A stretch of DNA of 64,000 bases. It comes from Jiella pelagia. GTDB taxonomy: Bacteria; Pseudomonadota; Alphaproteobacteria; Rhizobiales; Rhizobiaceae. Shown one piece after another: positions 1-64,000 of this stretch (position 1 is the stretch's first letter; the number at the start of each line of letters is the position of its first letter). The stretch is taken from positions 1,433,501 to 1,497,500 of the forward strand of contig NZ_CP114029.1 in NCBI RefSeq assembly GCF_026898155.1, read 5' to 3'. A program made the translations under genes and the position numbers. The notes under the pieces were generated by a model. That model saw only the letters and a program-made list of their open reading frames with translations, had not been told where the DNA came from and did no database searches.

Positions 1-88
1 TTCCGACGAAATTAGCTGGCACCAAGTCAGGATCGATCTCAATTTCTACGAGGTCTGGAATTTTATTCCAATGCGTCCACTGATCCAT
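1..88 (-). CDS. Hypothetical protein, 5' part only (cut by window edge)
   Basis: Reading leftward from an ATG at 88, an open frame of 29 codons runs without a stop to the window edge and begins MDQWTHWNKIPDLVEIEID. An AGGGG-like ribosome binding site lies just upstream. The base composition is clearly more AT-rich than the bulk of the window, which fits the accessory neighbourhood of insertion sequence and repeats. I do not recognise the family, and so short a fragment supports no function. Confidence 0.4.
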   Translation of the reverse strand, partial: MDQWTHWNKIPDLVEIEIDPDLVPANFVG

Positions 89-333
89 TTTTACTGAGCC
101 CCTTCAAAAGCGTAGAGGCAAATGCCTCGATGACTATCAGAGTCTAAAGTTGGTTGGCCGGTATTTCAACTTTTAGTCTCTCAGACTGGCGGCGACGTGA
201 GAATTTATCCTCGCAGAAATGCTAATACCTAACCGCAGAGGAATGGATTCCCCGCCCTGCGGGCCGAGGATGACGAAGCGGCGGGGGCGTTGCCGATCGC
301 AGGCGCTCCCCTGTCGCGACGCCTCCGGCACGC

Positions 334-594
334 GCGCCCTCTCTCCCCCTTGTGGGAGAGAAAGTCATTCCAAGGAATTGGGCCGAGCGCAGCGAGGTCC
401 AAACCTTGAGAATGACAAGAGAGGGGTTTCCCCGGTAACGCTTGCCGCCATCGACCGCAAAACGAGCGCCACGACAAGATCTACAACGTCGGCAGGACAT
501 GGCGCCGGTGAAACCCCTCTCTTGCGATTTCTATCACTTGGCTTCGCCAAGATGATGAAATCGCTTTCTCTCCCACAAGGGGGAGAGAGGGCGC
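334..594. repeat. 261-bp structured repeat, copy A (MITE-like)
   Basis: The ends at 334–364 and 564–594 are a perfect 31-bp inverted repeat beginning GCGCCCTCTC. The interior is almost fully used by three further inverted repeats: 364–416 (arms GTCATTC/GAATGAC), 416–524 (arms built on CAAGAGAGGGGTTT) and 525–563 (arms built on CGATTTCTATCACTTGG). A closing stem would therefore hold three hairpins. A second copy of the same length lies at 2436–2696 in the same orientation. No protein is credible here. It resembles the structured intergenic mosaic elements of rhizobia or a miniature transposable element. The rest of 89–606 shows nothing I can interpret. Confidence 0.8.
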
Positions 595-606
595 CCGACC
601 TTGGTG

Positions 607-987
607 TCAGCGTCTTTCGATCCGCAGGCACGCGACTGAAGCGACCTTTGCAAGCACTGCACCGAGATCCGCGACGACCGTCTCGTTGGTAAAGCGCAGG
701 GTGAGGAAGCCCGCGGCCGCAAAGGCCTCGCCCCGGCCCTCGTCCCTCGAACGTCCCGCCGCCGTGCCGCCGTGCTGCCACCCGTCGATCTCGACGATCA
801 GCCTCGCCTCGTAGCAGACGAAGTCTGCGATGAAGCCGAGCATCGGCACCTGCCGCCGAAATTTCAGCCCTTCGAGCCGGCCGGCTCTGACGCCATGCCA
901 GAACGCGCGCTCCGCCGGCGTCGGGTCGATCCGCATCGTCTTGGCGAACCGGCGATGTCTCGGCTTGATCGGAACGTGCGTTGCCAT
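607..987 (-). CDS. DUF559 domain-containing protein
   Basis: A 126-residue protein of the DUF559 family, which has an endonuclease-like (restriction/Vsr-type) fold. The N-terminal part has the family pattern RRFAKTMRIDPTPAERAFW; the core has FRRQVPMLGFIADFVCYEARLIVEIDG as two adjacent pieces around the acidic catalytic-type residues, followed by H-G and a C-terminal LTLRFTNE strand. I chose the ATG at 987, because the alternative start at 1005 only adds an unconserved extension. The gene ends 13 bp beyond repeat copy A and its upstream region is cut by the IS256 element. Function is inferred from fold only; substrate unknown. Confidence 0.75.
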   Translation of the reverse strand: MATHVPIKPRHRRFAKTMRIDPTPAERAFWHGVRAGRLEGLKFRRQVPMLGFIADFVCYEARLIVEIDGWQHGGTAAGRSRDEGRGEAFAAAGFLTLRFTNETVVADLGAVLAKVASVACLRIERR

Positions 988-1021
988 GGGAGAATGGCAG
1001 CCCATAATTGCGCCGGTTGCA

Positions 1022-2398
1022 GGTCGCGTCCGTCAACGTGGTGGAAATTTGGGTGTGACTGAAGCGGCTCCGTTTCAGGCGGCTGCGGTGGAAATACGTG
1101 CGGTTTCGGGTTTGGTTCTGGCGGCCATGAGTTCGGCCATCGGTTCGGTCTGCATGTAGCGGTTCTGCGTCTGCCATTCGTCGTTGGCCTCGAGGAGGAC
1201 GGCGCCGATGAGGCGGATGATGGAGGCTCTCGTTCGGGAAGATGCCGACGACATCGGCGCGCCGCTTCACCTCCTTGTTCAGGCGCTCCAGGGAATTGGT
1301 CGAATGGATCCGGGTCCGGTGCTGGCTGGGGAAGTCCAGATGCGCCAGCACGTCGGTCTCGCTGTCGTCGATGAAGCCGCCGAGCTTGGGGCATTTTCCC
1401 CGGAGTTGGTCGGCGACTTGGCGCAGCGCTTGGGCGGCGCCGGCGCGATCGGGCTGGATGAAAGCCTGGCGTAGCGCCGCCGCCGCCATGCTCTGCTGCG
1501 CCTTCGGGACATAGGACAGGGCGTTGCGCATCCAGTGGACGCGGCAGCGCTGCCAGGAGGCGCTGAACACCCGGCGGATGGCCGCCTTCAGCCCTTCGTG
1601 GGCATCCGAGATCACCAGCTTCACGCCGGACAGGCCGCGGCGCACCAGGCTCTTGAGGAAGGTCGACCAGAAGGTCTCCGCTTCCGACGGGCCGATGTGG
1701 AGGCCCACGATCTCGCGCTTGCCGTCCGTGTTCACCGCCACGGCGATTATCGCCGCGACCGAGATGATCCTTCCGCCTTCGCGCTGCTTCAAATAGGTCG
1801 CGTCCAGCCAGAGATAGGGCCAGTCGCCGGCAAGCGGGCGATCGAGGAAGCCGCCGACGCGCTCGTCGATGTCCTTGCACAGCTTCGATACCGTGCTCTT
1901 GCCGATCCCCGACAGCCCCATGGCCTGCACCAGATCGTCGACCCTGCGAGTCGAGACGCCGCTGATCCAGGCCTCCTGGATGACTGCGACCAAGGCCTTC
2001 TCCGAGAGCTTCCTCGGTTCCAGAAACGGCGGGAAGTAGCTGCCCTGCCGAAGCTTGGGGATACGAAGCTGTAAGGAGCCGAGCCGCGTGTCGAGCGAAC
2101 GGTCCCGGTAGCCGTTGCGATAGGTCGCCCGCTCCAGGGTGCGTTCATGACGCCCGGCGCCGATCATGCCCTCCACGTCGGCCTCCATCAGAAGCTGCAT
2201 AACACTCTCGGCAATCGTCCTCAGGAAATCGCCGTCTCCTGCTTTCGCCAGAAGCTCGGCAAGCGGTAGTCTGTCCTCGGTCATCGGGTGCTCCGGTCAG
2301 GTTGAAGTCTCGCAACTCCACCTTAGCCGGCCAATCCGGTGGCCACCTCCGTCACACCTTCTGACGTCCGATTTTCCACCACCAGCGCGGACACTACC
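1022..2398 (-). mobile_element. IS256-family insertion sequence
   Basis: The element consists of one transposase gene between imperfect terminal inverted repeats of about 26 bp. The left tip reads GGTCGCGTCC and the right tip, on the opposite strand, GGTAGTGTCC; both continue inward to a shared GTGGTGGAAA block. The length of about 1.38 kb is usual for IS256-type elements. The flanks look similar (CCGGTTGCA on the left, CCGGTTTTGCA on the right) but are not an exact target duplication, so the outermost bases are uncertain by a few positions. The element sits between the DUF559 gene and repeat copy B. Confidence 0.75.
1075..2284 (-). pseudogene. IS256-family transposase, one frameshift at GAGCCTC
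   Basis: Mutator-type DDE transposase. The first frame starts MTEDRLPLAELLAKAGDGDF and contains the family core, including the DATY motif (WLDATYLKQREGGR), the SDAHEGLKAAI block and the HWMRNAL block before NSLERLNKEVKRRA. At 1223–1229 (GAGGCTC on the plus strand) the frame shifts by one base. Deleting one base restores IIRLIGAVLLEANDEW and a normal C-terminus, ending at 1075 with 402 residues. As written, the protein would lose the end of its catalytic domain. This is one of eleven breaks at the same motif, so it may be an artefact rather than inactivation. Confidence 0.85.
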
Positions 2399-2435
2399 CC
2401 GGTTTTGCAACGTGGATTGTTCACCTCCGGCACGG

Positions 2436-2696
2436 GCGCCCTCTCGCCCCCTTGTGGGAGAGAACGTCATTCCAAGGAGTTGGGCCGAGCGCAGCGAGGT
2501 CCAAACCTTGAGAATGACAAGAGAGGGGTTTCACCGGTAACGCTTGCCACCATCGACGGCAAGACGAGCGCCACGACACGATCTACAACGTCGGCAGGAC
2601 ATGGCGCCGGTGAAACCCCTCTCTTGCGATTTCTATCACTTGGCTTCGCCAAGATGATGAAATCGCTTTCTCTCCCACAAGGGGGAGAGAGGGCGC
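2436..2696. repeat. 261-bp structured repeat, copy B (MITE-like)
   Basis: This is the same length and orientation as copy A and nearly identical to it. The 31-bp terminal arms (2436–2466, 2666–2696) differ from each other at two positions, while the nested arms of the second hairpin are perfect here. Similarity to copy A continues about 28 bp beyond the right end into GTCAGCGTCTTTCGATC, which is also the last codons of the DUF559 gene, so a short DUF559 3' remnant seems to follow. The remainder of 2285–2901 (IS right end and leader of the stress-protein gene) shows nothing else I can name. Confidence 0.8.
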
Positions 2697-2901
2697 CCCG
2701 ATTTCGCTGTCAGCGTCTTTCGATCAGCGATCGGGCGGCGGTCGCTTTTGGCATACGGATGCAACTATAATTGCCGTAGCGTCCAGCCCGCTTCACGATG
2801 TAACCTGTCCATGACGCCCTGCGGCAGACCCCGTGACCTCGCATGCACCGTTGAGCATCGTCGGCATGACGGCGGAAGTTCCAGAGCCGGAAGGACGGAA
2901 G

Positions 2902-3756
2902 ATGTTGAGAAAAATACTCGTTCCCGTGCGTGGCGACGGAATGGTGGCCAGTGTTCTGGGCCATGCTGCGGCGCTGGCAAAGCGGCACCGGGCCCATGTC
3001 GTCGTCGCCCATTGCCGCGCCCAGGCCAAGGACCTGATGCCGTCTGGCGTGCCCTTGCCGGCATTTGCGCGCACGACGTTTCTCAAACAGGCACAGGATC
3101 TGGCCGACCAGCAGGAGCAGCATCTCAGGAGCGTGCTTCATCGCCTCACCGCCGAATTCGGCCTCACTGAAGGCGATCCGACGCTGGGCGAGGCTGCAAG
3201 CTGCGCCTTCATCGAGCAGAACGGGCGGATGGCAGACGTCATCCGTTCCAATGGCCGCCTCGCCGATCTGGTCGTCGTCGCCAAGCCGGACCGCGATCGC
3301 AATCTGGGAACCAACTCGCTGAAGGCAGGCCTCTTCGGCACTGGCCGGCCGGTCCTGATGTGCCCAGGACAAAAACCGGCGCCCAGCGATCTCGGCGCGC
3401 GGATCGCCATTGGCTGGAACGGCTCGCTCGAAGCGGCTCGCGCGGTGGCGCTGACGACCGATCTTCTCCAGGCCGCCGCCGAGGTCACCATCCTGACAGG
3501 CGGTGACGGCGAGACCCACGGCACGACGACCGAGGATCTCGTCGACTATTACCGCCTGCGTGGTATCGCCGCCAGCATCGTGAAGTTCGACGCCCGCAAT
3601 CCCGGCGCGGCACTTTTGGAAAAGACGGTGGAGATCGGCGCTGATCTTCTGGTCATGGGAGCCTATGGTCAAAGCCACGAACGCGAGACGCTTTTTGGCG
3701 GCAATACGCAGACAGTCGTCGACCGAGCGACCATTCCGGTCCTGTTCGTGCACTAA
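2902..3756 (+). CDS. Universal stress protein family protein
   Basis: A 284-residue cytoplasmic protein made of an N-terminal half beginning MLRKILVPVRGDGM and a C-terminal UspA domain starting near DLGARIAIGWNGS. The C-terminal half keeps the nucleotide-binding pattern of the family, GAYGQSHERETLFGG, followed by a terminal strand IPVLFVH. The ATG at 2902 was preferred over an earlier one at 2833, because the family begins with the hydrophobic first strand and a GGAAGGACGG stretch precedes it. The gene stands just before the tctC-B-A transporter on the same strand, about 135 bp away, and probably has its own promoter. Specific role unknown. Confidence 0.85.
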   Translation: MLRKILVPVRGDGMVASVLGHAAALAKRHRAHVVVAHCRAQAKDLMPSGVPLPAFARTTFLKQAQDLADQQEQHLRSVLHRLTAEFGLTEGDPTLGEAASCAFIEQNGRMADVIRSNGRLADLVVVAKPDRDRNLGTNSLKAGLFGTGRPVLMCPGQKPAPSDLGARIAIGWNGSLEAARAVALTTDLLQAAAEVTILTGGDGETHGTTTEDLVDYYRLRGIAASIVKFDARNPGAALLEKTVEIGADLLVMGAYGQSHERETLFGGNTQTVVDRATIPVLFVH

Positions 3757-3891
3757 CGCAAATTTTGCCTGAAGAAAAAAATGGTTGAAACTTTCCTAGC
3801 GTAATTTAACGTCATGAGAACTTGTTGCGGAACGGGACCAACCCGGGTCGAAGAACTACGCTCAACAAGCCTTAACGGGAGGAAGATGGTG

Positions 3892-4863
3892 ATGAAGACG
3901 ACCAAACGTACGCTTTTGAAATTGGCTCTTGCTGCCGTGATCGTGGGAACGCCCGCCGCAGCAGTCGCCGAAGACTGGGAGCCGACACGGCCGATCGACT
4001 TTGTCATCATGGCCGGTCCGGGCGGCGGGGCCGACCAGATCGCCCGCTTCATCCAGTCAGTGGCCGAAAAGCAGGACATGACCAATCGCCCGCTGGTGCC
4101 CAACAACAAGGGCGGAGGCTCGGGCGCCGAGGCGCTGCTCCACGTCGGCAAGGCACGCGATGCCGATCATACATTGCTGGTGACGCTGAATTCTTTCTTC
4201 ACCACGCCGCTGCGGCAGGAGAAGCTCGGCATCGATACCGAGACCTTCACCCCGATCGCCATGATGGGCGTCGATCCGTTCGTCTTGTGGGTGCACAAGG
4301 ACGAAGGCATCACGGATTTCGAAAGTTTCGTCGAAAAGGTGAAGACCGCGGACGGACAATGGGTCATGGGTGGCACCGGCAAGGGCCAGGAAGACTCCAT
4401 CGTCATCGCCTATCTGTCGGACGCCTTCGGCCTGAAGATCAAGTACATCCCCTATGATGGCGGCGGCGCCGTTGCCAAGGATCTCGCCGGCAGGCAGGTC
4501 ATGGCGACCGTGAACAATCCCGCCGAAGCCAAGGGCTTCTACGATTCCGGCGATTTCGTGCCGCTTCTCGCCTTCTCCGACGAGCGACTGCCGGCCTATC
4601 CCGACGTGCCGACCATGAAGGAGAAGGGCCACGACTTCTCCTATTACAACCAGCGCGCCGTCGTCGGTGCCCCTGGAATGTCCGACGAAGCCGCGGCCTA
4701 TTACCGGGACCTGTTCTCGAAGATCTATGAAACTGCGGAGTGGCAGGGGTATCTGAAGTCGGAAAGCCTTTCACCGCTGTGGATGAATGCCGAGGAGCAG
4801 CGGGCCTATTGGGCCAAGCAGGTGGAGAACCACAAGAAACTGCTCGCGGCCATGGAAAACTAG
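3892..4863 (+). CDS. tctC: Tripartite tricarboxylate transporter substrate-binding protein (TctC family)
   Basis: Periplasmic solute receptor of a tripartite tricarboxylate transporter. A signal peptide (MKTTKRTLLKLALAAVIVG, cleaved after the AVA motif) is followed by the Bug/TctC core with RPIDFVIMAGPGGGADQIAR near the N-terminus and the conserved NNKGGGSGAEALLH loop. The ATG at 3892 has a GGGAGGA ribosome site at ideal distance; ATG 3886 is too close to it. The protein delivers a carboxylate (citrate, tartrate, glutarate or similar; not determinable here) to the TctA–TctB membrane pair that follows. GAGGCTC at about 4106 is in frame here and not a disruption. Confidence 0.9.
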   Translation: MKTTKRTLLKLALAAVIVGTPAAAVAEDWEPTRPIDFVIMAGPGGGADQIARFIQSVAEKQDMTNRPLVPNNKGGGSGAEALLHVGKARDADHTLLVTLNSFFTTPLRQEKLGIDTETFTPIAMMGVDPFVLWVHKDEGITDFESFVEKVKTADGQWVMGGTGKGQEDSIVIAYLSDAFGLKIKYIPYDGGGAVAKDLAGRQVMATVNNPAEAKGFYDSGDFVPLLAFSDERLPAYPDVPTMKEKGHDFSYYNQRAVVGAPGMSDEAAAYYRDLFSKIYETAEWQGYLKSESLSPLWMNAEEQRAYWAKQVENHKKLLAAMEN

Positions 4864-4899
4864 GCTCCGGCCCGAAATCCGGCAGGGAGCGCACGCAGG

Positions 4900-5403
4900 A
4901 TGAAAACCGGCGAAATCGTCACGGCGGGCCTTTTGGCGCTCTTCTCCGCCTATTTGATGTGGAAGAGCGCCGAACTCCCCGTCGGCTATATCCGCGGAGA
5001 AGGGCCCGGCGGCGGCGCCTGGCCGTTCTGGCTGTCGGCGATCATGCTGATCTGCGCCTGCATGGTTGCCGTCAATGGCTGGCGCGGCCGCACGACACCA
5101 TCCGGCTCGACAGAGCCGCTGCTCGATTCCCACGGCTGGAAGATGCTGGTCATGGTCGGCGGGGCGATCGTCGTCTTCGTCGGCCTGATCAGCATCATTT
5201 CCATGTACGGCGCCATAGCGGTGTTCCTGCTCTACTACACGCTTTATCTCGGCCGGCACGGCTGGGGGCTGAGCCTGTCGATTTCGCTGCTGACGCCGAT
5301 CCTGTTCTTCTTCTTCTTCGAGGGGGCGATGCAGATCACCATGCCGAAGGGCATGTCGTTCACCGACCCCGTCTTCGATATCCTCTACGACATCATCTAC
5401 TGA
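4900..5403 (+). CDS. tctB: Tripartite tricarboxylate transporter TctB family protein
   Basis: Small membrane subunit of the same transporter, 167 residues with four predicted transmembrane segments: one at the N-terminus (ITAGLLALFSAYLM-like), one around FWLSAIMLICACMVAVNGW, and two in the second half near MLVMVGGAIVVFVGLI and LSISLLTPILFFFFF. The gap to tctC is 36 bp. It helps form the inner-membrane translocation unit with TctA. The stop at 5403 is followed by a palindromic intergenic repeat before tctA, which is unusual inside an operon. Confidence 0.88.
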   Translation: MKTGEIVTAGLLALFSAYLMWKSAELPVGYIRGEGPGGGAWPFWLSAIMLICACMVAVNGWRGRTTPSGSTEPLLDSHGWKMLVMVGGAIVVFVGLISIISMYGAIAVFLLYYTLYLGRHGWGLSLSISLLTPILFFFFFEGAMQITMPKGMSFTDPVFDILYDIIY

Positions 5404-5410
5404 TCAGGGC

Positions 5411-5515
5411 GAAGAGCATGATCCGGAAAAGTGGGAACCGGTTTTCCGAAAAGATCATGCGCAGACAAAGAATTGGAGCGGAGATGTGATCGGGGCTGAT
5501 CGCATCGCGTTCTAG
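5411..5515. repeat. Rhizobial palindromic intergenic element between tctB and tctA
   Basis: The core at about 5415–5460 is a strong palindrome with arms GCATGATC and GATCATGC around a GGAAAAGTGGGAACCGGTTT centre. It is followed by GACAAAGAATTGGAGCGG and a TAG-ended tail. Very similar sequences recur between genes in Mesorhizobium, Sinorhizobium and relatives, where they belong to the intergenic mosaic (RIME-like) class. In the messenger it would form a hairpin between tctB and tctA. Whether it acts as an RNA processing or attenuation site is inference. Confidence 0.7.
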
Positions 5516-5530
5516 CCGGGGGGGCGGATC

Positions 5531-7045
5531 TTGAACGAAATCCTGTCGCATCTGGGAGACGGCATGCTGGTGTCGATCCAGCCGCTGAACCTGATGCTGA
5601 TTTTCGTCGGCGTGGCAGTCGGCTTGTTCATCGGTGCGATGCCGGGCCTTGGCTCGGTCAACGGTGTCGCGATCCTGTTGCCGATCACCTTCCTGGTGCC
5701 GGCGGGCTCGGCCATCATCTTCCTTGCCGCCATCTACTATGGTGCCATGTATGGCGGCGCGATCTCATCGATCACGCTGGGGATTCCCGGAGCCTCGACG
5801 GCGGTTGCCACCACCTTTGACGGAAGGCCGCTGGCCTTGCAGGGCCGGGCGAGCTTGGCGCTCGTCACCGCCGCCCTGGCGTCTTTCGTCGGCGGGACCG
5901 TCGCCAACGTGTTGTTCACGCTGTTTGCGCCAGTCCTTGCGACGGTTGCCCTGTCCTTCGGCCCCCCGGAGATTTTCGCGCTGATGCTGCTCGCCTTCGC
6001 CACCTTCGTGGGGCTTGGCGGCGACGACATCCCCAAGACGATCTTCTCGATCTGTTTCGGCCTCGTCCTCGCGTCGGTCGGCTTCGACCAGATTTCCGGC
6101 GAGCCGCGCCTCGTTCTGTTCGAGATGGACGGGTTTTTGCAGGGCATCGGTTTCCTCGTTCTCGCCATCGGCGTCTACGGGATCGGCGAGATGCTGTGGA
6201 CCATCGAGCAGACTCGCGGCGAGGTGACCACGACCAATGCCAACCTGACCGTGAAGGGAATGTTCTCCGACCTTCGCGAGGCCAGCCAGCGGGCCTGGAA
6301 GGGCACTGTGATCGGCTCGTTCCTCGGCTTCTTCGTCGGCGTTCTGCCGGCTGCGGGGGCAACGCCGGGATCGCTGATGTCGTATGGCGTCGCCAAGATG
6401 GTCTCGCGCCGCCCCGAAACCTTCGGCAAGGGCAACCCGGACGGCATCTCGGCGCCGGAATCGGCCAACAACTCCGCCTCGACCGGCGCGATGCTGCCGA
6501 TGCTGACGCTCGGCATTCCAGGGTCGCCGACCACCGCGATCCTCTTGGGAGGCATGGTGATCTGGGGGCTGACGCCCGGCCCGCGTCTGTTCATCAACGA
6601 GACGGAGTTCGTCTGGGGCCTGATCGGCTCCTTCTACATCTCCAACGTCGCGGCGCTGCTGATCAACCTCGCCTTCATCCCGCTGTTCGTGTGGATGCTG
6701 CGGATGCCGTTCACGATCCTCGCGCCGATGATCTTCGTCCTGTCGATCGCCGGTGGCTATGCGGCGACCCGCAACATGCACGACATCTGGATGATGGTCG
6801 TTTTCGGCCTCGGCGCGTTCTTCCTGCGCAAGCTCGACTATCCCTTGGCGCCCGCAGTGCTGGCCATCGTTCTCGGCCCCATCGCCGAGCCGACGCTCCG
6901 CCAGTCCCTGCTTCTGTCTTCCGGCGATCCTTCGATCTTCTTCACCCGCCCGATCGCCGGGCCGATCACGGTCATCGCGCTGATCCTGATCTTCCTGCCT
7001 GCTCTGCAATTCGTGCGTCGCCGACGGAGAAAGGCGATGGCCTGA
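5531..7045 (+). CDS. tctA: Tripartite tricarboxylate transporter permease (TctA family)
   Basis: Large membrane subunit, 504 residues, with 11–12 transmembrane segments. Family landmarks are present: GLFIGAMPGLGSVNGVAIL near the N-terminus, ISSITLGIPGASTAVATTFD, and a repeat of the same idea in the second half (GVLPAAGATPGSLMSYG, TLGIPGSPTTAILLGG). The only plausible start is a TTG at 5531 preceded by a G-rich ribosome site; its length then equals the family norm. It completes the TctCBA system. The C-terminus ends in a basic tail (RRRRRKAMA). Substrate not predictable. Confidence 0.9.
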   Translation: MNEILSHLGDGMLVSIQPLNLMLIFVGVAVGLFIGAMPGLGSVNGVAILLPITFLVPAGSAIIFLAAIYYGAMYGGAISSITLGIPGASTAVATTFDGRPLALQGRASLALVTAALASFVGGTVANVLFTLFAPVLATVALSFGPPEIFALMLLAFATFVGLGGDDIPKTIFSICFGLVLASVGFDQISGEPRLVLFEMDGFLQGIGFLVLAIGVYGIGEMLWTIEQTRGEVTTTNANLTVKGMFSDLREASQRAWKGTVIGSFLGFFVGVLPAAGATPGSLMSYGVAKMVSRRPETFGKGNPDGISAPESANNSASTGAMLPMLTLGIPGSPTTAILLGGMVIWGLTPGPRLFINETEFVWGLIGSFYISNVAALLINLAFIPLFVWMLRMPFTILAPMIFVLSIAGGYAATRNMHDIWMMVVFGLGAFFLRKLDYPLAPAVLAIVLGPIAEPTLRQSLLLSSGDPSIFFTRPIAGPITVIALILIFLPALQFVRRRRRKAMA

Positions 7046-7183
7046 AATCCGTGAGCCAACGATCGGCATCGATCACGCTCGCTTTTACCCCGGCACACGC
7101 CATAAAGTTCTGGTCCAAGCGTCCGCTGCGGGCCGCCCGCCGGACGGATGGGCATCGGCACACCATCCCAGGAGAAACCGACG

Positions 7184-7672
7184 ATGACCGACCACAGTCG
7201 CGATGCCCCGGAACCCCGCTGGAAACACGACGGCGTGCGCGTCATCAAGGGCGATGCCCTAGATTCCAACACCGCCCAGACTCCCGGCATGTTCCGCCAG
7301 GCGGCAATCAACCACGCCCGGGTGGGCGCGCAGAAGATCTGGGCCGGGACGGTGACGATCGAACCCGACGCCAAGACCGGCGTTCATCATCATGGCGAAC
7401 TGGAAAGCGTCATCTTCGTCCTGCGCGGCAAGGCGCGGATGCGCTGGGGCGAGCGGCTGGAGTTCGTCGCCGAGGCAGGGCCCGGCGACTTCATCTTCGT
7501 GCCGCCCTTCGTGCCGCATCAGGAAATCAACGCCGATCCCGGCGCGCCGCTCGAATGCGTCTTGGTGCGCTCCGACAACGAGGCGGTGGTGGTCAACATC
7601 ACCGACGTCGACCCGGTCGAAAAGCCCGAGGCGGTCTATTGGGTCGATCCGATCCACAAGCATCCAGAATAG
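7184..7672 (+). CDS. Cupin domain-containing protein
   Basis: A 162-residue single-domain cupin. The metal-binding motif 1 is seen in GVHHHGELESVIFVLRGKA and motif 2 in GDFIFVPPFVPHQEIN, giving three histidines and a glutamate. I took the ATG at 7184, with GGAGAAA ten bases upstream, over the ATG at 7148. The gene follows tctA by 138 bp in the same direction and converges on the LLM flavoenzyme gene. Cupins of this type are often small dioxygenases or sensors; no substrate can be named. Confidence 0.8.
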   Translation: MTDHSRDAPEPRWKHDGVRVIKGDALDSNTAQTPGMFRQAAINHARVGAQKIWAGTVTIEPDAKTGVHHHGELESVIFVLRGKARMRWGERLEFVAEAGPGDFIFVPPFVPHQEINADPGAPLECVLVRSDNEAVVVNITDVDPVEKPEAVYWVDPIHKHPE

Positions 7673-7683
7673 GAAAGGGGATC

Positions 7684-7708
7684 AGGCGCCGGCGATCGTC
7701 CGGCGCCT
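7684..7708. terminator. Hairpin between convergent genes
   Basis: Nine-base arms AGGCGCCGG (7684–7692) and CCGGCGCCT (7700–7708) enclose a seven-base loop between the stop codons of the cupin gene and the oppositely transcribed LLM gene. No run of T follows on either strand, so this may be a bidirectional or Rho-assisted end rather than a classical intrinsic terminator. Confidence 0.5.
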
Positions 7709-7722
7709 GGAATAAGGTCCCC

Positions 7723-8740
7723 TCACCGCCAGCCCATTGCCGGCGCGACGTGGCTGAGGATCGCCTCGATGACATGGGCGTTGTAGGAGACGCCGAGCTG
7801 GTTCGGCACGGTGAGGAGCAGCGTGTCGGCCTCGGCGATCGCCTCGTCCCCCTTCAGTTCCTCGACCAGCCGGTCTGGCTCGGCGGCATAGGAGCGGCCG
7901 AAGATCGCCCGCATGTTGTCGATGACGCCGATCTGGTCGCCGTCCTTGCCGCGGCCGAAATAGGCCCGGTCCTCGTTGCTCACCAAGGGGAAGATCGAGC
8001 GCGAGACCGAAACGCGGGGCTCGCGCCCATGGCCGGCGGCCGCGAAGGCCTCGCGGTAGCGGCGGATCTGCTTGGCCTGCTGGACGTGGAAGGGCTCGCC
8101 GCTCTCGTCTTCTTTCAAGGTCGAGCTCTGCAGGTTCATGCCGCGCTCGGCGGCCCAGACGGCCGTGGCGTTCGACGCCGAGCCCCACCATATCCGCTCG
8201 CGCAAGCCTTCCGAATAAGGCTCGATGCGCAGCAGCCCCGGCGGGTTCGGAAACATCGGCCGCGGGCTCGGCTCGGCGAAGCCCTCGCCCTTCAGGACTT
8301 CCAGAAACACCTCGGCATGGCGCCGCCCCATCTCCGCGTCGCTCTCGCCTTCGGCGGGCGCATAGCCGAAATGGCGCCACCCCTCGATCACCTGCTCGGG
8401 CGACCCGCGCGAGATGCCGAGCTGCAGCCGCCCACCGGAGATGAGGTCCGCAGAGCCCGCGTCCTCGGCCATGTAGAGAGGATTCTCGTAGCGCATGTCG
8501 ATGACGCCGGTGCCGATCTCGATGCGCCTCGTCTTCGCGCCGACGGCGGCGAGCAGCGGAAAGGGCGAAGCGAGCTGGCGGGCGAAGTGATGGACGCGGA
8601 AATAGGCCCCGTCGGCGCCGAGGCTCCTCGGCCGCGACGGCGAGATCGATCGACTGCAGAAGAACGTCCCGAGCCGACTGGGTGCCCGACCGCGGCGAGG
8701 GCGTCCAATGCCCGAAGGAGAGAAAGCCGATCTTCTTCAT
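7723..8740 (-). pseudogene. LLM class flavin-dependent oxidoreductase, one frameshift at GAGCCTC
   Basis: Bacterial-luciferase-like monooxygenase that would use reduced flavin. The gene starts MKKIGFLSFGHWTPSPRSG at 8740. After AVAAEE the frame breaks at 8620–8626 (GAGGCTC on the plus strand), and removing one base gives AVAAEELGADGAYFRVHHFA and continues to a normal end at 7723 (338 residues). The remainder holds the family pattern RRIEIGTGVIDMRYENPLYM and GGRLQLGISRGSPEQVIEGW. A second GAGCTC in the same gene (8123–8128) is intact. As written it would be truncated after about 40 residues. Confidence 0.85.
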
Positions 8741-9042
8741 GGTGATGGTCCTCGATGCGTCTTCGCCGAAGTGTCTGAATCGGTGCAGGACTTCGGACTG
8801 CCGGGCCCCAGCGTCAAGCAGGCCGAGCCGTACCGGACGGTGACGGCCTGTTCGCGGATTGCGCCGAATGCGGCAAACGCAGTCTCCGCGCCCTTGATCT
8901 CGCAGCTGCGAAGTGGCATCAGCAGGTGACGCAAGGACCCATTCGATTGGGTGGCTACGCCGGGCGCCCATCCCCCGGCCAACTCCAGACCGCCTCGTCC
9001 CATCCGATGGGCGATCCGATTTTCCCGCGTGACCATAAAAAC
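8741..9042. other. Intergenic region, no recognised element
   Basis: This 302-bp stretch separates the divergently transcribed LLM and SulP genes, so it should hold both promoters. I see no clear −35/−10 pair, operator palindrome or RNA structure. An in-frame ATG at 8926 could extend SulP, but the added residues lack the family pattern. Confidence 0.4.
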
Positions 9043-10524
9043 ATGAACCTTGAAACACTCCGCCACGAGTGGTTCGGCAACGTGCGTGGAGACCTGCTCT
9101 CCGGCCTCGTCGTCGCCCTCGCGCTGATTCCCGAAGCCATCGCCTTTTCCATCATCGCCGGCGTCGATCCGAAGATTGGCCTCTACGCGTCCTTTTCGAT
9201 CGCCGTCCTGATCGCCTTCGTCGGCGGGCGGCCGGGCATGATTTCCGCGGCCACCGCCGCCACCGCCGTTTTGATGATCACGCTGGTGCGCGATCATGGC
9301 CTGCAATATCTCCTTGCCGCAACGGTGCTCGCCGGGCTTCTCCAGATCGCGGCAGGTGTCCTGCGACTCGGAAACGCCATGCAGTTCGTCTCGCGCTCGG
9401 TCATGACTGGCTTCGTCAACGCCTTGGCGATCCTGATCTTCATGGCGCAGGTACCGGAGCTGATCGGCGTCCCGGCGATGACCTATGTGATGGTCGCGCT
9501 CGGCCTTGCCATCATCTATCTCTTTCCGCGCCTCACCACCGCCATTCCCTCGCCGCTGCTCGCCATCCTCGTGGTCACGGCCATCTCGCTCGCCTTCGGC
9601 ATGGACCTTCGGGTGGTCGGCGACATGGGCGAGTTGCCGTCGGAGCTGCCGATCTTCCTGCTTCCGGACGTGCCGCTCAATCTCGACACGCTGCTGATCA
9701 TCCTGCCCTATTCGGCGGGCGTTGCCGCCGTCGGCCTGCTCGAATCCCTGATGACCGCGCAGATCGTCGACGATCTCACCGATACGGGATCCGACAAGAA
9801 CCGCGAATGCGTCGGCCAGGGCATCGCCAACACGGTCACCGGCTTCTTCGGCGGCATGGCCGGCTGCGCGATGATCGGCCAGTCGATGATCAACGTGAAG
9901 TCCGGCGGTCGCGGGCGGCTGTCGACCTTCGCGGCCGGTATCTTCCTGTTGTTCCTGATCCTCGTCCTCGGCGACTTCGTCGCCATCATTCCCATGGCCG
10001 CCCTCGTCGCCGTGATGATCATGGTGTCGATCGGCACCTTCTCCTGGTCTTCGATTATCGGCCTGCGCAGCAATCCCCGGCGTTCCTCGGTGGTGATGCT
10101 GGCGACCGTCGTGACCGTGGTGTGGACACACAATCTGGCGATCGGCGTCATCATCGGCGTCATGCTTTCGGGCGTCTTCTTCGCCTGGAAGGTGGCGCAG
10201 ATCTTCCGGGTCACCTCGACGCTCTCCGAGGACGGGCTGATCCGGACTTACCGGGTCGAAGGCCAGGTGTTCTTCGCTTCGTCGGACCGCTTCGCCTCTG
10301 CCTTCGATTTCAAGGAGGCGGTCGAACAGGTCGTCATCGACGTCACCGCGGCCCATATCTGGGATCTGTCGGGAGTCGCCGCGCTCGACAGGGCGGTCCT
10401 GAAATTCCGCCGCGAGGGCGCCGAAGTGGAGCTGAAGGGCCTCAACGAGGCGAGTGCCACGATCGTCGACAGGCTGGCGGTCCACGACAAGCCGGGCGCG
10501 CTCGATCAGCTCTCGGCGCATTAG
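9043..10524 (+). CDS. SulP family inorganic anion transporter
   Basis: A 493-residue secondary transporter of the SulP/SLC26 family for sulfate, bicarbonate or related anions. The N-terminus carries the signature [20 protein letters not shown] followed by about ten further transmembrane segments. [16 protein letters not shown] marks the conserved loop, and a short STAS domain ends the protein (around [20 protein letters not shown] and [10 protein letters not shown]). The start at 9043 matches close relatives that begin MxLxTLRxEWF. Ten bases after its stop comes a stress-protein gene with its own strong ribosome site, indicating one operon. Which anion it moves is unknown. Confidence 0.88.
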
Positions 10525-10534
10525 GGAGGAGACC

Positions 10535-11389
10535 ATGACCAAGATCCTGGCCTGCGTCGACGGGTCGACCTATGCCGAGAGCGTCTGCGACCACGCCGCA
10601 TGGGCGGCGGGGCAGCTGGAAGTGCCCGTCGATCTCATCCATGCGCTCGGGCGCCGCGAGACATCGAGCCAGGCCATCGACTTTTCCGGCAATCTGGAAT
10701 TCGGCGAACGCGAGGCGCTTTTGGCCGAATTGTCGGAGCTCGACGAGAAGAAGTCGAAGGTGGCGGTCCGGCGTGGCCGGCTACTGCTCGATCAGGCGGG
10801 GGCCCGCGTGAAGGAACGCGTCGCAGCCAAGGTCGAGAAGCATCTGCGCAACGGCGACGTCGCCGATGCGATCTCCGACATGGAGGCCGAGGCGCGCCTC
10901 GTCGTCATCGGCAAGCGCGGCGAGGCCGCCGATTTCGCCAAGGGCCATCTCGGCTCCAATCTGGAGCGGGTGATCCGGGCAAGTGCAAAACCCGTGCTCG
11001 TCGCCTCGCGCGCGTTTAGGCCGATCCGGCGCTTCATGGTGGCGTTCGACGGCGGTCGAAGCGCCGGGACGATCGTCGAGAAGCTCGTTGCGAGCCCTCT
11101 TCTGGCCGGGGTGCCGTGCGAACTGTTCATGGTCGGCGAGCCGACGGGAGACGCCGGCGAGCGCCTAGGCGAGGCTCAGCGAAAGCTCAAGGAAGCCGGC
11201 TACGAGGTGACGGTGAAGACGGCCGTCGGCGACGCCGACGAGCTGATCGCCGAGCGGGTCGGCCAGGACGGGATCGACCTTCTGGTGATGGGCGCCTACG
11301 GCCATTCGCGCATCCGCCGGCTCATCGTCGGCAGCACGACGACGCAGATCATCCAGTCTTGCGCCATACCCGTTCTGGTCATTCGCTGA
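10535..11389 (+). CDS. Universal stress protein family protein (tandem domain)
   Basis: A 284-residue protein with two UspA-like halves. The first starts MTKILACVDGSTYAESVCDH and ends near SAKPVLVASR; the second starts RRFMVAFDGGRSAGTIVEK and ends with the nucleotide-binding loop GAYGHSRIRRLIVGSTT and IPVLVIR. It sits 10 bp after the SulP gene with GGGAGGAG upstream, so it is co-transcribed with it, and a SulP–Usp pair suggests a link between anion transport and stress signalling. It contains an intact GAGCTC (10736–10741), useful as a control for the GAGCTC anomaly. Confidence 0.88.
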   Translation: MTKILACVDGSTYAESVCDHAAWAAGQLEVPVDLIHALGRRETSSQAIDFSGNLEFGEREALLAELSELDEKKSKVAVRRGRLLLDQAGARVKERVAAKVEKHLRNGDVADAISDMEAEARLVVIGKRGEAADFAKGHLGSNLERVIRASAKPVLVASRAFRPIRRFMVAFDGGRSAGTIVEKLVASPLLAGVPCELFMVGEPTGDAGERLGEAQRKLKEAGYEVTVKTAVGDADELIAERVGQDGIDLLVMGAYGHSRIRRLIVGSTTTQIIQSCAIPVLVIR

Positions 11390-11509
11390 GACGCGGCGAG
11401 CCCGCTAGGCCCTTGAGCTGAAGGAACGGGGTGGGGCCGCCATGCCGTTTCGATTGAGCTTGGGGCGATCCGCGTGCTAGGGGCGGCTTCCCTTCGAGAC
11501 CGGCCCCCC

Positions 11510-12253
11510 ATGACCATCGACATCATCCTCTTTCTCGTCGCCGCGGCCTTCCTCGCCGGCTATGTCGACGCGGTTGCCGGCGGCGGCGGGCTGATCACCA
11601 TCCCTGCCTTGCTTCTCGCCGGTCTCGACCCGTTGACGGCGCTCGGCACCAACAAGGTGCAGTCGCTGTTCGGCTCCGGCTCGGCGACGATCGCCTATGC
11701 CGCCAAGGGGCACATGAACCTCAAGGAACAGGCGCCTGTGGCCGTCCTGTCCTTCGCCGGCGCCTGTCTCGGCGCGCTCGGGGCGCGCGTCCTGCCGACG
11801 GAAATTCTCGAAACCGGCCTGCCCTTCCTGTTGATCGCCGTCGCGCTGTTCTTCGCGCTGAAACCCGGCATGTCCGACATCGACGCGGAACGACGCATGT
11901 CGCCGACAGTCTTCGCCTTCACGCTGGTGCCGCTGATCGGCGCCTATGATGGGCTGTTTGGCCCCGGCACCGGGTCGTTCTTCATGCTGGCCTTCGTGAC
12001 GCTCGCCGGCTACGGCGTCCTCAAGGCGACGGCGCACACGAAGCTGCTCAATTTCGCGTCCAATCTCGGCGGCTTCGCCGTCTTCGCGCTGGCCGGCGCG
12101 GTGATCTGGAAGCTCGGGCTGATGATGGGGGTAGCGCAGTTCGTCGGCGCGCGGCTCGGTGCGATGACGGCGATGCGCTTCGGCGCCAAGCTGATCCGCC
12201 CGCTGCTCGTCGTCGTCTGCCTGGCGCTGGCCATCAGACTGCTCTGGCAGTAG
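11510..12253 (+). CDS. TSUP family transporter (TauE/SafE, YfcA-like)
   Basis: A 247-residue membrane protein with about eight transmembrane segments and two related halves. GYVDAVAGGGGLITIPALLL at the N-terminus is the defining motif of YfcA-type TSUP permeases, and GAYDGLFGPGTGSFFMLAF is its counterpart in the second half. Members export or import small sulfur-containing or organic anions such as sulfite and sulfoacetate. It lies 120 bp after the stress protein and 30 bp before cobQ. Its substrate cannot be assigned. Confidence 0.87.
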   Translation: MTIDIILFLVAAAFLAGYVDAVAGGGGLITIPALLLAGLDPLTALGTNKVQSLFGSGSATIAYAAKGHMNLKEQAPVAVLSFAGACLGALGARVLPTEILETGLPFLLIAVALFFALKPGMSDIDAERRMSPTVFAFTLVPLIGAYDGLFGPGTGSFFMLAFVTLAGYGVLKATAHTKLLNFASNLGGFAVFALAGAVIWKLGLMMGVAQFVGARLGAMTAMRFGAKLIRPLLVVVCLALAIRLLWQ

Positions 12254-12283
12254 CCAGACATACGCAAGGACAGGGAACGGCCG

Positions 12284-13768
12284 ATGGGCAAGACGCCGGC
12301 GATCATGCTGCAGGGGACCGGCTCCGACGTCGGCAAGTCGGTGCTCGTTGCCGGCCTCTGCCGGCTCTTCGCCAATCGCGGCCTCTCCGTGCGCCCGTTC
12401 AAGCCACAGAACATGTCGAACAACGCCGCCGTCGCCGCGATCCCCGGCACGGACGAGTTCGGCGAGATCGGCCGGGCGCAGTGGCTGCAGGCGCTGGCCT
12501 GCCGGGTTTCGCCGACCACCGACATGAATCCGGTGCTGCTCAAGCCGCAGTCGGAGACCGGCAGCCAGATCGTCCTCGCGGGCAAGGTGGTGGGCGCTGC
12601 AAAGGGCCGCGAATATCAGGCGCTGAAGGCGCGGTTTCTCGACACCGTGCTCGGCAGTTTTGAACGGCTTTCCGCAAAAGCCGATCTCGTCGTCGTCGAG
12701 GGCGCCGGCTCGGCCGCCGAGATCAACCTGCGCAAGAACGACATCGCCAATATGGGCTTTGCGACGGCGGCGAACGTCCCGGTGATCCTCGTCGGCGACA
12801 TCGACCGCGGCGGCGTCATCGCGTCCCTCGTCGGCACCCATGCGATCCTGCCGGAGAGCGACCGGGCGATGGTGAAGGCCTATCTGATCAACCGCTTTCG
12901 CGGCGATCCATCGCTGTTCGACGACGGGCTGACCGCCATCACCCGCTTTACCGGCTGGGAGAGCCTCGGCGTCGTGCCGCATCTTGCCGCCGCCGCGCGC
13001 CTGCCGGCGGAAGATTCCGTCGCGCTGGAGCGGCCCGGCTTCACCGCTTCGAAGGCAGCGAGGCTGACGGTCGCTGTGCCGATCATCGGCCGCATCGCCA
13101 ATTTCGACGATCTCGATCCCCTGAAGGCCGAGCCCGACGTCGCGGTCGTCTTCGTTCGCCCCGGCGAGCGGCTGCCGGAAGACGCCCGGCTCGTCGTCCT
13201 GCCGGGATCGAAGTCAACCATCGGCGACCTCGCGACCTTGCGGGCAAACGGCTGGGACCGCGACATCTCCGCCCATGTCGCCCGCGGCGGCCATGTCGTC
13301 GGCCTTTGCGGCGGATATCAGATGCTCGGCCGCTCGGTGCGGGATCCGGACGGGATCGAGGGCGAGGAGCGCGAGGCGGAGGGGCTTGGATTGCTCGACG
13401 TCGAGACGATCATGCAGCCGGAAAAAACGGTGCGGCCGGCCAGAGCCGCAACGCCGGCCAGACTGCCGCTGGAAGGCTACGAGATCCATCTGGGCAAGAC
13501 GACCGGCCCGGACTGCGCGCGTCCCGTCGCGATTCTGGATGGCGTGCCGGACGGGGCGACCTCGCGTGACGGGTGCGTCTTCGGCACCTATCTGCATGGG
13601 CTGTTCGGGGCGGACGAATTTCGCCGGGCATTCCTCGCGCGGTTCGGTGTCGCCGGCGGGGGGACAGGATACGGCCATTCGGTGGAGGCGGCGCTCGACG
13701 AGATCGCCGACGCTTTGGAACGGGTGGTCGATGTGGAACGGCTTATGGCGATCGCGGAAGGAAGCTGA
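12284..13768 (+). CDS. cobQ: Cobyric acid synthase
   Basis: Amidates the b, d, e and g side chains of adenosylcobyrinic a,c-diamide with glutamine and ATP in late cobalamin synthesis. The N-terminal dethiobiotin-synthetase-like ATPase starts with the P-loop [19 protein letters not shown] and has [10 protein letters not shown]. The C-terminal class I glutaminase-like domain has the nucleophile cysteine in [13 protein letters not shown] and the histidine in [16 protein letters not shown]. At 494 residues it has normal length. No other cob genes and no cobalamin riboswitch are visible around it. Confidence 0.93.
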
Positions 13769-13926
13769 CCACGCCACGTTGCGGAACCGACCCCCCGAGC
13801 GCATTACGCTGCAGCGCCGACGCTGCAGCACTGGTCGACCGACGGTGCTTCCCAGATGGCAGCATATGACTGGCGGCGCTTACGGCAGCCGGCCACGCCC
13901 CGCAGACGCTGATATGATCGCCTGCC

Positions 13927-14460
13927 TCAGCCGTGAAAAGCCGTCTTCAACAGGTCGATCTGCTGGGCCACGGGATTGCTCGTCGTGGTGTCGGGCTCTT
14001 GCGGCGCGCCCGTCCCGTAAATCTCACGGTCGAGCATGGCGATGCGGCGCTCGAGCTTGATCGCCCGCTCGACGAGGTCGCGGAAGCGTTCGGGAAGTCC
14101 CAGATATTGCGGCGAGTCTTTCGCCGAGCCGAGCCCTTCCAGCCGCACCTTGACCTTTTCGGCCTCGACCTGGGTGCGCGACATGTCGCCCTGGTTGGCG
14201 GCACGCTGCAGCAGGAGCCATGAGGCGACCTGCATCAGGCGCGTGGTGAGACGCATCGATTCGGCGGCGTAAAGCGTCGCGCCTGCTCGATCGAGGCGCT
14301 TGGCCTCGGTCCGCCCTTCGCCGTCGAGATAGCTGGCGGTCTCGTCGACCATCGCCATACCCTCGTTGAAGAGCGGCTGAAACGAGCGGGAGAACGCCAA
14401 GTGCTCGGCCAGCTTGACCGTGCGGTCGTCGTCACGCGAATCTGTCGTCTGGGGTCCCAT
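13927..14460 (-). CDS. rcdA: RcdA-like protease adaptor (DUF1465 family)
   Basis: A 177-residue soluble helical protein of the DUF1465 family. The characterised member, Caulobacter RcdA, is an adaptor that helps ClpXP degrade the cell-cycle regulator CtrA. Family features visible here are the FSRSFQPLFNEGMAMVDETA segment, LRLTTRLMQVASWLLLQRA-like helices with a run of hydrophobic residues, and LGLPERFRDLVERA. It is transcribed alone and divergently from the quinone oxidoreductase. A TTAACC/GGTTAA palindrome lies 126 bp upstream. The assignment rests on family resemblance; adaptor activity is inferred. Confidence 0.8.
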   Translation of the reverse strand: MGPQTTDSRDDDRTVKLAEHLAFSRSFQPLFNEGMAMVDETASYLDGEGRTEAKRLDRAGATLYAAESMRLTTRLMQVASWLLLQRAANQGDMSRTQVEAEKVKVRLEGLGSAKDSPQYLGLPERFRDLVERAIKLERRIAMLDREIYGTGAPQEPDTTTSNPVAQQIDLLKTAFHG

Positions 14461-14585
14461 GGCCTTGCGCCAACTCCTGACTGCCTGTCGGAAGAATCAC
14501 AACGAACGCGAATATCGAAGGCTCGTCGCCGCGGCCAAAGTGCTGCGACTTGGCCGCAGAGGCAAGCCTCGTCGGTAGCTTTTCC

Positions 14586-14599
14586 TTAACCTCGGTTAA
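14586..14599. promoter_or_regulatory. TTAACC–GGTTAA palindrome upstream of rcdA (CtrA-like half sites)
   Basis: A perfect inverted repeat TTAACC-TC-GGTTAA. Each arm matches the TTAACC core of alphaproteobacterial CtrA sites, but the TTAA-to-TTAA spacing is 6 rather than the canonical 7. Known CtrA sites and the cell-cycle role of RcdA make a regulatory site plausible; there is no direct evidence. Confidence 0.35.
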
Positions 14600-14621
14600 T
14601 ACCCACAGTCCTGACGCAAGG

Positions 14622-14647
14622 CAAAAAAAGAGCCGCGTGAGCGGCTC
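14622..14647 (-). terminator. Intrinsic terminator on the minus strand
   Basis: Stem GAGCCGC (14630–14636) and GCGGCTC (14641–14647) with loop GTGA. On the minus strand the stem is followed by seven T residues (14623–14629 read as A on the plus strand), a classical intrinsic terminator. No protein-coding gene on the minus strand ends here, so it either insulates rcdA or ends a short untranslated RNA from 14650–14840. The rest of 14461–14840 holds no other feature I can support. Confidence 0.6.
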
Positions 14648-14840
14648 TCAGGAGTTTCAACAGGGAGGCGTCAGACGGTGCGGAGAACCGCGCCGCCGAT
14701 CCAGCGAACTGGACTGAATTCAGTGATACCTTCGAAACCTTACTCGGACCTTAATGGGTGGTTTCCATCGCAAGATTTTCTCTACCTTTCGGAAGACGAG
14801 ACGGCCTGACGGTCGAAAAATCCAGATATCGAGGGCGATC

Positions 14841-15848
14841 ATGGCTTCTGAGGGCGAAATGCGGGTGGTGGAGATCGGCGAACCCGGCGGGCCGGATGCG
14901 CTTCGCATCGCCGCACGCAAGCTGCCGACAGCAGGTTCCGGCGAAATCCTCGTTGAAGTCGCGGCCGCCGGCGTCAACCGGCCCGATGTGATGCAACGCC
15001 AGGGCCTCTACCCGCCGCCGCCCGGCGCGCCGGAATGGCCGGGCCTCGAAGTGGCCGGGCGGGTGGCCGCGCTTGGCGAGGGCGCGACGCGGTTTGCGGT
15101 CGGCGACCGGGTGATGGCCCTCGTTGCGGGCGGCGGCTATGCCGAGTTCGTCACGGTGGCGGAGACCAACGCCCTGATGGTGCCGGCGGCGCTCGGTTTG
15201 GTCGAAGCGGCCGGCTTTCCGGAAACCTTCTTCACCGTCTGGCACAACGTCTTCCAGCGCGGCGGCCTGAAGGCAGGCGAGACCTTCCTCGTCCATGGCG
15301 GCACGTCCGGCATCGGCACGACGGCGATCCAGCTCGCCCACGCCTTCGGCGCGCGGGTGTTCGCCACGGCCGGCAGCGACGAGAAGTGCCGCGCCGCCGA
15401 ACGGCTCGGCGCGGACGCCTGCATCAACTACAAGACCGCAGATTTTGTCGCGGCGTTGAAGGAGGCGACCGGCGGCAAGGGCATCGACCTCACCCTGGAC
15501 ATGATCGGCGGGGACTACGCCGCCCGCAATGTCGACGTTGCCGCCGAGGAGGGGCGCATTGTCCAGATCGCGGTGCAGAAGGGCGCCAAGGCCGAAGTCG
15601 ACCTGTTCAAGATCATGCGCAAGCGCCTGACGCTCACCGGCTCGACGCTGCGCAACCGGCCAGTCGAGTTCAAGGCGAAGATTGCCGACGAACTTTCCAC
15701 CCATGTCCTGCCCTTGATCGAGAGCGGCAAGGTCAAGCCGCTGATCGACCGGACCTACGCGCTGGAAGCGGCGGCCGACGCCCACCGGCACATGGACGAC
15801 GACCACATCGGCAAGATCGTCCTGACGACCGGGCGCGGCAACGCATAG
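14841..15848 (+). CDS. NAD(P)H-quinone oxidoreductase (zeta-crystallin/PIG3 type)
   Basis: A 335-residue medium-chain reductase without structural zinc. The order is a GroES-like N-terminal part (VNRPDVMQRQGLYPPPPGAP), then WHNVFQRGGLKAGETFLVHG and the nucleotide-binding loop GGTSGIGTTAIQLAHAFGA. The family end, HRHMDDDHIGKIVLT, is intact. I chose ATG 14841, preceded by GAGGGCG, over the ATG at 14754, which only adds a basic tail. It probably reduces quinones or enones with NADPH, a cytoplasmic detoxification role. In relatives it also neighbours DUF1465 genes. Confidence 0.87.
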   Translation: MASEGEMRVVEIGEPGGPDALRIAARKLPTAGSGEILVEVAAAGVNRPDVMQRQGLYPPPPGAPEWPGLEVAGRVAALGEGATRFAVGDRVMALVAGGGYAEFVTVAETNALMVPAALGLVEAAGFPETFFTVWHNVFQRGGLKAGETFLVHGGTSGIGTTAIQLAHAFGARVFATAGSDEKCRAAERLGADACINYKTADFVAALKEATGGKGIDLTLDMIGGDYAARNVDVAAEEGRIVQIAVQKGAKAEVDLFKIMRKRLTLTGSTLRNRPVEFKAKIADELSTHVLPLIESGKVKPLIDRTYALEAAADAHRHMDDDHIGKIVLTTGRGNA

Positions 15849-15945
15849 CCACTTCGACCGTCGCAACTCCCGGCGGTCGATGACACGACACCCCGTGCCG
15901 CCTCTCGTGGCGCGAATCGAAAACGCTGCCACGGGCAATTGTCTT

Positions 15946-16977
15946 ATGATCGACTTTGAAAGCCACGGATTCACGCTGAACATCGTCTTCTTCCTCGCCG
16001 CGGCGGGGGTGATCACCTATGCCGGCGTGAAGGTTTCAACCCTCGCCGACGAACTTGCCGACCGCACCGGCCTCGGCGAGGTCGTCGCCGGGGCGTTGTT
16101 CGTCGGCGCCTCGACGTCCCTGCCCGGCGCGATCACTTCGGTGGCGACGGCGTGGCAGGGCTTTCCGGCGCTGTCGATCGGCAATGCGCTCGGCGGCCTG
16201 ACGGCACAGACCCTGTTCATCGCCGTCGCCGACATCTTCTATCGGCGCGCCAATCTCGAACACGCCGCCGCAACGCCCGTCGCGCTCGCCCAGGGGCTGC
16301 TCCTGGTGGCGCTCTTGTCGACGGCGCTCATCGCCTCGACGCAACCGGATTTCGCGGTCTTCGGCGTTCATCCCGTCTCCTATATTCTGCCGGCCGGCTA
16401 CGTCGCCGGCCTCCTCCTCCTGCGCAACGTCCATCAGAATGACATGTGGAAGGCGAAGGTCACCGACGAGACGCGTGAGGAGATCTCCGACAGCAGCGAA
16501 AGCGAGGACGACCGCAGTAATGGCAAGCTCTGGTCGCTGTTCGCGCTCTACGCGGCCTTCACTGCCGCCGCCGGCTACGTCGTCGGCGAAGCCAGCATCG
16601 CCCTCGTCTCGATCACCGGCGTCTCCCAGACGCTGTTCGGCACGACATTCACGGCGATCGCCAACTCCCTGCCGGAACTCGTGACGGCGATCGCGGCGGT
16701 GCGGATCGGGGCGGTGGGCCTTGCCGTCGGCGACATCATCGGCGGCAACGCCTTCGAGATCCTGTTCCTCAGCCTGGCCGATTTCGTCACGCCCCAGTCG
16801 ATCTATCTGGACATGACCCCCGACGACCAGTCGACCGGTCTCTTCGCCATGCTGATGGTCATCATCGTGCTGCTCGGGATGATGAAACGCGAGAAGAGCG
16901 GGGCGTTCAACATCGGCTTCGAAAGCGTCTCGGTGTTTGCGCTCTACGCGCTGTCAGTTTTCGTTCTGTTCGTGTGA
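15946..16977 (+). CDS. Sodium/calcium exchanger family membrane protein
   Basis: Cation antiporter of the CaCA superfamily, 343 residues from the ATG at 15946 (an earlier start at 15880 is possible). Both alpha repeats are visible: GALFVGASTSLPGAITSVAT in the first half and TTFTAIANSLPELVTAIAAV with GDIIGGNAFEI in the second, so the ion-coordinating acidic position is E in the second repeat but G in the first (SLPGAI). An acidic loop (SDSSESEDDRSNG) separates the halves, suggesting a cytosolic regulatory segment. The loss of the first acidic residue makes the transported ion uncertain. Confidence 0.82.
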   Translation: MIDFESHGFTLNIVFFLAAAGVITYAGVKVSTLADELADRTGLGEVVAGALFVGASTSLPGAITSVATAWQGFPALSIGNALGGLTAQTLFIAVADIFYRRANLEHAAATPVALAQGLLLVALLSTALIASTQPDFAVFGVHPVSYILPAGYVAGLLLLRNVHQNDMWKAKVTDETREEISDSSESEDDRSNGKLWSLFALYAAFTAAAGYVVGEASIALVSITGVSQTLFGTTFTAIANSLPELVTAIAAVRIGAVGLAVGDIIGGNAFEILFLSLADFVTPQSIYLDMTPDDQSTGLFAMLMVIIVLLGMMKREKSGAFNIGFESVSVFALYALSVFVLFV

Positions 16978-17130
16978 GACAGCCGGAAGCGACAGGCGGC
17001 AGCGCAGGATCACCTGTCTTTTCCTTGCGCTGACATCGTGAAGGATTTATATCGGGCGCGATTTCCCGGACATCCAGCGATGATCCACGGCCTGTCCCCC
17101 GCGGGGCAGGCGAACAGGAGGATTTTATCC

Positions 17131-17838
17131 ATGGCCCAGCAATTGTTGATGCCGAAGGCGACCGCCGTCTGGCTGGTCGACAACACCTCGCTCTCCTTCG
17201 AGCAGATCGCCGATTTCTGCACGATGCACCCGCTCGAGGTGAAGGCGATCGCCGATGGCGAATCCGCGACCGGGATCAAGGGCCTCGATCCGATCATGAC
17301 CGGCCAGCTCAACCGCGACGAGATCGAGCGCGGCGAGAAGGACATCAAGCACAAGCTGAAGCTCGCGCCGCCGAAGGTCCGCGTCCCCGAATCGAAGCGC
17401 AAGGGACCCCGCTACACCCCGGTTTCCAAGCGCCAGGACAGGCCCAACGCCATTCTCTGGCTGGTGCGCAACCATCCCGAACTGAAGGACGCGCAGATCT
17501 CCCGCCTGGTCGGCACCACCAAGAACACCATCGAGCAGATCCGCGAGCGCACCCATTGGAACTCGGCGAACCTGACGCCGATGGATCCGGTCACGCTCGG
17601 CCTCTGCTCGCAGATCGACCTCGACCTCGAGGTGGAGAAGGCGACGCGGGACATGCCGCCGCGCGCCGAGGACCTTGCCGAGGAGGAGCGCCTGCTTTCG
17701 GCCGCCCAGACCCAGAACTGGTCGCCGCTGGAGCGCCCGGCCGACGAAGAGAAGGAAATCGACGAGGCCGCGGTCTTCGCCAAGCTCTCCTCCATGCGCC
17801 GGGATGCGAGCGAGGACGACGAAGACGAGCAGCGCTGA
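17131..17838 (+). CDS. trcR: Cell cycle transcriptional regulator TrcR (DUF1013)
   Basis: A 235-residue protein of the DUF1013 family, annotated in alphaproteobacteria as the cell-cycle regulator TrcR. The N-terminus MAQQLLMPKATAVWLVDNTS continues into LSFEQIADFCTMHPLEVKAI, a helix-turn-helix-like segment; a second such segment occurs at LKDAQISRLVGTTKNTIEQI. The C-terminus is acidic (DASEDDEDEQR). The start at 17131 has AGGAGG at proper distance; the ATG at 17038 is less likely. It is monocistronic here. Target genes cannot be inferred. Confidence 0.85.
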   Translation: MAQQLLMPKATAVWLVDNTSLSFEQIADFCTMHPLEVKAIADGESATGIKGLDPIMTGQLNRDEIERGEKDIKHKLKLAPPKVRVPESKRKGPRYTPVSKRQDRPNAILWLVRNHPELKDAQISRLVGTTKNTIEQIRERTHWNSANLTPMDPVTLGLCSQIDLDLEVEKATRDMPPRAEDLAEEERLLSAAQTQNWSPLERPADEEKEIDEAAVFAKLSSMRRDASEDDEDEQR

Positions 17839-17994
17839 GGCGACGGCCCGGATTTTCGGGATTTCGAAGCGACTATACGAGCGCCGCGACCATGAAGATG
17901 GCCGCGGCGTTTTCGTTGTCAGCGACGTTCGCCCATCGATGGGCTCCAATCACAGGGGCGGACGCGTCAGCGTCCTTGCGGGTTGCTATCAGGC

Positions 17995-18930
17995 CTACTG
18001 CCCCACTTCCCCGCCATGCGGCGCAATCGCCTTCAGATAGGCGGCGATCGCCTCGCGGTCGCTGGCCGAGAGCTTCGCCAGGTTCTCCTGCACCTCGACC
18101 ATCGAGCCGCCGACGGAATCGAAGTCCGGGGTGAAGCCGCTTTCGAAGAAATAGGCGATGTCCTCTGCCGACCACGCGCCGATGCCGGCCTCGGACGGCG
18201 TGATGTTCGGTACGTTGCCTTTGCCTTCGGGGGCCGGCGCCCCGGCCAGCCACTCGCTCGTGTCGAGCCCACCGGCGCCGTCGAAGCCGCGTGGCGTGTG
18301 GCACTCGCCGCAATGGCCCGGCCCCTCGACGAGATATTGCCCGAGACGCGCCGCCTCGGACGCGTCGGCGGGCAGATCGATCGCCGGCGAGCCGTCGCCG
18401 AGAAACGCCAGCTTCCAGAGCCCGACGGCCGGGCGGATGTTGAAGGGAAAGGCGAGATCATTGCCGGGCGCAGCCCCCTTCACCGGCGGCAGGGTCTTCA
18501 GGAACGCCCAGAGGTCGGCGACGTCCTGCTTCTGCATCCGGACATAGGACGTGTAGGGAAAAGCCGGGTAGAGGTGCCGGCCCTCAGGGTCGACGCCGCG
18601 CTGCATCGCGTTGGCGAAGTCGGCGAGGGTCCAGTTCCCGATCCCGTCCTCCGGGTCCGGCGAGATGTTGGGGGCGTGGAAGGTGCCGAACTGGGTATTC
18701 AGCGGAGCGCCGCCGGACAGCTTCAGTCGGTCGTCGCCCTCGGCCTTTGCGGGCGCGTGGCAGGAGACGCAGCCGCCCGCCCAGAACATCCGCTCGCCCC
18801 GAGCAGCGTCGCCGCTGCCCTCTGCCGCGATCTGGCCGGGGTCGAGCCTGTTCGGCTGCAGAAGAACGAACAGAACGCCGCCAGCGATCAGCAAGATGAC
18901 GATGAGGCCGATCAGGATTTTCTTGAACAT
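17995..18930 (-). CDS. Dihaem c-type cytochrome
   Basis: A 311-residue membrane-anchored periplasmic cytochrome. Residues 4–24 form an uncleaved anchor. Two haem sites are visible, CVSCH at residues 54–58 and CGECH at 207–211, each with a later methionine candidate as axial ligand. The two halves are related, both with a PNISP/PNITP-like turn. The type accompanies alcohol, gluconate or other dehydrogenases as electron acceptor, but no dehydrogenase gene is adjacent. It is transcribed alone toward trcR (convergent). Confidence 0.88.
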   Translation of the reverse strand: MFKKILIGLIVILLIAGGVLFVLLQPNRLDPGQIAAEGSGDAARGERMFWAGGCVSCHAPAKAEGDDRLKLSGGAPLNTQFGTFHAPNISPDPEDGIGNWTLADFANAMQRGVDPEGRHLYPAFPYTSYVRMQKQDVADLWAFLKTLPPVKGAAPGNDLAFPFNIRPAVGLWKLAFLGDGSPAIDLPADASEAARLGQYLVEGPGHCGECHTPRGFDGAGGLDTSEWLAGAPAPEGKGNVPNITPSEAGIGAWSAEDIAYFFESGFTPDFDSVGGSMVEVQENLAKLSASDREAIAAYLKAIAPHGGEVGQ

Positions 18931-19087
18931 CGCCTCGCCTCTTCCCGCCGCCCGGTCATCACCGGCCGACGGGAGAATTGCGATGCGAGCTGCGAAGCGT
19001 CAAGCCGGGGAAAAGTCGCCGCCCGCACGGACGACGAGGCGATGAGGGCCGGCGGCACCGCCGCCGGTGCCCTCGGTGGGTGCCGGG

Positions 19088-19246
19088 TCAGATGCGGCCG
19101 AGAAGGAGGAGGATCAGCACCACGACGAGCACGAGGCCCAGAATTCCAGAGGGTCCGTAGCCCCATCCTCCGGAATAGCCCCAGGTCGGCAAGGCGCCGA
19201 TGAGCAGGAGAATGACGATGATGAGGAGGATGGTACCGAGGCTCAT
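19088..19246 (-). CDS. DUF3309 family small membrane peptide
   Basis: A 52-residue peptide beginning MSLGTILLIIVILLLIGALP, then the family signature TWGYSGGWGYGPSG and a second hydrophobic stretch LGLVLVVVLILLLLGRI. Two transmembrane segments with a Gly/Tyr-rich turn. Function unknown in the family. It contains an in-frame GAGCCTC at the start (S-L codons), a natural occurrence of that 7-mer. A paralogue lies upstream at 19353–19526. Confidence 0.8.
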   Translation of the reverse strand: MSLGTILLIIVILLLIGALPTWGYSGGWGYGPSGILGLVLVVVLILLLLGRI

Positions 19247-19352
19247 GGAGGCGTTTCCTTCGCCGATGTTTTGATGCCTCACAAACCGTTGAACAGGGGT
19301 TTGCGTTCCCTGCCACCAATGTCTCTTGGTTAACCGCGTGGCGGCGCCGGTC

Positions 19353-19526
19353 TCACACCGGGCTCAGTCCGCCGATCGCGACGAAAACAGCGATCATCAG
19401 GAAGACGATCCCGAGAACCATCGTCGGTCGGTAGCCCCATTGCCGCGACCATGGCCATGTCGGCACGGCGGCGATGAGAACCAGAAAGACGATGACGACG
19501 ACGATCGGACCATAGCCGACGTCCAT
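19353..19526 (-). CDS. DUF3309 family small membrane peptide (second copy)
   Basis: A 57-residue peptide starting MDVGYGPIVVVIVFLVLIAA with the same signature, PTWPWSRQWGYRPTM, and a second hydrophobic helix. It is 106 bp upstream of the first copy and in the same orientation, so the two may be co-transcribed. They are clearly diverged in sequence, so this is an old duplication. Function unknown. Confidence 0.75.
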   Translation of the reverse strand: MDVGYGPIVVVIVFLVLIAAVPTWPWSRQWGYRPTMVLGIVFLMIAVFVAIGGLSPV

Positions 19527-19663
19527 GGCGTTTCCTCCCGCACCTCGGTGCACTTGTTGCGTCGATGGCGGCCGTCGCAATGACGGTTCCAGCGCCACGC
19601 GTCCTAACCGACTGTCAACGATATGCAAACAGGACTGTTCGAACAAGCTCACGGCGTGACCGA

Positions 19664-19692
19664 TTGCATCCTATTAGATAGGACACTATTAA
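19664..19692 (+). promoter_or_regulatory. Promoter with operator palindrome for the marR efflux operon
   Basis: A −35-like TTGCAT (19664–19669) is separated by exactly 17 bp from a −10-like TATTAA (19687–19692). The spacer contains the palindrome CCTAT-TAG-ATAGG (19670–19682), well placed for a MarR dimer to block RNA polymerase. The −10 ends only 7 bp before the ATG at 19700, and no ribosome site precedes that ATG, so the messenger is probably leaderless. Autoregulation by the MarR protein is inferred. Confidence 0.6.
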
Positions 19693-19699
19693 TCTGTTC

Positions 19700-20188
19700 A
19701 TGAAACAGAATGTTGCTCTCCAGTTCGATCTGACCACCAACCTGCTGCGCATCGGCCGCCTATGGCGCAAGCAGGCACGCGCATCGATCGAGGCCCATGG
19801 CGTCTCGGAAGCCTGCGCCCATCCGTTGGTGACGATCGGCAGGCTCGGGGATGGAGTGCGACAGGGCGCCGTTGCCGAAGAGGTGGGGATCGAGGGTCCG
19901 TCCCTCGTCCGGCTGCTCGACCAGATGTGCGAATGCGGCCTCGTCGAGCGACGCGAAGACCCGGCCGATCGCCGCGCCAAGACGTTGTGGCTGACGGAAC
20001 GCGGTCACGCCGTGATGGCGCACATCGAGGCTGATCTCGTCGCGCTGCGCTCGCGCGTTCTGGCGGACGTCTCTTGCGACGACATCGCCGCAGCCCTCAG
20101 GGTCTTCGCCGCCTTCGACGCATATCGCCCCGCTGGGGAAGACGAAAGCGGCGACGGCCCGGCGACGCGGCTGCAAGAGACTTCGTGA
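19700..20188 (+). CDS. MarR family transcriptional regulator
   Basis: A 162-residue winged-helix repressor. The recognition region is GAVAEEVGIEGPSLVRLLDQ and the wing DPADRRAKTLWLTERG, both typical of MarR proteins. Its stop shares one base with the start of the FUSC gene, so it is the first gene of the efflux operon and likely its regulator, releasing DNA on binding an aromatic acid. The start at 19700 seems leaderless; the N-terminus (QFDLTTNLLRIGRLWRKQA) fits the family, so a later start is unlikely. Confidence 0.88.
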   Translation: MKQNVALQFDLTTNLLRIGRLWRKQARASIEAHGVSEACAHPLVTIGRLGDGVRQGAVAEEVGIEGPSLVRLLDQMCECGLVERREDPADRRAKTLWLTERGHAVMAHIEADLVALRSRVLADVSCDDIAAALRVFAAFDAYRPAGEDESGDGPATRLQETS

Positions 20189-22272
20189 TGCCCGACCTTT
20201 CCCTGCCGACACGGCGGGAGTGGATCTTCGCGGTGAAGACCTTCGCCGCCTCGATGCTCGCCCTCTACATCGCGCTCGCCGCCGGCCTGCCGCGCCCCTA
20301 TTGGGCCATGGCGACGGTGTTCATCGTCGCCAATCCACTCGCCGGCGCGACGCGCTCGAAAGCGCTCTACCGGGCGCTCGGCACGGTGATCGGGGCGTCC
20401 GCGGCCGTCCTGTTCACGCCGCTCTTCGTCGGCGAGCCGGTGGTGCTCAGCGCCGTCGTGGCGATCTGGACCGGCGGCCTGCTCTTCGTCTCCTTCCTCG
20501 ACCGGACGCCGCGCTCCTACATGTTCATGCTGTCCGGCTATTCGCTGCCGCTGATCGCCCTGCCGACGGTCGGCGACCCGTCGACCGTCTTCGACGTCGC
20601 CCTTGCGAGGTCGCAGGAGATCATCCTCGGCATCACCTGCACCAGCCTCGTCAGCGCCCTCGTCCTGCCCCAGAGCCTCGGAGCGGTCGTGGCGGGGCGG
20701 GTCGGAGGCTGGCTGACCGACGCCAGCTCATGGATCCGCGACGTCCTTGCCGGAACCGGCGACCGGCTCGCCGAGACGCTGAAGCTCGCCCCCGACGTCA
20801 AGGCCGTCGACCAGCTGATCGGCCAGCTGCGTTACGATCCCGACATGGCGGCGGTCGTCGTCCATGCGCGCCAGCTGCGCGGCCGGCTGGTGATGCTGCC
20901 GGCGCTGCTTTCCTCCCTCGCCGACCGGCTGGCGGCGATCCGCCGGAACGGCGGACGCCTGCCGCCCGAGATCGAGGTCCTGTGCTGGGAGGTCGACGCC
21001 TGGATCGCCAGCACCGGCCAAGCGCAGGAGGATGGCGGCCGGCGGCTGGCGGCGCGGATCGTCGAGATCCGGGCGCGCCACGCTGGCGAAACGCGGGGCG
21101 GCGACTGGACGTCGCTGCTGCAGGACGGCGCCCTCGCCCGGCTCGCCGACCTCGTCGACCTGTGGAGCGACTGCATCGCCCTGAAGCGCGAGATCCTGGC
21201 CGGGCGCAAGGCCCGCCGGACCCTGGCGCTGCGGCTGAAGAACGTCGCGGCCGAGGTGCCGCACTACGATTTCGGCATGATGGCCTTCGCCGCGCTCTCG
21301 GCGATCGGCGGGCTGTTCACCGCCTCGCTGATCTGGATCTATTCCGGCTGGGACCAGGGGGCGGGCTTCGTGCTGATCGCCGGGGTGGCGGGCGCCTTCT
21401 TCGCCTCCCTCGACAATCCGCTGCCGCAGCTGAAGCAGATGGCCATCCTGACGACGCTCGGCTGCATCGTCGCCGGCATCTACGTCTTCGGCGTGTTGCC
21501 GCAGGTGACCACCTTCGCCGGCCTTGTCGTCGTCTTCGCGCCGGTCTATCTCGCCCTGCCGATCCTGATCGGGCGGCCGAAGACGATGTTCATCGGCCTC
21601 CTCCTCGCCGTCAACAGCGCGACGCTGATGACGCTGCAGGAAGTCTACACGGCGAACTTCACGCTATTCGTCAACGGCGCCATCGCCGCGGTGCTCGGCG
21701 TCGTCTTCACCCTCGTCTGGGCGATCCTGACCCGGCCCTTCGGCGCGGCGCTGGCCGCAAGGCGGCTGGAGAGCCAGGGCTGGCGCGAGATCGCCGATCT
21801 TGCCGCCGGGCGGCGGACGGATGCGGCGCCGGTCTTTGCCGGCCGCTTCTTCGACCGGCTCGGCCAGCTGGTGCCGCGCCTCGGGCAGCAAGGCTCGGAC
21901 AGGAGCAGCGAAGCCTTCACGGAGATGCGCGTCGGCCTCAATGTCCTCGACCTCAAGGAGGCGGCAAGGCAGCTCGCGGGGCCGCAGCGGGCCTCGGTGG
22001 AGGCGGTGCTGGCGGGCGTCGCACGGTTCTACCGGCAAAAGGCCGAGGGGGTCGGACCGGCCAGCCCCGCTGCCGATCTCCGCGACCGCATCGACGCGGC
22101 GATCGCCGCCTGCCGGGACTCTGCCGCGACGGGCGGCAGGCAGCGGGCAATCCAGGGGCTCGTCGGGCTGCGGCGGGCGATGTTCGCAGGCTCGCCGCCG
22201 CCGACCCCGCCGAACGTTCCGGGCCGTGTCGCGCCGCCCGCCGAACCCGCCTTCGCCCTCGCGGCGGAATAG
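20188..22272 (+). CDS. FUSC family efflux transporter (AaeB-like)
   Basis: A 694-residue inner-membrane protein with two blocks of about five to six transmembrane segments (residues ~15–165 and ~350–510) divided by a cytosolic domain. The N-terminal pattern LARPYWAMATVFIVANPLAG-like (here LPRPYWAMATVFIVANPLAG) and FMLSGYSLPLIALPTV are typical of FUSC proteins such as E. coli AaeB, which exports hydroxylated aromatic acids. It works with the DUF1656 peptide and HlyD-type adaptor that follow. Substrate inferred only from family. Confidence 0.88.
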   Translation: MPDLSLPTRREWIFAVKTFAASMLALYIALAAGLPRPYWAMATVFIVANPLAGATRSKALYRALGTVIGASAAVLFTPLFVGEPVVLSAVVAIWTGGLLFVSFLDRTPRSYMFMLSGYSLPLIALPTVGDPSTVFDVALARSQEIILGITCTSLVSALVLPQSLGAVVAGRVGGWLTDASSWIRDVLAGTGDRLAETLKLAPDVKAVDQLIGQLRYDPDMAAVVVHARQLRGRLVMLPALLSSLADRLAAIRRNGGRLPPEIEVLCWEVDAWIASTGQAQEDGGRRLAARIVEIRARHAGETRGGDWTSLLQDGALARLADLVDLWSDCIALKREILAGRKARRTLALRLKNVAAEVPHYDFGMMAFAALSAIGGLFTASLIWIYSGWDQGAGFVLIAGVAGAFFASLDNPLPQLKQMAILTTLGCIVAGIYVFGVLPQVTTFAGLVVVFAPVYLALPILIGRPKTMFIGLLLAVNSATLMTLQEVYTANFTLFVNGAIAAVLGVVFTLVWAILTRPFGAALAARRLESQGWREIADLAAGRRTDAAPVFAGRFFDRLGQLVPRLGQQGSDRSSEAFTEMRVGLNVLDLKEAARQLAGPQRASVEAVLAGVARFYRQKAEGVGPASPAADLRDRIDAAIAACRDSAATGGRQRAIQGLVGLRRAMFAGSPPPTPPNVPGRVAPPAEPAFALAAE

Positions 22273-22281
22273 GAGTGTCCC

Positions 22282-22491
22282 ATGACCGGTGATCTCGCGA
22301 TCTTCGGGGTCTTCGTCCCGAAGCTCCTCGTCATCCTTCTCGCATCCTACGCGGTGCTGCTGCTTCTCAAGATGGTCCTTGCCCGCCTCGGCGTCTATCG
22401 CGTCGTCTGGCACCCAGCGCTGTTCGACCTGTCGATCTTCATCCTCCTCGCCGCAGCCGCGGCGAATGCCGCCGAATGGTATCTGTCATGA
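22282..22491 (+). CDS. DUF1656 family protein (AaeX-like)
   Basis: A 69-residue peptide with two transmembrane helices, starting MTGDLAIFGVFVPKLLVILL and containing YRVVWHPALFDLSIFILL, which is the conserved core of DUF1656/AaeX. It regularly stands between FUSC and HlyD genes in aromatic-acid efflux operons. Its ATGA stop overlaps the start of the next gene, so translation is coupled. Role within the pump unknown. Confidence 0.85.
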   Translation: MTGDLAIFGVFVPKLLVILLASYAVLLLLKMVLARLGVYRVVWHPALFDLSIFILLAAAAANAAEWYLS

Positions 22492-23438
22492 CCGCCCGTC
22501 TCTCCCGGCTCCTCAAGTCCGCCTTCACGCTGACCCTCTTCGCCATCGCCCTCGCCGTCGGCTGGAACCTCTGGCAGGGCTACATGGAAACGCCCTGGAC
22601 GAGGGATGGCCATGTGCGCGCCGACGTCGTCTCCATCGCCCCCGACATCTCCGGGCCGGTCGCGGAAGTGCTGGTCTCCGACAACCAGACGGTGGCGAAG
22701 GACCAAGTGCTGGTGCGCATCGACCCCGAGCGGTTCCAGATCGCCCTCGCCCTCGCCGACGCCTCGCTGAAGGACAAGGCCGCCGCCCTCACCCAGGCGA
22801 GGCGCGAGGCCGAGCGCTATCACCGGCTGGAAAACGGCCCGGCGGTCTCGCAGCAGAATATCGAACAGGCCGATCTCGCCGTCGAGCAGGCGAGCGCCGC
22901 CTATGACGAGGCAACCGCGAACCGCGACCTCGCCGCCCTCAACCTCGAGCGCACCAGCGTGCGCGCCCCGGCCAACGGCGTGATCAGCAACCTCGCCCTC
23001 AATCCCGGCGACTACGTCGCCTCGGGATCCGGCGTGATGGCGCTGATCGACACCGACACGCTGCGGGTCGAGGGCTATTTCGAGGAGAACCAGCTGCCGA
23101 GGATCGCTGTCGGCGACGCCGTCACCGTCGACCTGATGGGGCACGGGCAGACGCTGCGCGGCCATGTGGAAAGCATCGCCGCCGGCATCGAGGACCGCGA
23201 GCGCACCGACGGCTCGAACCTCCTCGCCAACGTCACGCCGACCTTCTCCTGGGTGCGGCTCGCCCAGCGGGTACCGGTGCGCATCGCCCTCGACGAGGTT
23301 CCGGCAGGAACCCGCCTCGTCGCCGGACTGACCGCCACCGTCACTGTGCATCCCGGCAAGGGCCAGGCGCGCATCGACCGGCCGGCCGCATCCAACGAGG
23401 TCGCCGCCGAGCCTCTGGCAGGAGAGAGCGGCAGCTGA
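22488..23438 (+). CDS. HlyD family secretion periplasmic adaptor (AaeA-like)
   Basis: A 316-residue membrane fusion protein. An N-terminal anchor ([18 protein letters not shown]) is followed by [20 protein letters not shown], the biotinyl-lipoyl start, an alpha-helical hairpin (about residues 75–150), the second lipoyl half [20 protein letters not shown], and a beta-barrel with [19 protein letters not shown]. It joins the FUSC permease to an outer-membrane channel or the periplasm. Start overlaps the DUF1656 gene by ATGA. The GAGCCTC near 23404 is in frame. Confidence 0.88.
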
Positions 23439-23587
23439 GCCCTCGCCGCGGCGCGGCCACAGGGATCCGGCCCGCGAGCAATGCCGTCACGGTTGCGTCA
23501 CGCCGGCCGGCCAGAATTGACAAGCGGCGGCGAACGCGCCACCTCGAAGCCGAGATGATGACTTTTCCTCCGACGAGGACCGACGCG

Positions 23588-24857
23588 ATGACCATCCAGA
23601 CGCCGATCGACACCATCGAGGCAGATCCCGCGCCGCGGCGAGCGACCGTCGGCGTCGATGTCGGCGGGGTGCTGGTGGGCGGCGGCGCGCCGGTGGTCGT
23701 CCAGTCGATGACCAATACCGACACCGCCGATGTCGACGCCACCGTGGCGCAGGTCGCGGCGCTGTCGAAGGCCGGCTCCGAGATCGTCCGCATCACCGTC
23801 GACCGCGACGAGAGCGCCGCCGCCGTGCCGAAGGTGCGCGAGCGGCTGGAGCGGCTCGGCCTCAACGTGCCGCTGGTCGGCGACTTCCACTATATCGGCC
23901 ACAAGCTTCTTGCCGATCATCCGGCCTGCGCCGAGGCGCTGGCGAAATACCGCATCAATCCAGGCAATGTCGGCTTCCGGGACAAGCGGGACAAGCAGTT
24001 CGCGGCGATCGTCGAGATGGCGATCCGCTACGACAAGCCGGTGCGCATAGGCGTCAACTGGGGCTCGCTCGACCAGGAGCTGCTGACCCGGCTGATGGAC
24101 GCCAACACCGCCTTGCCACAGCCGCGTTCGGCGCGGGCGGTGACGAGAGAGGCGATCATCCAGTCGGCGCTGATCTCGGCCGAGGCTCGCCGAGGAGATC
24201 GGCCTTGCCAAGAACCGCATCATCCTGTCGGCCAAGGTCAGCCAGGTGCAGGACCTCATCGCCGTCTACCGCGACCTCTCCCGGCGCACCGACCACGCGC
24301 TGCATCTCGGCCTGACCGAGGCGGGCATGGGCTCCAAGGGCATCGTCGCCTCGGCCGCCTCGATGGGCATCCTGCTGCAGGACGGCATCGGCGACACCAT
24401 CCGCGTGTCTCTCACCCCGGAGCCGAACGGCGATCGCACCCGGGAAGTGCAGGTCGCGCAGGAGCTGCTGCAGACCATGGGGTTCCGGCAGTTCCTGCCC
24501 GTCGTCGCCGCCTGTCCCGGCTGCGGGCGCACGACCTCGACGGTGTTCCAGGAGCTGGCCGAAAAGATCCAGAGCGACATCCGCGTCAACATGCCGGTTT
24601 GGCGGGAGAAGTATCCGGGCGTCGAGGCGCTGAACGTCGCGGTGATGGGCTGCATCGTCAACGGACCGGGCGAATCCAAGCATGCCGACATCGGCATCTC
24701 CCTGCCCGGCACCGGCGAGACGCCGGCGGCCCCCGTCTTCGTCGACGGCAGGAAGACGGTGACGCTGCGCGGGCCGAACATCGCCGCGGAATTCCAGGTG
24801 ATGGTCGCCGACTATATCGAGAACCGCTTCGGCAAGGGACGCGCCGCCGCCGAATGA
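23588..24857 (+). pseudogene. ispG: 4-hydroxy-3-methylbut-2-enyl diphosphate synthase, one frameshift at GAGGCTC
   Basis: Iron–sulfur enzyme of the non-mevalonate isoprenoid route that reduces methylerythritol cyclodiphosphate to HMBPP. The first frame carries [20 protein letters not shown] and [20 protein letters not shown]. At 24182–24188 (GAGGCTC) the frame shifts; removing one base restores [20 protein letters not shown] and the rest, with cluster ligands in [13 protein letters not shown] and the [11 protein letters not shown] motif. Corrected length is 422 residues. The stop overlaps the next start (ATGA). IspG is normally essential in organisms using this pathway, so true loss is unlikely. 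Confidence 0.9.
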
Positions 24858-25888
24858 CCGTTGCCTCCAGCGCCCCAGCCGCATCGCCGTCACGCCGCGC
24901 CCCCGGCGCGGGCTCGGCGCGTCGGCGGTTCGAAGCCGCGCTGATCGGGGCTCTCGGCCTTGTGGCTATGCTCGCCGCACCGGCTGCGGCCGAGACCATT
25001 CGCCCGGCAGGCAAGGCCGGCAACGTCGCAATTGCGCTTCCGGCGCTGGCCTATCCGCCCTCTCCGCCCCAGTTCGGGGCGGTCGACGCCGTCCCGGGCG
25101 AGACTGAAGCCGCCGACGAACCACCGGTGCGGCGCATCTGCCGGCTGATCGCACAAAATGCCGACGCGGTCGGCATGCCGCGGTCGTTCTTCGCTCGTCT
25201 GATCTGGAAGGAGAGCCGGTTCGACGCGAAGGCGCGATCGCCGGTCGGGGCGCAGGGCATCGCCCAGTTCATGCCCTACACCGCCGAAGAGCGCGGGCTC
25301 GACGACCCGTTCGATACGGCGGAGGCCATCCGCCATTCGGCGCTGTTCCTCGCCGATCTGAGATCGGACCTCGGCAATTGGGGACTTGCGGCCGCCGCCT
25401 ACAATGGCGGGCCCAACCGGGTGAAGCGCTGGATCGCCAGTGGCGGCCGCCTCCCCTATGAGACCGAGAACTACGTCGTGGCCATCACCGCCCGGCCGGC
25501 ACTCTGGTTTACCGAGGATGGCCGCGAGATCGAACCGCGGCCACTCGAGGAAGGCAAAAAGTTCGACGAATCCTGCGAACGCCTGCCGATCATCGAGAGC
25601 CGGTCGGTCTTCGCCTCGCTCGAGACCGGCGCGCCGATGAAGCCGTGGGGCGTGCAGGTCGCCGGCAATCCGAGCCAGTCGGTTGCCATGGCGATGTTTC
25701 GCCGGGTGCAGTCCAAGATGCCGGACCTTCTCGGCGGCAAAGCGCCGCTCGTCCTTCGCGAGCGGGCACCCGGCCGTGGCCGGATCTGGGCCGTGCGCAT
25801 CGGCGCCGACAGCCGCGGCGAGGCGAACCAGTTCTGCGTCAGGCTGAAGAGAGCCGGCGGGTCCTGCATCGTCATGAAGAACCGTTGA
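24854..25888 (+). CDS. Lytic transglycosylase domain-containing protein
   Basis: A 344-residue periplasmic murein lyase. The N-terminal signal segment (residues ~27–50, ending APAAAET) is preceded by an Arg-rich stretch. The SLT domain has the catalytic glutamate in [20 protein letters not shown] followed by [15 protein letters not shown] and [20 protein letters not shown]. The C-terminus ([20 protein letters not shown] through GGSCIVM) resembles a SPOR peptidoglycan-binding domain. Its ATG overlaps the ispG stop, so the two genes are co-translated; functional linkage is unclear. Confidence 0.88.
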
Positions 25889-26094
25889 GCGCCGCCGGGT
25901 GAGACCGCGGACGGGGTGAGACCCGGGCTGGACCGGCATGGCGATCCACAAATCTCGCCCCCCCCCGGCAAAAAGGTCCATGGGGCGTGCGACGCGGCCG
26001 TGCCGCCCCAAAGCCCTTACAAGGCCACGTCGGTCCCGGACCGACCTCTCCGGCGGCCTCTCTTCGGACCACCGGATCTCAGGTGCAAGTCTCG

Positions 26095-29000
26095 TCAGTC
26101 CGACATGGCTTCCCGCAGGCGGTTCGCGTCAATGCTCGAGATTTCGGACGCTGGCTCGGGAGCCGCCTTCATCTGCTGCTCGAGATCATCCGCTCCAGTG
26201 CCGCTGCGCTGGGCAAGGATCTCGCGGTAGATCCCGATCAGGTCTTCGGCCTGTTCGGAAGCCTGCCGCATGCCTCCCTTCAGTTCTGGCGACTTCAGGT
26301 AGCGTTCGGGATCGTTGTCGATCTGCTGCAGTGCCTTCATCAAGCCTTCCAGGCTGGATACCTCGATCTTGAACCCGTTCTCTCCGTCGATCACGTCCTC
26401 GCCGACCGCGCCGCGGTCCGACGCAATCACCCAGCAGCCGCACATCAGCGCCTCGCGAGTCACCAAACCGTAGGCTTCCGGCCAGACCGACGGCGCAACG
26501 AGTACGTCGAACTCGGCATAAAGGTCCGCCACCTTGCTCTGCGGCACCTTGGGCCTGATATCGAGTTCGGTGGTGCCGAGCCGGCCGCGGCGACGCGTGC
26601 CCACGGACATGGCGTGATCGATGAAGACGAAACGCAGGTTCTTGTATTCGCCGCTCAGGAGAGCACGCTGGATCAAATGGTAGCCTTTGTGGCGTGCCAG
26701 TCCGCCGATAAAGCCGAGGCGAACCTTGCCGTCCGGCGAGGGAATGCGGGGGCTCGGTTTGATCTCCGATCCGCCATTCGGCACCGCAACAGCGTTGTGG
26801 ACGCCGGCTTCCCGATAGACTTCGGCGAAGGCTTCGGAGACGCCCATCACCTTCTCCGCCCCGAGCAGGCATTCGCGGAGCTGCATGCGCGCGGCAAACT
26901 GCTCGGCCGGTATCCGGCCGAGCTGAGAGGCGGGATTGCCGTGATCGTAGAGATCGATCTTGTCGTCCCTGCCGAGCAGAAACTGCTCGTCCGAGATCCA
27001 CCAGCCGTCATGAGCCGTAATCACGTAGGGTATGCCGCGACGCCGCGCTTCGAGCACCACCGCGGCGGTCAGCCGCTGAATGCAGTGGAAGTGGATCATG
27101 TCGGGCTGGCAGATGTCGAGATAGTCGCTGAAGACCTTCGCCATCTTCTCGTCATAGGCGATCCGGTCGATGTCCGGCAGGTCCGGGGTGGTCACCCCGA
27201 CGACGCGAATGCCGTCCGCCGCATGGCTGGCGACCTTGTAGGCCTCGCTGCCACCTTCGATCGAGCAGAAGATCTCGAAGGCAAACTCATCCCGGTGATG
27301 AGCGGCGAAATGCCTGACATTGTCGTGGACGACGCGGGTCGCACCGCCCAGCGCCTGAGGCGGATAGTAGACGTTGACGATGAGGACACGCTTGCGGGTA
27401 TCCGGCGCCGGCAGGCTCGCAGAGCGAATGATGCTGGTGATGTTCTTCGCCATGGCCGGGACGCTGTATTCCTTCAGCGCCTTTTCCCGTGCCTTCGCAC
27501 CGATCGAGGTCCGCAACTCCGTATCTCGGATCAACCGGTCGAGCGCCTCGGTCCAGTCCTTCGTCGTCCGCGCGATAATGCCGTCGACGCCGTCTTCGAT
27601 CAGGTCCTTGTAGAGCGCCGTATCGCTGACGACCGACGGGATGCCGAGCATTGCTGCTTCCAGCCATTTGATCTCGCTTTTCACGTCGGTCGTGGGCGCC
27701 GGCTTCAGAACAGCGAGATTGATGTCGGCGGCGGAAAGCGTCGACCAGTACTGATGGACGTCCCAGACTGGCGGCAGCATGACAAGATTGTCGTCGTACT
27801 CACGCAGCTTTTTGCCTGGCGTCATGTATCCGGCAAGAACGATGGAGACCTTGTCGCCGTATTTCCTGGCCATGGCGACGAGCGCCGGTTCGACCAGTTC
27901 CTGGAAGTCCTGCTTGTGAGCCTTCGTTCCGGATCCGTAGAAGATCGTGACCTGTTGCTTTGCTTGACTGCCCGATGAATGGCCGACATGCTGAGCATGC
28001 GGGCTGTGCAGCGCGTTGGCATGAACGTAAGCCGGCATGTCGGCATCCGCCACACCGTGGACATACTGGATCAGCGGCTTGGTCGAGACGAGGGCGTTCT
28101 CGCAGCATCTGAGGGCGGACCGAAACAACGGGACGCCCAGCGCCAGCCCGTCATGCTCCTTCTGGGTGATCTGGTTGTCGTAGCTCTCCAGCGGCGGCGG
28201 AAAGAATTCTTCGTCGAAGATGAGATCGTCGACCTCGTAGAAGGTGGCGCAGCCAACCTCACGCGCCTTGTCGATCGCCCTGATCATCTCGTAATAGGCT
28301 GGCACGCGGAAGAATATCACCGCATCGAAGCAATGGACTTTTTCGAGGAACCCTTCGATGTTGTCCTTGAAATTGAAAACCTCGACGACAAAGCCGGCTG
28401 CTTTCAATTGTTCGATCTTCTGATCGATCCGATAAAAGCGGCATTGCGGGAGGTCGAAATTGCCGACGAGCGCCACCGATCGAACATAGCGTTTTTCGGC
28501 GGCGGTTTCGGCCTTCAGCAGGGCATGGACGGACGCGCACTCCGCCTCGATGCGAGCCTGCCCGTCGGCCAGGCGTCCGTCGCTGGCCTCTGCGTTTGCG
28601 AGCAGCCAGGACGAGGTCAGGAACCGCGGCGCCAGGTCATGGAAGCGACGTCTCAAGCCAAGATCGGCAGGAAAGCGGTCGATACCATTCTTCAAGGCAC
28701 GCAAGGCAGCGAATTGATCGCCGACCTGCTCGACGCAGTGAGACAGGTTAATGTAGGTCCAAATGTTCGCGTCGCTGGACTGTGTTAATCTCTTGTAGAC
28801 TTCCGCCGCTTCCAAATAGCACTTGCGACGCAGCAGGCAGTCGGCATAGTGGCGAAGCGCCGGCCCGAAATCCGGCACCAGCCGCAGGATCTTCTGGTAG
28901 GCGATTAATGCCTGGTCGTCCTTGCCTTCCAAGACGAGCCGGTCCGCGACCAGGACGAGCAGCGGCGCATGGCGCCGTTCGATCGCGACCGGGGTCGCGT

Positions 29001-30033
29001 TGCTCACGATCACCTCGTTCATCAGCAACCCGAAGCGGTCGACATAACGGGCAACGCTGTCCGATCCGGCGAAGGACGGCAGATCGAGAGACGGCAGGCC
29101 CCGTACGCCGGGTCCGAGAAGGCTTTCGAGCCACAGCCGACGGTTTGGCCAGTGGCTGGCTTCGATTCCTTGCCCCAGATAGTGGCGATAGATGTCGGAA
29201 GGCGCCGGCGAAGTGACCTCTTTCGCATAGGTCTCGACGTAGAACTCGGGCTCGAACTCGTAGCCCTCACGAATGGCCGCGAGATTGGCGATGCCGGCAG
29301 ACACGAAGTGACGCAAGGCGGCTTCTTTGTCGAAGCTCTTCTGCCGTGACCGCAGGGATTTCGTGGAGTAATGATAATATTCTGCGTCGAATTTGGACAG
29401 AAGTGCCGGACTTAGATCGTTGGCGACGAGATACTGCTCCAACGGCCCCTTTGGGCGGTCGGATGACGGAGCTGCCAGCAGCAACGGCTGCTTGAACGAC
29501 CCGTTCGAGCCATGACGCTCCCGATGATATTGGCCGATTTCCTCATCGCTCGGCAAAGGCGCGGCCATTCCCTGCAATTCCTCGGCCGCATGATGCACTG
29601 AGGGATCGATCATGTGCGATTCGCGATAGGCCGCGATGGCTTCTGTGCGTTTGCCCTGGATCTTCAGAACGTGGCCGAGCTGCAGATGGGTGTCGGCCTT
29701 GTCCCCGCGCAGCTTGAGCGCCTCCCGATAGGCTTCCTCGGCCCGGGATGCAAAACCCTGCTCCTTCAGCGAGTGGCCATATTGAACCCAAACCGTTTCG
29801 AGCTTGGGATTGCGGCGCAAGGCTTCGCCATACGCCTTCTGGGCGTCGTGCCAGCGACGCTCGGCATTCGCCTTGTCACCGGCCTTGATCAGCGAGCGCG
29901 CGCCGCTGAGCAGTGTCGCAGTCTTCGACAGTGCGCCCCACTCACCGTTCGCTCGCTGCTCACCCGACCCGTCCTCTCGCTGCAGGAAAGGACGAAGAAG
30001 CCGATCGAATGAAGAAGAAGAACCCTTGGTCAT
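26095..30033 (-). CDS. TPR-containing double glycosyltransferase (large)
   Basis: A giant protein of about 1,310 residues. TPR repeats occupy residues ~45–160 (AQKAYGEALRRNPKLETVWV, then RAEEAYREALKLRGDKADTH). A central, less familiar region with further TPR-like helices follows. A GT-B domain covers ~540–880 (VDDLIFDEEFFPPPLE, then LPPVWDVHQYWSTLSAADIN). A second GT4 domain covers ~890–1290 (VYYPPQALGGATRVVHDN; APSVWPEAYGLVTREALMCG). Start is ATG 30033 or an overlapping GTG at 30048. It likely builds surface polysaccharide, perhaps using the dTDP-rhamnose made by the neighbouring rfb genes. Confidence 0.85.
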   Translation of the reverse strand: MTKGSSSSFDRLLRPFLQREDGSGEQRANGEWGALSKTATLLSGARSLIKAGDKANAERRWHDAQKAYGEALRRNPKLETVWVQYGHSLKEQGFASRAEEAYREALKLRGDKADTHLQLGHVLKIQGKRTEAIAAYRESHMIDPSVHHAAEELQGMAAPLPSDEEIGQYHRERHGSNGSFKQPLLLAAPSSDRPKGPLEQYLVANDLSPALLSKFDAEYYHYSTKSLRSRQKSFDKEAALRHFVSAGIANLAAIREGYEFEPEFYVETYAKEVTSPAPSDIYRHYLGQGIEASHWPNRRLWLESLLGPGVRGLPSLDLPSFAGSDSVARYVDRFGLLMNEVIVSNATPVAIERRHAPLLVLVADRLVLEGKDDQALIAYQKILRLVPDFGPALRHYADCLLRRKCYLEAAEVYKRLTQSSDANIWTYINLSHCVEQVGDQFAALRALKNGIDRFPADLGLRRRFHDLAPRFLTSSWLLANAEASDGRLADGQARIEAECASVHALLKAETAAEKRYVRSVALVGNFDLPQCRFYRIDQKIEQLKAAGFVVEVFNFKDNIEGFLEKVHCFDAVIFFRVPAYYEMIRAIDKAREVGCATFYEVDDLIFDEEFFPPPLESYDNQITQKEHDGLALGVPLFRSALRCCENALVSTKPLIQYVHGVADADMPAYVHANALHSPHAQHVGHSSGSQAKQQVTIFYGSGTKAHKQDFQELVEPALVAMARKYGDKVSIVLAGYMTPGKKLREYDDNLVMLPPVWDVHQYWSTLSAADINLAVLKPAPTTDVKSEIKWLEAAMLGIPSVVSDTALYKDLIEDGVDGIIARTTKDWTEALDRLIRDTELRTSIGAKAREKALKEYSVPAMAKNITSIIRSASLPAPDTRKRVLIVNVYYPPQALGGATRVVHDNVRHFAAHHRDEFAFEIFCSIEGGSEAYKVASHAADGIRVVGVTTPDLPDIDRIAYDEKMAKVFSDYLDICQPDMIHFHCIQRLTAAVVLEARRRGIPYVITAHDGWWISDEQFLLGRDDKIDLYDHGNPASQLGRIPAEQFAARMQLRECLLGAEKVMGVSEAFAEVYREAGVHNAVAVPNGGSEIKPSPRIPSPDGKVRLGFIGGLARHKGYHLIQRALLSGEYKNLRFVFIDHAMSVGTRRRGRLGTTELDIRPKVPQSKVADLYAEFDVLVAPSVWPEAYGLVTREALMCGCWVIASDRGAVGEDVIDGENGFKIEVSSLEGLMKALQQIDNDPERYLKSPELKGGMRQASEQAEDLIGIYREILAQRSGTGADDLEQQMKAAPEPASEISSIDANRLREAMSD

Positions 30034-30037
30034 GAAT

Positions 30038-32473
30038 CTAATACTCACAGACTACGGACGGTTGAAGGCTCTCGGTGACGATTCGTCCGGCTTGGGAGGT
30101 GAGCTGGACGAAACCAAGAGCACGATTCGGGGGAGGGAATGAAATCAGACGATAGGGTAACGTTGCGTCAACCCATATCGGACTGATGGTTGGATCGCGA
30201 GAGAATAGTTCGGCCCCCCAACGCGATTCGACGATGGCCCGTTCGCTGAGGCCGCGTGCCGCACGCTCGGCATCGAGGTGGTCGAAACCGCGCGATTTCG
30301 ATTCATAGTGAAACAGCACGACGTCCGGCGACCATACGATCTTGTGCCCCGCCGCGCGCAATCGCAGGCACAAGTCGATGTCGCTGTAGCCGATGGGAAG
30401 ATGGACCGCGTCGAATCCGTTCGATTGGAGGAAATCAGCGCGGCGCATTGCCATGAAAGCCCCTGTTACGGCACTGACGCGACGCGTCTTCAGCCAGCGG
30501 CCGGACGGGCCTGCTGCATTGCCGGCCTCATACAGCCCGTCATGAATTACCGACCCCTTCCAGCCCAACAGGACGCCGGCATGCTGGATCGTCTCGTCCG
30601 GATAAAGCAGCTTGGCACCGACCGCGCCGACCTCGTCGCGCGCCAGGAGCCCGCGGATGCATTTGTCCCAGCCAGAGCCTAGCATTTTCATGTCGTCGTT
30701 GGCGAACACTATGATCGGCGTATCACTTTCGGCCACCGCCAGATTGTTGATGTGAGACCAGTTGAACGGGGCCTCGTCCCTGATGACACGGACGCCCTTG
30801 CGACCGGCCAGCGCCTCAAGGCCGAGCAGATCCGAACGGCTGGTCGTCCCATTGTCGACGATCAGGCAGCGCAGGTCGTCAGGCAGGGCCGCCGTGCGAA
30901 ACAGGCTGTCGACGAAACCGACGCAATCCTCAGCATTGTCACGCGTCGGAACGATGACGGTGATCGCCTGAGGGTGAGCCCCGGGCAGCCATTCAAGACG
31001 GAGCGGCACGTCATTCGTGCCCTGCGACATCGCCACGCGCTCATCAAGGCCGGACAGCCGCAGGTGCCTCTTGACCGCTCGACGATGATGGTGCCGGGCT
31101 TCGAGCGCCGCCGCCTCCCTGGCACCTGCATCACCCTCGAAAGCGACGAGTGGAAACGGCACTTGGCCGACAGCAAGGCCGGCCCGCACCGCCGCGAGCA
31201 GCAGATCCGTCGCCCGAGGCACAGACAAAGGCTCGTCGGCGTTCAAGTTGAGATCGCCGAGCGCCTCCTGTCGGACGGCGATGCTGTCGCCCCACGTGTT
31301 TTCCTGAAGCAGCATGTCGGGATCGAGCCCGCCACGCGCCTCGAAGGCGAAGGGTTGCCTCTCACCCGGCGCCACCCATTCCTCGTCGAAGGTCAGGACA
31401 TTGGCTCCACTTCCGGCAAAGCCGGCGGCGAGCCAGGCCAGGCAGTGGCGATGCATGGCCGCGCCGGGGGCGAGAAACAGGATGGCGCCGGCCTCGGCAT
31501 CGCGGGAACGCTCGAGTATGATGTCGAGGTCGGTCTCGTCGTGCGACGCCAAGACAGCTTTGAGCCGCGGGTCCGCGCGGGCGATCCTTTCAACGGCTCC
31601 GGCAAGCGCCGGCTCGACACCGAGGACGACGGCGTGCCAGTCTTGCGACGACTGCCCGACGATGGAAGCCAACAGTCGATGAAGGGCGCGGGCGTCGAGA
31701 CCGGCGGCATCCGCGACGACCATGATCGATTGAGGCTCCGCAGCAAGATCGAGCGAGGCCGGTGACGGGACGTCGTAGAGCTGCCGGAAATGGCCGTAGG
31801 CCTTGGCAGGAAATGCGGTCAGGCTGGCGACGTCCGGCAGTTCGGCGGCGATCTCCGACAATTTGCGACGCATCGCGTCGATCTCGACCGCCATGGAAAG
31901 CATCGTCTCCAGGCCATGGCCCGTCATCTGCGCCGAGATGCCGCGCAGTTGCTCCGCCACGTCCCCCGCCTGGACGAGTTCCCAGCTGGCGTCCCGGTTC
32001 GCCGGAGCAAGAGACAGGACCCTGCGGTAGGATGCCAGCGCCTCCGGTCGCCGCCCGGCGAGCTTCAGCGCGTGCCCGATCTGGAGATGGATGTCGGCAT
32101 CGTCCGGACGATCCGCGAGCGCAGCCTCGTACCACTGCAGCGCCTCGTCGAGGTGACCGGCGTCCTTGTACATGTTGCCGCATTGGACTTTCAGATTCGT
32201 GCGACCCGGATCGACCTTCAAGGCATCTTCGTAGGCCCGCGCCGCCGCAAGAGGCTGGCCCGCATCCCGCAGCTTATTGGCACGCTCCACCTGTGGCGCT
32301 GACTGCAATCGCAACCTGAACCAACGGAGCGGGTGGGCACGGAAATTGGTGCCTGAGCCCGCTGCTGACGAGCTTCCCGTCCGACCGCCCCGCTCGTGCC
32401 CCTTGTCGCCCGAGCGCAGTTTCAGAGCCGGACGGAACGCTCGTCGCAAGGGCAGCATCAAGCGTCCGAACAT
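30038..32473 (-). CDS. TPR-containing glycosyltransferase family 2 protein
   Basis: About 811 residues from an ATG at 32473. An N-terminal basic stretch leads into two or three TPR repeats (AARAYEDALKVDPGRTNLKV; ALQWYEAALADRPDDADIHL). The C-terminal GT2 domain (~520–760) has AITVIVPTRDNAEDCVGFVD, the DxD-like FANDDMKMLGSGWD, and the end SDIDLCLRLRAAGHKIVWSP typical of rhamnosyl/GT2 enzymes. An ORF extension upstream to 32854 overlaps rfbD and is unlikely. The gene stops 4 bp before the next glycosyltransferase start. Acceptor and linkage unknown. Confidence 0.85.
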   Translation of the reverse strand: MFGRLMLPLRRAFRPALKLRSGDKGHERGGRTGSSSAAGSGTNFRAHPLRWFRLRLQSAPQVERANKLRDAGQPLAAARAYEDALKVDPGRTNLKVQCGNMYKDAGHLDEALQWYEAALADRPDDADIHLQIGHALKLAGRRPEALASYRRVLSLAPANRDASWELVQAGDVAEQLRGISAQMTGHGLETMLSMAVEIDAMRRKLSEIAAELPDVASLTAFPAKAYGHFRQLYDVPSPASLDLAAEPQSIMVVADAAGLDARALHRLLASIVGQSSQDWHAVVLGVEPALAGAVERIARADPRLKAVLASHDETDLDIILERSRDAEAGAILFLAPGAAMHRHCLAWLAAGFAGSGANVLTFDEEWVAPGERQPFAFEARGGLDPDMLLQENTWGDSIAVRQEALGDLNLNADEPLSVPRATDLLLAAVRAGLAVGQVPFPLVAFEGDAGAREAAALEARHHHRRAVKRHLRLSGLDERVAMSQGTNDVPLRLEWLPGAHPQAITVIVPTRDNAEDCVGFVDSLFRTAALPDDLRCLIVDNGTTSRSDLLGLEALAGRKGVRVIRDEAPFNWSHINNLAVAESDTPIIVFANDDMKMLGSGWDKCIRGLLARDEVGAVGAKLLYPDETIQHAGVLLGWKGSVIHDGLYEAGNAAGPSGRWLKTRRVSAVTGAFMAMRRADFLQSNGFDAVHLPIGYSDIDLCLRLRAAGHKIVWSPDVVLFHYESKSRGFDHLDAERAARGLSERAIVESRWGAELFSRDPTISPIWVDATLPYRLISFPPPNRALGFVQLTSQAGRIVTESLQPSVVCEY

Positions 32474-32568
32474 CGGGCGGAAATTCCTTTCACGAGATAC
32501 ACGGACGGCGCGGGCCCACCGCTTGAAAGCGGCGCCGAAGGTAGACTCTACGCGGACTGGGAAAGCCT

Positions 32569-33438
32569 CTAAAGCGCCGCAAGGCAGCGATCGATGCCGC
32601 TTCTCCATGATGGCAATCCGTGGCGGAACGTCGACTGGAACTTTTGGGTGTCGAGCCTGGAGTTCGCGGGCCGCCTGGCCGGGGTCGGATAATCGGCGGT
32701 AGTAATGGCTTCGACGCTGGCGGTCGGTCCGCCGCGGCTCCTCGATCGCTCGAAGATCGCTTCGGCGAAGCCCGCCCAGGTGGTCTCGCCCTCGGCGACC
32801 ATGTGATAAATTCCCGGCCAATCCCCCTCCGGTTGGGCAAGAACATGCTCGCAAACGGCGAGTATCCCCGCCGCAATGTCAGGCGCATAGGTCGGCGTTC
32901 CATGCTGATCGGCGACCACGCGCAGAACGTCGCGATCCTTTGCCACCCGCAGCATCGTCTTCAGGAAGTTGTTGCCGTGGGGGCCGTAGACCCAGGCGGT
33001 CCGCAGAACGACCGCCTTTGGATTGACGGCGAGAACGCGCTTTTCACCGTCGAGCTTGCTGGCGCCGTAGACGCCCGTCGGTCCGGTCTCGTCAGTCTCG
33101 ACATAGGGTCCGTCCTTGTCGCCCGCAAAGACGTAGTCCGTCGAGATGTGGACGATCGGGATACCGGACGTCGCTGCGGCCGATGCGACGGTTTCAGCGC
33201 CGGTGGCGTTGACGGCGAAAGCTGCCTCGCGCTCGCTCTCGGCCTTGTCGACTGCCGTGTAGGCAGCGGGATTGACGACGACGTCCGGCCGGACCGCAGC
33301 GATTGCAGCCTCAATCGAGGCACGCTCGGTCAGATCGAGATCCGGCCTGCCGAGACAGACGATTTCGCGGCCTTCATCGGCAAGGTCCGCCAGACAGCGG
33401 GAAACTTGGCCGTCGCGGCCAGTGACGAGTATCCGCAT
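32569..33438 (-). CDS. rfbD: dTDP-4-dehydrorhamnose reductase
   Basis: Last step of dTDP-L-rhamnose synthesis, reducing dTDP-4-keto-rhamnose with NADPH. Family landmarks are the nucleotide loop LVTGRDGQVSRCL at the N-terminus, VVNPAAYTAVDKAESE, and the catalytic YxxxK in VYGASKLDGEKRVL; 289 residues. I chose the ATG at 33438, because AGGAGG lies eight bases upstream; the ORF opens earlier. It follows rfbB by 27 bp. Confidence 0.92.
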   Translation of the reverse strand: MRILVTGRDGQVSRCLADLADEGREIVCLGRPDLDLTERASIEAAIAAVRPDVVVNPAAYTAVDKAESEREAAFAVNATGAETVASAAATSGIPIVHISTDYVFAGDKDGPYVETDETGPTGVYGASKLDGEKRVLAVNPKAVVLRTAWVYGPHGNNFLKTMLRVAKDRDVLRVVADQHGTPTYAPDIAAGILAVCEHVLAQPEGDWPGIYHMVAEGETTWAGFAEAIFERSRSRGGPTASVEAITTADYPTPARRPANSRLDTQKFQSTFRHGLPSWRSGIDRCLAAL

Positions 33439-33465
33439 CTTCAGACCTCCTGCGATCATCGGGCC

Positions 33466-34518
33466 TCAGGCCTTGCCGAGGCGTTGGCCGGAATAGCGCT
33501 CGCGCAAGGGGCGCCACCAGGCTTCATTGTCCAAGAACCAGGAAATGGTCTTTTCGAGGCCTGTATCGAAGGTTTCCTCGGCCTTCCAGCCGAGTTCGTT
33601 CTCCAGCCGCGTCGCGTCGATGGCGTAGCGCAGGTCGTGGCCGGGCCGATCGGTGACGAAGGCGATCTGTTCACGCCGGCTCCGCCCGTCCTTTCGCGGC
33701 GCCAGCCGGTCGAGCGTGTCGCAGATGGTGTGGACGACGTCGAGATTGGTGCGCTCGTTGCGCCCGCCGACATTGTAGGAGCGGCCCGGCTCCCCCTTCG
33801 TCGCAACCATCTCGAGAGCCCGCGCATGATCTTCCACGTAAAGCCAGTCGCGCACGTTCTCGCCCCGGCCATAGACCGGCAGCTCCCTGCCCTCCAGGCC
33901 GTTGAGGATGATCAGCGGAATGAGCTTCTCCGGAAAATGGTAGGGCCCGTAATTGTTCGAGCAGTTCGAAAGAACGACCGGCATTTTGTAAGTATGGTGC
34001 CAGGCCATGGCGAGATGATCGGACGCAGCCTTCGACGCGGAATAGGGCGAAGACGGGGCATAGGGCGTCTCTTCGGTGAACAGACCGCCATCGAGCGGCA
34101 GGTCGCCATAGACCTCGTCGGTGGAGACGTGATGGAAGCGGAACCCATCGCGGCGCTCGCCCGAAAGCTCGGACCAGTAGCTGCGCACGGCCTCCAGCAG
34201 GTCGAACGTCCCGACGACGTTGGTCTGGATGAATTCGCCGGGCCCGTCGATCGAGCGGTCGACATGGCTTTCGGCGGCCAGATGCATGACGACGTCGATC
34301 TCGTGGTCGCGCAGCAACTTGCCGATGGCGTCCCTATCCCGGATGTCGACCTTGGCGAACTGATAACGCGGGTCGTTGGAGATCGGCTCCAGCGAGGCAA
34401 GGTTCGCCGCATAGGTCAGCTTGTCGACGTTGACGACGCTGTGAGCCGTATTGCGGATCAGATGGCGGCAGACCGCGGATCCGATGAAGCCGGCGCCGCC
34501 GGTGACGAGAAACTTCAT
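33466..34518 (-). CDS. rfbB: dTDP-glucose 4,6-dehydratase
   Basis: Converts dTDP-glucose to dTDP-4-keto-6-deoxyglucose. A short-chain dehydrogenase fold with NAD-binding [37 protein letters not shown], the [12 protein letters not shown] segment, catalytic [11 protein letters not shown] and [20 protein letters not shown]. Length of 350 residues is normal. Located between rfbC (10 bp upstream) and rfbD in one minus-strand operon. Confidence 0.95.
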
Positions 34519-34528
34519 GGCAGCAATC

Positions 34529-35095
34529 TCATGCGTCGTAGGTGAACATGACCGGCGTCTCGGCCAGGGTCGGCGCGACCTTGTCCTTATCCGAGAGCAT
34601 CGGGGCCCCGCCGCCTAGCGGCCAGTCGACGGCGATTTCCGGATCGTCCCACCTGATGCCGCGGTCATGCTCGCCCGAATAGGGCGCGGAAACCTTGTAG
34701 AGCACCTCGGTATCCGGCTCGAGCGTCAGGAAGCCGTGGGCAAAGCCCTTCGGCACGAGGATCTGGTTGAAGGCCTTCGCCGAGACCTCGAGGGAGACCC
34801 ACTGGCCGAAGGTCGGAGACCCATGTCGGATGTCGACGGCGACATCGAGGATCGACCCCTTCAGGACCCTCACCAGCTTGTCCTGGGCAAAGGGCGGCGC
34901 CTGGAAATGCAGCCCCCGGAGCGTGTATTTCGCTGCCGACAGGGACTGGTTATCCTGGACCCAGGGCACCGTCACGCCTGCCTCGGCGAAGCGCTGGGCA
35001 TTGAAGGTCTCGCTGAAAAAGCCGCGATCGTCGCCAAACTTGCGCGGCTTGATCTCCAGGACTTCGGGAATGGCGAGAGGCGTGACTTCCAGCAT
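34529..35095 (-). CDS. rfbC: dTDP-4-dehydrorhamnose 3,5-epimerase
   Basis: Epimerises C3 and C5 of dTDP-4-keto-6-deoxyglucose. The 188-residue cupin-fold protein shows [20 protein letters not shown] with the following [20 protein letters not shown], the catalytic region around HGSPTFGQW and the late tyrosine in [19 protein letters not shown]. First gene of the minus-strand operon, divergent from rfbA over about 130 bp that must contain both promoters. Confidence 0.94.
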
Positions 35096-35227
35096 GACGA
35101 TCCTTCTCGGGACGGCTTGAAGCTTGGGCCCGGCGTCACCGGGAACGGTCGAACCCTACGCAACGGTAGCGCTCGACGCCGGGATATATTAAGCGAACCG
35201 CATCGGCAATCGCGAATGGAGATCATC

Positions 35228-36151
35228 GTGAAAGGCATCATCCTGGCCGGCGGCAGCGGCACGCGCCTGCATCCCATGACGTTGACGGCGTCGAAGCAGT
35301 TGCTTCCGGTCTATGACAAGCCGATGATCTACTACCCGTTGTCGACGCTCATGCTGGCCGGGATTCGGGAAATCCTGCTGATCTCGACGCCGCACGACCT
35401 GCCGCGCTTCAAGGCGCTTCTCGGCGACGGCAGCCGCATCGGCCTGAAGCTCGACTATGCCGAACAGCCGAGCCCCGACGGTCTCGCCCAGGCCTATCTG
35501 ATCGGCGAGGAATTCGTCGCTCGCGAAGCCTCGGCCTTGATCCTCGGCGACAATCTCTTCTACGGCCATGGCATGCCCTCGCTGATGCAGCACAGCATCA
35601 AGCGGGAGGACGGGGCGACGGTCTTTGCCTATCACGTCAACGATCCGGAACGTTACGGGGTGGTCTCCTTCGACACCGGCTTCCGCGCCACCTCGATCGA
35701 GGAGAAGCCGCAGAACCCGCAATCGAACTGGGCGGTCACCGGTCTCTACTTCTACGACGGCCGGGCCTCCGAGTTCGCCCGCGCCCTGAAGCCCTCGCCC
35801 CGCGGCGAACTCGAGATCACCGACCTCAACCGGATCTATCTGGAGGAAGGCACGCTGGAAGTCTCGCGCATGGGCCGCGGCTATGCCTGGCTCGACACCG
35901 GCACGCCGGATTCCCTTCTCGAGGCGGCCGAGTTCGTGCGCACGCTCGAGCATCGCCAGGGCTTCAAGATCGCCTGCATCGAGGAGATCGCCTTCGAGAT
36001 GGGGCTGATCGACCGCGACCAGCTGATGATGCTCGGCAAGGAGCCTCGGCAAGAGCAGCTACGGCCAGTACATCCAGCGCATCGCCCGCACCGAACGCTG
36101 AGCGGCGCCCATCGGCCGAGCCGGTGGGCCTCGGACGCGATGCCGTCCTGA
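35228..36151 (+). CDS. rfbA: Glucose-1-phosphate thymidylyltransferase, C-terminus changed by a one-base shift
   Basis: Makes dTDP-glucose, the first step toward dTDP-rhamnose. [20 protein letters not shown] is the nucleotide-binding start; I chose GTG 35228 because GGAG lies six bases before it. [16 protein letters not shown] and [20 protein letters not shown] confirm the family. At 36041–36047 (GAGCCTC) the frame shifts: as written the tail becomes unrelated and ends at 36151. Removing one base gives [20 protein letters not shown] and a stop at 36101, 290 residues, which is the family norm. The affected part is the last helix only, so activity might survive. Confidence 0.92.
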
Positions 36152-36343
36152 CGGAGAAGACGAGGCGACGCCACGGGCCTTCGGCGGTGGCTGGCGGCAT
36201 CACGTCTCGTTCATGCGGCCGGATTTCTCCCTGCCGCGGGGAGATCGTCAGATCGTCGCCTCTATATGGGTCGGGTCTTCGCATGGAATGTTTCGTGTCG
36301 CGAAGCCTCTCATCGATCATTTTGCGACCACAGGGCCAGACGC

Positions 36344-37432
36344 ATGGATGCACCGAACACCGATCTCGAGAAGCGCCACGTCAACCCGCGTCGGCATTCC
36401 AACGACGTGACCGAGCGGCGCATCGAGGAGGAAGGCTCGACGCTGACGGCGACGGAGCTGAGCGAGATCGAGCGCCGGCTGAGCCTCCGGCCGCTCGCGA
36501 TCTACGAGCTGGTGCGCCAGGAGGGCGAGGACGAACTCACCCGCCCGGTCTCAAGCCTTTGGTGGTCGGGCCTCGCGGCGGGGCTGTCGATCGGCTTTTC
36601 CGTCTTCACCCAGGCGGTGCTGCGCGCCTATCTGCCGGACACGCCCTGGCGCCCGCTGATCGAATGCTGGGGTTATTCGGTCGGCTTTCTCATCGTCATT
36701 CTCGGCCGCCAGCAACTGTTCACCGAGATCACGCTGACGGCGACGCTGCCGGTCCTCGCCCGGCCCAAGTGGATCGGGGTCAAGGCGCTGATCCGGCTGT
36801 GGTCCGTCGTCTTCACCGCCAACATGGTGGGCACCGCCGTCTATGGCGCCGGCATCGCCTTCGACGTTCTCGGAACGCCCGACATCACCGCCGCGGCCCT
36901 GGCAATTTCCCGCGAAGCCATGGAAGCAGGGCCGTGGTCGACGCTGCTGCGCGGCATCGTCGCCGGCTGGCTGATCGCCACCGTGGTCTGGGTGCTGCCG
37001 TCGGCGCAGAACTCCGGCTTCTTCGTCATCGCGCTCCTGACCTATCTGATCGCGCTGTTCCACCTGTCCCACATCGTGGCGGGATCGGTGGAGGCGATGG
37101 CGCTGATGTTTTCCGGCGAATTCATGCCGCACCACGCAATCTGGACCTTCTACCTGCCGGCCCTCGTCGGCAACGTCATCGGCGGCTCGGCGCTGTTCGC
37201 GCTGATCAGCTACGGCCAGGTGGCACCGGAGGCTCGATCGGCGGGGGAATTGAGGACTGAGCGAGCAGGGCGGCGAGGTCGCCTTGCCACCGGCCGCCAC
37301 CCTTCAGGCGTCGTCATTGCGGCCGCGGAGCCGGATCCACGCCTCTGCGGGAAAATGGTGCGCGAAACGCAACGGGCATGGATGCAGGAGTTCACCGGTG
37401 CATATCCTGATGTACGGGCTCGCGTGAGATAA
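36344..37432 (+). CDS. Formate/nitrite transporter family protein, C-terminal extension by a one-base shift
   Basis: Inner-membrane channel of the FNT family (YfdC-like), six transmembrane segments after a charged ~65-residue N-terminal tail. Landmarks are SLWWSGLAAGLSIGFSVFTQ, LGRQQLFTEITLTATLPVLA, LFHLSHIVAGSVEAMALMFS and the final FYLPALVGNVIGGSALFALI. At 37229–37235 (GAGGCTC) the frame as written runs on to 37432. Removing one base gives SYGQVAPELDRRGN and a stop at 37253, a total of 302 residues, matching where family members end. The extra 60 residues are Arg-rich and look like out-of-frame sequence. Substrate uncertain. Confidence 0.85.
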   Translation: MDAPNTDLEKRHVNPRRHSNDVTERRIEEEGSTLTATELSEIERRLSLRPLAIYELVRQEGEDELTRPVSSLWWSGLAAGLSIGFSVFTQAVLRAYLPDTPWRPLIECWGYSVGFLIVILGRQQLFTEITLTATLPVLARPKWIGVKALIRLWSVVFTANMVGTAVYGAGIAFDVLGTPDITAAALAISREAMEAGPWSTLLRGIVAGWLIATVVWVLPSAQNSGFFVIALLTYLIALFHLSHIVAGSVEAMALMFSGEFMPHHAIWTFYLPALVGNVIGGSALFALISYGQVAPEARSAGELRTERAGRRGRLATGRHPSGVVIAAAEPDPRLCGKMVRETQRAWMQEFTGAYPDVRARVR

Positions 37433-37807
37433 ATGGCGATGCACAGAATTGCACATTATTGCTTATTTATTTCAATGGCTTCCGCATTGATTTCATGCAG
37501 CAAAGATGAGGAGAAGACCGCCGGGAACATTTCTAATGAAAAATGCATTCACTTCGCCGACGCGTCGCATGCGGCTGCTGCGATCCGAGATTCGGTGATG
37601 AGGGATGCTTTACGATTTCCTTCGATGTATCAAATTAACGACATTGAAAAGCAAACGAGATGGTTTCGATGGGTTGAAATCAGCAATATGACTCCCCCTC
37701 AGTATCTTGTTTCTTTCCAATTTGATACGGGCGATGGTGAGTTTCGCAAAGCGCTGGCGACAATTTCGCCGAATTGCACCAATGCTCACATAGAGCGAAT
37801 CGATTAG
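37433..37807 (+). CDS. Putative small lipoprotein, AT-rich
   Basis: A 124-residue protein of unknown family. The N-terminal hydrophobic stretch ends in a lipobox-like LISC with the cysteine at residue 22, so the mature part would be a lipid-anchored periplasmic domain with cysteines and the sequence RWFRWVEISNMTPPQYLVSF. Start could be 37433 or 37439. The base composition is far more AT-rich than the neighbours and codon choice differs (many AAT, ATT, GAA), suggesting recent acquisition. No partner gene is visible. Confidence 0.55.
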   Translation: MAMHRIAHYCLFISMASALISCSKDEEKTAGNISNEKCIHFADASHAAAAIRDSVMRDALRFPSMYQINDIEKQTRWFRWVEISNMTPPQYLVSFQFDTGDGEFRKALATISPNCTNAHIERID

Positions 37808-37872
37808 AAATCATATCTTATACGTATTGATGCGTTGGGGTCAGGCTTTTTAAGACAACATAATAAACTCTA

Positions 37873-39462
<1,590 letters not shown>

Positions 39463-39615
39463 CTAGTGCATGGCGGCGCGGCTGGATAGGCGGTGCGTCT
39501 GCCGTCGAACTGGCGGTGCTTGCCTTAGCTCGAGATTCGATGCGAGCCTCGCGTCCCTTCTCGAACTACGAGAGCGCGTCTCTATAATTTTCCGTAAAGG
39601 CATATGGAGGTGAGA

Positions 39616-39978
39616 ATGGTTGCATCGATCGATGGGTATGATCTGGCCTACACTCATCGCGGGAGCTGGAAGGCTCACCGCATTTTTCGTGGCAAGATAA
39701 TTGATGAGATCCCTGTCGCCTGGACGCGTGATTATGCGGCAGGAAATCCACCTTCTTTGATTGTTTGGTTCAAGGACGAAAACGAAGCAGGTAATCGCCT
39801 TGCCACTAAGGGTCAGTTCGTCGTGGCTCTTTCGGAGAAAAAACTAGGAGGTGCGAGCGCGAAAGATATCCGCCGCTTGTTTGAGGTTTCGCCTGTGGAG
39901 ACAGTCCCCGCAACGAAGGGAACCCGTTCCGGGCTCTTGTGCGTGGTGGTGGGAAAATGTCCGCCGAGGATGGAATAG
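39616..39978 (+). CDS. Hypothetical protein upstream of BrnA-like antitoxin
   Basis: A 120-residue protein starting MVASIDGYDLAYTHRGSWKA. The ATG at 39616 has a near-perfect GGAGGTGAG ribosome site. No family is recognised: the sequence is mixed alpha/beta, without signal or membrane segment, with a basic N-terminal half (HRGSWKAHRIFRGKIIDE) and an SAKDIRRLF helix later. It ends 23 bp before a BrnA-family gene on the same strand, the usual spacing of a toxin–antitoxin pair, but it does not resemble BrnT. A toxin role is only a hypothesis. Confidence 0.6.
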   Translation: MVASIDGYDLAYTHRGSWKAHRIFRGKIIDEIPVAWTRDYAAGNPPSLIVWFKDENEAGNRLATKGQFVVALSEKKLGGASAKDIRRLFEVSPVETVPATKGTRSGLLCVVVGKCPPRME

Positions 39979-40001
39979 CTGCCTCTGGAGAGGAGGTCGC
40001 G

Positions 40002-40274
40002 ATGAGCGACGAGACTATCAGGCGGGCATCGCTCGACGAGATCAGGCGGATGAGGCAAGCGGGTGAACTTCACCACGATCCGGATGCCCCTGCCGGCGAG
40101 AGCCTGGGGCGGGAGTTCTGGGCGAGTGCGATGCGCAACTCGCCGAGGCCGGCGCCGAAATCGGTGCATCTGAAGCTCGATCCAGAGGTGTTCGAATTCT
40201 TCAAGGCACAAGGCAAGGGCCATCTGACGAAGATGCAGGAGGTCTTGAAGGCCTATGTTGAGGCGCATCGATAG
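40002..40274 (+). CDS. BrnA antitoxin family protein
   Basis: A 90-residue protein starting MSDETIRRASLDEIRRMRQA at an ATG with GGAGAGGAGG upstream. The C-terminal segment SVHLKLDPEVFEFFKAQGKG is the ribbon-helix-helix-like DNA-binding pattern of BrnA antitoxins, which bind their own promoter and neutralise a BrnT ribonuclease. Here the gene order is unusual: an unknown 120-residue gene precedes it where BrnT would be expected. The cassette lies between eno and kdsA. A solitary regulator is the alternative. Confidence 0.72.
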   Translation: MSDETIRRASLDEIRRMRQAGELHHDPDAPAGESLGREFWASAMRNSPRPAPKSVHLKLDPEVFEFFKAQGKGHLTKMQEVLKAYVEAHR

Positions 40275-40382
40275 GTTTGGCGGCTCGAGCGGCGCGGACT
40301 GACTATGGGCGCGTTCGAGGTGACATCGTACTTGCAGCCCGGCGGGGGCGGCGCGCGGACGGCCCAACTTGGCGGCAGCTCG

Positions 40383-40566
40383 CCCCCCTCTGCCCTGCCA
40401 GGCATCTCCCCCACGAGGGGCGAGATCGGCGGCGGCGGCGCTTGCGCCTTCGCGTCGCCGCAGCGGAAGCCGCAAGGCTTCGAGCAAGGCATCAAAAACA
40501 GGCGAAGCTTTCGAACGAGGTCGATCTCCCCCCTCGTGGGGGAGATGCCGGCAGGCAGAGGGGGGC
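40383..40566. repeat. Long inverted repeat downstream of the BrnA-like gene
   Basis: The arms at 40383–40428 and 40522–40566 are near-complementary over about 45 bp (CCCCCCTCTGCC near one outer end, GGCAGAGGGGGG at the other; inner parts CGAGATCG and CGATCTC). The 93-bp centre holds a smaller GCCGCAGCGGAAGC palindrome. Similar TCTCCCCCACGAGGGG elements are common between rhizobial genes. It would fold into one extended hairpin at the convergent end of the cassette and kdsA. Nothing else is recognised in 40275–40607. Confidence 0.75.
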
Positions 40567-40607
40567 GCGCCGGGCTCGGCGGAGCAGGTAACCGCCCCGC
40601 GCCAGCC

Positions 40608-41432
40608 TCACCCCTTCGTCAGCGCATCCAGCGCCTTCAGCCGCTTCAGCATCTCCGACATGTCGTCAAGCGGCACCATGTTCGGCCCGTCCGACGGCGC
40701 GTTGTCCGGGTCCTCATGAGTCTCGACGAACAGCCCCGCCACCCCCACAGCCACCGCCGCCCGGGCCAGCGTCTCGACGAAGCGACGCTCGCCCCCGCTA
40801 GAGCCGCCCTGCCCGCCCGGCTGCTGCACCGAATGGGTGGCGTCGAAGACGACCGGCAGGCCGGTCTCGGCCATGATCGGTAAGCTACGGAAATCCGAGA
40901 CCAGCGTGTTGTAGCCGAAGGAGACGCCGCGCTCGGTCAGAAGGACGTTCGGGTTGCCGCTCTCGGTCACCTTGGCGGCGACGTTCTTCATGTCCCACGG
41001 CGCGAGGAACTGGCCCTTCTTGATGTTGATCACCCGGCCGGTCTTGGCGGCGGCGATCAGAAGGTCGGTCTGGCGACAGAGGAAGGCCGGGATCTGCAGG
41101 ATGTCGCAGACGGCGCCGACCTCGCGGGCCTGCTCCTCGGTATGGATGTCGGTGAGGACGGGCAGATCGAAGGTCTCGGCGACCTCCTGGAACACCGGCA
41201 GGGCATCGGAGAGGCCGATGCCGCGCTTGCCGGTGAGGCTGGTGCGGTTGGCCTTGTCGAAGCTGGCCTTGAAGACATAGGGGATGCCGAGATCGGCAGT
41301 GATCCGCTTCATCCTCTCGGCGATCATCATCGCATGGTCGCGGCTCTCCATCTGGCACGGCCCGGCGATCAGCGCGAAGGGCAACGAGTTGGAGAACGAG
41401 GCTGATTTGGCGGAGACGGTGCTGGCGGTCAT
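40608..41432 (-). CDS. kdsA: 3-deoxy-8-phosphooctulonate synthase
   Basis: Condenses phosphoenolpyruvate with arabinose-5-phosphate to Kdo-8-phosphate for lipopolysaccharide. The TIM-barrel shows [60 protein letters not shown] and [20 protein letters not shown]; 274 residues, normal. Its start overlaps the end of the VOC gene by ATGA, so the two are translated together. Part of the minus-strand secG–tpiA–pyrG–kdsA region. Confidence 0.95.
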
Positions 41433-42265
41433 GTGCGGTCCTCGATGAAGCGGATGACGCCCCGGCCGTTGGGGCAGGCGATGGCGACGCCGTCGCCGTC
41501 CTTCGAATGGGCAATGTCCCGGCTCTGCCAGAAGTTCTCGGCGAAAGCGAGATCGGCGACCGTGACGGTCAGGCTGGCGATCGCCAGTGGGCTCGTCCCG
41601 CCGGCAAGGAGGTCGAGCCGGCCGTCATCAAGCGCAATCGCCAGCGAGCCGTCGCCGCGTTCATCGACCGGACTGTCGGCGACGGCAGAGAGATAGTCGC
41701 GAAAGAGTCGAGGGTCGGGTGCCAAGAGCGTCACGCCCGCAATGCCCACCGCGCCATTCGGATGCCTCGTCAGCGCCGAGCGGTCCGGCTTCGTCTGGTG
41801 CCGGGCCTCGCAGGTGAAGAAACTCGGCGCATCGGCCGAATGGATCGCCGCGAAGGCAAGGCGGAACGACAGCTGCGTCGTGCCGCCATCCGGCAGGCGC
41901 ATCGCCCGTTCGAACTCGACCAGCCCCTCGTCGCCAGCTTCCTCCTCCAGCAACTGCGCGCGGTCGGCCAGAGCGTCGTCCGAGCGGAAGGCGAGCGCCG
42001 AGATCGCCGGCCGCTCGGCCAGATCCCGCAACGCCGCGTCACGCTCGACGAAGAGATGCCCCGCATCCCTCGCCGTCTCGTAAGCGGCACGATCGACGAC
42101 CGAAAGCGGCTCGATGAACCGCCCGTCGGCAAGGAACACGCAGGCATTGCCGGTGCCGAAGGGATGAACCGCATCCGGCGCGACCACAAAGCCGAGGCGC
42201 TCGAACCAGTCGCGCGCCGCGGCGAGCGTCTCGAACGGCATCACCAGATGATCGATCGAGCGCAT
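41429..42265 (-). CDS. VOC (glyoxalase-like) family protein
   Basis: A 278-residue protein with two vicinal-oxygen-chelate modules; the first begins [20 protein letters not shown] with the usual HLV metal/substrate strand and [10 protein letters not shown], and a second set of strands begins near [17 protein letters not shown] chose ATG 42265 with AAGGAGAG upstream rather than an earlier ATG. It lies between pyrG (24 bp) and kdsA (4-bp overlap) in one transcription unit. Substrate unknown. Confidence 0.8.
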
Positions 42266-42289
42266 CGGTCTCTCCTTGGGCAAATGGGC

Positions 42290-43996
<1,707 letters not shown>

Positions 43997-44097
43997 CTAC
44001 CGGCGGCGTGATGTTCGAAGCGAAAGATACACGGTGAGGCCGTGGTTCCGCAGCATGCGTTGCGGGCCCGATATCGTGAACGGTCGCGAACTCAAAC

Positions 44098-44123
44098 GAA
44101 GGGGCGCCGGTCGGCGCCCCTTC
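44098..44123. terminator. Hairpin downstream of secG
   Basis: Arms GAAGGGGCGCC and GGCGCCCCTTC with a four-base loop, about 35 bp past the secG stop. On the minus strand the stem is followed by CGTTTGAG, a weak T-containing tail. It is the probable transcript end of secG and separates it from pyrG, whose start lies 180 bp further on; nothing else was recognised in 43919–44157. Confidence 0.55.
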
Positions 44124-44157
44124 GCATGTCACACGTTTCTCCGATCGCAAAATCGCG

Positions 44158-45024
44158 TTACTGCGCCGTCGACGATCCCGCCTGCTGCTGCGCCGGCTCA
44201 GCCGGGATGGCCGTCTCGTCGGTTCCGGACAGAGCGCTCTCGCCGGCGGCGTCCGCGGAGGCGGGAGGCGTCGCTGTCGCGGGAGCGGTCTCTGCCGGAG
44301 CGACAGTCCCTGCATCGGTGGTAGAAGGCGCTGCCGGCGCAACCGCTGGCTCCGCCGGAGCGGCGTCATCGGTCAAAGGCTCGGCCGGCGCCGCCTCGTC
44401 GTTCAGGCGAACGGTGCCGTCGTCGGTGCGGGTCATTCCGGCAGGCGGCGGCTCGACCGGCGGAACCGTCGTCTCGTCAGCGCCTTGCGGCGTATCGCCG
44501 GCCGGATTGGCGGGAATCGTCTCGACGGCGGGAGCCGCGTCCGATGCCCCGCCGGCTGGCGCCTCGCCCACGGCCGAAGCCCCGGGCTCGGCCACGCCGC
44601 TTGGGGCCGGCGTCTGGTCGCCCGGCTGAGCCGACTGGTCGATGAGCGACGGGCTCGACTGGCCGACAGCCGCCGGAGCCCCCTCGCCCGCCGAACCCTG
44701 GTCAGAACCTGGAAGGCCGCCAAGCTGATCGAGCAGGCTGGGCCCTTCTCCCGTGGTCTGACCATTCTGGGCGGGCAGCGTGTCGAGGATGTCCGTCGGC
44801 TGCGAGCCGTAGCGCGCCAGAATGCCGAGGGACAGCGACGTGACGAAGAAGCCGGCCGCCAGGATCGCGGTCGTGCGGGTGAGAGCGTTGGCTGCGCCGC
44901 GGGCCGACATCAGGCCGCCACCGCCGCCGATGCCGAGGGCGCCACCCTCCGACCGCTGTAAAAGCACCACGATGACGAGCGCGACAACGATCATCAAGTG
45001 GATGATGATGAGAATGGTTTCCAT
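44158..45024 (-). CDS. secG: Preprotein translocase subunit SecG, with long Ala/Pro-rich tail
   Basis: Accessory membrane subunit of the SecYEG channel. The N-terminal 80 residues are standard: METILIIIHLMIVVALVIVV, VLLQRSEGGALGIGGGGG and a second helix ILAAGFFVTSLSLGILARY. The remaining ~200 residues are a low-complexity tail rich in Ala, Pro, Glu and Thr, giving 288 residues where typical homologues have 75–150. The frame is unbroken and composition matches the genome, so the tail appears genuine. Located before tpiA's end by 80 bp on the same strand. Confidence 0.88.
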   Translation of the reverse strand: METILIIIHLMIVVALVIVVLLQRSEGGALGIGGGGGLMSARGAANALTRTTAILAAGFFVTSLSLGILARYGSQPTDILDTLPAQNGQTTGEGPSLLDQLGGLPGSDQGSAGEGAPAAVGQSSPSLIDQSAQPGDQTPAPSGVAEPGASAVGEAPAGGASDAAPAVETIPANPAGDTPQGADETTVPPVEPPPAGMTRTDDGTVRLNDEAAPAEPLTDDAAPAEPAVAPAAPSTTDAGTVAPAETAPATATPPASADAAGESALSGTDETAIPAEPAQQQAGSSTAQ

Positions 45025-45104
45025 CGAACTTTCGTTGAGGGTGTTCTAAGAGGAATTCCGCGCCTTCTACAGAAGGAGGCGTCGTATTCCAACCGGATTC
45101 GGCG

Positions 45105-45866
45105 TCAATCCTTCGACGAAGGACAAGCCCGGCATATTGCGACGAAGTCTGCGGCCTTCAAGCTCGCCCCGCCGATGAGCGCGCCGTCGACATTGACGAT
45201 GGCCAGGATCTCCGCCGCATTGTCCGGCTTGACCGAGCCTCCATAGAGCAGACGCACGCCGTCCGCCACCTCTTTGCCGAAGCGCTCGGCAAGGTTCTGG
45301 CGGAGAAAATCGTGGACGTTCGCAATGTCCTCGGTCGTCGGCGTGCGGCCCGAGCCGATCGCCCAGATCGGTTCGTAGGCAATGACCGTGTTCTTGGCCG
45401 ACATCCCGTCCGGCACCGAGGCGGCAAGTTGTGCCCCCAGAACCCGAAGCTTTTCGCCCGCCTCGTGATCCTCCGCGGATTCGCCCAGACAGATGATGGC
45501 CGTCAACCCGGCACGCCAGGCCGCCTGCGCCTTCGCCCGAACGTCGGCGTCGCTTTCGCCATGGCCGGCGCGGCGCTCGGAATGTCCGACGATGACGTAG
45601 GTGGCGCCGAGATCGGCCAGCATTTCTGCCGCAACGTCGCCGGTATAGGCGCCGCTCGTCTCGGCGTGGCAGTCCTGGCCGCCAATCGCGGCCTTGCCGA
45701 ACAGGAGGCCGGCGCTCGCCGAAAGCAAGGTCGCGGGCGGACAGATCAACAGGTCCTTGCCCTCCCCCATGCCGGCACAGGCGCCGGAAATCGCCTCGAG
45801 TTCCGTCAAGTGGCGCAGGAGGCCGTTCATCTTCCAGTTGCCGGCGATCAGTGGTCTGGGCGTCAT
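45105..45866 (-). CDS. tpiA: Triose-phosphate isomerase
   Basis: Interconverts dihydroxyacetone phosphate and glyceraldehyde-3-phosphate. The 253-residue barrel has the substrate lysine in [13 protein letters not shown], the catalytic histidine in [20 protein letters not shown] and the glutamate in [17 protein letters not shown], with [16 protein letters not shown] near the end. Divergent from ppiD across about 290 bp (45867–46155) in which I see no clear promoter or structure. The GAGCCTC in this gene reads G-G-S in frame and is natural. Confidence 0.95.
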
Positions 45867-46155
45867 GTGGTTTCGATATCCTCCCGCTGTCTCATTCTTC
45901 GTGTCCTCCCCCGAGAGCCCAGACGGCTTTTTTCGCCTAGGGCGCCCGGCGGCGCGACAATCGGGGATCGATCGGCGAAAATCAATCGTCGCGCTTCGCT
46001 TGCGCCCCTTGCCGCCTGTTCACTAATAAGGCGTTGTGCGGCGATGCCGCCGCCAGTGGAGCAAGCCGGGCGCCGGCCGGCGAAAATGCACCACCGGCCC
46101 GCCAACGACGCGAAGCGGCCCGAACGAGATTGCCGCCAAGGGAGGAACGACGACG

Positions 46156-48043
46156 ATGCTCGAAACCATGCGCAGGAGCATTTCCGGCTGGACGGCGAAG
46201 ATACTCCTCGGCCTCCTGGTGCTGAGTTTCGCGGTCTGGGGCATCGGCTCGTCATTCAACGGCGGTCTGTCGCGGACGGTGATCTCGGCCGGCGAGACCG
46301 AGGTGACGCCGTCCGAGTATGCCTTCGCCTATTCCCAGGCGATCAACCGCGTCTCCCAACAGATCGGCCGCCGGCTGACGACCCAGGAGGCCGCCACCTT
46401 CGGCATCGACCAGAGCGTCACCAGCCAGCTGATCGCCGGCGCCGTCCTCGACGAGCAGAGCCGCAAGCTCGGCCTCGGCGTGTCTCGACGAGCGGCTGGC
46501 GCAGGTGATCACCGAGGATCCATCCTTCCAGGACGCGAGCGGCAGCTTTTCCCGCTCGACGTTCCAGGCGATCCTTCGCAACGCCGGGGTCAACGAGAAC
46601 GACTACATCGCCCGGCAGATGAACGTCGCCCGGCGCGGGCAACTGGTCGACGCCATCGCGCGGGACGCGGCGACGCCTGCGATCTTCCTCACCGCCCTCG
46701 GCCTCTACAATGGCGAGCGCCGGACGGTGGACTTCCTGACGCTGACGGCGCCGGAGGCACCGAGCATCGACGATCCGACCGACGACGAGCTGTCGAGCTA
46801 TTTCGACGCGAACAAGGCGCGCTACGCCGCCCCCGAATACCGTTCGATCGCCTATGCCGAAGTGACGCCCCAGGCCCTTGCGGACCAGAAGTCGGTCACC
46901 GACGCCGAGGTTCAGGCGGACTACGAGGCCCGCAAGGCGAACTACACGACGCCGGAGCGCCGACGCGTCCAGCAGATCGTCTTTTCCGACAGGGCCGCGG
47001 CCGATGCCGCCAAGGCGAAACTCGGCGAAGGCTCAAGCTTCGAAGAGGTCGCGAACGAGGCCGGCCGCTCGCCCGCCGACATCGATCTCGGCACCGTCAA
47101 CAAGGCGGCGATCCCCGACCAGAACATCGCGGACGCGGCCTTTTCCCTGGAAGAAGGCGCGGTCTCCGACGTCGTCGACGGGCGATTCGGGCCGGCGCTC
47201 CTGCGCGTGACGACGATCGAGCCGGCGGGCGTCCAGCCCCTCGCCGAGGTCGAAGAGCAGATCCGCGAGGATCTGGCATTGGCCAAGGCCGCCGACGCGG
47301 TCGATGCCGCCTACTCCGCCTATGAGGACGCACGCGGCGGCGGCTCCACCTTCAATGAGGCGGCCAACCAGGCGGCGATCCCGGTGAAGACCGTCCCGGC
47401 GATCGATCGCAGCGGCAACGACCCGGAGGGAGAAGCGATCGACCTGCCGCAAAAGTCCGACCTTCTCACTGCTGCCTTCGACGCCGAGCCCGGCATCGAC
47501 GCACTGCCCATCAATGTCGATCCGAACGGCTACCTGTTCTACGACGTCGTCAGCGTCGATCCGGCCCATGACCGCACGCTGGATGCGGTTCGCGACAGGG
47601 TCGTCGCCGACTGGAAGCGCGAGCGCGCCGGTGAGCAGCTCAACGAGCGGGCGGCTGCGCTCCAGAAGGAGATCGAGGGCGGCAAGAGCATCGAGGGCGT
47701 CGCCAAGGAGGCCGGTGTCGAGGCGCGAACGGCCTTTGGCATCACCCGCCAGTCGGCCGTCGGCGAACTCGGCCGGCCCGGTGCCGAGGCCGCCTTTTCC
47801 GGGCCCGCAGGGGATGTCGTCACAGCGCCCGGCCGGGAGCCGGAGACGCGGCTGGTCATGAAGGTCGTTGAGGTCTCGCCCCCTGCCGACCCGTCGAGCA
47901 ATGTCACGGCTGCCCAGCGCCAGCAGATGGCCGGAATGCTGGAGAACGACCTCTACCAGTCATACGTGACCCTGCTGCAGAACGAGTATCCGGTGCGCAT
48001 CAATCCGGAGACGCTCGAACAGGCAAAGGCCTTGGCGCGATGA
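46156..48043 (+). pseudogene. ppiD: Peptidylprolyl isomerase (PpiD/SurA-like), one frameshift
   Basis: Membrane-anchored periplasmic folding factor. The N-terminus has an anchor after MLETMRRSISGWTAKILLGL, then a SurA-type N-terminal region (VTPSEYAFAYSQAINRVSQQ). The frame changes at about 46481–46488 (sequence GTGTCTCGACGAG), between SRKLGLGVS and ERLAQVITEDPSFQDASG; removing one base restores a 628-residue protein that includes the PPIase domain (YTTPERRRVQQIVFSDRAAA) and C-terminal helices. Unlike the other breaks this site is not GAGSCTC. The stop overlaps trpD by ATGA. Confidence 0.85.
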
Positions 48044-49071
48044 GCCAGACGCTGAAGCCCTTCATCGCCAAGGCCGCTGATGGCCGGGCTCTGACCCGCG
48101 AGGAGGCGACCACCGCCTTCCAGGTGATGATGAGCGGCGAGGCCACGCCCTCGCAGATCGGCGGCCTGTTGATGGCGCTTCGGGTGCGCGGCGAAAGCGT
48201 CGACGAACTCACCGGCGCCGTCTCGGTGATGCGGGCGAACATGGCTCGCGTCCTCGCACCGGAGGGGGCGATCGACATCGTCGGCACCGGCGGTGACCAT
48301 GCCGGCACCTTCAACATCTCCACCTGCTCGGCCTTCGTGCTTGCGGGTTGCGGCCTCGTCGTCGCCAAGCACGGCAACCGGGCGCTGTCGTCGAAATCCG
48401 GCTCGGCCGACGTCCTCGCGGCGCTCGGCATCGACGTCGACTTGAAGCCCGGCCAGATCGGCCAGGCGATCGCAGAGGCCGGGCTCGGCTTCATGTTCGC
48501 CCCGACGCACCACGCCGCCATGCGATTCGTCGGCCCCTCGCGGGTCGAGCTTGGCACCCGCACGATCTTCAACCTCCTTGGCCCGCTCGCCAATCCGGCC
48601 AGCGTCAAGAAGCTCCTCGTCGGGGTGTTCTCGCCGCACTGGCTGCGGCCGATCGCCGAAACGCTGATGGCACTCGGCACCGAGGCGGCGTGGGTCGTGC
48701 ATGGCGATGGCCTCGACGAGATGACGCCGACCGGCACGACCCAGGTCGTGCAGTTGCGGGACGGCGTCATCAGCGAATTCACCGTCGATCCCGAAGAAGC
48801 CGGTATCGAACGCTGGACGCTCACCGACCTGAAAGGCGGGGACGGCGCGTACAATGCTGGAGCGCTGAAGTCGGTGCTGAAGGGCGAGCCGGGCGCCTAT
48901 CGCGACACTGTGCTCCTCAACGCCGCCGGCGCGCTGGTGATGGCCGGCGCCGCGCAGGATCTGCGCGCCGGCGTCTCGGTCGCGGCCGAGGCGGTCGACA
49001 GCGGCCGGGCGCTGGCGTCGCTGCAGCGCCTCGCAGACGTGACGCAGGCGCTCGGCAAGGAAAACCGATGA
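48040..49071 (+). CDS. trpD: Anthranilate phosphoribosyltransferase
   Basis: Second step of tryptophan synthesis, joining anthranilate to PRPP. The 343-residue protein shows the PRPP loop [40 protein letters not shown], and [20 protein letters not shown] with [19 protein letters not shown]. It overlaps ppiD upstream and trpC downstream by 4 bp each, so translation of the whole chain is coupled. Confidence 0.95.
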
Positions 49072-49893
49072 CCGACATTCTCGCCCGCATCCGCGACTAC
49101 AAGCTGGAAGAGATCGCCGCCGCGAAGACGAAGATGCCGCTCGCCGAGCCTCGACGCCCGCATCGCCGACGCCGAGCCGCCACGCGGCTTCCTCGCCGCA
49201 ATCACCCGGAAGGTCGAGGCCGGCGATCTGGCGCTGATCGCCGAGATCAAGAAGGCGAGCCCCTCCAAGGGCCTGATCCGCGAGGACTTCGACCCGCCGG
49301 CTCTCGCGGCGGCTTATGCTACGGGGGGCGCTACCTGCCTTTCCGTCCTCACCGATGAGCCTTCCTTCAAGGGCCGACCCGAATATCTCGGCCAGGCGAA
49401 GGCGGCGACCGGCCTGCCGGTGCTGCGCAAGGACTTCCTCTACGATCCCTATCAGGTCGCCGAGGCGAGGGCCTGGGGCGCCGACGCGATCCTGATCATC
49501 ATGGCAGCCGTGGCCGACGATGTAGCGCTCGCATTGGAAGCGGCGGCTGGACGCTACGGCGTCGACGTTCTGGTCGAGGTCCATGACGAGGCGGAGACCG
49601 AGCGGGCGCTTCGCCTCGCCTCGCCTCTGATCGGCATCAACAACCGCAATCTCAGGACCTTCGAGACCACCCTCGAAACCGCCGAGCGGCTCGCCAGGCT
49701 CGTCCCGGACGATCGCATCATCGTCGGCGAGAGCGGCATCTTCACCCACGTCGACTGCCTGAGGCTCGCCGAGCACGGCATCCGCAGCTTCCTCGTCGGC
49801 GAGAGCCTGATGCGCCAGGAAGACGTCGCCGACGCCACCCGCGTCCTCCTCGGCGGCCCGCGCAAGACGGGCCCGGTCGGAGACCGGTCGTGA
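49068..49893 (+). pseudogene. trpC: Indole-3-glycerol-phosphate synthase, one frameshift at GAGCCTC
   Basis: Closes the indole ring in tryptophan synthesis. After [20 protein letters not shown] and MPLAE the frame breaks at 49146–49152; removing one base gives [19 protein letters not shown] and the whole enzyme: [50 protein letters not shown] and IIVGESGIF. Corrected length 274 residues. As written only 27 genuine residues remain. Overlaps trpD (ATGA) and moaC (GTGA). Confidence 0.92.
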
Positions 49894-50396
49894 GCGAGGC
49901 TACGAGAGGGCCACGCCTCACCCACATCGACGCCTCCGGCAAGGCGGCGATGGTCGATGTCGGCGACAAGGCCGAGAGCGAGCGCGTCGCCGAAGCCGAG
50001 GGCTTCGTCGTGATGCGGCCGGAGACGCTCGCCCTGATCGAGGGCGGCGAAGCGAAGAAGGGCGACGTCGTCGGCGTCGCCCGGATCGCCGGCATCATGG
50101 CGGCCAAGCGCACCCACGAGCTGATCCCGCTCTGCCACGCTTTGATGCTCTCAAAGGTCGGCGTCGAGATCACGCCCGAGCCCGCCCTCCCCGGGCTGCG
50201 GGTGACCGCGATGGCGAAGCTGACCGGCCGCACGGGCGTCGAGATGGAGGCGCTGACTGCCGTCTCCGTCGCGTGCCTCACCATCTACGACATGGCCAAG
50301 GCCGTCGACCGGACGATGGAGATCACCGGAATTCGCCTCCTCGCAAAATCCGGCGGGCGCTCGGGCGACTTCCGTAGCGAGGCCGGCCCGACATGA
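49890..50396 (+). CDS. moaC: Cyclic pyranopterin monophosphate synthase
   Basis: Early molybdenum-cofactor enzyme that makes cyclic pyranopterin monophosphate from the MoaA product. Key segments are [40 protein letters not shown], and the hexamer-interface/active-site stretch [20 protein letters not shown]. Start is a GTG overlapping the trpC stop by 4 bp; 168 residues. The adjacency of tryptophan and molybdopterin genes is common in rhizobia. Confidence 0.95.
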
Positions 50397-51598
50397 TCTC
50401 CGTCGAGGATGCCTACCAGCGGCTCTTGGGCGCGGCCGAGCCGGTCCGCCGAACGGAGAGCGTGAGCCTGCGGGAGGCCGCCGGCCGGGTCCTTGCCGAA
50501 GACGTTCTCGCCAAGCGCACCCAACCCGGCTTCGACGCCTCGGCCATGGACGGCTACGCGCTGCGCGCGGAGGATGCCCAAGCGCCGTTCCGGCCGCTGC
50601 GAGTGATCGGCGAATCGGCCGCGGGCCGGGCCTTCGAAGGCCGGGTCGAACCCGGCGAGGCGGTGCGTATCTTCACCGGCGCGCCCGTGCCCGAAGGCGC
50701 CGACGCGATCCTCATCCAGGAAGACGCCGAACGCTCCGAGGACGGCGCGCTGGTCCCGAAAGAAGAGGTCTCCACCGGCCAGCACATCCGCTCGGCCGGG
50801 GTCGATTTTTCCGCCGGCAGCATTCTGCTCGGCCAGGGAACACTGCTTTCCTCAGGCGCTGTCGCGCTGGCCGCCAGCGGCGGCCATCCCCACCTCACCG
50901 TCCTCGCCCGGCCGAAAGTCGCGGTGCTCGCGACGGGCGACGAGTTGGTGTCGCCCGGCGAACCGGTCGGTCCGTCGCAGATCGTCGCCTCCAACAGCTA
51001 CGGCGTCGCCGCGCTGGTGGAAGCCTGCGGCGGTTCAGTCGTCGACTGCGGCATCGCGCCGGACCGCGAGGACGAGATCGCCGCCCATCTCGATCGTGCG
51101 CTCTCGGACGGCTGCGACTGCTTCGTGACCATCGGCGGCGCCTCGGTCGGCGACCACGATCTCATCGGCAAGGTCTTCGAAGCCAAGAAGGTCGAGATCG
51201 CCTTCCTCAAGGTCGCGATGCGGCCCGGAAAGCCGCTGATGGCAGGGCGCATCGGCGACATGCGGCTCGTCGGTCTGCCGGGCAATCCGGCTTCGTCGAT
51301 GGTCGCGGCGACGCTGTTCCTCGCCCCCCTCGTCCGGCGCCTCGCCGGCCGCCCGGACGCGCTGCTCACCCGCGCCGCCATTCTGGGATCGGATGTTCCG
51401 GAGAACGGAACCCGGGCCGACTTCATGCGCTCGAAGACCGAGCTTCGCGCCGACGGAACGCTCATCGTCATGCCGCTGCCGCGCCAGGATTCCTCGCTGC
51501 TGTCGATCTATGCGGCCGCCGATGCCCTCCTCATGCGCCCACCCCACGCTCCCGCGGCTAGAGCCGGCGAAGCCTGCCACATCGTCGACCTCGTCTGA
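50393..51598 (+). CDS. moeA: Molybdopterin molybdotransferase MoeA
   Basis: Inserts molybdate into adenylylated molybdopterin. The 401-residue protein shows [60 protein letters not shown], the MoCF-binding domain segment [20 protein letters not shown] and [20 protein letters not shown], and [20 protein letters not shown]. Final gene of the overlapping chain (ATGA with moaC). The next gene, lexA, has its own promoter. Confidence 0.95.
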
Positions 51599-51647
51599 AC
51601 CGTCTCGAACTGCCAAAGAAACGGTCCGCTCTGAAAAGGGACTTGCG

Positions 51648-51687
51648 GAACACAACTAGAACAGATAGGTTTGTTCAGGTTTTGTTT
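51648..51687 (+). promoter_or_regulatory. Two SOS boxes upstream of lexA
   Basis: A perfect alphaproteobacterial SOS box, GAAC-ACAACTA-GAAC, occupies 51648–51662. A second, near-consensus one, GTTC-AGGTTTT-GTTT, occupies 51673–51687, fourteen bases before the lexA start. The spacing places both in the promoter, so LexA should repress its own gene, as in other rhizobia. Confidence 0.85.
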
Positions 51688-51700
51688 TTAGAGGTCCTCC

Positions 51701-52456
51701 ATGCTCACGCGCAAACAGCACGACCTTCTGTTGTTCATCCATGAACGGCTGAAGGAAAGCGGCGTGCCCCCCTCCTTCGACGAGATGAAGGACGCGCTGG
51801 AGCTGAGGTCGAAATCAGGCATCCACCGGCTGATCACCGCGCTGGAGGAGCGCGGCTTCATCCGCCGGCTGCCCAATCGTGCGCGGGCTCTCGAGGTCCT
51901 GAAGCTGCCTGATTCGATCCGCAGCGGCAGGCCTGCGGGCGGAATCAAGTCCGGCTTCACCCCAAGCGTCATCGATGGCGGCGGTCTGCGGGCCGAGGCC
52001 GAGCCGGCCCAGTCCTCGCCCCGTCGCCTTGCCGCAGTTGCGGCACCGCGGCAACATCAGGTCGCCAGCGACCGCGCCTCCACGGTGCCGGTCATGGGTC
52101 GGATCGCCGCCGGCGTGCCGATTTCGGCCATCCAGAACAACACCCATTCCATCCAGGTCCCACCCGAAATGCTCGGAGCCGGCGAGCATTTCGCCCTCGA
52201 CGTCAAGGGCGATTCGATGGTCGAGGCCGGGATTCTCGACGGTGACACGGTTGTCATCCGCCGGGACGACACGGCCTCGCCGGGAGACATCGTCGTCGCG
52301 CTCGTCGACGATGAAGAGGCGACGCTGAAGCGGTTTCGCCGCCGCGGCGACACGATCGCACTCGAAGCGGCCAATCCAGCCTACGAGACCCGCATCTTCG
52401 GTGCCGACAGGGTGAAGGTACAGGGGCGGCTGGTCGGCCTGATTCGCCGTTACTGA
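51701..52456 (+). CDS. lexA: LexA repressor
   Basis: SOS-response repressor that self-cleaves when RecA filaments form. The N-terminal winged helix covers residues ~1–65 ([40 protein letters not shown]). A longer-than-enteric linker leads to the cleavage site Ala137–Gly138 in [11 protein letters not shown], the nucleophile Ser172 in [13 protein letters not shown] and the base Lys210 in EEATLKRF. 251 residues. Two SOS boxes precede it. Confidence 0.97.
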
Positions 52457-52495
52457 GCCGCTCGCCGGGTCTGACTGGATGAGCGGTCCGATCGT

Positions 52496-54973
52496 TCATT
52501 GGCCGGCGGAAGGGGTCGAAGGGGGCAGCACGCCTGGTCGACGGGTCGCAGCCGAGCCTGCGCCGGAAAGAGATGCCGACGGTGGATCATCGTCCGGAGC
52601 TTGGGGTTTTTTCCAGTATTCCGGCCAGGGCGCCAGACGATGCTGGTTCCAGGGCTGTGGATCGACGGGAACAGACCGGGACCGATGGGGCCGTCCGGTC
52701 TTTGCGTCGCGGGAGAAGACGAGCGAGCCGGTGGTGCGCAGCGTCCGCAAGGTGACGAGAGCAGCCCCCGATCGGCATGCCTCAAGGCGAATTGCCCGGG
52801 CGACGATGGCGATGTCGCCACCATCGCAGGCCTCACCCGTTTTCTTGTAGTCACTGGTCCAAACCACCTTGAGGCCGTCTCGGGTGACAAAGCGGCAGAA
52901 ATCGCTGTCGCAGGGCGGCGCAATGCGTGCAGGGGACTTTGCCGACGACGACGCGATCGATGCCGCTCCCGGTCCGTCTTCGCCCGGCTCGGGAGCGACG
53001 CCGAAACCGCGCTCCCACTGGTCGGCGACGAAGCCGTTCCGGCGAGGGCCGAGATAGTGGATGGCCCCCTCCGCATCGAAGATCGCGATGGTCTTGCCGT
53101 CTTCGTAGATGAGAAGCGCCGGCAGTGGAGCCGTATCGCGAATGGTCAGCAGACCAAAGACCGTCAGCGGCACGGCGGCCCAGCGGAACTGGCTCGCAAA
53201 CAGCGATGTGGCGAACAGTGCGGCGGTGAGAAAGGCGACGCCGAGACCCGCGATCGGGCCGGTTCCACGATCCGGCAGCACGCCATAGAGCCATTCGGAA
53301 ACGATCAGCACCAGATCGAGGCCGAGGCCCATCAGGGAGAACGCCCAGGCGTCGAGACCGAAGGGCATCAGGAGCGAGCCGACGAGGCCGAGCGGCATGA
53401 TCAGAAGCGTGAAGAGCGGCAGGGTGAGGACGTTGGCGACGAGGCCGAACGGTGCTGTGCGCTGGAAATGATAGGCGGCGTATGGCGCCGTGGCAGCTCC
53501 GGCGATGATCGAACTCGCGACGATGCCGAGGATGGTGGCACCGGCGAGCCTCATGACCTTCACGGCGAGCGGGCGCGGCTTCGGCGGGCCTTTTCTTCCC
53601 TGCCAGCGGGCCAACGCGCCATATCCCGCTACGAGGGCGAGCGTCGCGGCGAAGCTCATCTGGAAGCTCGCGGTGGTGACCATGTGCGGCGCGATGACGA
53701 CGACGACGAGGGCGGCGAGCGAAACGTTGCGGATGGTCAGGGCCGGGCGGTCGGCAATGACGGCTGCGAGCATGACCGCCAGCATCACGAAGGCGCGCTG
53801 CGTTGCGACATTGCCGCCCGACAGGAGGAGATAGAGCGCGGCGACGACGAGCGCGACGACAGCAGCGGCCTTCTTGACCGGATATCGGAGCGCAAGACCG
53901 GGGACCAGCGCCAGCGCGGATCTGACGAGCAGCAAGGCCGAGCCGGCGACGATCGCCAGATGCAGGCCGGAGATCGACAGGACATGGGCAAGACCGACAC
54001 CCCGCAGCCAAGTCTCGGCATCCTCCGAGATGCCCGCCCGCTCGCCTGTGACGAGCGCTGCGGCGATGGCGCCCGCCTCGCCGCCGCCGGCCGTCTCGGT
54101 GATCCGCTCGGTCATCCGGCCGCGCAGCCTTTCGAGGCCGATAGACAGCCTGTCGAGGAAGCCCGGCGAAGGCGGCGGCGCAAGCCCGTCGGCCGGTGCG
54201 TCGTCGGGAGCGCCGAGGGAAAAGCCGAGGGCGCCGATGCCGCCGAAGAACGGCTGGTAGGCGAAATCGTGACGGCCGGGCGCCGCGGGCCCGGAAGGCG
54301 GGCCGAGCCGCACGAGACCATAATAGGGATCGCCGGGAAGTCGTCGGGCGTGTTTGGCGCTCACCAGGATCCGGGCGCGCTGCGGCGGGCGGGACAGGAC
54401 CGGGCGAACCGTGCCGGTGATCGCGACGACGTAGCGCATCCGGCCCTTCTCGTCGCGCGAGACGGAAAGCACCGTGCCGGCAATGCGCGTCGTGGCAGTG
54501 CCCGATATGATTGTCGTCTGGCTCCTTTCACTAACGCCGATCGAGATCAGGACGCCGGCGAAGAGCCCCGCCAGCGCCAGGAGAAAAGCCCGTTGCACCG
54601 GCAGGGCCGCGGCGCGAAGCGCGAGAGCAGTGAACAGGAAAGCGGCGGCGGACGTCGCCCAGGCATCGGGACGCCAGTCGAGGCCGAAGACGGCCGCGGC
54701 GCCGGCGATCAGCGAGACCGGAAGAATGTGGAAGCCCGAGCGGCGCGCCCCCTCGACCGCGACCTGACGGGCGAACCAGGATCTGGTCGCTTCGCGCAAT
54801 GTCGTCTCGTCGCGCCACGAGCCGCCGTCATCGTCCTCTTCGCCGACGCTCCGGGCGTTGGCAAGGCTGCGCAGGCGCAGCAGCCAGCCGGCGGGTTCCG
54901 CCAGCTGCGTCTGGCGCTCCCGCCCCTCCCTGGATGGCGCCTGCGGCAACGGCCGTCCCGCCTCTTCTTGCAC
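52496..54973 (-). CDS. comEC: ComEC/Rec2 family competence protein
   Basis: Inner-membrane channel for DNA uptake, 825 residues, about ten transmembrane segments. The N-terminal part has the OB-like domain after an anchor (GTATTRIAGTVLSVSRDEKG; GPAAPGRHDFAYQPFFGGIG). The competence domain carries GVGLAHVLSISGLHLAIVAG and LSGGNVATQRAFVMLAVMLA. The C-terminal part (ALLIYEDGKTIAIFDAEGAI) lacks a clear metallo-hydrolase motif. It converges with lexA and is divergent from gltX (89 bp). Whether the cell is transformable is unknown. Confidence 0.9.
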   Translation of the reverse strand: MQEEAGRPLPQAPSREGRERQTQLAEPAGWLLRLRSLANARSVGEEDDDGGSWRDETTLREATRSWFARQVAVEGARRSGFHILPVSLIAGAAAVFGLDWRPDAWATSAAAFLFTALALRAAALPVQRAFLLALAGLFAGVLISIGVSERSQTTIISGTATTRIAGTVLSVSRDEKGRMRYVVAITGTVRPVLSRPPQRARILVSAKHARRLPGDPYYGLVRLGPPSGPAAPGRHDFAYQPFFGGIGALGFSLGAPDDAPADGLAPPPSPGFLDRLSIGLERLRGRMTERITETAGGGEAGAIAAALVTGERAGISEDAETWLRGVGLAHVLSISGLHLAIVAGSALLLVRSALALVPGLALRYPVKKAAAVVALVVAALYLLLSGGNVATQRAFVMLAVMLAAVIADRPALTIRNVSLAALVVVVIAPHMVTTASFQMSFAATLALVAGYGALARWQGRKGPPKPRPLAVKVMRLAGATILGIVASSIIAGAATAPYAAYHFQRTAPFGLVANVLTLPLFTLLIMPLGLVGSLLMPFGLDAWAFSLMGLGLDLVLIVSEWLYGVLPDRGTGPIAGLGVAFLTAALFATSLFASQFRWAAVPLTVFGLLTIRDTAPLPALLIYEDGKTIAIFDAEGAIHYLGPRRNGFVADQWERGFGVAPEPGEDGPGAASIASSSAKSPARIAPPCDSDFCRFVTRDGLKVVWTSDYKKTGEACDGGDIAIVARAIRLEACRSGAALVTLRTLRTTGSLVFSRDAKTGRPHRSRSVPVDPQPWNQHRLAPWPEYWKKPQAPDDDPPSASLSGAGSAATRRPGVLPPSTPSAGQ

Positions 54974-55062
54974 CTCGACGCGCCTATGCTACACAGCCGG
55001 CGCACGAATGCGACGTCTTCGAAACGTCGCCGTGCCGAATTCCTTGAAGGACTGGAGCTACA

Positions 55063-56487
55063 ATGGCGGATACCGTCGTCACCCGCTTTGCCCCCTCCCC
55101 GACCGGTTTCCTCCATATCGGCGGCGCCCGCACGGCCCTGTTCAACTGGCTTTATGCCCGCGCCAAGGGCGGCAGGATGCTGCTGCGGATCGAAGATACC
55201 GACCGCGCCCGCTCGACCGAGGCGGCCGTTCAGGCGATCATCGAGGGGCTCGACTGGCTCGGGCTTTCGGCGGACGAGCCGCCGGTCTCGCAGTTCGAGC
55301 GCGCGCCGCGCCACCGCGAAGTGGTCGAACAGATGATCGCCAAGGGCTCGGCCTATCGCTGCTACACCACCCAGGCCGAGCTGGAAGAGCTGCGGGAGAA
55401 GGCACGCGCCGACAAGCAGCCGCCATCCGTCGCCACAAGGCTGTGGCGCGATCGCGATCCGACCGAGGCGCCCGCGGGCGTTCCTGCAGTCGTGCGCCTG
55501 CGCGCGCCGCTCGAGGGCGAGACGATCGTTCATGATGAAGTGCAGGGCGACGTGCGCTTCGCCAACAAGGATCTCGACGATCTCGTACTCCTGCGTTCGG
55601 ACGGCTCGCCGACCTACATGCTCGCCGTCGTCGTCGACGACCACGACATGGGCGTCACCCACATCATCCGCGGCGACGACCACCTGACGAATGCCGGCCG
55701 CCAGACGCTGATCTACAAGGCGATGGGCTGGGACGTGCCGGTGATGGCGCACATCCCGCTGATCCACGGACCGGACGGGGCGAAGCTGTCGAAGCGCCAC
55801 GGGGCGCTCGGCGTCGAGGCCTATCGCGAGATGGGCTACCTGCCAGTGGCGCTGCGAAACTACCTCGTCAAGCTCGGCTGGGCCCATGGCGACGACGAGA
55901 TCATCTCGCCCGAGCAGATGATCGAATGGTTCGATCTGCCGCAGATCAACAAGGGCGCGGCGCGCTTCGACTTCAAGAAGCTCGAGGCGATCAACGGCCA
56001 CTGGATCCGGGCGAGCAGCGACGGCGACCTCGTCGACATGCTGATGGACAGCCGCGACGTCCTGCCGAACGGGGCGATCCTGAAGAACGCCGACGACCAG
56101 ACGACCCGCGCGAAATTGACCCAGGCGATGCCGGGCCTGAAGGAGCGCGCCAAGACCCTGGTCGAACTCGCCGACGGCGCCACCTTCCTCTTCACGGCGC
56201 GTCCGCTCTCGATGGAAGAGAAGGCCGAGACGATCCTCTCCGATGGTGGCCGGCAGGTGGTCGCCGATCTCCTGCCGCTTTTCGAGGCAGCCGAGCCATG
56301 GAACGCGGAATCCCTCGAAGGGATCGTCCGCGGCTATGCGGAGCGGACCGAAATCAAGCTCGGCAAGGCCGCGCAACCGCTGCGGGCTGCGCTGACCGGC
56401 CGGACGACGTCGCCCGGCGTCTTCGACGTTCTTGAAGTTCTCGGGAGGCAGGAAAGTCTTGCCCGACTAAAAGATCAGGCGGGCTGA
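55063..56487 (+). CDS. gltX: Glutamate–tRNA ligase
   Basis: Charges tRNA-Glu (and often tRNA-Gln in bacteria lacking GlnRS). The class I core has [20 protein letters not shown] with the HIGH-type HIGG, and the KMSKS-type segment [19 protein letters not shown]. The 474-residue length is standard. Starts after a GAAGGACTGGAGC stretch; followed at 140 bp by gltA in the same direction. Confidence 0.96.
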
Positions 56488-56629
56488 CGATCCCGCCGAT
56501 CATATTGCGCCGCAGCAGGCTTCGGCGCATAACTTGTCCAGCTCCAGCCTTTGGAGTAGGCAGGATGTGGCTGAAACGTGTGCGCTGCGAAAATCGCATT
56601 CGTGGCCGCGATTCATGAAAGGACGACGC

Positions 56630-57923
56630 ATGACAGAGCAGTCGGCGAAACTCAATTTCGGATCGACGGAAGCCGGTCTGGCGATGCGTAGCGGCACCCT
56701 CGGTCCGGACGTGATCGACGTCACCACCCTCTACAAGCAGGGCGGCGTATTTACCTACGATCCCGGGTTTTCATCGACGGCTTCCTGCGAATCCAAGATC
56801 ACCTATATCGACGGCGACGAGGGCATCCTGCTCCATCGCGGCTATCCGATCGACCAGTTGGCCGAACGCGGCGACTTTCTCGAGACCTGCTACCTCCTGC
56901 TCTATGGCGAACTGCCGACGCCGCGGGAAAAGGACGATTTCGTCTACCGCGTGACGCGGCACACGATGATCCACGAGCAGATGAGCCGCTTCTACACCGG
57001 CTTCCGGCGTGATGCCCATCCGATGGCCGTGATGTGCGGTTCGGTCGGCGCGCTCTCGGCTTTCTACCACGATTCGACCGACATCGCCGATCCGCACCAG
57101 CGGATGGTGGCGAGCCTTCGCATGATCGCGAAGATGCCGACGATCGCGGCGATGGCCTACAAGTACCATATCGGTCAGCCCTTCGTTTATCCGCGCAACG
57201 ATCTCTCCTACGCGGAAAACTTCCTGCACATGTGCTTCGCCGTGCCGTGCGAGCCCTACCGGATCAACCCGGTGCTCGCCCGGGCAATGGACCGCATCTT
57301 CATCCTCCATGCCGATCACGAGCAGAACGCTTCGACCTCGACGGTGCGGCTCGCCGGCTCGTCGGGCGCCAACCCCTTCGCCTGCGTCGCCGCCGGCATC
57401 GCCTGCCTTTGGGGCCCAGCTCATGGCGGCGCCAACGAGGCAGCGCTCAACATGCTGATGGAGATCGGCTCGAAGGACCGCATCCCGGAGTTCATCGCCA
57501 GGGCCAAGGACAAGAACGATCCGTTCCGCCTGATGGGCTTCGGCCACCGGGTCTACAAGAACTACGACCCGCGCGCCAAGATCATGCAGCAGACCTGTCA
57601 CGAGGTGCTCGACGAGGCTCGGCATCAAGGACGATCCGCTGCTCGAGGTGGCGATGGAGCTAGAGCGGATCGCCCTGACGGACGAGTATTTCATCGAGAA
57701 GAAGCTCTATCCGAACGTCGACTTCTACTCCGGCATCACGCTGAAGGCGCTGGGCTTCCCGACGACGATGTTCACGGTGCTCTTCGCCGTGGCGCGCACC
57801 GTCGGCTGGATTGCCCAGTGGAAGGAGATGATCGAGGATCCGCATCAGCGGATCGGCCGGCCGCGCCAGCTCTATACGGGTGCTCCGATGCGCGACTACG
57901 TTTCGCCTGAAGAGCGCGGCTGA
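56630..57923 (+). pseudogene. gltA: Citrate synthase, one frameshift at GAGGCTC
   Basis: Condenses oxaloacetate and acetyl-CoA at the entrance of the TCA cycle. Start [20 protein letters not shown], with GGACG just upstream; then [20 protein letters not shown], the catalytic histidine regions [40 protein letters not shown] and [20 protein letters not shown]. The frame is lost at 57614–57620 after HEVLDE; removing one base gives [20 protein letters not shown], then [20 protein letters not shown] and a 430-residue enzyme. As written the last quarter, including the catalytic aspartate region, would be wrong. A strong terminator follows. Confidence 0.95.
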
Positions 57924-57959
57924 ACCGCGCACGCGCATTTGCCGAGATCAGACATCAGG

Positions 57960-57985
57960 AAGCCCCGCCCTTCGGCGGGGCTTTG
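57960..57985 (+). terminator. Intrinsic terminator after gltA
   Basis: Arms AAGCCCCGCC and GGCGGGGCTT (a perfect 10-bp stem) with loop CTTC, followed by TGCTCT. It begins 37 bp after the gltA stop and ends that transcript before the GST gene. Confidence 0.85.
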
Positions 57986-58055
57986 CTCTATCTGGACCCG
58001 AAATGAACCATAGGCTCGAACCGGCGTCGGACCGGCGAAGCGGAAGAGGATAGTC

Positions 58056-58674
58056 ATGAAGATCTGGGGCCGCGCCAATTCCACCAATGTCCGCAAGGTG
58101 CTCTGGTGCGCCGAGGAGCCTCGGCCTCACCTTCGAGCGCGTCGACGCCGGCGGCATCTTCGGCATCGTCGATACGGACGAGTACCGGGCGCTCAATCCC
58201 AACGGCCGCGTACCGACGCTCCAGGATGGCGATGTGACGCTGTGGGAATCCAACACCATCGTCCGCTATCTCGCCCGCAAATACGGCAGCGAGCCCTTCG
58301 CTCCGGCCGCTCCCGAGGCGTGGGCGCAGGCCGACAAATGGATGGATTGGACGGCGACGACGCTCGGCGGCCCGTTCCGCGACGTGTTCTGGAACACCCT
58401 GCGCATGACGCCGGAGACCCGCGACGAGAAAGCACTGGTAAGCGGCCTTGCGGCCTGCGGCGAACTCCTCGCCATTCCCGAGGCCCAGCTCGGCAAGACG
58501 CCCTTCCTCTCCGGCGACGATCTCGGCTTCGGCGATATCCCGCTCGGCTGCGTCGCCTATGGCTGGTTCGAGATGCCGATCGCCCGCCCGGAGTTTCCCA
58601 ATCTCGCCGCCTGGTACGAGCGGCTGAAGCAGCGGCCGGCCTATCGATCGGGCGTGATGACGCCGCTGACGTGA
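58056..58674 (+). pseudogene. Glutathione S-transferase family protein, one frameshift at GAGCCTC
   Basis: Soluble transferase with a thioredoxin-like N-terminal domain and helical C-terminal domain. The frame starts MKIWGRANSTNVRKVLWCAEE and is lost at 58116–58122; removing one base gives LGLTFERVDAGGIFGIVDTD, then NGRVPTLQDGDVTLWESNTI and a 205-residue protein ending GVMTPLT. The early serine in ANSTNVRKVLW is the likely glutathione-activating residue. As written, translation leaves the correct frame after 21 residues. Substrate unknown. Confidence 0.88.
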
Positions 58675-58743
58675 GGCGGCGAAGGGTGTAGCTTCAGCGC
58701 GGATGCGAATTCGGCGAGGCAGAAGGTCGGAAAGGAACGAGCG

Positions 58744-59430
58744 ATGAAGCGGTCGACGATCAACGAGATCATCCGTGAGGGCGATGCGTTCATTCGCTCC
58801 TTCGGCTATGTGCTGCCGCCCTTCGCCTATCTTTCGCCGGACGAGATGCGGGCGCGGGGCGCCGAGTTTTCCGGCGTCGTCGACGCGCGCCTCGGCTGGG
58901 ACGTCACCGACTATGGCGAGGGTCGATTCGACGAACTCGGCCTCTTCCTCTTCACCGTCCGCAACGGCCGGCCCGAGGATCTGACGCGCGGCCGCGGCAT
59001 GCTCTATGCTGAAAAGGCGATGATCTCCCGCAAGGACCAGCTCTCGCCGATGCACCGCCATGTGGTGAAGGCCGAGGACATCATCAATCGCGGCGGCGGC
59101 ACGCTGGTGCTCGAACTCTTCATGTCAGACGAGAACGGCGACGTCGACGAGACCGCCGAGGTCACCGTTCCGACCGACGGCACGCTGCGAAGGATGCCCG
59201 CCGGCAGCCATCTGAAGCTCTCGCCCGGCGAAAGCGTGACGCTGATGCCGGGCGTCTGGCATGGCTTCTGGGCCGAGGGCGCCGACGTCTTCATCGGCGA
59301 GGTCTCGACCGTCAACGACGACGTCACCGACAACGTCTTCCGCGAGCCGATCGGCCGCTTCGCCGCCATCGAAGAAGACGAGGAGCCGCTGCACCTCCTG
59401 GTCTCCGACTACGATCGCATGCTGGGCTGA
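58744..59430 (+). CDS. D-lyxose/D-mannose ketol-isomerase family protein
   Basis: A 228-residue cupin of the D-lyxose ketol-isomerase family (YdaE-like). The metal site is seen in LSPMHRHVVKAEDIINRGGG (two histidines) with a glutamate in LVLELF and a further histidine in LMPGVWHGFWAEG. Start MKRSTINEIIREGDAFIRSF with GGAAAGGAACG upstream. It probably interconverts lyxose/xylulose or mannose/fructose; no sugar transporter or kinase is adjacent, so physiological substrate is uncertain. Confidence 0.85.
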   Translation: MKRSTINEIIREGDAFIRSFGYVLPPFAYLSPDEMRARGAEFSGVVDARLGWDVTDYGEGRFDELGLFLFTVRNGRPEDLTRGRGMLYAEKAMISRKDQLSPMHRHVVKAEDIINRGGGTLVLELFMSDENGDVDETAEVTVPTDGTLRRMPAGSHLKLSPGESVTLMPGVWHGFWAEGADVFIGEVSTVNDDVTDNVFREPIGRFAAIEEDEEPLHLLVSDYDRMLG

Positions 59431-59667
59431 ACCACCGGCCCGCGCAGTTTGGAATTACTCAAAGATACTCTCGGCTCACTGCGTCTGTTTCACATTCAGG
59501 CGAGAATTTCTTGTTCGAACGGCGACATTGTTGCGCCGAATCACCCGCTTTAAGTTGACGTAAGTCCTCATGTTTCCATAAAGGAGGCACGAGGAAAGGG
59601 CAGCGCCCGGCGCGTTCGAACGCCGGCGGCCCGCATTCGCCAACTTTCAGGGGACGGTCGGTCCACC

Positions 59668-60828
<1,161 letters not shown>

Positions 60829-60833
60829 ACGCC

Positions 60834-61316
60834 ATGGCCGTCAAGCTCGGTGGCGACGATGACGACAGCGGCGAGGTCTCCGAGATCAACGTCACGCCGT
60901 TCATCGACGTGATGCTCGTCCTCCTGATCATCTTCATGGTGGCCGCGCCGCTCTCGACGGTCGACGTGCCGGTGGATCTGCCGACATCGAACGCGCCGCC
61001 GCAGGATCGGCCGGACGAGCCGGTCTATCTCACCATCCAGGAGGATCTGTCGCTCAGCCTTGGTGAAGCCCCGGTGGCGCGCGAGGAACTGGCGAGCCGC
61101 CTCGATGCGACGACCCAGCAGAACCGCGACGAGCGCATCTTCCTGCGCGCCGACGGCTCCGTTCCCTATTCCGACATCATGGACGTGATGAACGCGCTTC
61201 GCAGCGCCGGCTATCTGAAGATCGGTCTCGTCGGCCTGGAGGATCCCGCGCGGGCGGAGGCAGCAAGCGCCCGCCCCACCGCCGATCCCGCACCCGGCGG
61301 CACCGAGCAGCAGTAG
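60834..61316 (+). CDS. exbD: Biopolymer transport protein ExbD
   Basis: Partner of ExbB. One transmembrane helix near the N-terminus carries the proton-conducting aspartate in EINVTPFIDVMLVLLIIFMV, followed by a periplasmic domain (SLSLGEAPVAREELASRLDA; RADGSVPYSDIMDVMNALRS). 160 residues. Lies between exbB and tonB with gaps of 5 and 6 bp, so one operon. Confidence 0.94.
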   Translation: MAVKLGGDDDDSGEVSEINVTPFIDVMLVLLIIFMVAAPLSTVDVPVDLPTSNAPPQDRPDEPVYLTIQEDLSLSLGEAPVAREELASRLDATTQQNRDERIFLRADGSVPYSDIMDVMNALRSAGYLKIGLVGLEDPARAEAASARPTADPAPGGTEQQ

Positions 61317-61322
61317 GCCGAC

Positions 61323-62418
61323 ATGGCGCGCCGCAAGAACGAACCATCGACTTCGAACCCCTTCGCTGGCCATTCTCGCGGCCGCAGTGTCGAACTCTGG
61401 CTGATCGCCGGCCTCGTGGTGCTCATTGCCCATGGTGCGGCCGCCTATGCGCTGATGACCAACGTTCCAGAGGCGCAGCCGCAGGGCGCCCAGGAAGCCG
61501 TTCTGATCGATCTTGCGCCGCCGCCCGAATCGCAGGAGTCCCAGGCGGTCGAGGACGCGGCACCGGCGCCTGAGACCGTGGAGACGCCGGATGCTGCGCC
61601 CTCGGAGCCCGAAGCCAAGGCGCCGGAAACCGCCGCGCCTCCCGAACCGGAGCCAGAGCCGGCACCCGATCCGGAACCCGTTCAGCCACCCGAACCCGAG
61701 CTGCCGGAGCCCGAGCAGGTCCAGCCGCCCGAGCCGGTCGAGCCTGCCGTCGAAGAACCCCAGGAGATTCGGCCCGAGGAGGCGGTGGCACCGCCGGAGC
61801 CTCCATCCAGAGCCTATTCCCGAGGTGGAGGAAACCGTCCCTCCTCCGGCGGACGCCGTGCCCCTTCCCACGCCTTCGCCGGAGATCGAAGAGCCCGAAG
61901 AGCCCGAGCCGGACACAGCCGCTCTCCCGCTCAACGTCCCACTTCCGACCGCGCGGCCGACACCGCCCCGTCCCGTGCGCGAGGCCGTTCGACAGAAGCC
62001 GCGGGAGACCAAGCGCGCGGCGCCGCGTCGGGCCGAAGCCAAGAAGCCCGCGCCGAAGCGCGAACAGGCCCGCCAGCGCCGCTCCGCCCAACCCTCCGTC
62101 GCCTCGCGCGGCCAGTCCCGGCGCCAGGCCTCGCAAGGCGCCAGCGTCTCGCGCGCGGCATTGGCCCGCTGGCAATCCCAGGTCCAGGCCCGGCTGAACC
62201 GCTACAGCCGCAGCTTTTCCGGTCGTGGCTCGGGAACGACGCGCATCGCCTTTTCGATGGACGGCAATGGCCGCGTGACCAGCGTGCGCGTCGCCGGATC
62301 GAGCGGCAATTCGACGCTCGATGGCCTGGCGGTTCAGCTGGTGCGGCGGGCGAGCCCCTTCCCCGCCCCGCCCTCGGGCAATCGGGTGTCACTGACGGTG
62401 CCGGTACGGATCCGCTGA
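61323..62418 (+). pseudogene. tonB: TonB energy transducer, one frameshift at GAGCCTC
   Basis: Carries the proton-motive energy from ExbBD to outer-membrane receptors. An N-terminal helix (SVELWLIAGLVVLIAHGAAA) is followed by a long Glu/Pro-rich spacer. The frame shifts at 61797–61803 in EAVAPPE; removing one base restores LHPEPIPEVEETVPPPADAV, a basic stretch and the TonB C-terminal fold (RLNRYSRSFSGRGSGTTRIA; FSMDGNGRVTSVRVAGSSGN; LVRRASPFPAPPSGNRVSLT), total 364 residues. As written the receptor-contacting domain is lost. Confidence 0.9.
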
Positions 62419-62513
62419 GGCCGGCAATCAAGCGTCAGAGCCACAAGCCGCATGGCGCCGGCCGGACGTCGATCGACGGCATCGCAGGTCATAAGCTCCC
62501 GCTGAAAGGAGGG

Positions 62514-64000
62514 CTAGCCGGCCAACGCCGTCGGAAGGAGATAGGCTGATCCCAGCCCGTGATGTTCCTCGAAGGCCCTCGCGGTCATCGGCCTGCCATA
62601 GAGGTAGCCCTGTCCTTCGTCCGCATAGTCTCGCATCAGGTCGGCCTGCTCCTCCGTCTCGATGCCTTCGGCGATGACCGTCAGGTCGCAGCCCTTGGCC
62701 ATCCTCGCAATGGCATCGACGATCGCCTGATCCTTGCCGCTCCACTCGATCTCGCGCACGAAGGAACGATCGACCTTCAGGCGGGTGATGGCGATTTCCT
62801 TCAGCATCGTCAGCGAAGCATATCCCGTCCCGAAATCGTCGAAGGCGATCCCGACCCCCATCGAGCGCAATTTGGCGAGATGCGAGATCGTCGCGCCTTC
62901 TTTGCGCAGGATGATGTTTTCCGTCACCTCGAGTTCCAGAGCCTCGGCCGGAAGTCCGCATTCGGCGAGCGTCTGCACCACCGTCTCGACGAAGTCCGGC
63001 GACCGCAATTGCGCGGCGAAGAGATTCACGCCGATCCGGAAATCGCTAAGGCCCTCGGCGCGCCACCGCGCGGCCTGGCGGCACGCCGTGGACAAGATCC
63101 AGTTGCCGACGGGAACGGCCAAGGGCCCGGATTCGAGGACGGGCAGGAACGCGGCGGGGCTCAAGACGCCGCGATAGGGATAGTTCCAGCGGATCAGCGC
63201 TTCGGCACCCACGAGGGCCCCGTCGCGGAGCCTGACCTGCGGCTGGTAGTAGAGCTCCAGATCCCCGTCCTCGAAGGCGTCCTGCAACTCCATCGCCGTC
63301 GTGGCCCGGTCGTTCGCAGCGCGTCTGAGATCGTGGGTGAAGAGGCGGGCGTGCCCGCGGCCGTTCGCCTTGGCGTCGTAGAGCGCCAGATCCGCGTTTC
63401 GCAGCATCTGCTCGACCGAGGAGTTGCCGTCGGACAGCTTGATGCCGACGCTGGCCGAAATGTGCGTGACCTGATCCCGCAGGAGGATCGGCTCCTCGAT
63501 GGCACGAATGGCCCGTTCCGCGACGGCGGTTGCCTGCAGAGGGTCCGCACCGTCCGGAATGAGGACGGCGAACTCGTCGCCGCTCAGCCGCGCCGCCTCC
63601 CACCCCTCATCGAGGCACTTCGAAAGCCGGTCGGCGACGACCTTCAGGACCTCGTCACCACCGGAGTGGCCGAGGCTGTCGTTCACCGCCTTGAACCCGT
63701 CGAGGTCGAACAACAGGATCGCGAAGTGCAATTGCGAAGCTTGATGGCGTGTCACGCAGCCTTCGAGGATGCCGTGGAAATGCTCCCGATTGGCCAGTCC
63801 GGTCAGCGTATCGGTATAGGCGAGCCTCCTGATCTTCGCCTCGCTCCGCAGCCGTTCGCGCTGGTCACGAAACGCCACGACCGTCTGGGTCTGCCGACCG
63901 AGCACGAACTCGCGGCGCAGCACCCGAACGGGCACCGACTGGCCGCTGAGCGTGGCAAGCGCTCCGTCGACCTCCTCGCCCTCCGGAATCTCTTCCAGCG
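62514..64000 (-). CDS. GGDEF–EAL cyclic di-GMP protein (5' end outside window)
   Basis: Bifunctional or switched cyclic di-GMP enzyme. The sequence runs open through the right edge; the GTG at 63935 is not the true start, because the same frame continues upstream as LEEIPEGEEVDGALATLSGQ. The GGDEF domain has the A-site variant SGDEF in ARLSGDEFAVLIPDG, preceded by LTGLANREHFHGILEG. The EAL domain has ALVGAEALIRWNYPYRGVLS, EALELEVTENIILR, and DDFGTGYASLTMLKEIAITR, with all key acidic residues visible, so phosphodiesterase activity is likely; cyclase activity is uncertain. Contains an intact GAGCTC (63252–63257). Confidence 0.9.
   Translation of the reverse strand, partial: LEEIPEGEEVDGALATLSGQSVPVRVLRREFVLGRQTQTVVAFRDQRERLRSEAKIRRLAYTDTLTGLANREHFHGILEGCVTRHQASQLHFAILLFDLDGFKAVNDSLGHSGGDEVLKVVADRLSKCLDEGWEAARLSGDEFAVLIPDGADPLQATAVAERAIRAIEEPILLRDQVTHISASVGIKLSDGNSSVEQMLRNADLALYDAKANGRGHARLFTHDLRRAANDRATTAMELQDAFEDGDLELYYQPQVRLRDGALVGAEALIRWNYPYRGVLSPAAFLPVLESGPLAVPVGNWILSTACRQAARWRAEGLSDFRIGVNLFAAQLRSPDFVETVVQTLAECGLPAEALELEVTENIILRKEGATISHLAKLRSMGVGIAFDDFGTGYASLTMLKEIAITRLKVDRSFVREIEWSGKDQAIVDAIARMAKGCDLTVIAEGIETEEQADLMRDYADEGQGYLYGRPMTARAFEEHHGLGSAYLLPTALAG

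Follow-up and report, generated by a model that had tools for sequence, protein, structure and literature searches.

In the genome assembly of Jiella pelagia, an estimated ~76% of the GAGCTC sites appear to be written with one extra central base, as GAGGCTC or GAGCCTC (GAG-S-CTC). This base almost certainly reflects an error in the sequencing consensus, for which a chemically modified GAGCTC is the probable trigger. The pattern was noticed in a stretch of 64,000 nt (the window), in which a sequence-only reading had placed eleven frame changes at such 7-mers. All eleven 7-mers lie where that reading put them, and GAGCTC itself occurs in the window only three times (Table 1).

Table 1. GAG-S-CTC sites with frame changes and unexpanded GAGCTC sites in the window.
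Motif	Position	Feature	Comparison with relatives, domains and phase
GAGGCTC	1223..1229	break in transposase gene, minus strand	Transposase_mut profile 18-357 of 379 stops at break
GAGGCTC	8620..8626	break in luciferase-like monooxygenase gene, minus strand	2/2 congeners one base fewer; Bac_luciferase 36-231 begins at break
GAGGCTC	24182..24188	break in ispG, plus strand	5/5 congeners one base fewer; GcpE 3-151 / 156-341 in two frames
GAGCCTC	36041..36047	break near end of nucleotidyl transferase gene	5/5 congeners one base fewer; NTP_transferase in upstream piece
GAGGCTC	37229..37235	break near end of formate/nitrite transporter gene	4/4 congeners one base fewer; Form_Nir_trans in upstream piece
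GAGCCTC	38189..38195	enolase break no. 2, minus strand	6/6 congeners one base fewer; phase shift +1
GAGCCTC	38598..38604	enolase break no. 1, minus strand	6/6 congeners one base fewer; Enolase_C 2-137 / 144-280 in two frames
GAGCCTC	49146..49152	break near trpC start, plus strand	5/5 congeners one base fewer; IGPS 22-253 in downstream piece; phase test negative
GAGGCTC	57614..57620	break in gltA, plus strand	2/2 congeners one base fewer; Citrate_synt 1-276 / 280-357 in two frames
GAGCCTC	58116..58122	break in glutathione S-transferase gene, plus strand	2/2 congeners one base fewer; GST_N 41-76 and GST_C in downstream piece
GAGCCTC	61797..61803	break in TonB gene, plus strand	1/1 congener one base fewer; phase shift +1; TonB_2 in downstream piece
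GAGCTC	8123..8128	unexpanded	phase unchanged across site
GAGCTC	10736..10741	unexpanded	phase unchanged across site
GAGCTC	63252..63257	unexpanded	phase unchanged across site

Alignments of each site to up to six congeners (L011-L028) covered ten of the eleven listed sites, and in all 38 comparisons the congener had one base fewer within the motif. The site at 1223 lies outside the stretches aligned to congeners. Here, both plasmid homologues compared were one base shorter than the expanded copy, as was every plasmid homologue set against an expanded copy, and two diverged copies of the transposase element within the genome also lack the base. At the sites compared, the 7-mers are not shared by congeners or plasmid homologues, in agreement with what had been proposed from the sequence. 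The gene broken at 36041 had been read as RfbA from the sequence; its domain match is to a nucleotidyl transferase.

The eleven listed expansions were confirmed, but the window contains 27 GAG-S-CTC in total. Ten of the 16 additional ones align to congeners with the motif ungapped, which rules out that every GAG-S-CTC is an expansion; three were too poorly aligned to judge (11171, 23409 and 31732) and three were uncovered (4115, 5790 and 39544). At C1:1452738 (window position 19238) the alignment gap falls outside the motif, hence there is no expansion. Eleven supported frame changes in the window could be aligned to congeners, and ten of these lie at the motif. The remaining one, at 46486, is not at GAGCTC, and five of five relatives have one base fewer there. 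Besides 46486, little else was found to be wrong in the window.

For an annotation-free view of the reading frame, we compared the phase of substitutions (modulo 3) on either side of each site. A +1 shift was observed at nine of the ten covered listed sites, with weak phase dominance on one side at 36041, 37229, 38189 and 58116 and downstream at 8620; the one site without it is 49146, whose upstream flank lies in part ahead of the gene. Since the downstream codon-phase bias persists in the shifted phase at nine of the ten covered sites, there is no decay behind the breaks, and the loss of coding constraint that marks a pseudogene was not seen. Moreover, the Pfam domain pieces adjoin at the breaks in ispG, eno and gltA. 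An enolase gene broken twice, together with broken gltA and ispG, is not expected in a living cell.

The strongest evidence comes from repeat copies within the genome that have identical flanks. Three IS21 copies are identical over 2,329 bp save for the centre of GAG?CTC, which is G, T or C. Some IS110-type copies are expanded and others are not, and the C2 repeat has G in one case and C in the other. Altogether, in the sequence covered, the core differs in three of five motif-bearing repeat groups. Among repeat groups carrying any of the 63 other palindromes, such differences occur in 0 of 469 (Fisher, 6e-7), and among overlapping generic 7-mer windows in 160 of 24,158 (Fisher, 3e-6). The inserted base is therefore not a stable inherited letter, as it varies among the IS21 copies, and this variation between otherwise identical copies makes a consensus error almost certain.

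Real one-base insertions could be imagined if the cell cut its own DNA bluntly at GAG^CTC and end joining added one untemplated nucleotide before resealing. Such a process would account for the fixed centre and for the variable letter (G, C or T) among the IS21 copies, but it would require ~1,150 events with no decay behind the breaks. Enolase would have received two of these and gltA and ispG further ones, with the remainder of the repeat-copy sequence left identical. We consider it extremely improbable. The repeat-copy comparison and the absent decay led us to reject real mutation in general.

The genome-wide counts point to a consensus error as well. Predicted from nine congeners, ~1,571 GAGCTC would be expected and 353 were seen, a deficit of ~1,218; for GAG-S-CTC the numbers are ~1,027 and 2,175, an excess of ~1,148. 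GAGCTC is thus scarce rather than normally abundant, as the sequence-only reading requires, and a GAG-S-CTC surplus of nearly equal size stands beside it. The 7-mers are distributed over both strands (1,097 forward, 1,078 reverse), and depletion and excess were observed on all three contigs, including both small ones. In a comparison of 464 kb of this genome with 741 kb of congeners, GAGCTC was the most depleted 6-mer by z-score (20 seen, 128 expected), which excludes chance; GGGCCC showed no comparable depletion in J. pelagia. One short motif, both strands, all replicons and identical copies called differently: this is the picture given by a consensus error.

As the congener genomes are draft assemblies in 30-100 contigs, probably from short reads, their normal counts alone cannot separate a modification from a fault of the caller as the trigger of the error. 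An unlikely alternative to a modification is a pure fault of the caller or polisher, in which GAGCTC without any modified base is misread in this sequence context. The outcome varies with the flanking bases, as expected of a context fault: among congener-defined sites, 14 of 43 with neither flank forming CG were unexpanded, compared to 21 of 205 otherwise. On the other hand, the ratio of GAGCTC to CTCGAG is at least 0.51 in eight other genomes of one to three contigs (G039, G042, G044, G313, G391, G534, G701 and G753), compared irrespective of platform, versus 0.15 in J. pelagia. Furthermore, in the sequence covered, the unvarying cores of all 469 repeat groups of other palindromes mean that such a fault would have to single out one enzyme-like site.

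We regard a modified GAGCTC as the probable trigger. The actual DNA would carry GAGCTC throughout, with the genes intact, and a base within the motif would be modified, the central cytosine of both strands being the simplest choice. By distorting the long-read signal or kinetics, the modified base may lead to a doubled call of the central G or C. Both halves of this explanation had been put forward from the sequence; the systematic base-calling or consensus error is strongly borne out by the matching deficit and excess and by repeat copies that differ only in the core, whereas the modification is plausible. Some observations count against the explanation, including the lack of GAGCTC avoidance among carriers of homologues of the candidate methyltransferase (see below). 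About a quarter of the GAGCTC sites are read correctly, for which flank composition is only a partial explanation. The flank profile of the aligned sites, a sample too small for this purpose, showed no determinant of the choice between G and C. In addition, the modification-linked consensus errors described in the passages considered (PMC10687267 and PMC6591954) are not insertions at a 6-base palindrome.

In nanopore assemblies (PMC6591954), errors at Dcm sites concentrate at CCAGG/CCTGG, where the model was untrained on modified bases, and account for ~70% of consensus errors with the then-current callers, the type of error being unspecified. Similar to that case, the errors in J. pelagia concentrate at one motif, but the motif is another one and the error is one added central base. 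In five Listeria nanopore genomes, 1,533-5,670 errors per genome at GCAGC or GCTGG, depending on the lineage, were attributed to an untrained modification (PMC10687267). These likewise involve one short motif; however, they are mismatches, with indels not the source, in contrast to one-base insertions at a palindrome and the resulting frame breaks. Cytosine methylation of GAGCTC occurs in nature, either at this motif by itself, as in a clade of marine viruses (PMC9516812), or as part of GRGCYC, which carries 5mC in Propionibacterium freudenreichii (PMC11649196). The passages considered describe no insertion errors at the motif, and GGGCCC is not comparably depleted in J. pelagia. Among the titles and abstracts covered by literature searches, none dealt with insertion errors at GAGCTC.

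Restriction-modification systems of the SacI and EcoICRI type target the GAGCTC palindrome. A methyltransferase of this specificity had been postulated, and searches for the families PF00145 and PF01555 identified a candidate. The only PF00145 (C5) cytosine methyltransferase of the genome (C1:1356652-1357947, minus strand, 192 bits) is encoded ~76 kb left of the window and has no close counterpart in the nine congeners (28-31% at best). The adjacent gene carries an MTaX1 domain (Pfam) and is itself split at a GAGCTC-type motif. By eye, its second piece contains a nuclease-like ECK stretch, with no family match, and the partner gene is unbroken next to a methyltransferase homologue in three other genomes. 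The two genes are perhaps a type II restriction-modification pair, which, compared to SacI and EcoICRI, would combine a C5 methyltransferase with an MTaX1 protein. The RE_SacI profile (PF09566) had no match in J. pelagia, with 0 of 31 genomes and also 0 of 14 control genomes matched, and is thus uninformative. Searched against plasmids and phages, the methyltransferase yielded three plasmid records, each with less than 45% identity; phages gave no match at E 1e-60.

That this methyltransferase is the modifying enzyme would be the weaker step of the proposed mechanism. As a group, genomes with homologues of 49-63% identity show no avoidance of GAGCTC, although the homologues may differ in their target. 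In the sequence sampled from six of the eight carriers (all but G394 and G753), G086 and G527, which are the closest of those with the partner gene, exceed the expected GAGCTC count (141 vs 89 and 128 vs 92), G788 and G701 are mildly below it (37 vs 64 and 41 vs 90), and in G610 GAGCTC is nearly absent, but so are GGGCCC, CTCGAG and GGATCC. A DNA methyltransferase gene is thus present, but avoidance in the homologue carriers gave no support for GAGCTC as its target. Modification of GAGCTC by another enzyme, which would replace only this weakest step, has a substantial chance of being correct, if somewhat less than an even one. The genome contains two PF01555 genes, one common to all ten members of the genus and the other additional, and the searches were directed at two families; the PF00145 homologues do not predict avoidance. 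Against another enzyme speak the status of the PF00145 gene as sole member of its family, its distance from anything in the congeners and its position next to the MTaX1 gene.

Taken together, the representative genome of this species would contain an estimated 1,100-1,200 artificial insertions, many of them gene-breaking and some in glycolysis, citrate-cycle and isoprenoid genes. Completeness is 85% in J. pelagia versus 93-100% in the nine congeners, and inferences on completeness, pseudogenes, gene loss and phylogeny drawn from this assembly are likely affected. The repeat-copy test exposes such errors from the assembly alone and names the motif. If GAGCTC is modified, native genomic DNA of the strain is predicted to resist SacI. 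We tentatively suggest that the assembly is a readable imprint of the epigenome, in which modification of GAGCTC by a pair of C5 methyltransferase and MTaX1 nuclease-like protein adds a consensus letter instead of changing one. If this is true, modified motifs would be recoverable from public assemblies without reads, by means of repeat copies and palindrome counts.

The sequence-only reading had placed eleven frame changes at GAGCTC sites written with one additional central base (GAGGCTC or GAGCCTC, hereafter GAG-S-CTC), and had counted 11 of 14 sites as expanded. A motif count located all eleven 7-mers (1223, 8620, 24182, 36041, 37229, 38189, 38598, 49146, 57614, 58116 and 61797; listed sites) and the three intact GAGCTC (8123, 10736 and 63252), but the window holds 27 GAG-S-CTC in total (11 GAGGCTC and 16 GAGCCTC). 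We aligned the window with mostly collinear stretches of six congeners (G002, G003, G006, G007, G008 and G009). At ten listed sites every covering congener had one base fewer in the motif (38/38 comparisons) and read GAGCTC or a substituted variant of it, confirming that these frames change at expanded GAGCTC. Site 1223 had no congener coverage; here, transposase homologues on plasmids of Aureimonas sp. SA4125 and Sphingobium yanoikuyae were both one base shorter in the motif, as were two diverged copies in J. pelagia itself. The 16 unlisted GAG-S-CTC comprised ten aligned without a gap in the motif, three poorly aligned and three uncovered.

Substitutions relative to congeners prefer one codon phase, and we compared this phase on either side of each site. 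It moved by +1 across nine of the ten covered listed sites, with weak dominance on one side at several of them, and was unchanged across 11 of 13 covered unlisted GAG-S-CTC and all three GAGCTC. The unlisted exceptions were 19238 (gap outside the motif) and 23409 (poor alignment); at site 49146, which showed no phase shift, part of the upstream flank precedes the gene. Pfam pieces of GcpE, enolase and citrate synthase abut at the breaks. Frame-aware alignment of congener proteins recovered five listed sites, the remaining six being missed at its thresholds; in the six congeners, the same procedure made six calls over the ~193 kb of coding sequence covered, and no call fell on a GAG-S-CTC. Away from the motif, it called 12266 (2/2), 34518 (2/3) and 46140 (2/4) in the window, each a single disagreement in frame with some of the congener proteins, that at 12266 maybe a gene-start effect. 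A fourth call, 46486 (context GGCGTGTCTCGACGAGCG), was backed by 5/5 congeners, the gap alignment and the phase test, and reflects either a genuine mutation or a one-off error.

Repeats within one genome served as natural replicates, with element and gene names taken from sequence matches. Three IS21 copies differed over 2,329 bp solely in the central letter of GAG?CTC (see table). An IS110-type element read GAGGCTC on contig C1 and GAGCTC on C3, and a repeated helicase-type gene on C2 had GAGGCTC in one copy and GAGCCTC in the other. Compared with the expanded copies, plasmid homologues from Shinella, Sinorhizobium, Roseibium and Xanthobacter were one base shorter; the Xanthobacter homologue was as long as the C3 copy, which is not expanded. 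Repeat groups, defined by a core between identical 60-nt flanks, were compared across 852 kb of sequence: the core differed in 3/5 motif-bearing groups and in none of 469 groups of the other 63 palindromes (Fisher p = 6e-7), and in 160 of 24,158 mutually overlapping groups of generic 7-mers (p = 3e-6). Both concordant motif groups carry GAG-S-CTC, which may be natural there. Since otherwise identical copies differ by a letter at one palindrome only, an undecided consensus call is the best reading.

Coordinates of repeat copies and candidate genes
Feature	Location	Strand	Remarks
IS21 copy	C1:1398508-1400836		centre of GAG?CTC: G
IS21 copy	C2:93867-96195		centre of GAG?CTC: T
IS21 copy	C2:127722-130050		centre of GAG?CTC: C
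PF00145 methyltransferase	C1:1356652-1357947	minus	within 432-codon open frame
Same methyltransferase (C5) and adjoining, apparently split MTaX1 gene	C1:1356649-1359227		outside the window
Second PF01555-type methyltransferase match	C1:3271647-3272504		within 615-codon frame
IS256-type copy, Aureimonas plasmid	NZ_AP025033.1 24352-25828		~89% identity with the transposase region of the window; without annotated gene in the collection used

The J. pelagia assembly (5.95 Mb, three contigs, completeness 84.97%) is placed close to Aurantimonas by its best named pyrG match (93%); its nine congeners are 93-100% complete in about 30-100 contigs each. Genome-wide, GAGCTC was depleted (353 vs 702-1,945 in congeners) and GAGGCTC, counted on both strands, was in surplus (2,175 vs 443-1,076). 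Expected counts, scaled with reversed sequence as control, were about 1,571 GAGCTC (congener range 1,210-1,740) and 1,027 GAG-S-CTC (916-1,100). The shortfall (~1,218) and surplus (~1,148) match, so that ~76% of GAGCTC sites appear expanded. GAGCTC was the most depleted 6-mer by z-score (464 kb vs 741 kb of congeners) and the most under-represented of 64 palindromes (34 seen, 280 expected, in 720 kb outside the window), and the GAGCTC/CTCGAG ratio of 0.15 was the lowest in a survey of 31 genomes and likewise in one of 35. Both small contigs showed the same effect (GAGCTC, CTCGAG and GAG-S-CTC: 11, 78 and 83 on C2; 10, 70 and 56 on C3).

Taken together, repeat copies and counts indicate that a systematic consensus artefact bound to the motif, and no feature of the organism, very likely underlies the frame changes. 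The further proposal, that GAGCTC is modified, is likely, as the simplest cause: the error is confined to a single exact palindrome, on both strands alike and on all contigs, like the site of an enzyme. The doubled central G or C suggests the central cytosine as the modified base, whose modification would lead to this doubling in the consensus. A context fault at GAGCTC without base modification seems unlikely. Neighbouring bases do affect the outcome somewhat, as such a fault would have it (neither flank forms a CG at 14 of 43 intact sites vs 21 of 205 in congeners), but eight other genomes of 1-3 contigs, whose platforms may differ, keep GAGCTC (ratios of at least 0.51). For base modification there are parallels: the nearest precedents in the literature cited here are Dcm sites, at which consensus errors occur (PMC6591954), and the Listeria motifs GCAGC or GCTGG, at which the errors are described as mismatches, with indels excluded as source (PMC10687267), whereas the J. 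pelagia error is a one-base insertion. GAGCTC (PMC9516812) and GRGCYC, which contains it (PMC11649196), are reported as cytosine-methylation motifs elsewhere.

Profile searches for methyltransferases (PF00145 and PF01555) showed that each of the ten members of the genus has one strong PF01555 match, presumably CcrM, with one additional gene in J. pelagia. They also found a single PF00145 enzyme, a candidate for the methyltransferase sought; the family occurs in four of nine congeners at 28-32% identity, and a close homologue (84%) in Sphingomonas sp. HF-S4. Homologues of 49-63% identity were present in 2/384 other genomes of the class (E 1e-60) and 6/396 of the order (E 1e-80). Against this enzyme as the GAGCTC modifier, the eight carriers as a group do not avoid GAGCTC, and none has a comparable GAG-S-CTC surplus. 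Among samples of six carriers, GAGCTC was nearly absent only in G610, where 148 kb held one GGGCCC, one CTCGAG, two GGATCC and two GAGCTC (>54 expected for each), suggesting strong restriction avoidance. Another carrier, G701 (homologue at 59%), was strongly depleted in CTCGAG (17 vs 100 expected in 200 kb) and only mildly in GAGCTC.

The gene upstream of the PF00145 methyltransferase occupies two overlapping frames. One piece is MTaX1; the other matched no family in a Pfam search and has an ECK stretch, nuclease-like by eye. The overlap contains GAGCCTC, and homologues near the methyltransferase in three other genomes (G086, G788 and G527) are single frames, so this gene appears to be split by the same fault. 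MTaX1 is described as having a potential role in discriminating modified DNA and as occurring in several restriction-modification systems (PMC10853773). Judged from sequence, the C5 methyltransferase and the MTaX1 gene are probably a restriction-modification pair, and the modification of GAGCTC is possibly made by this methyltransferase.
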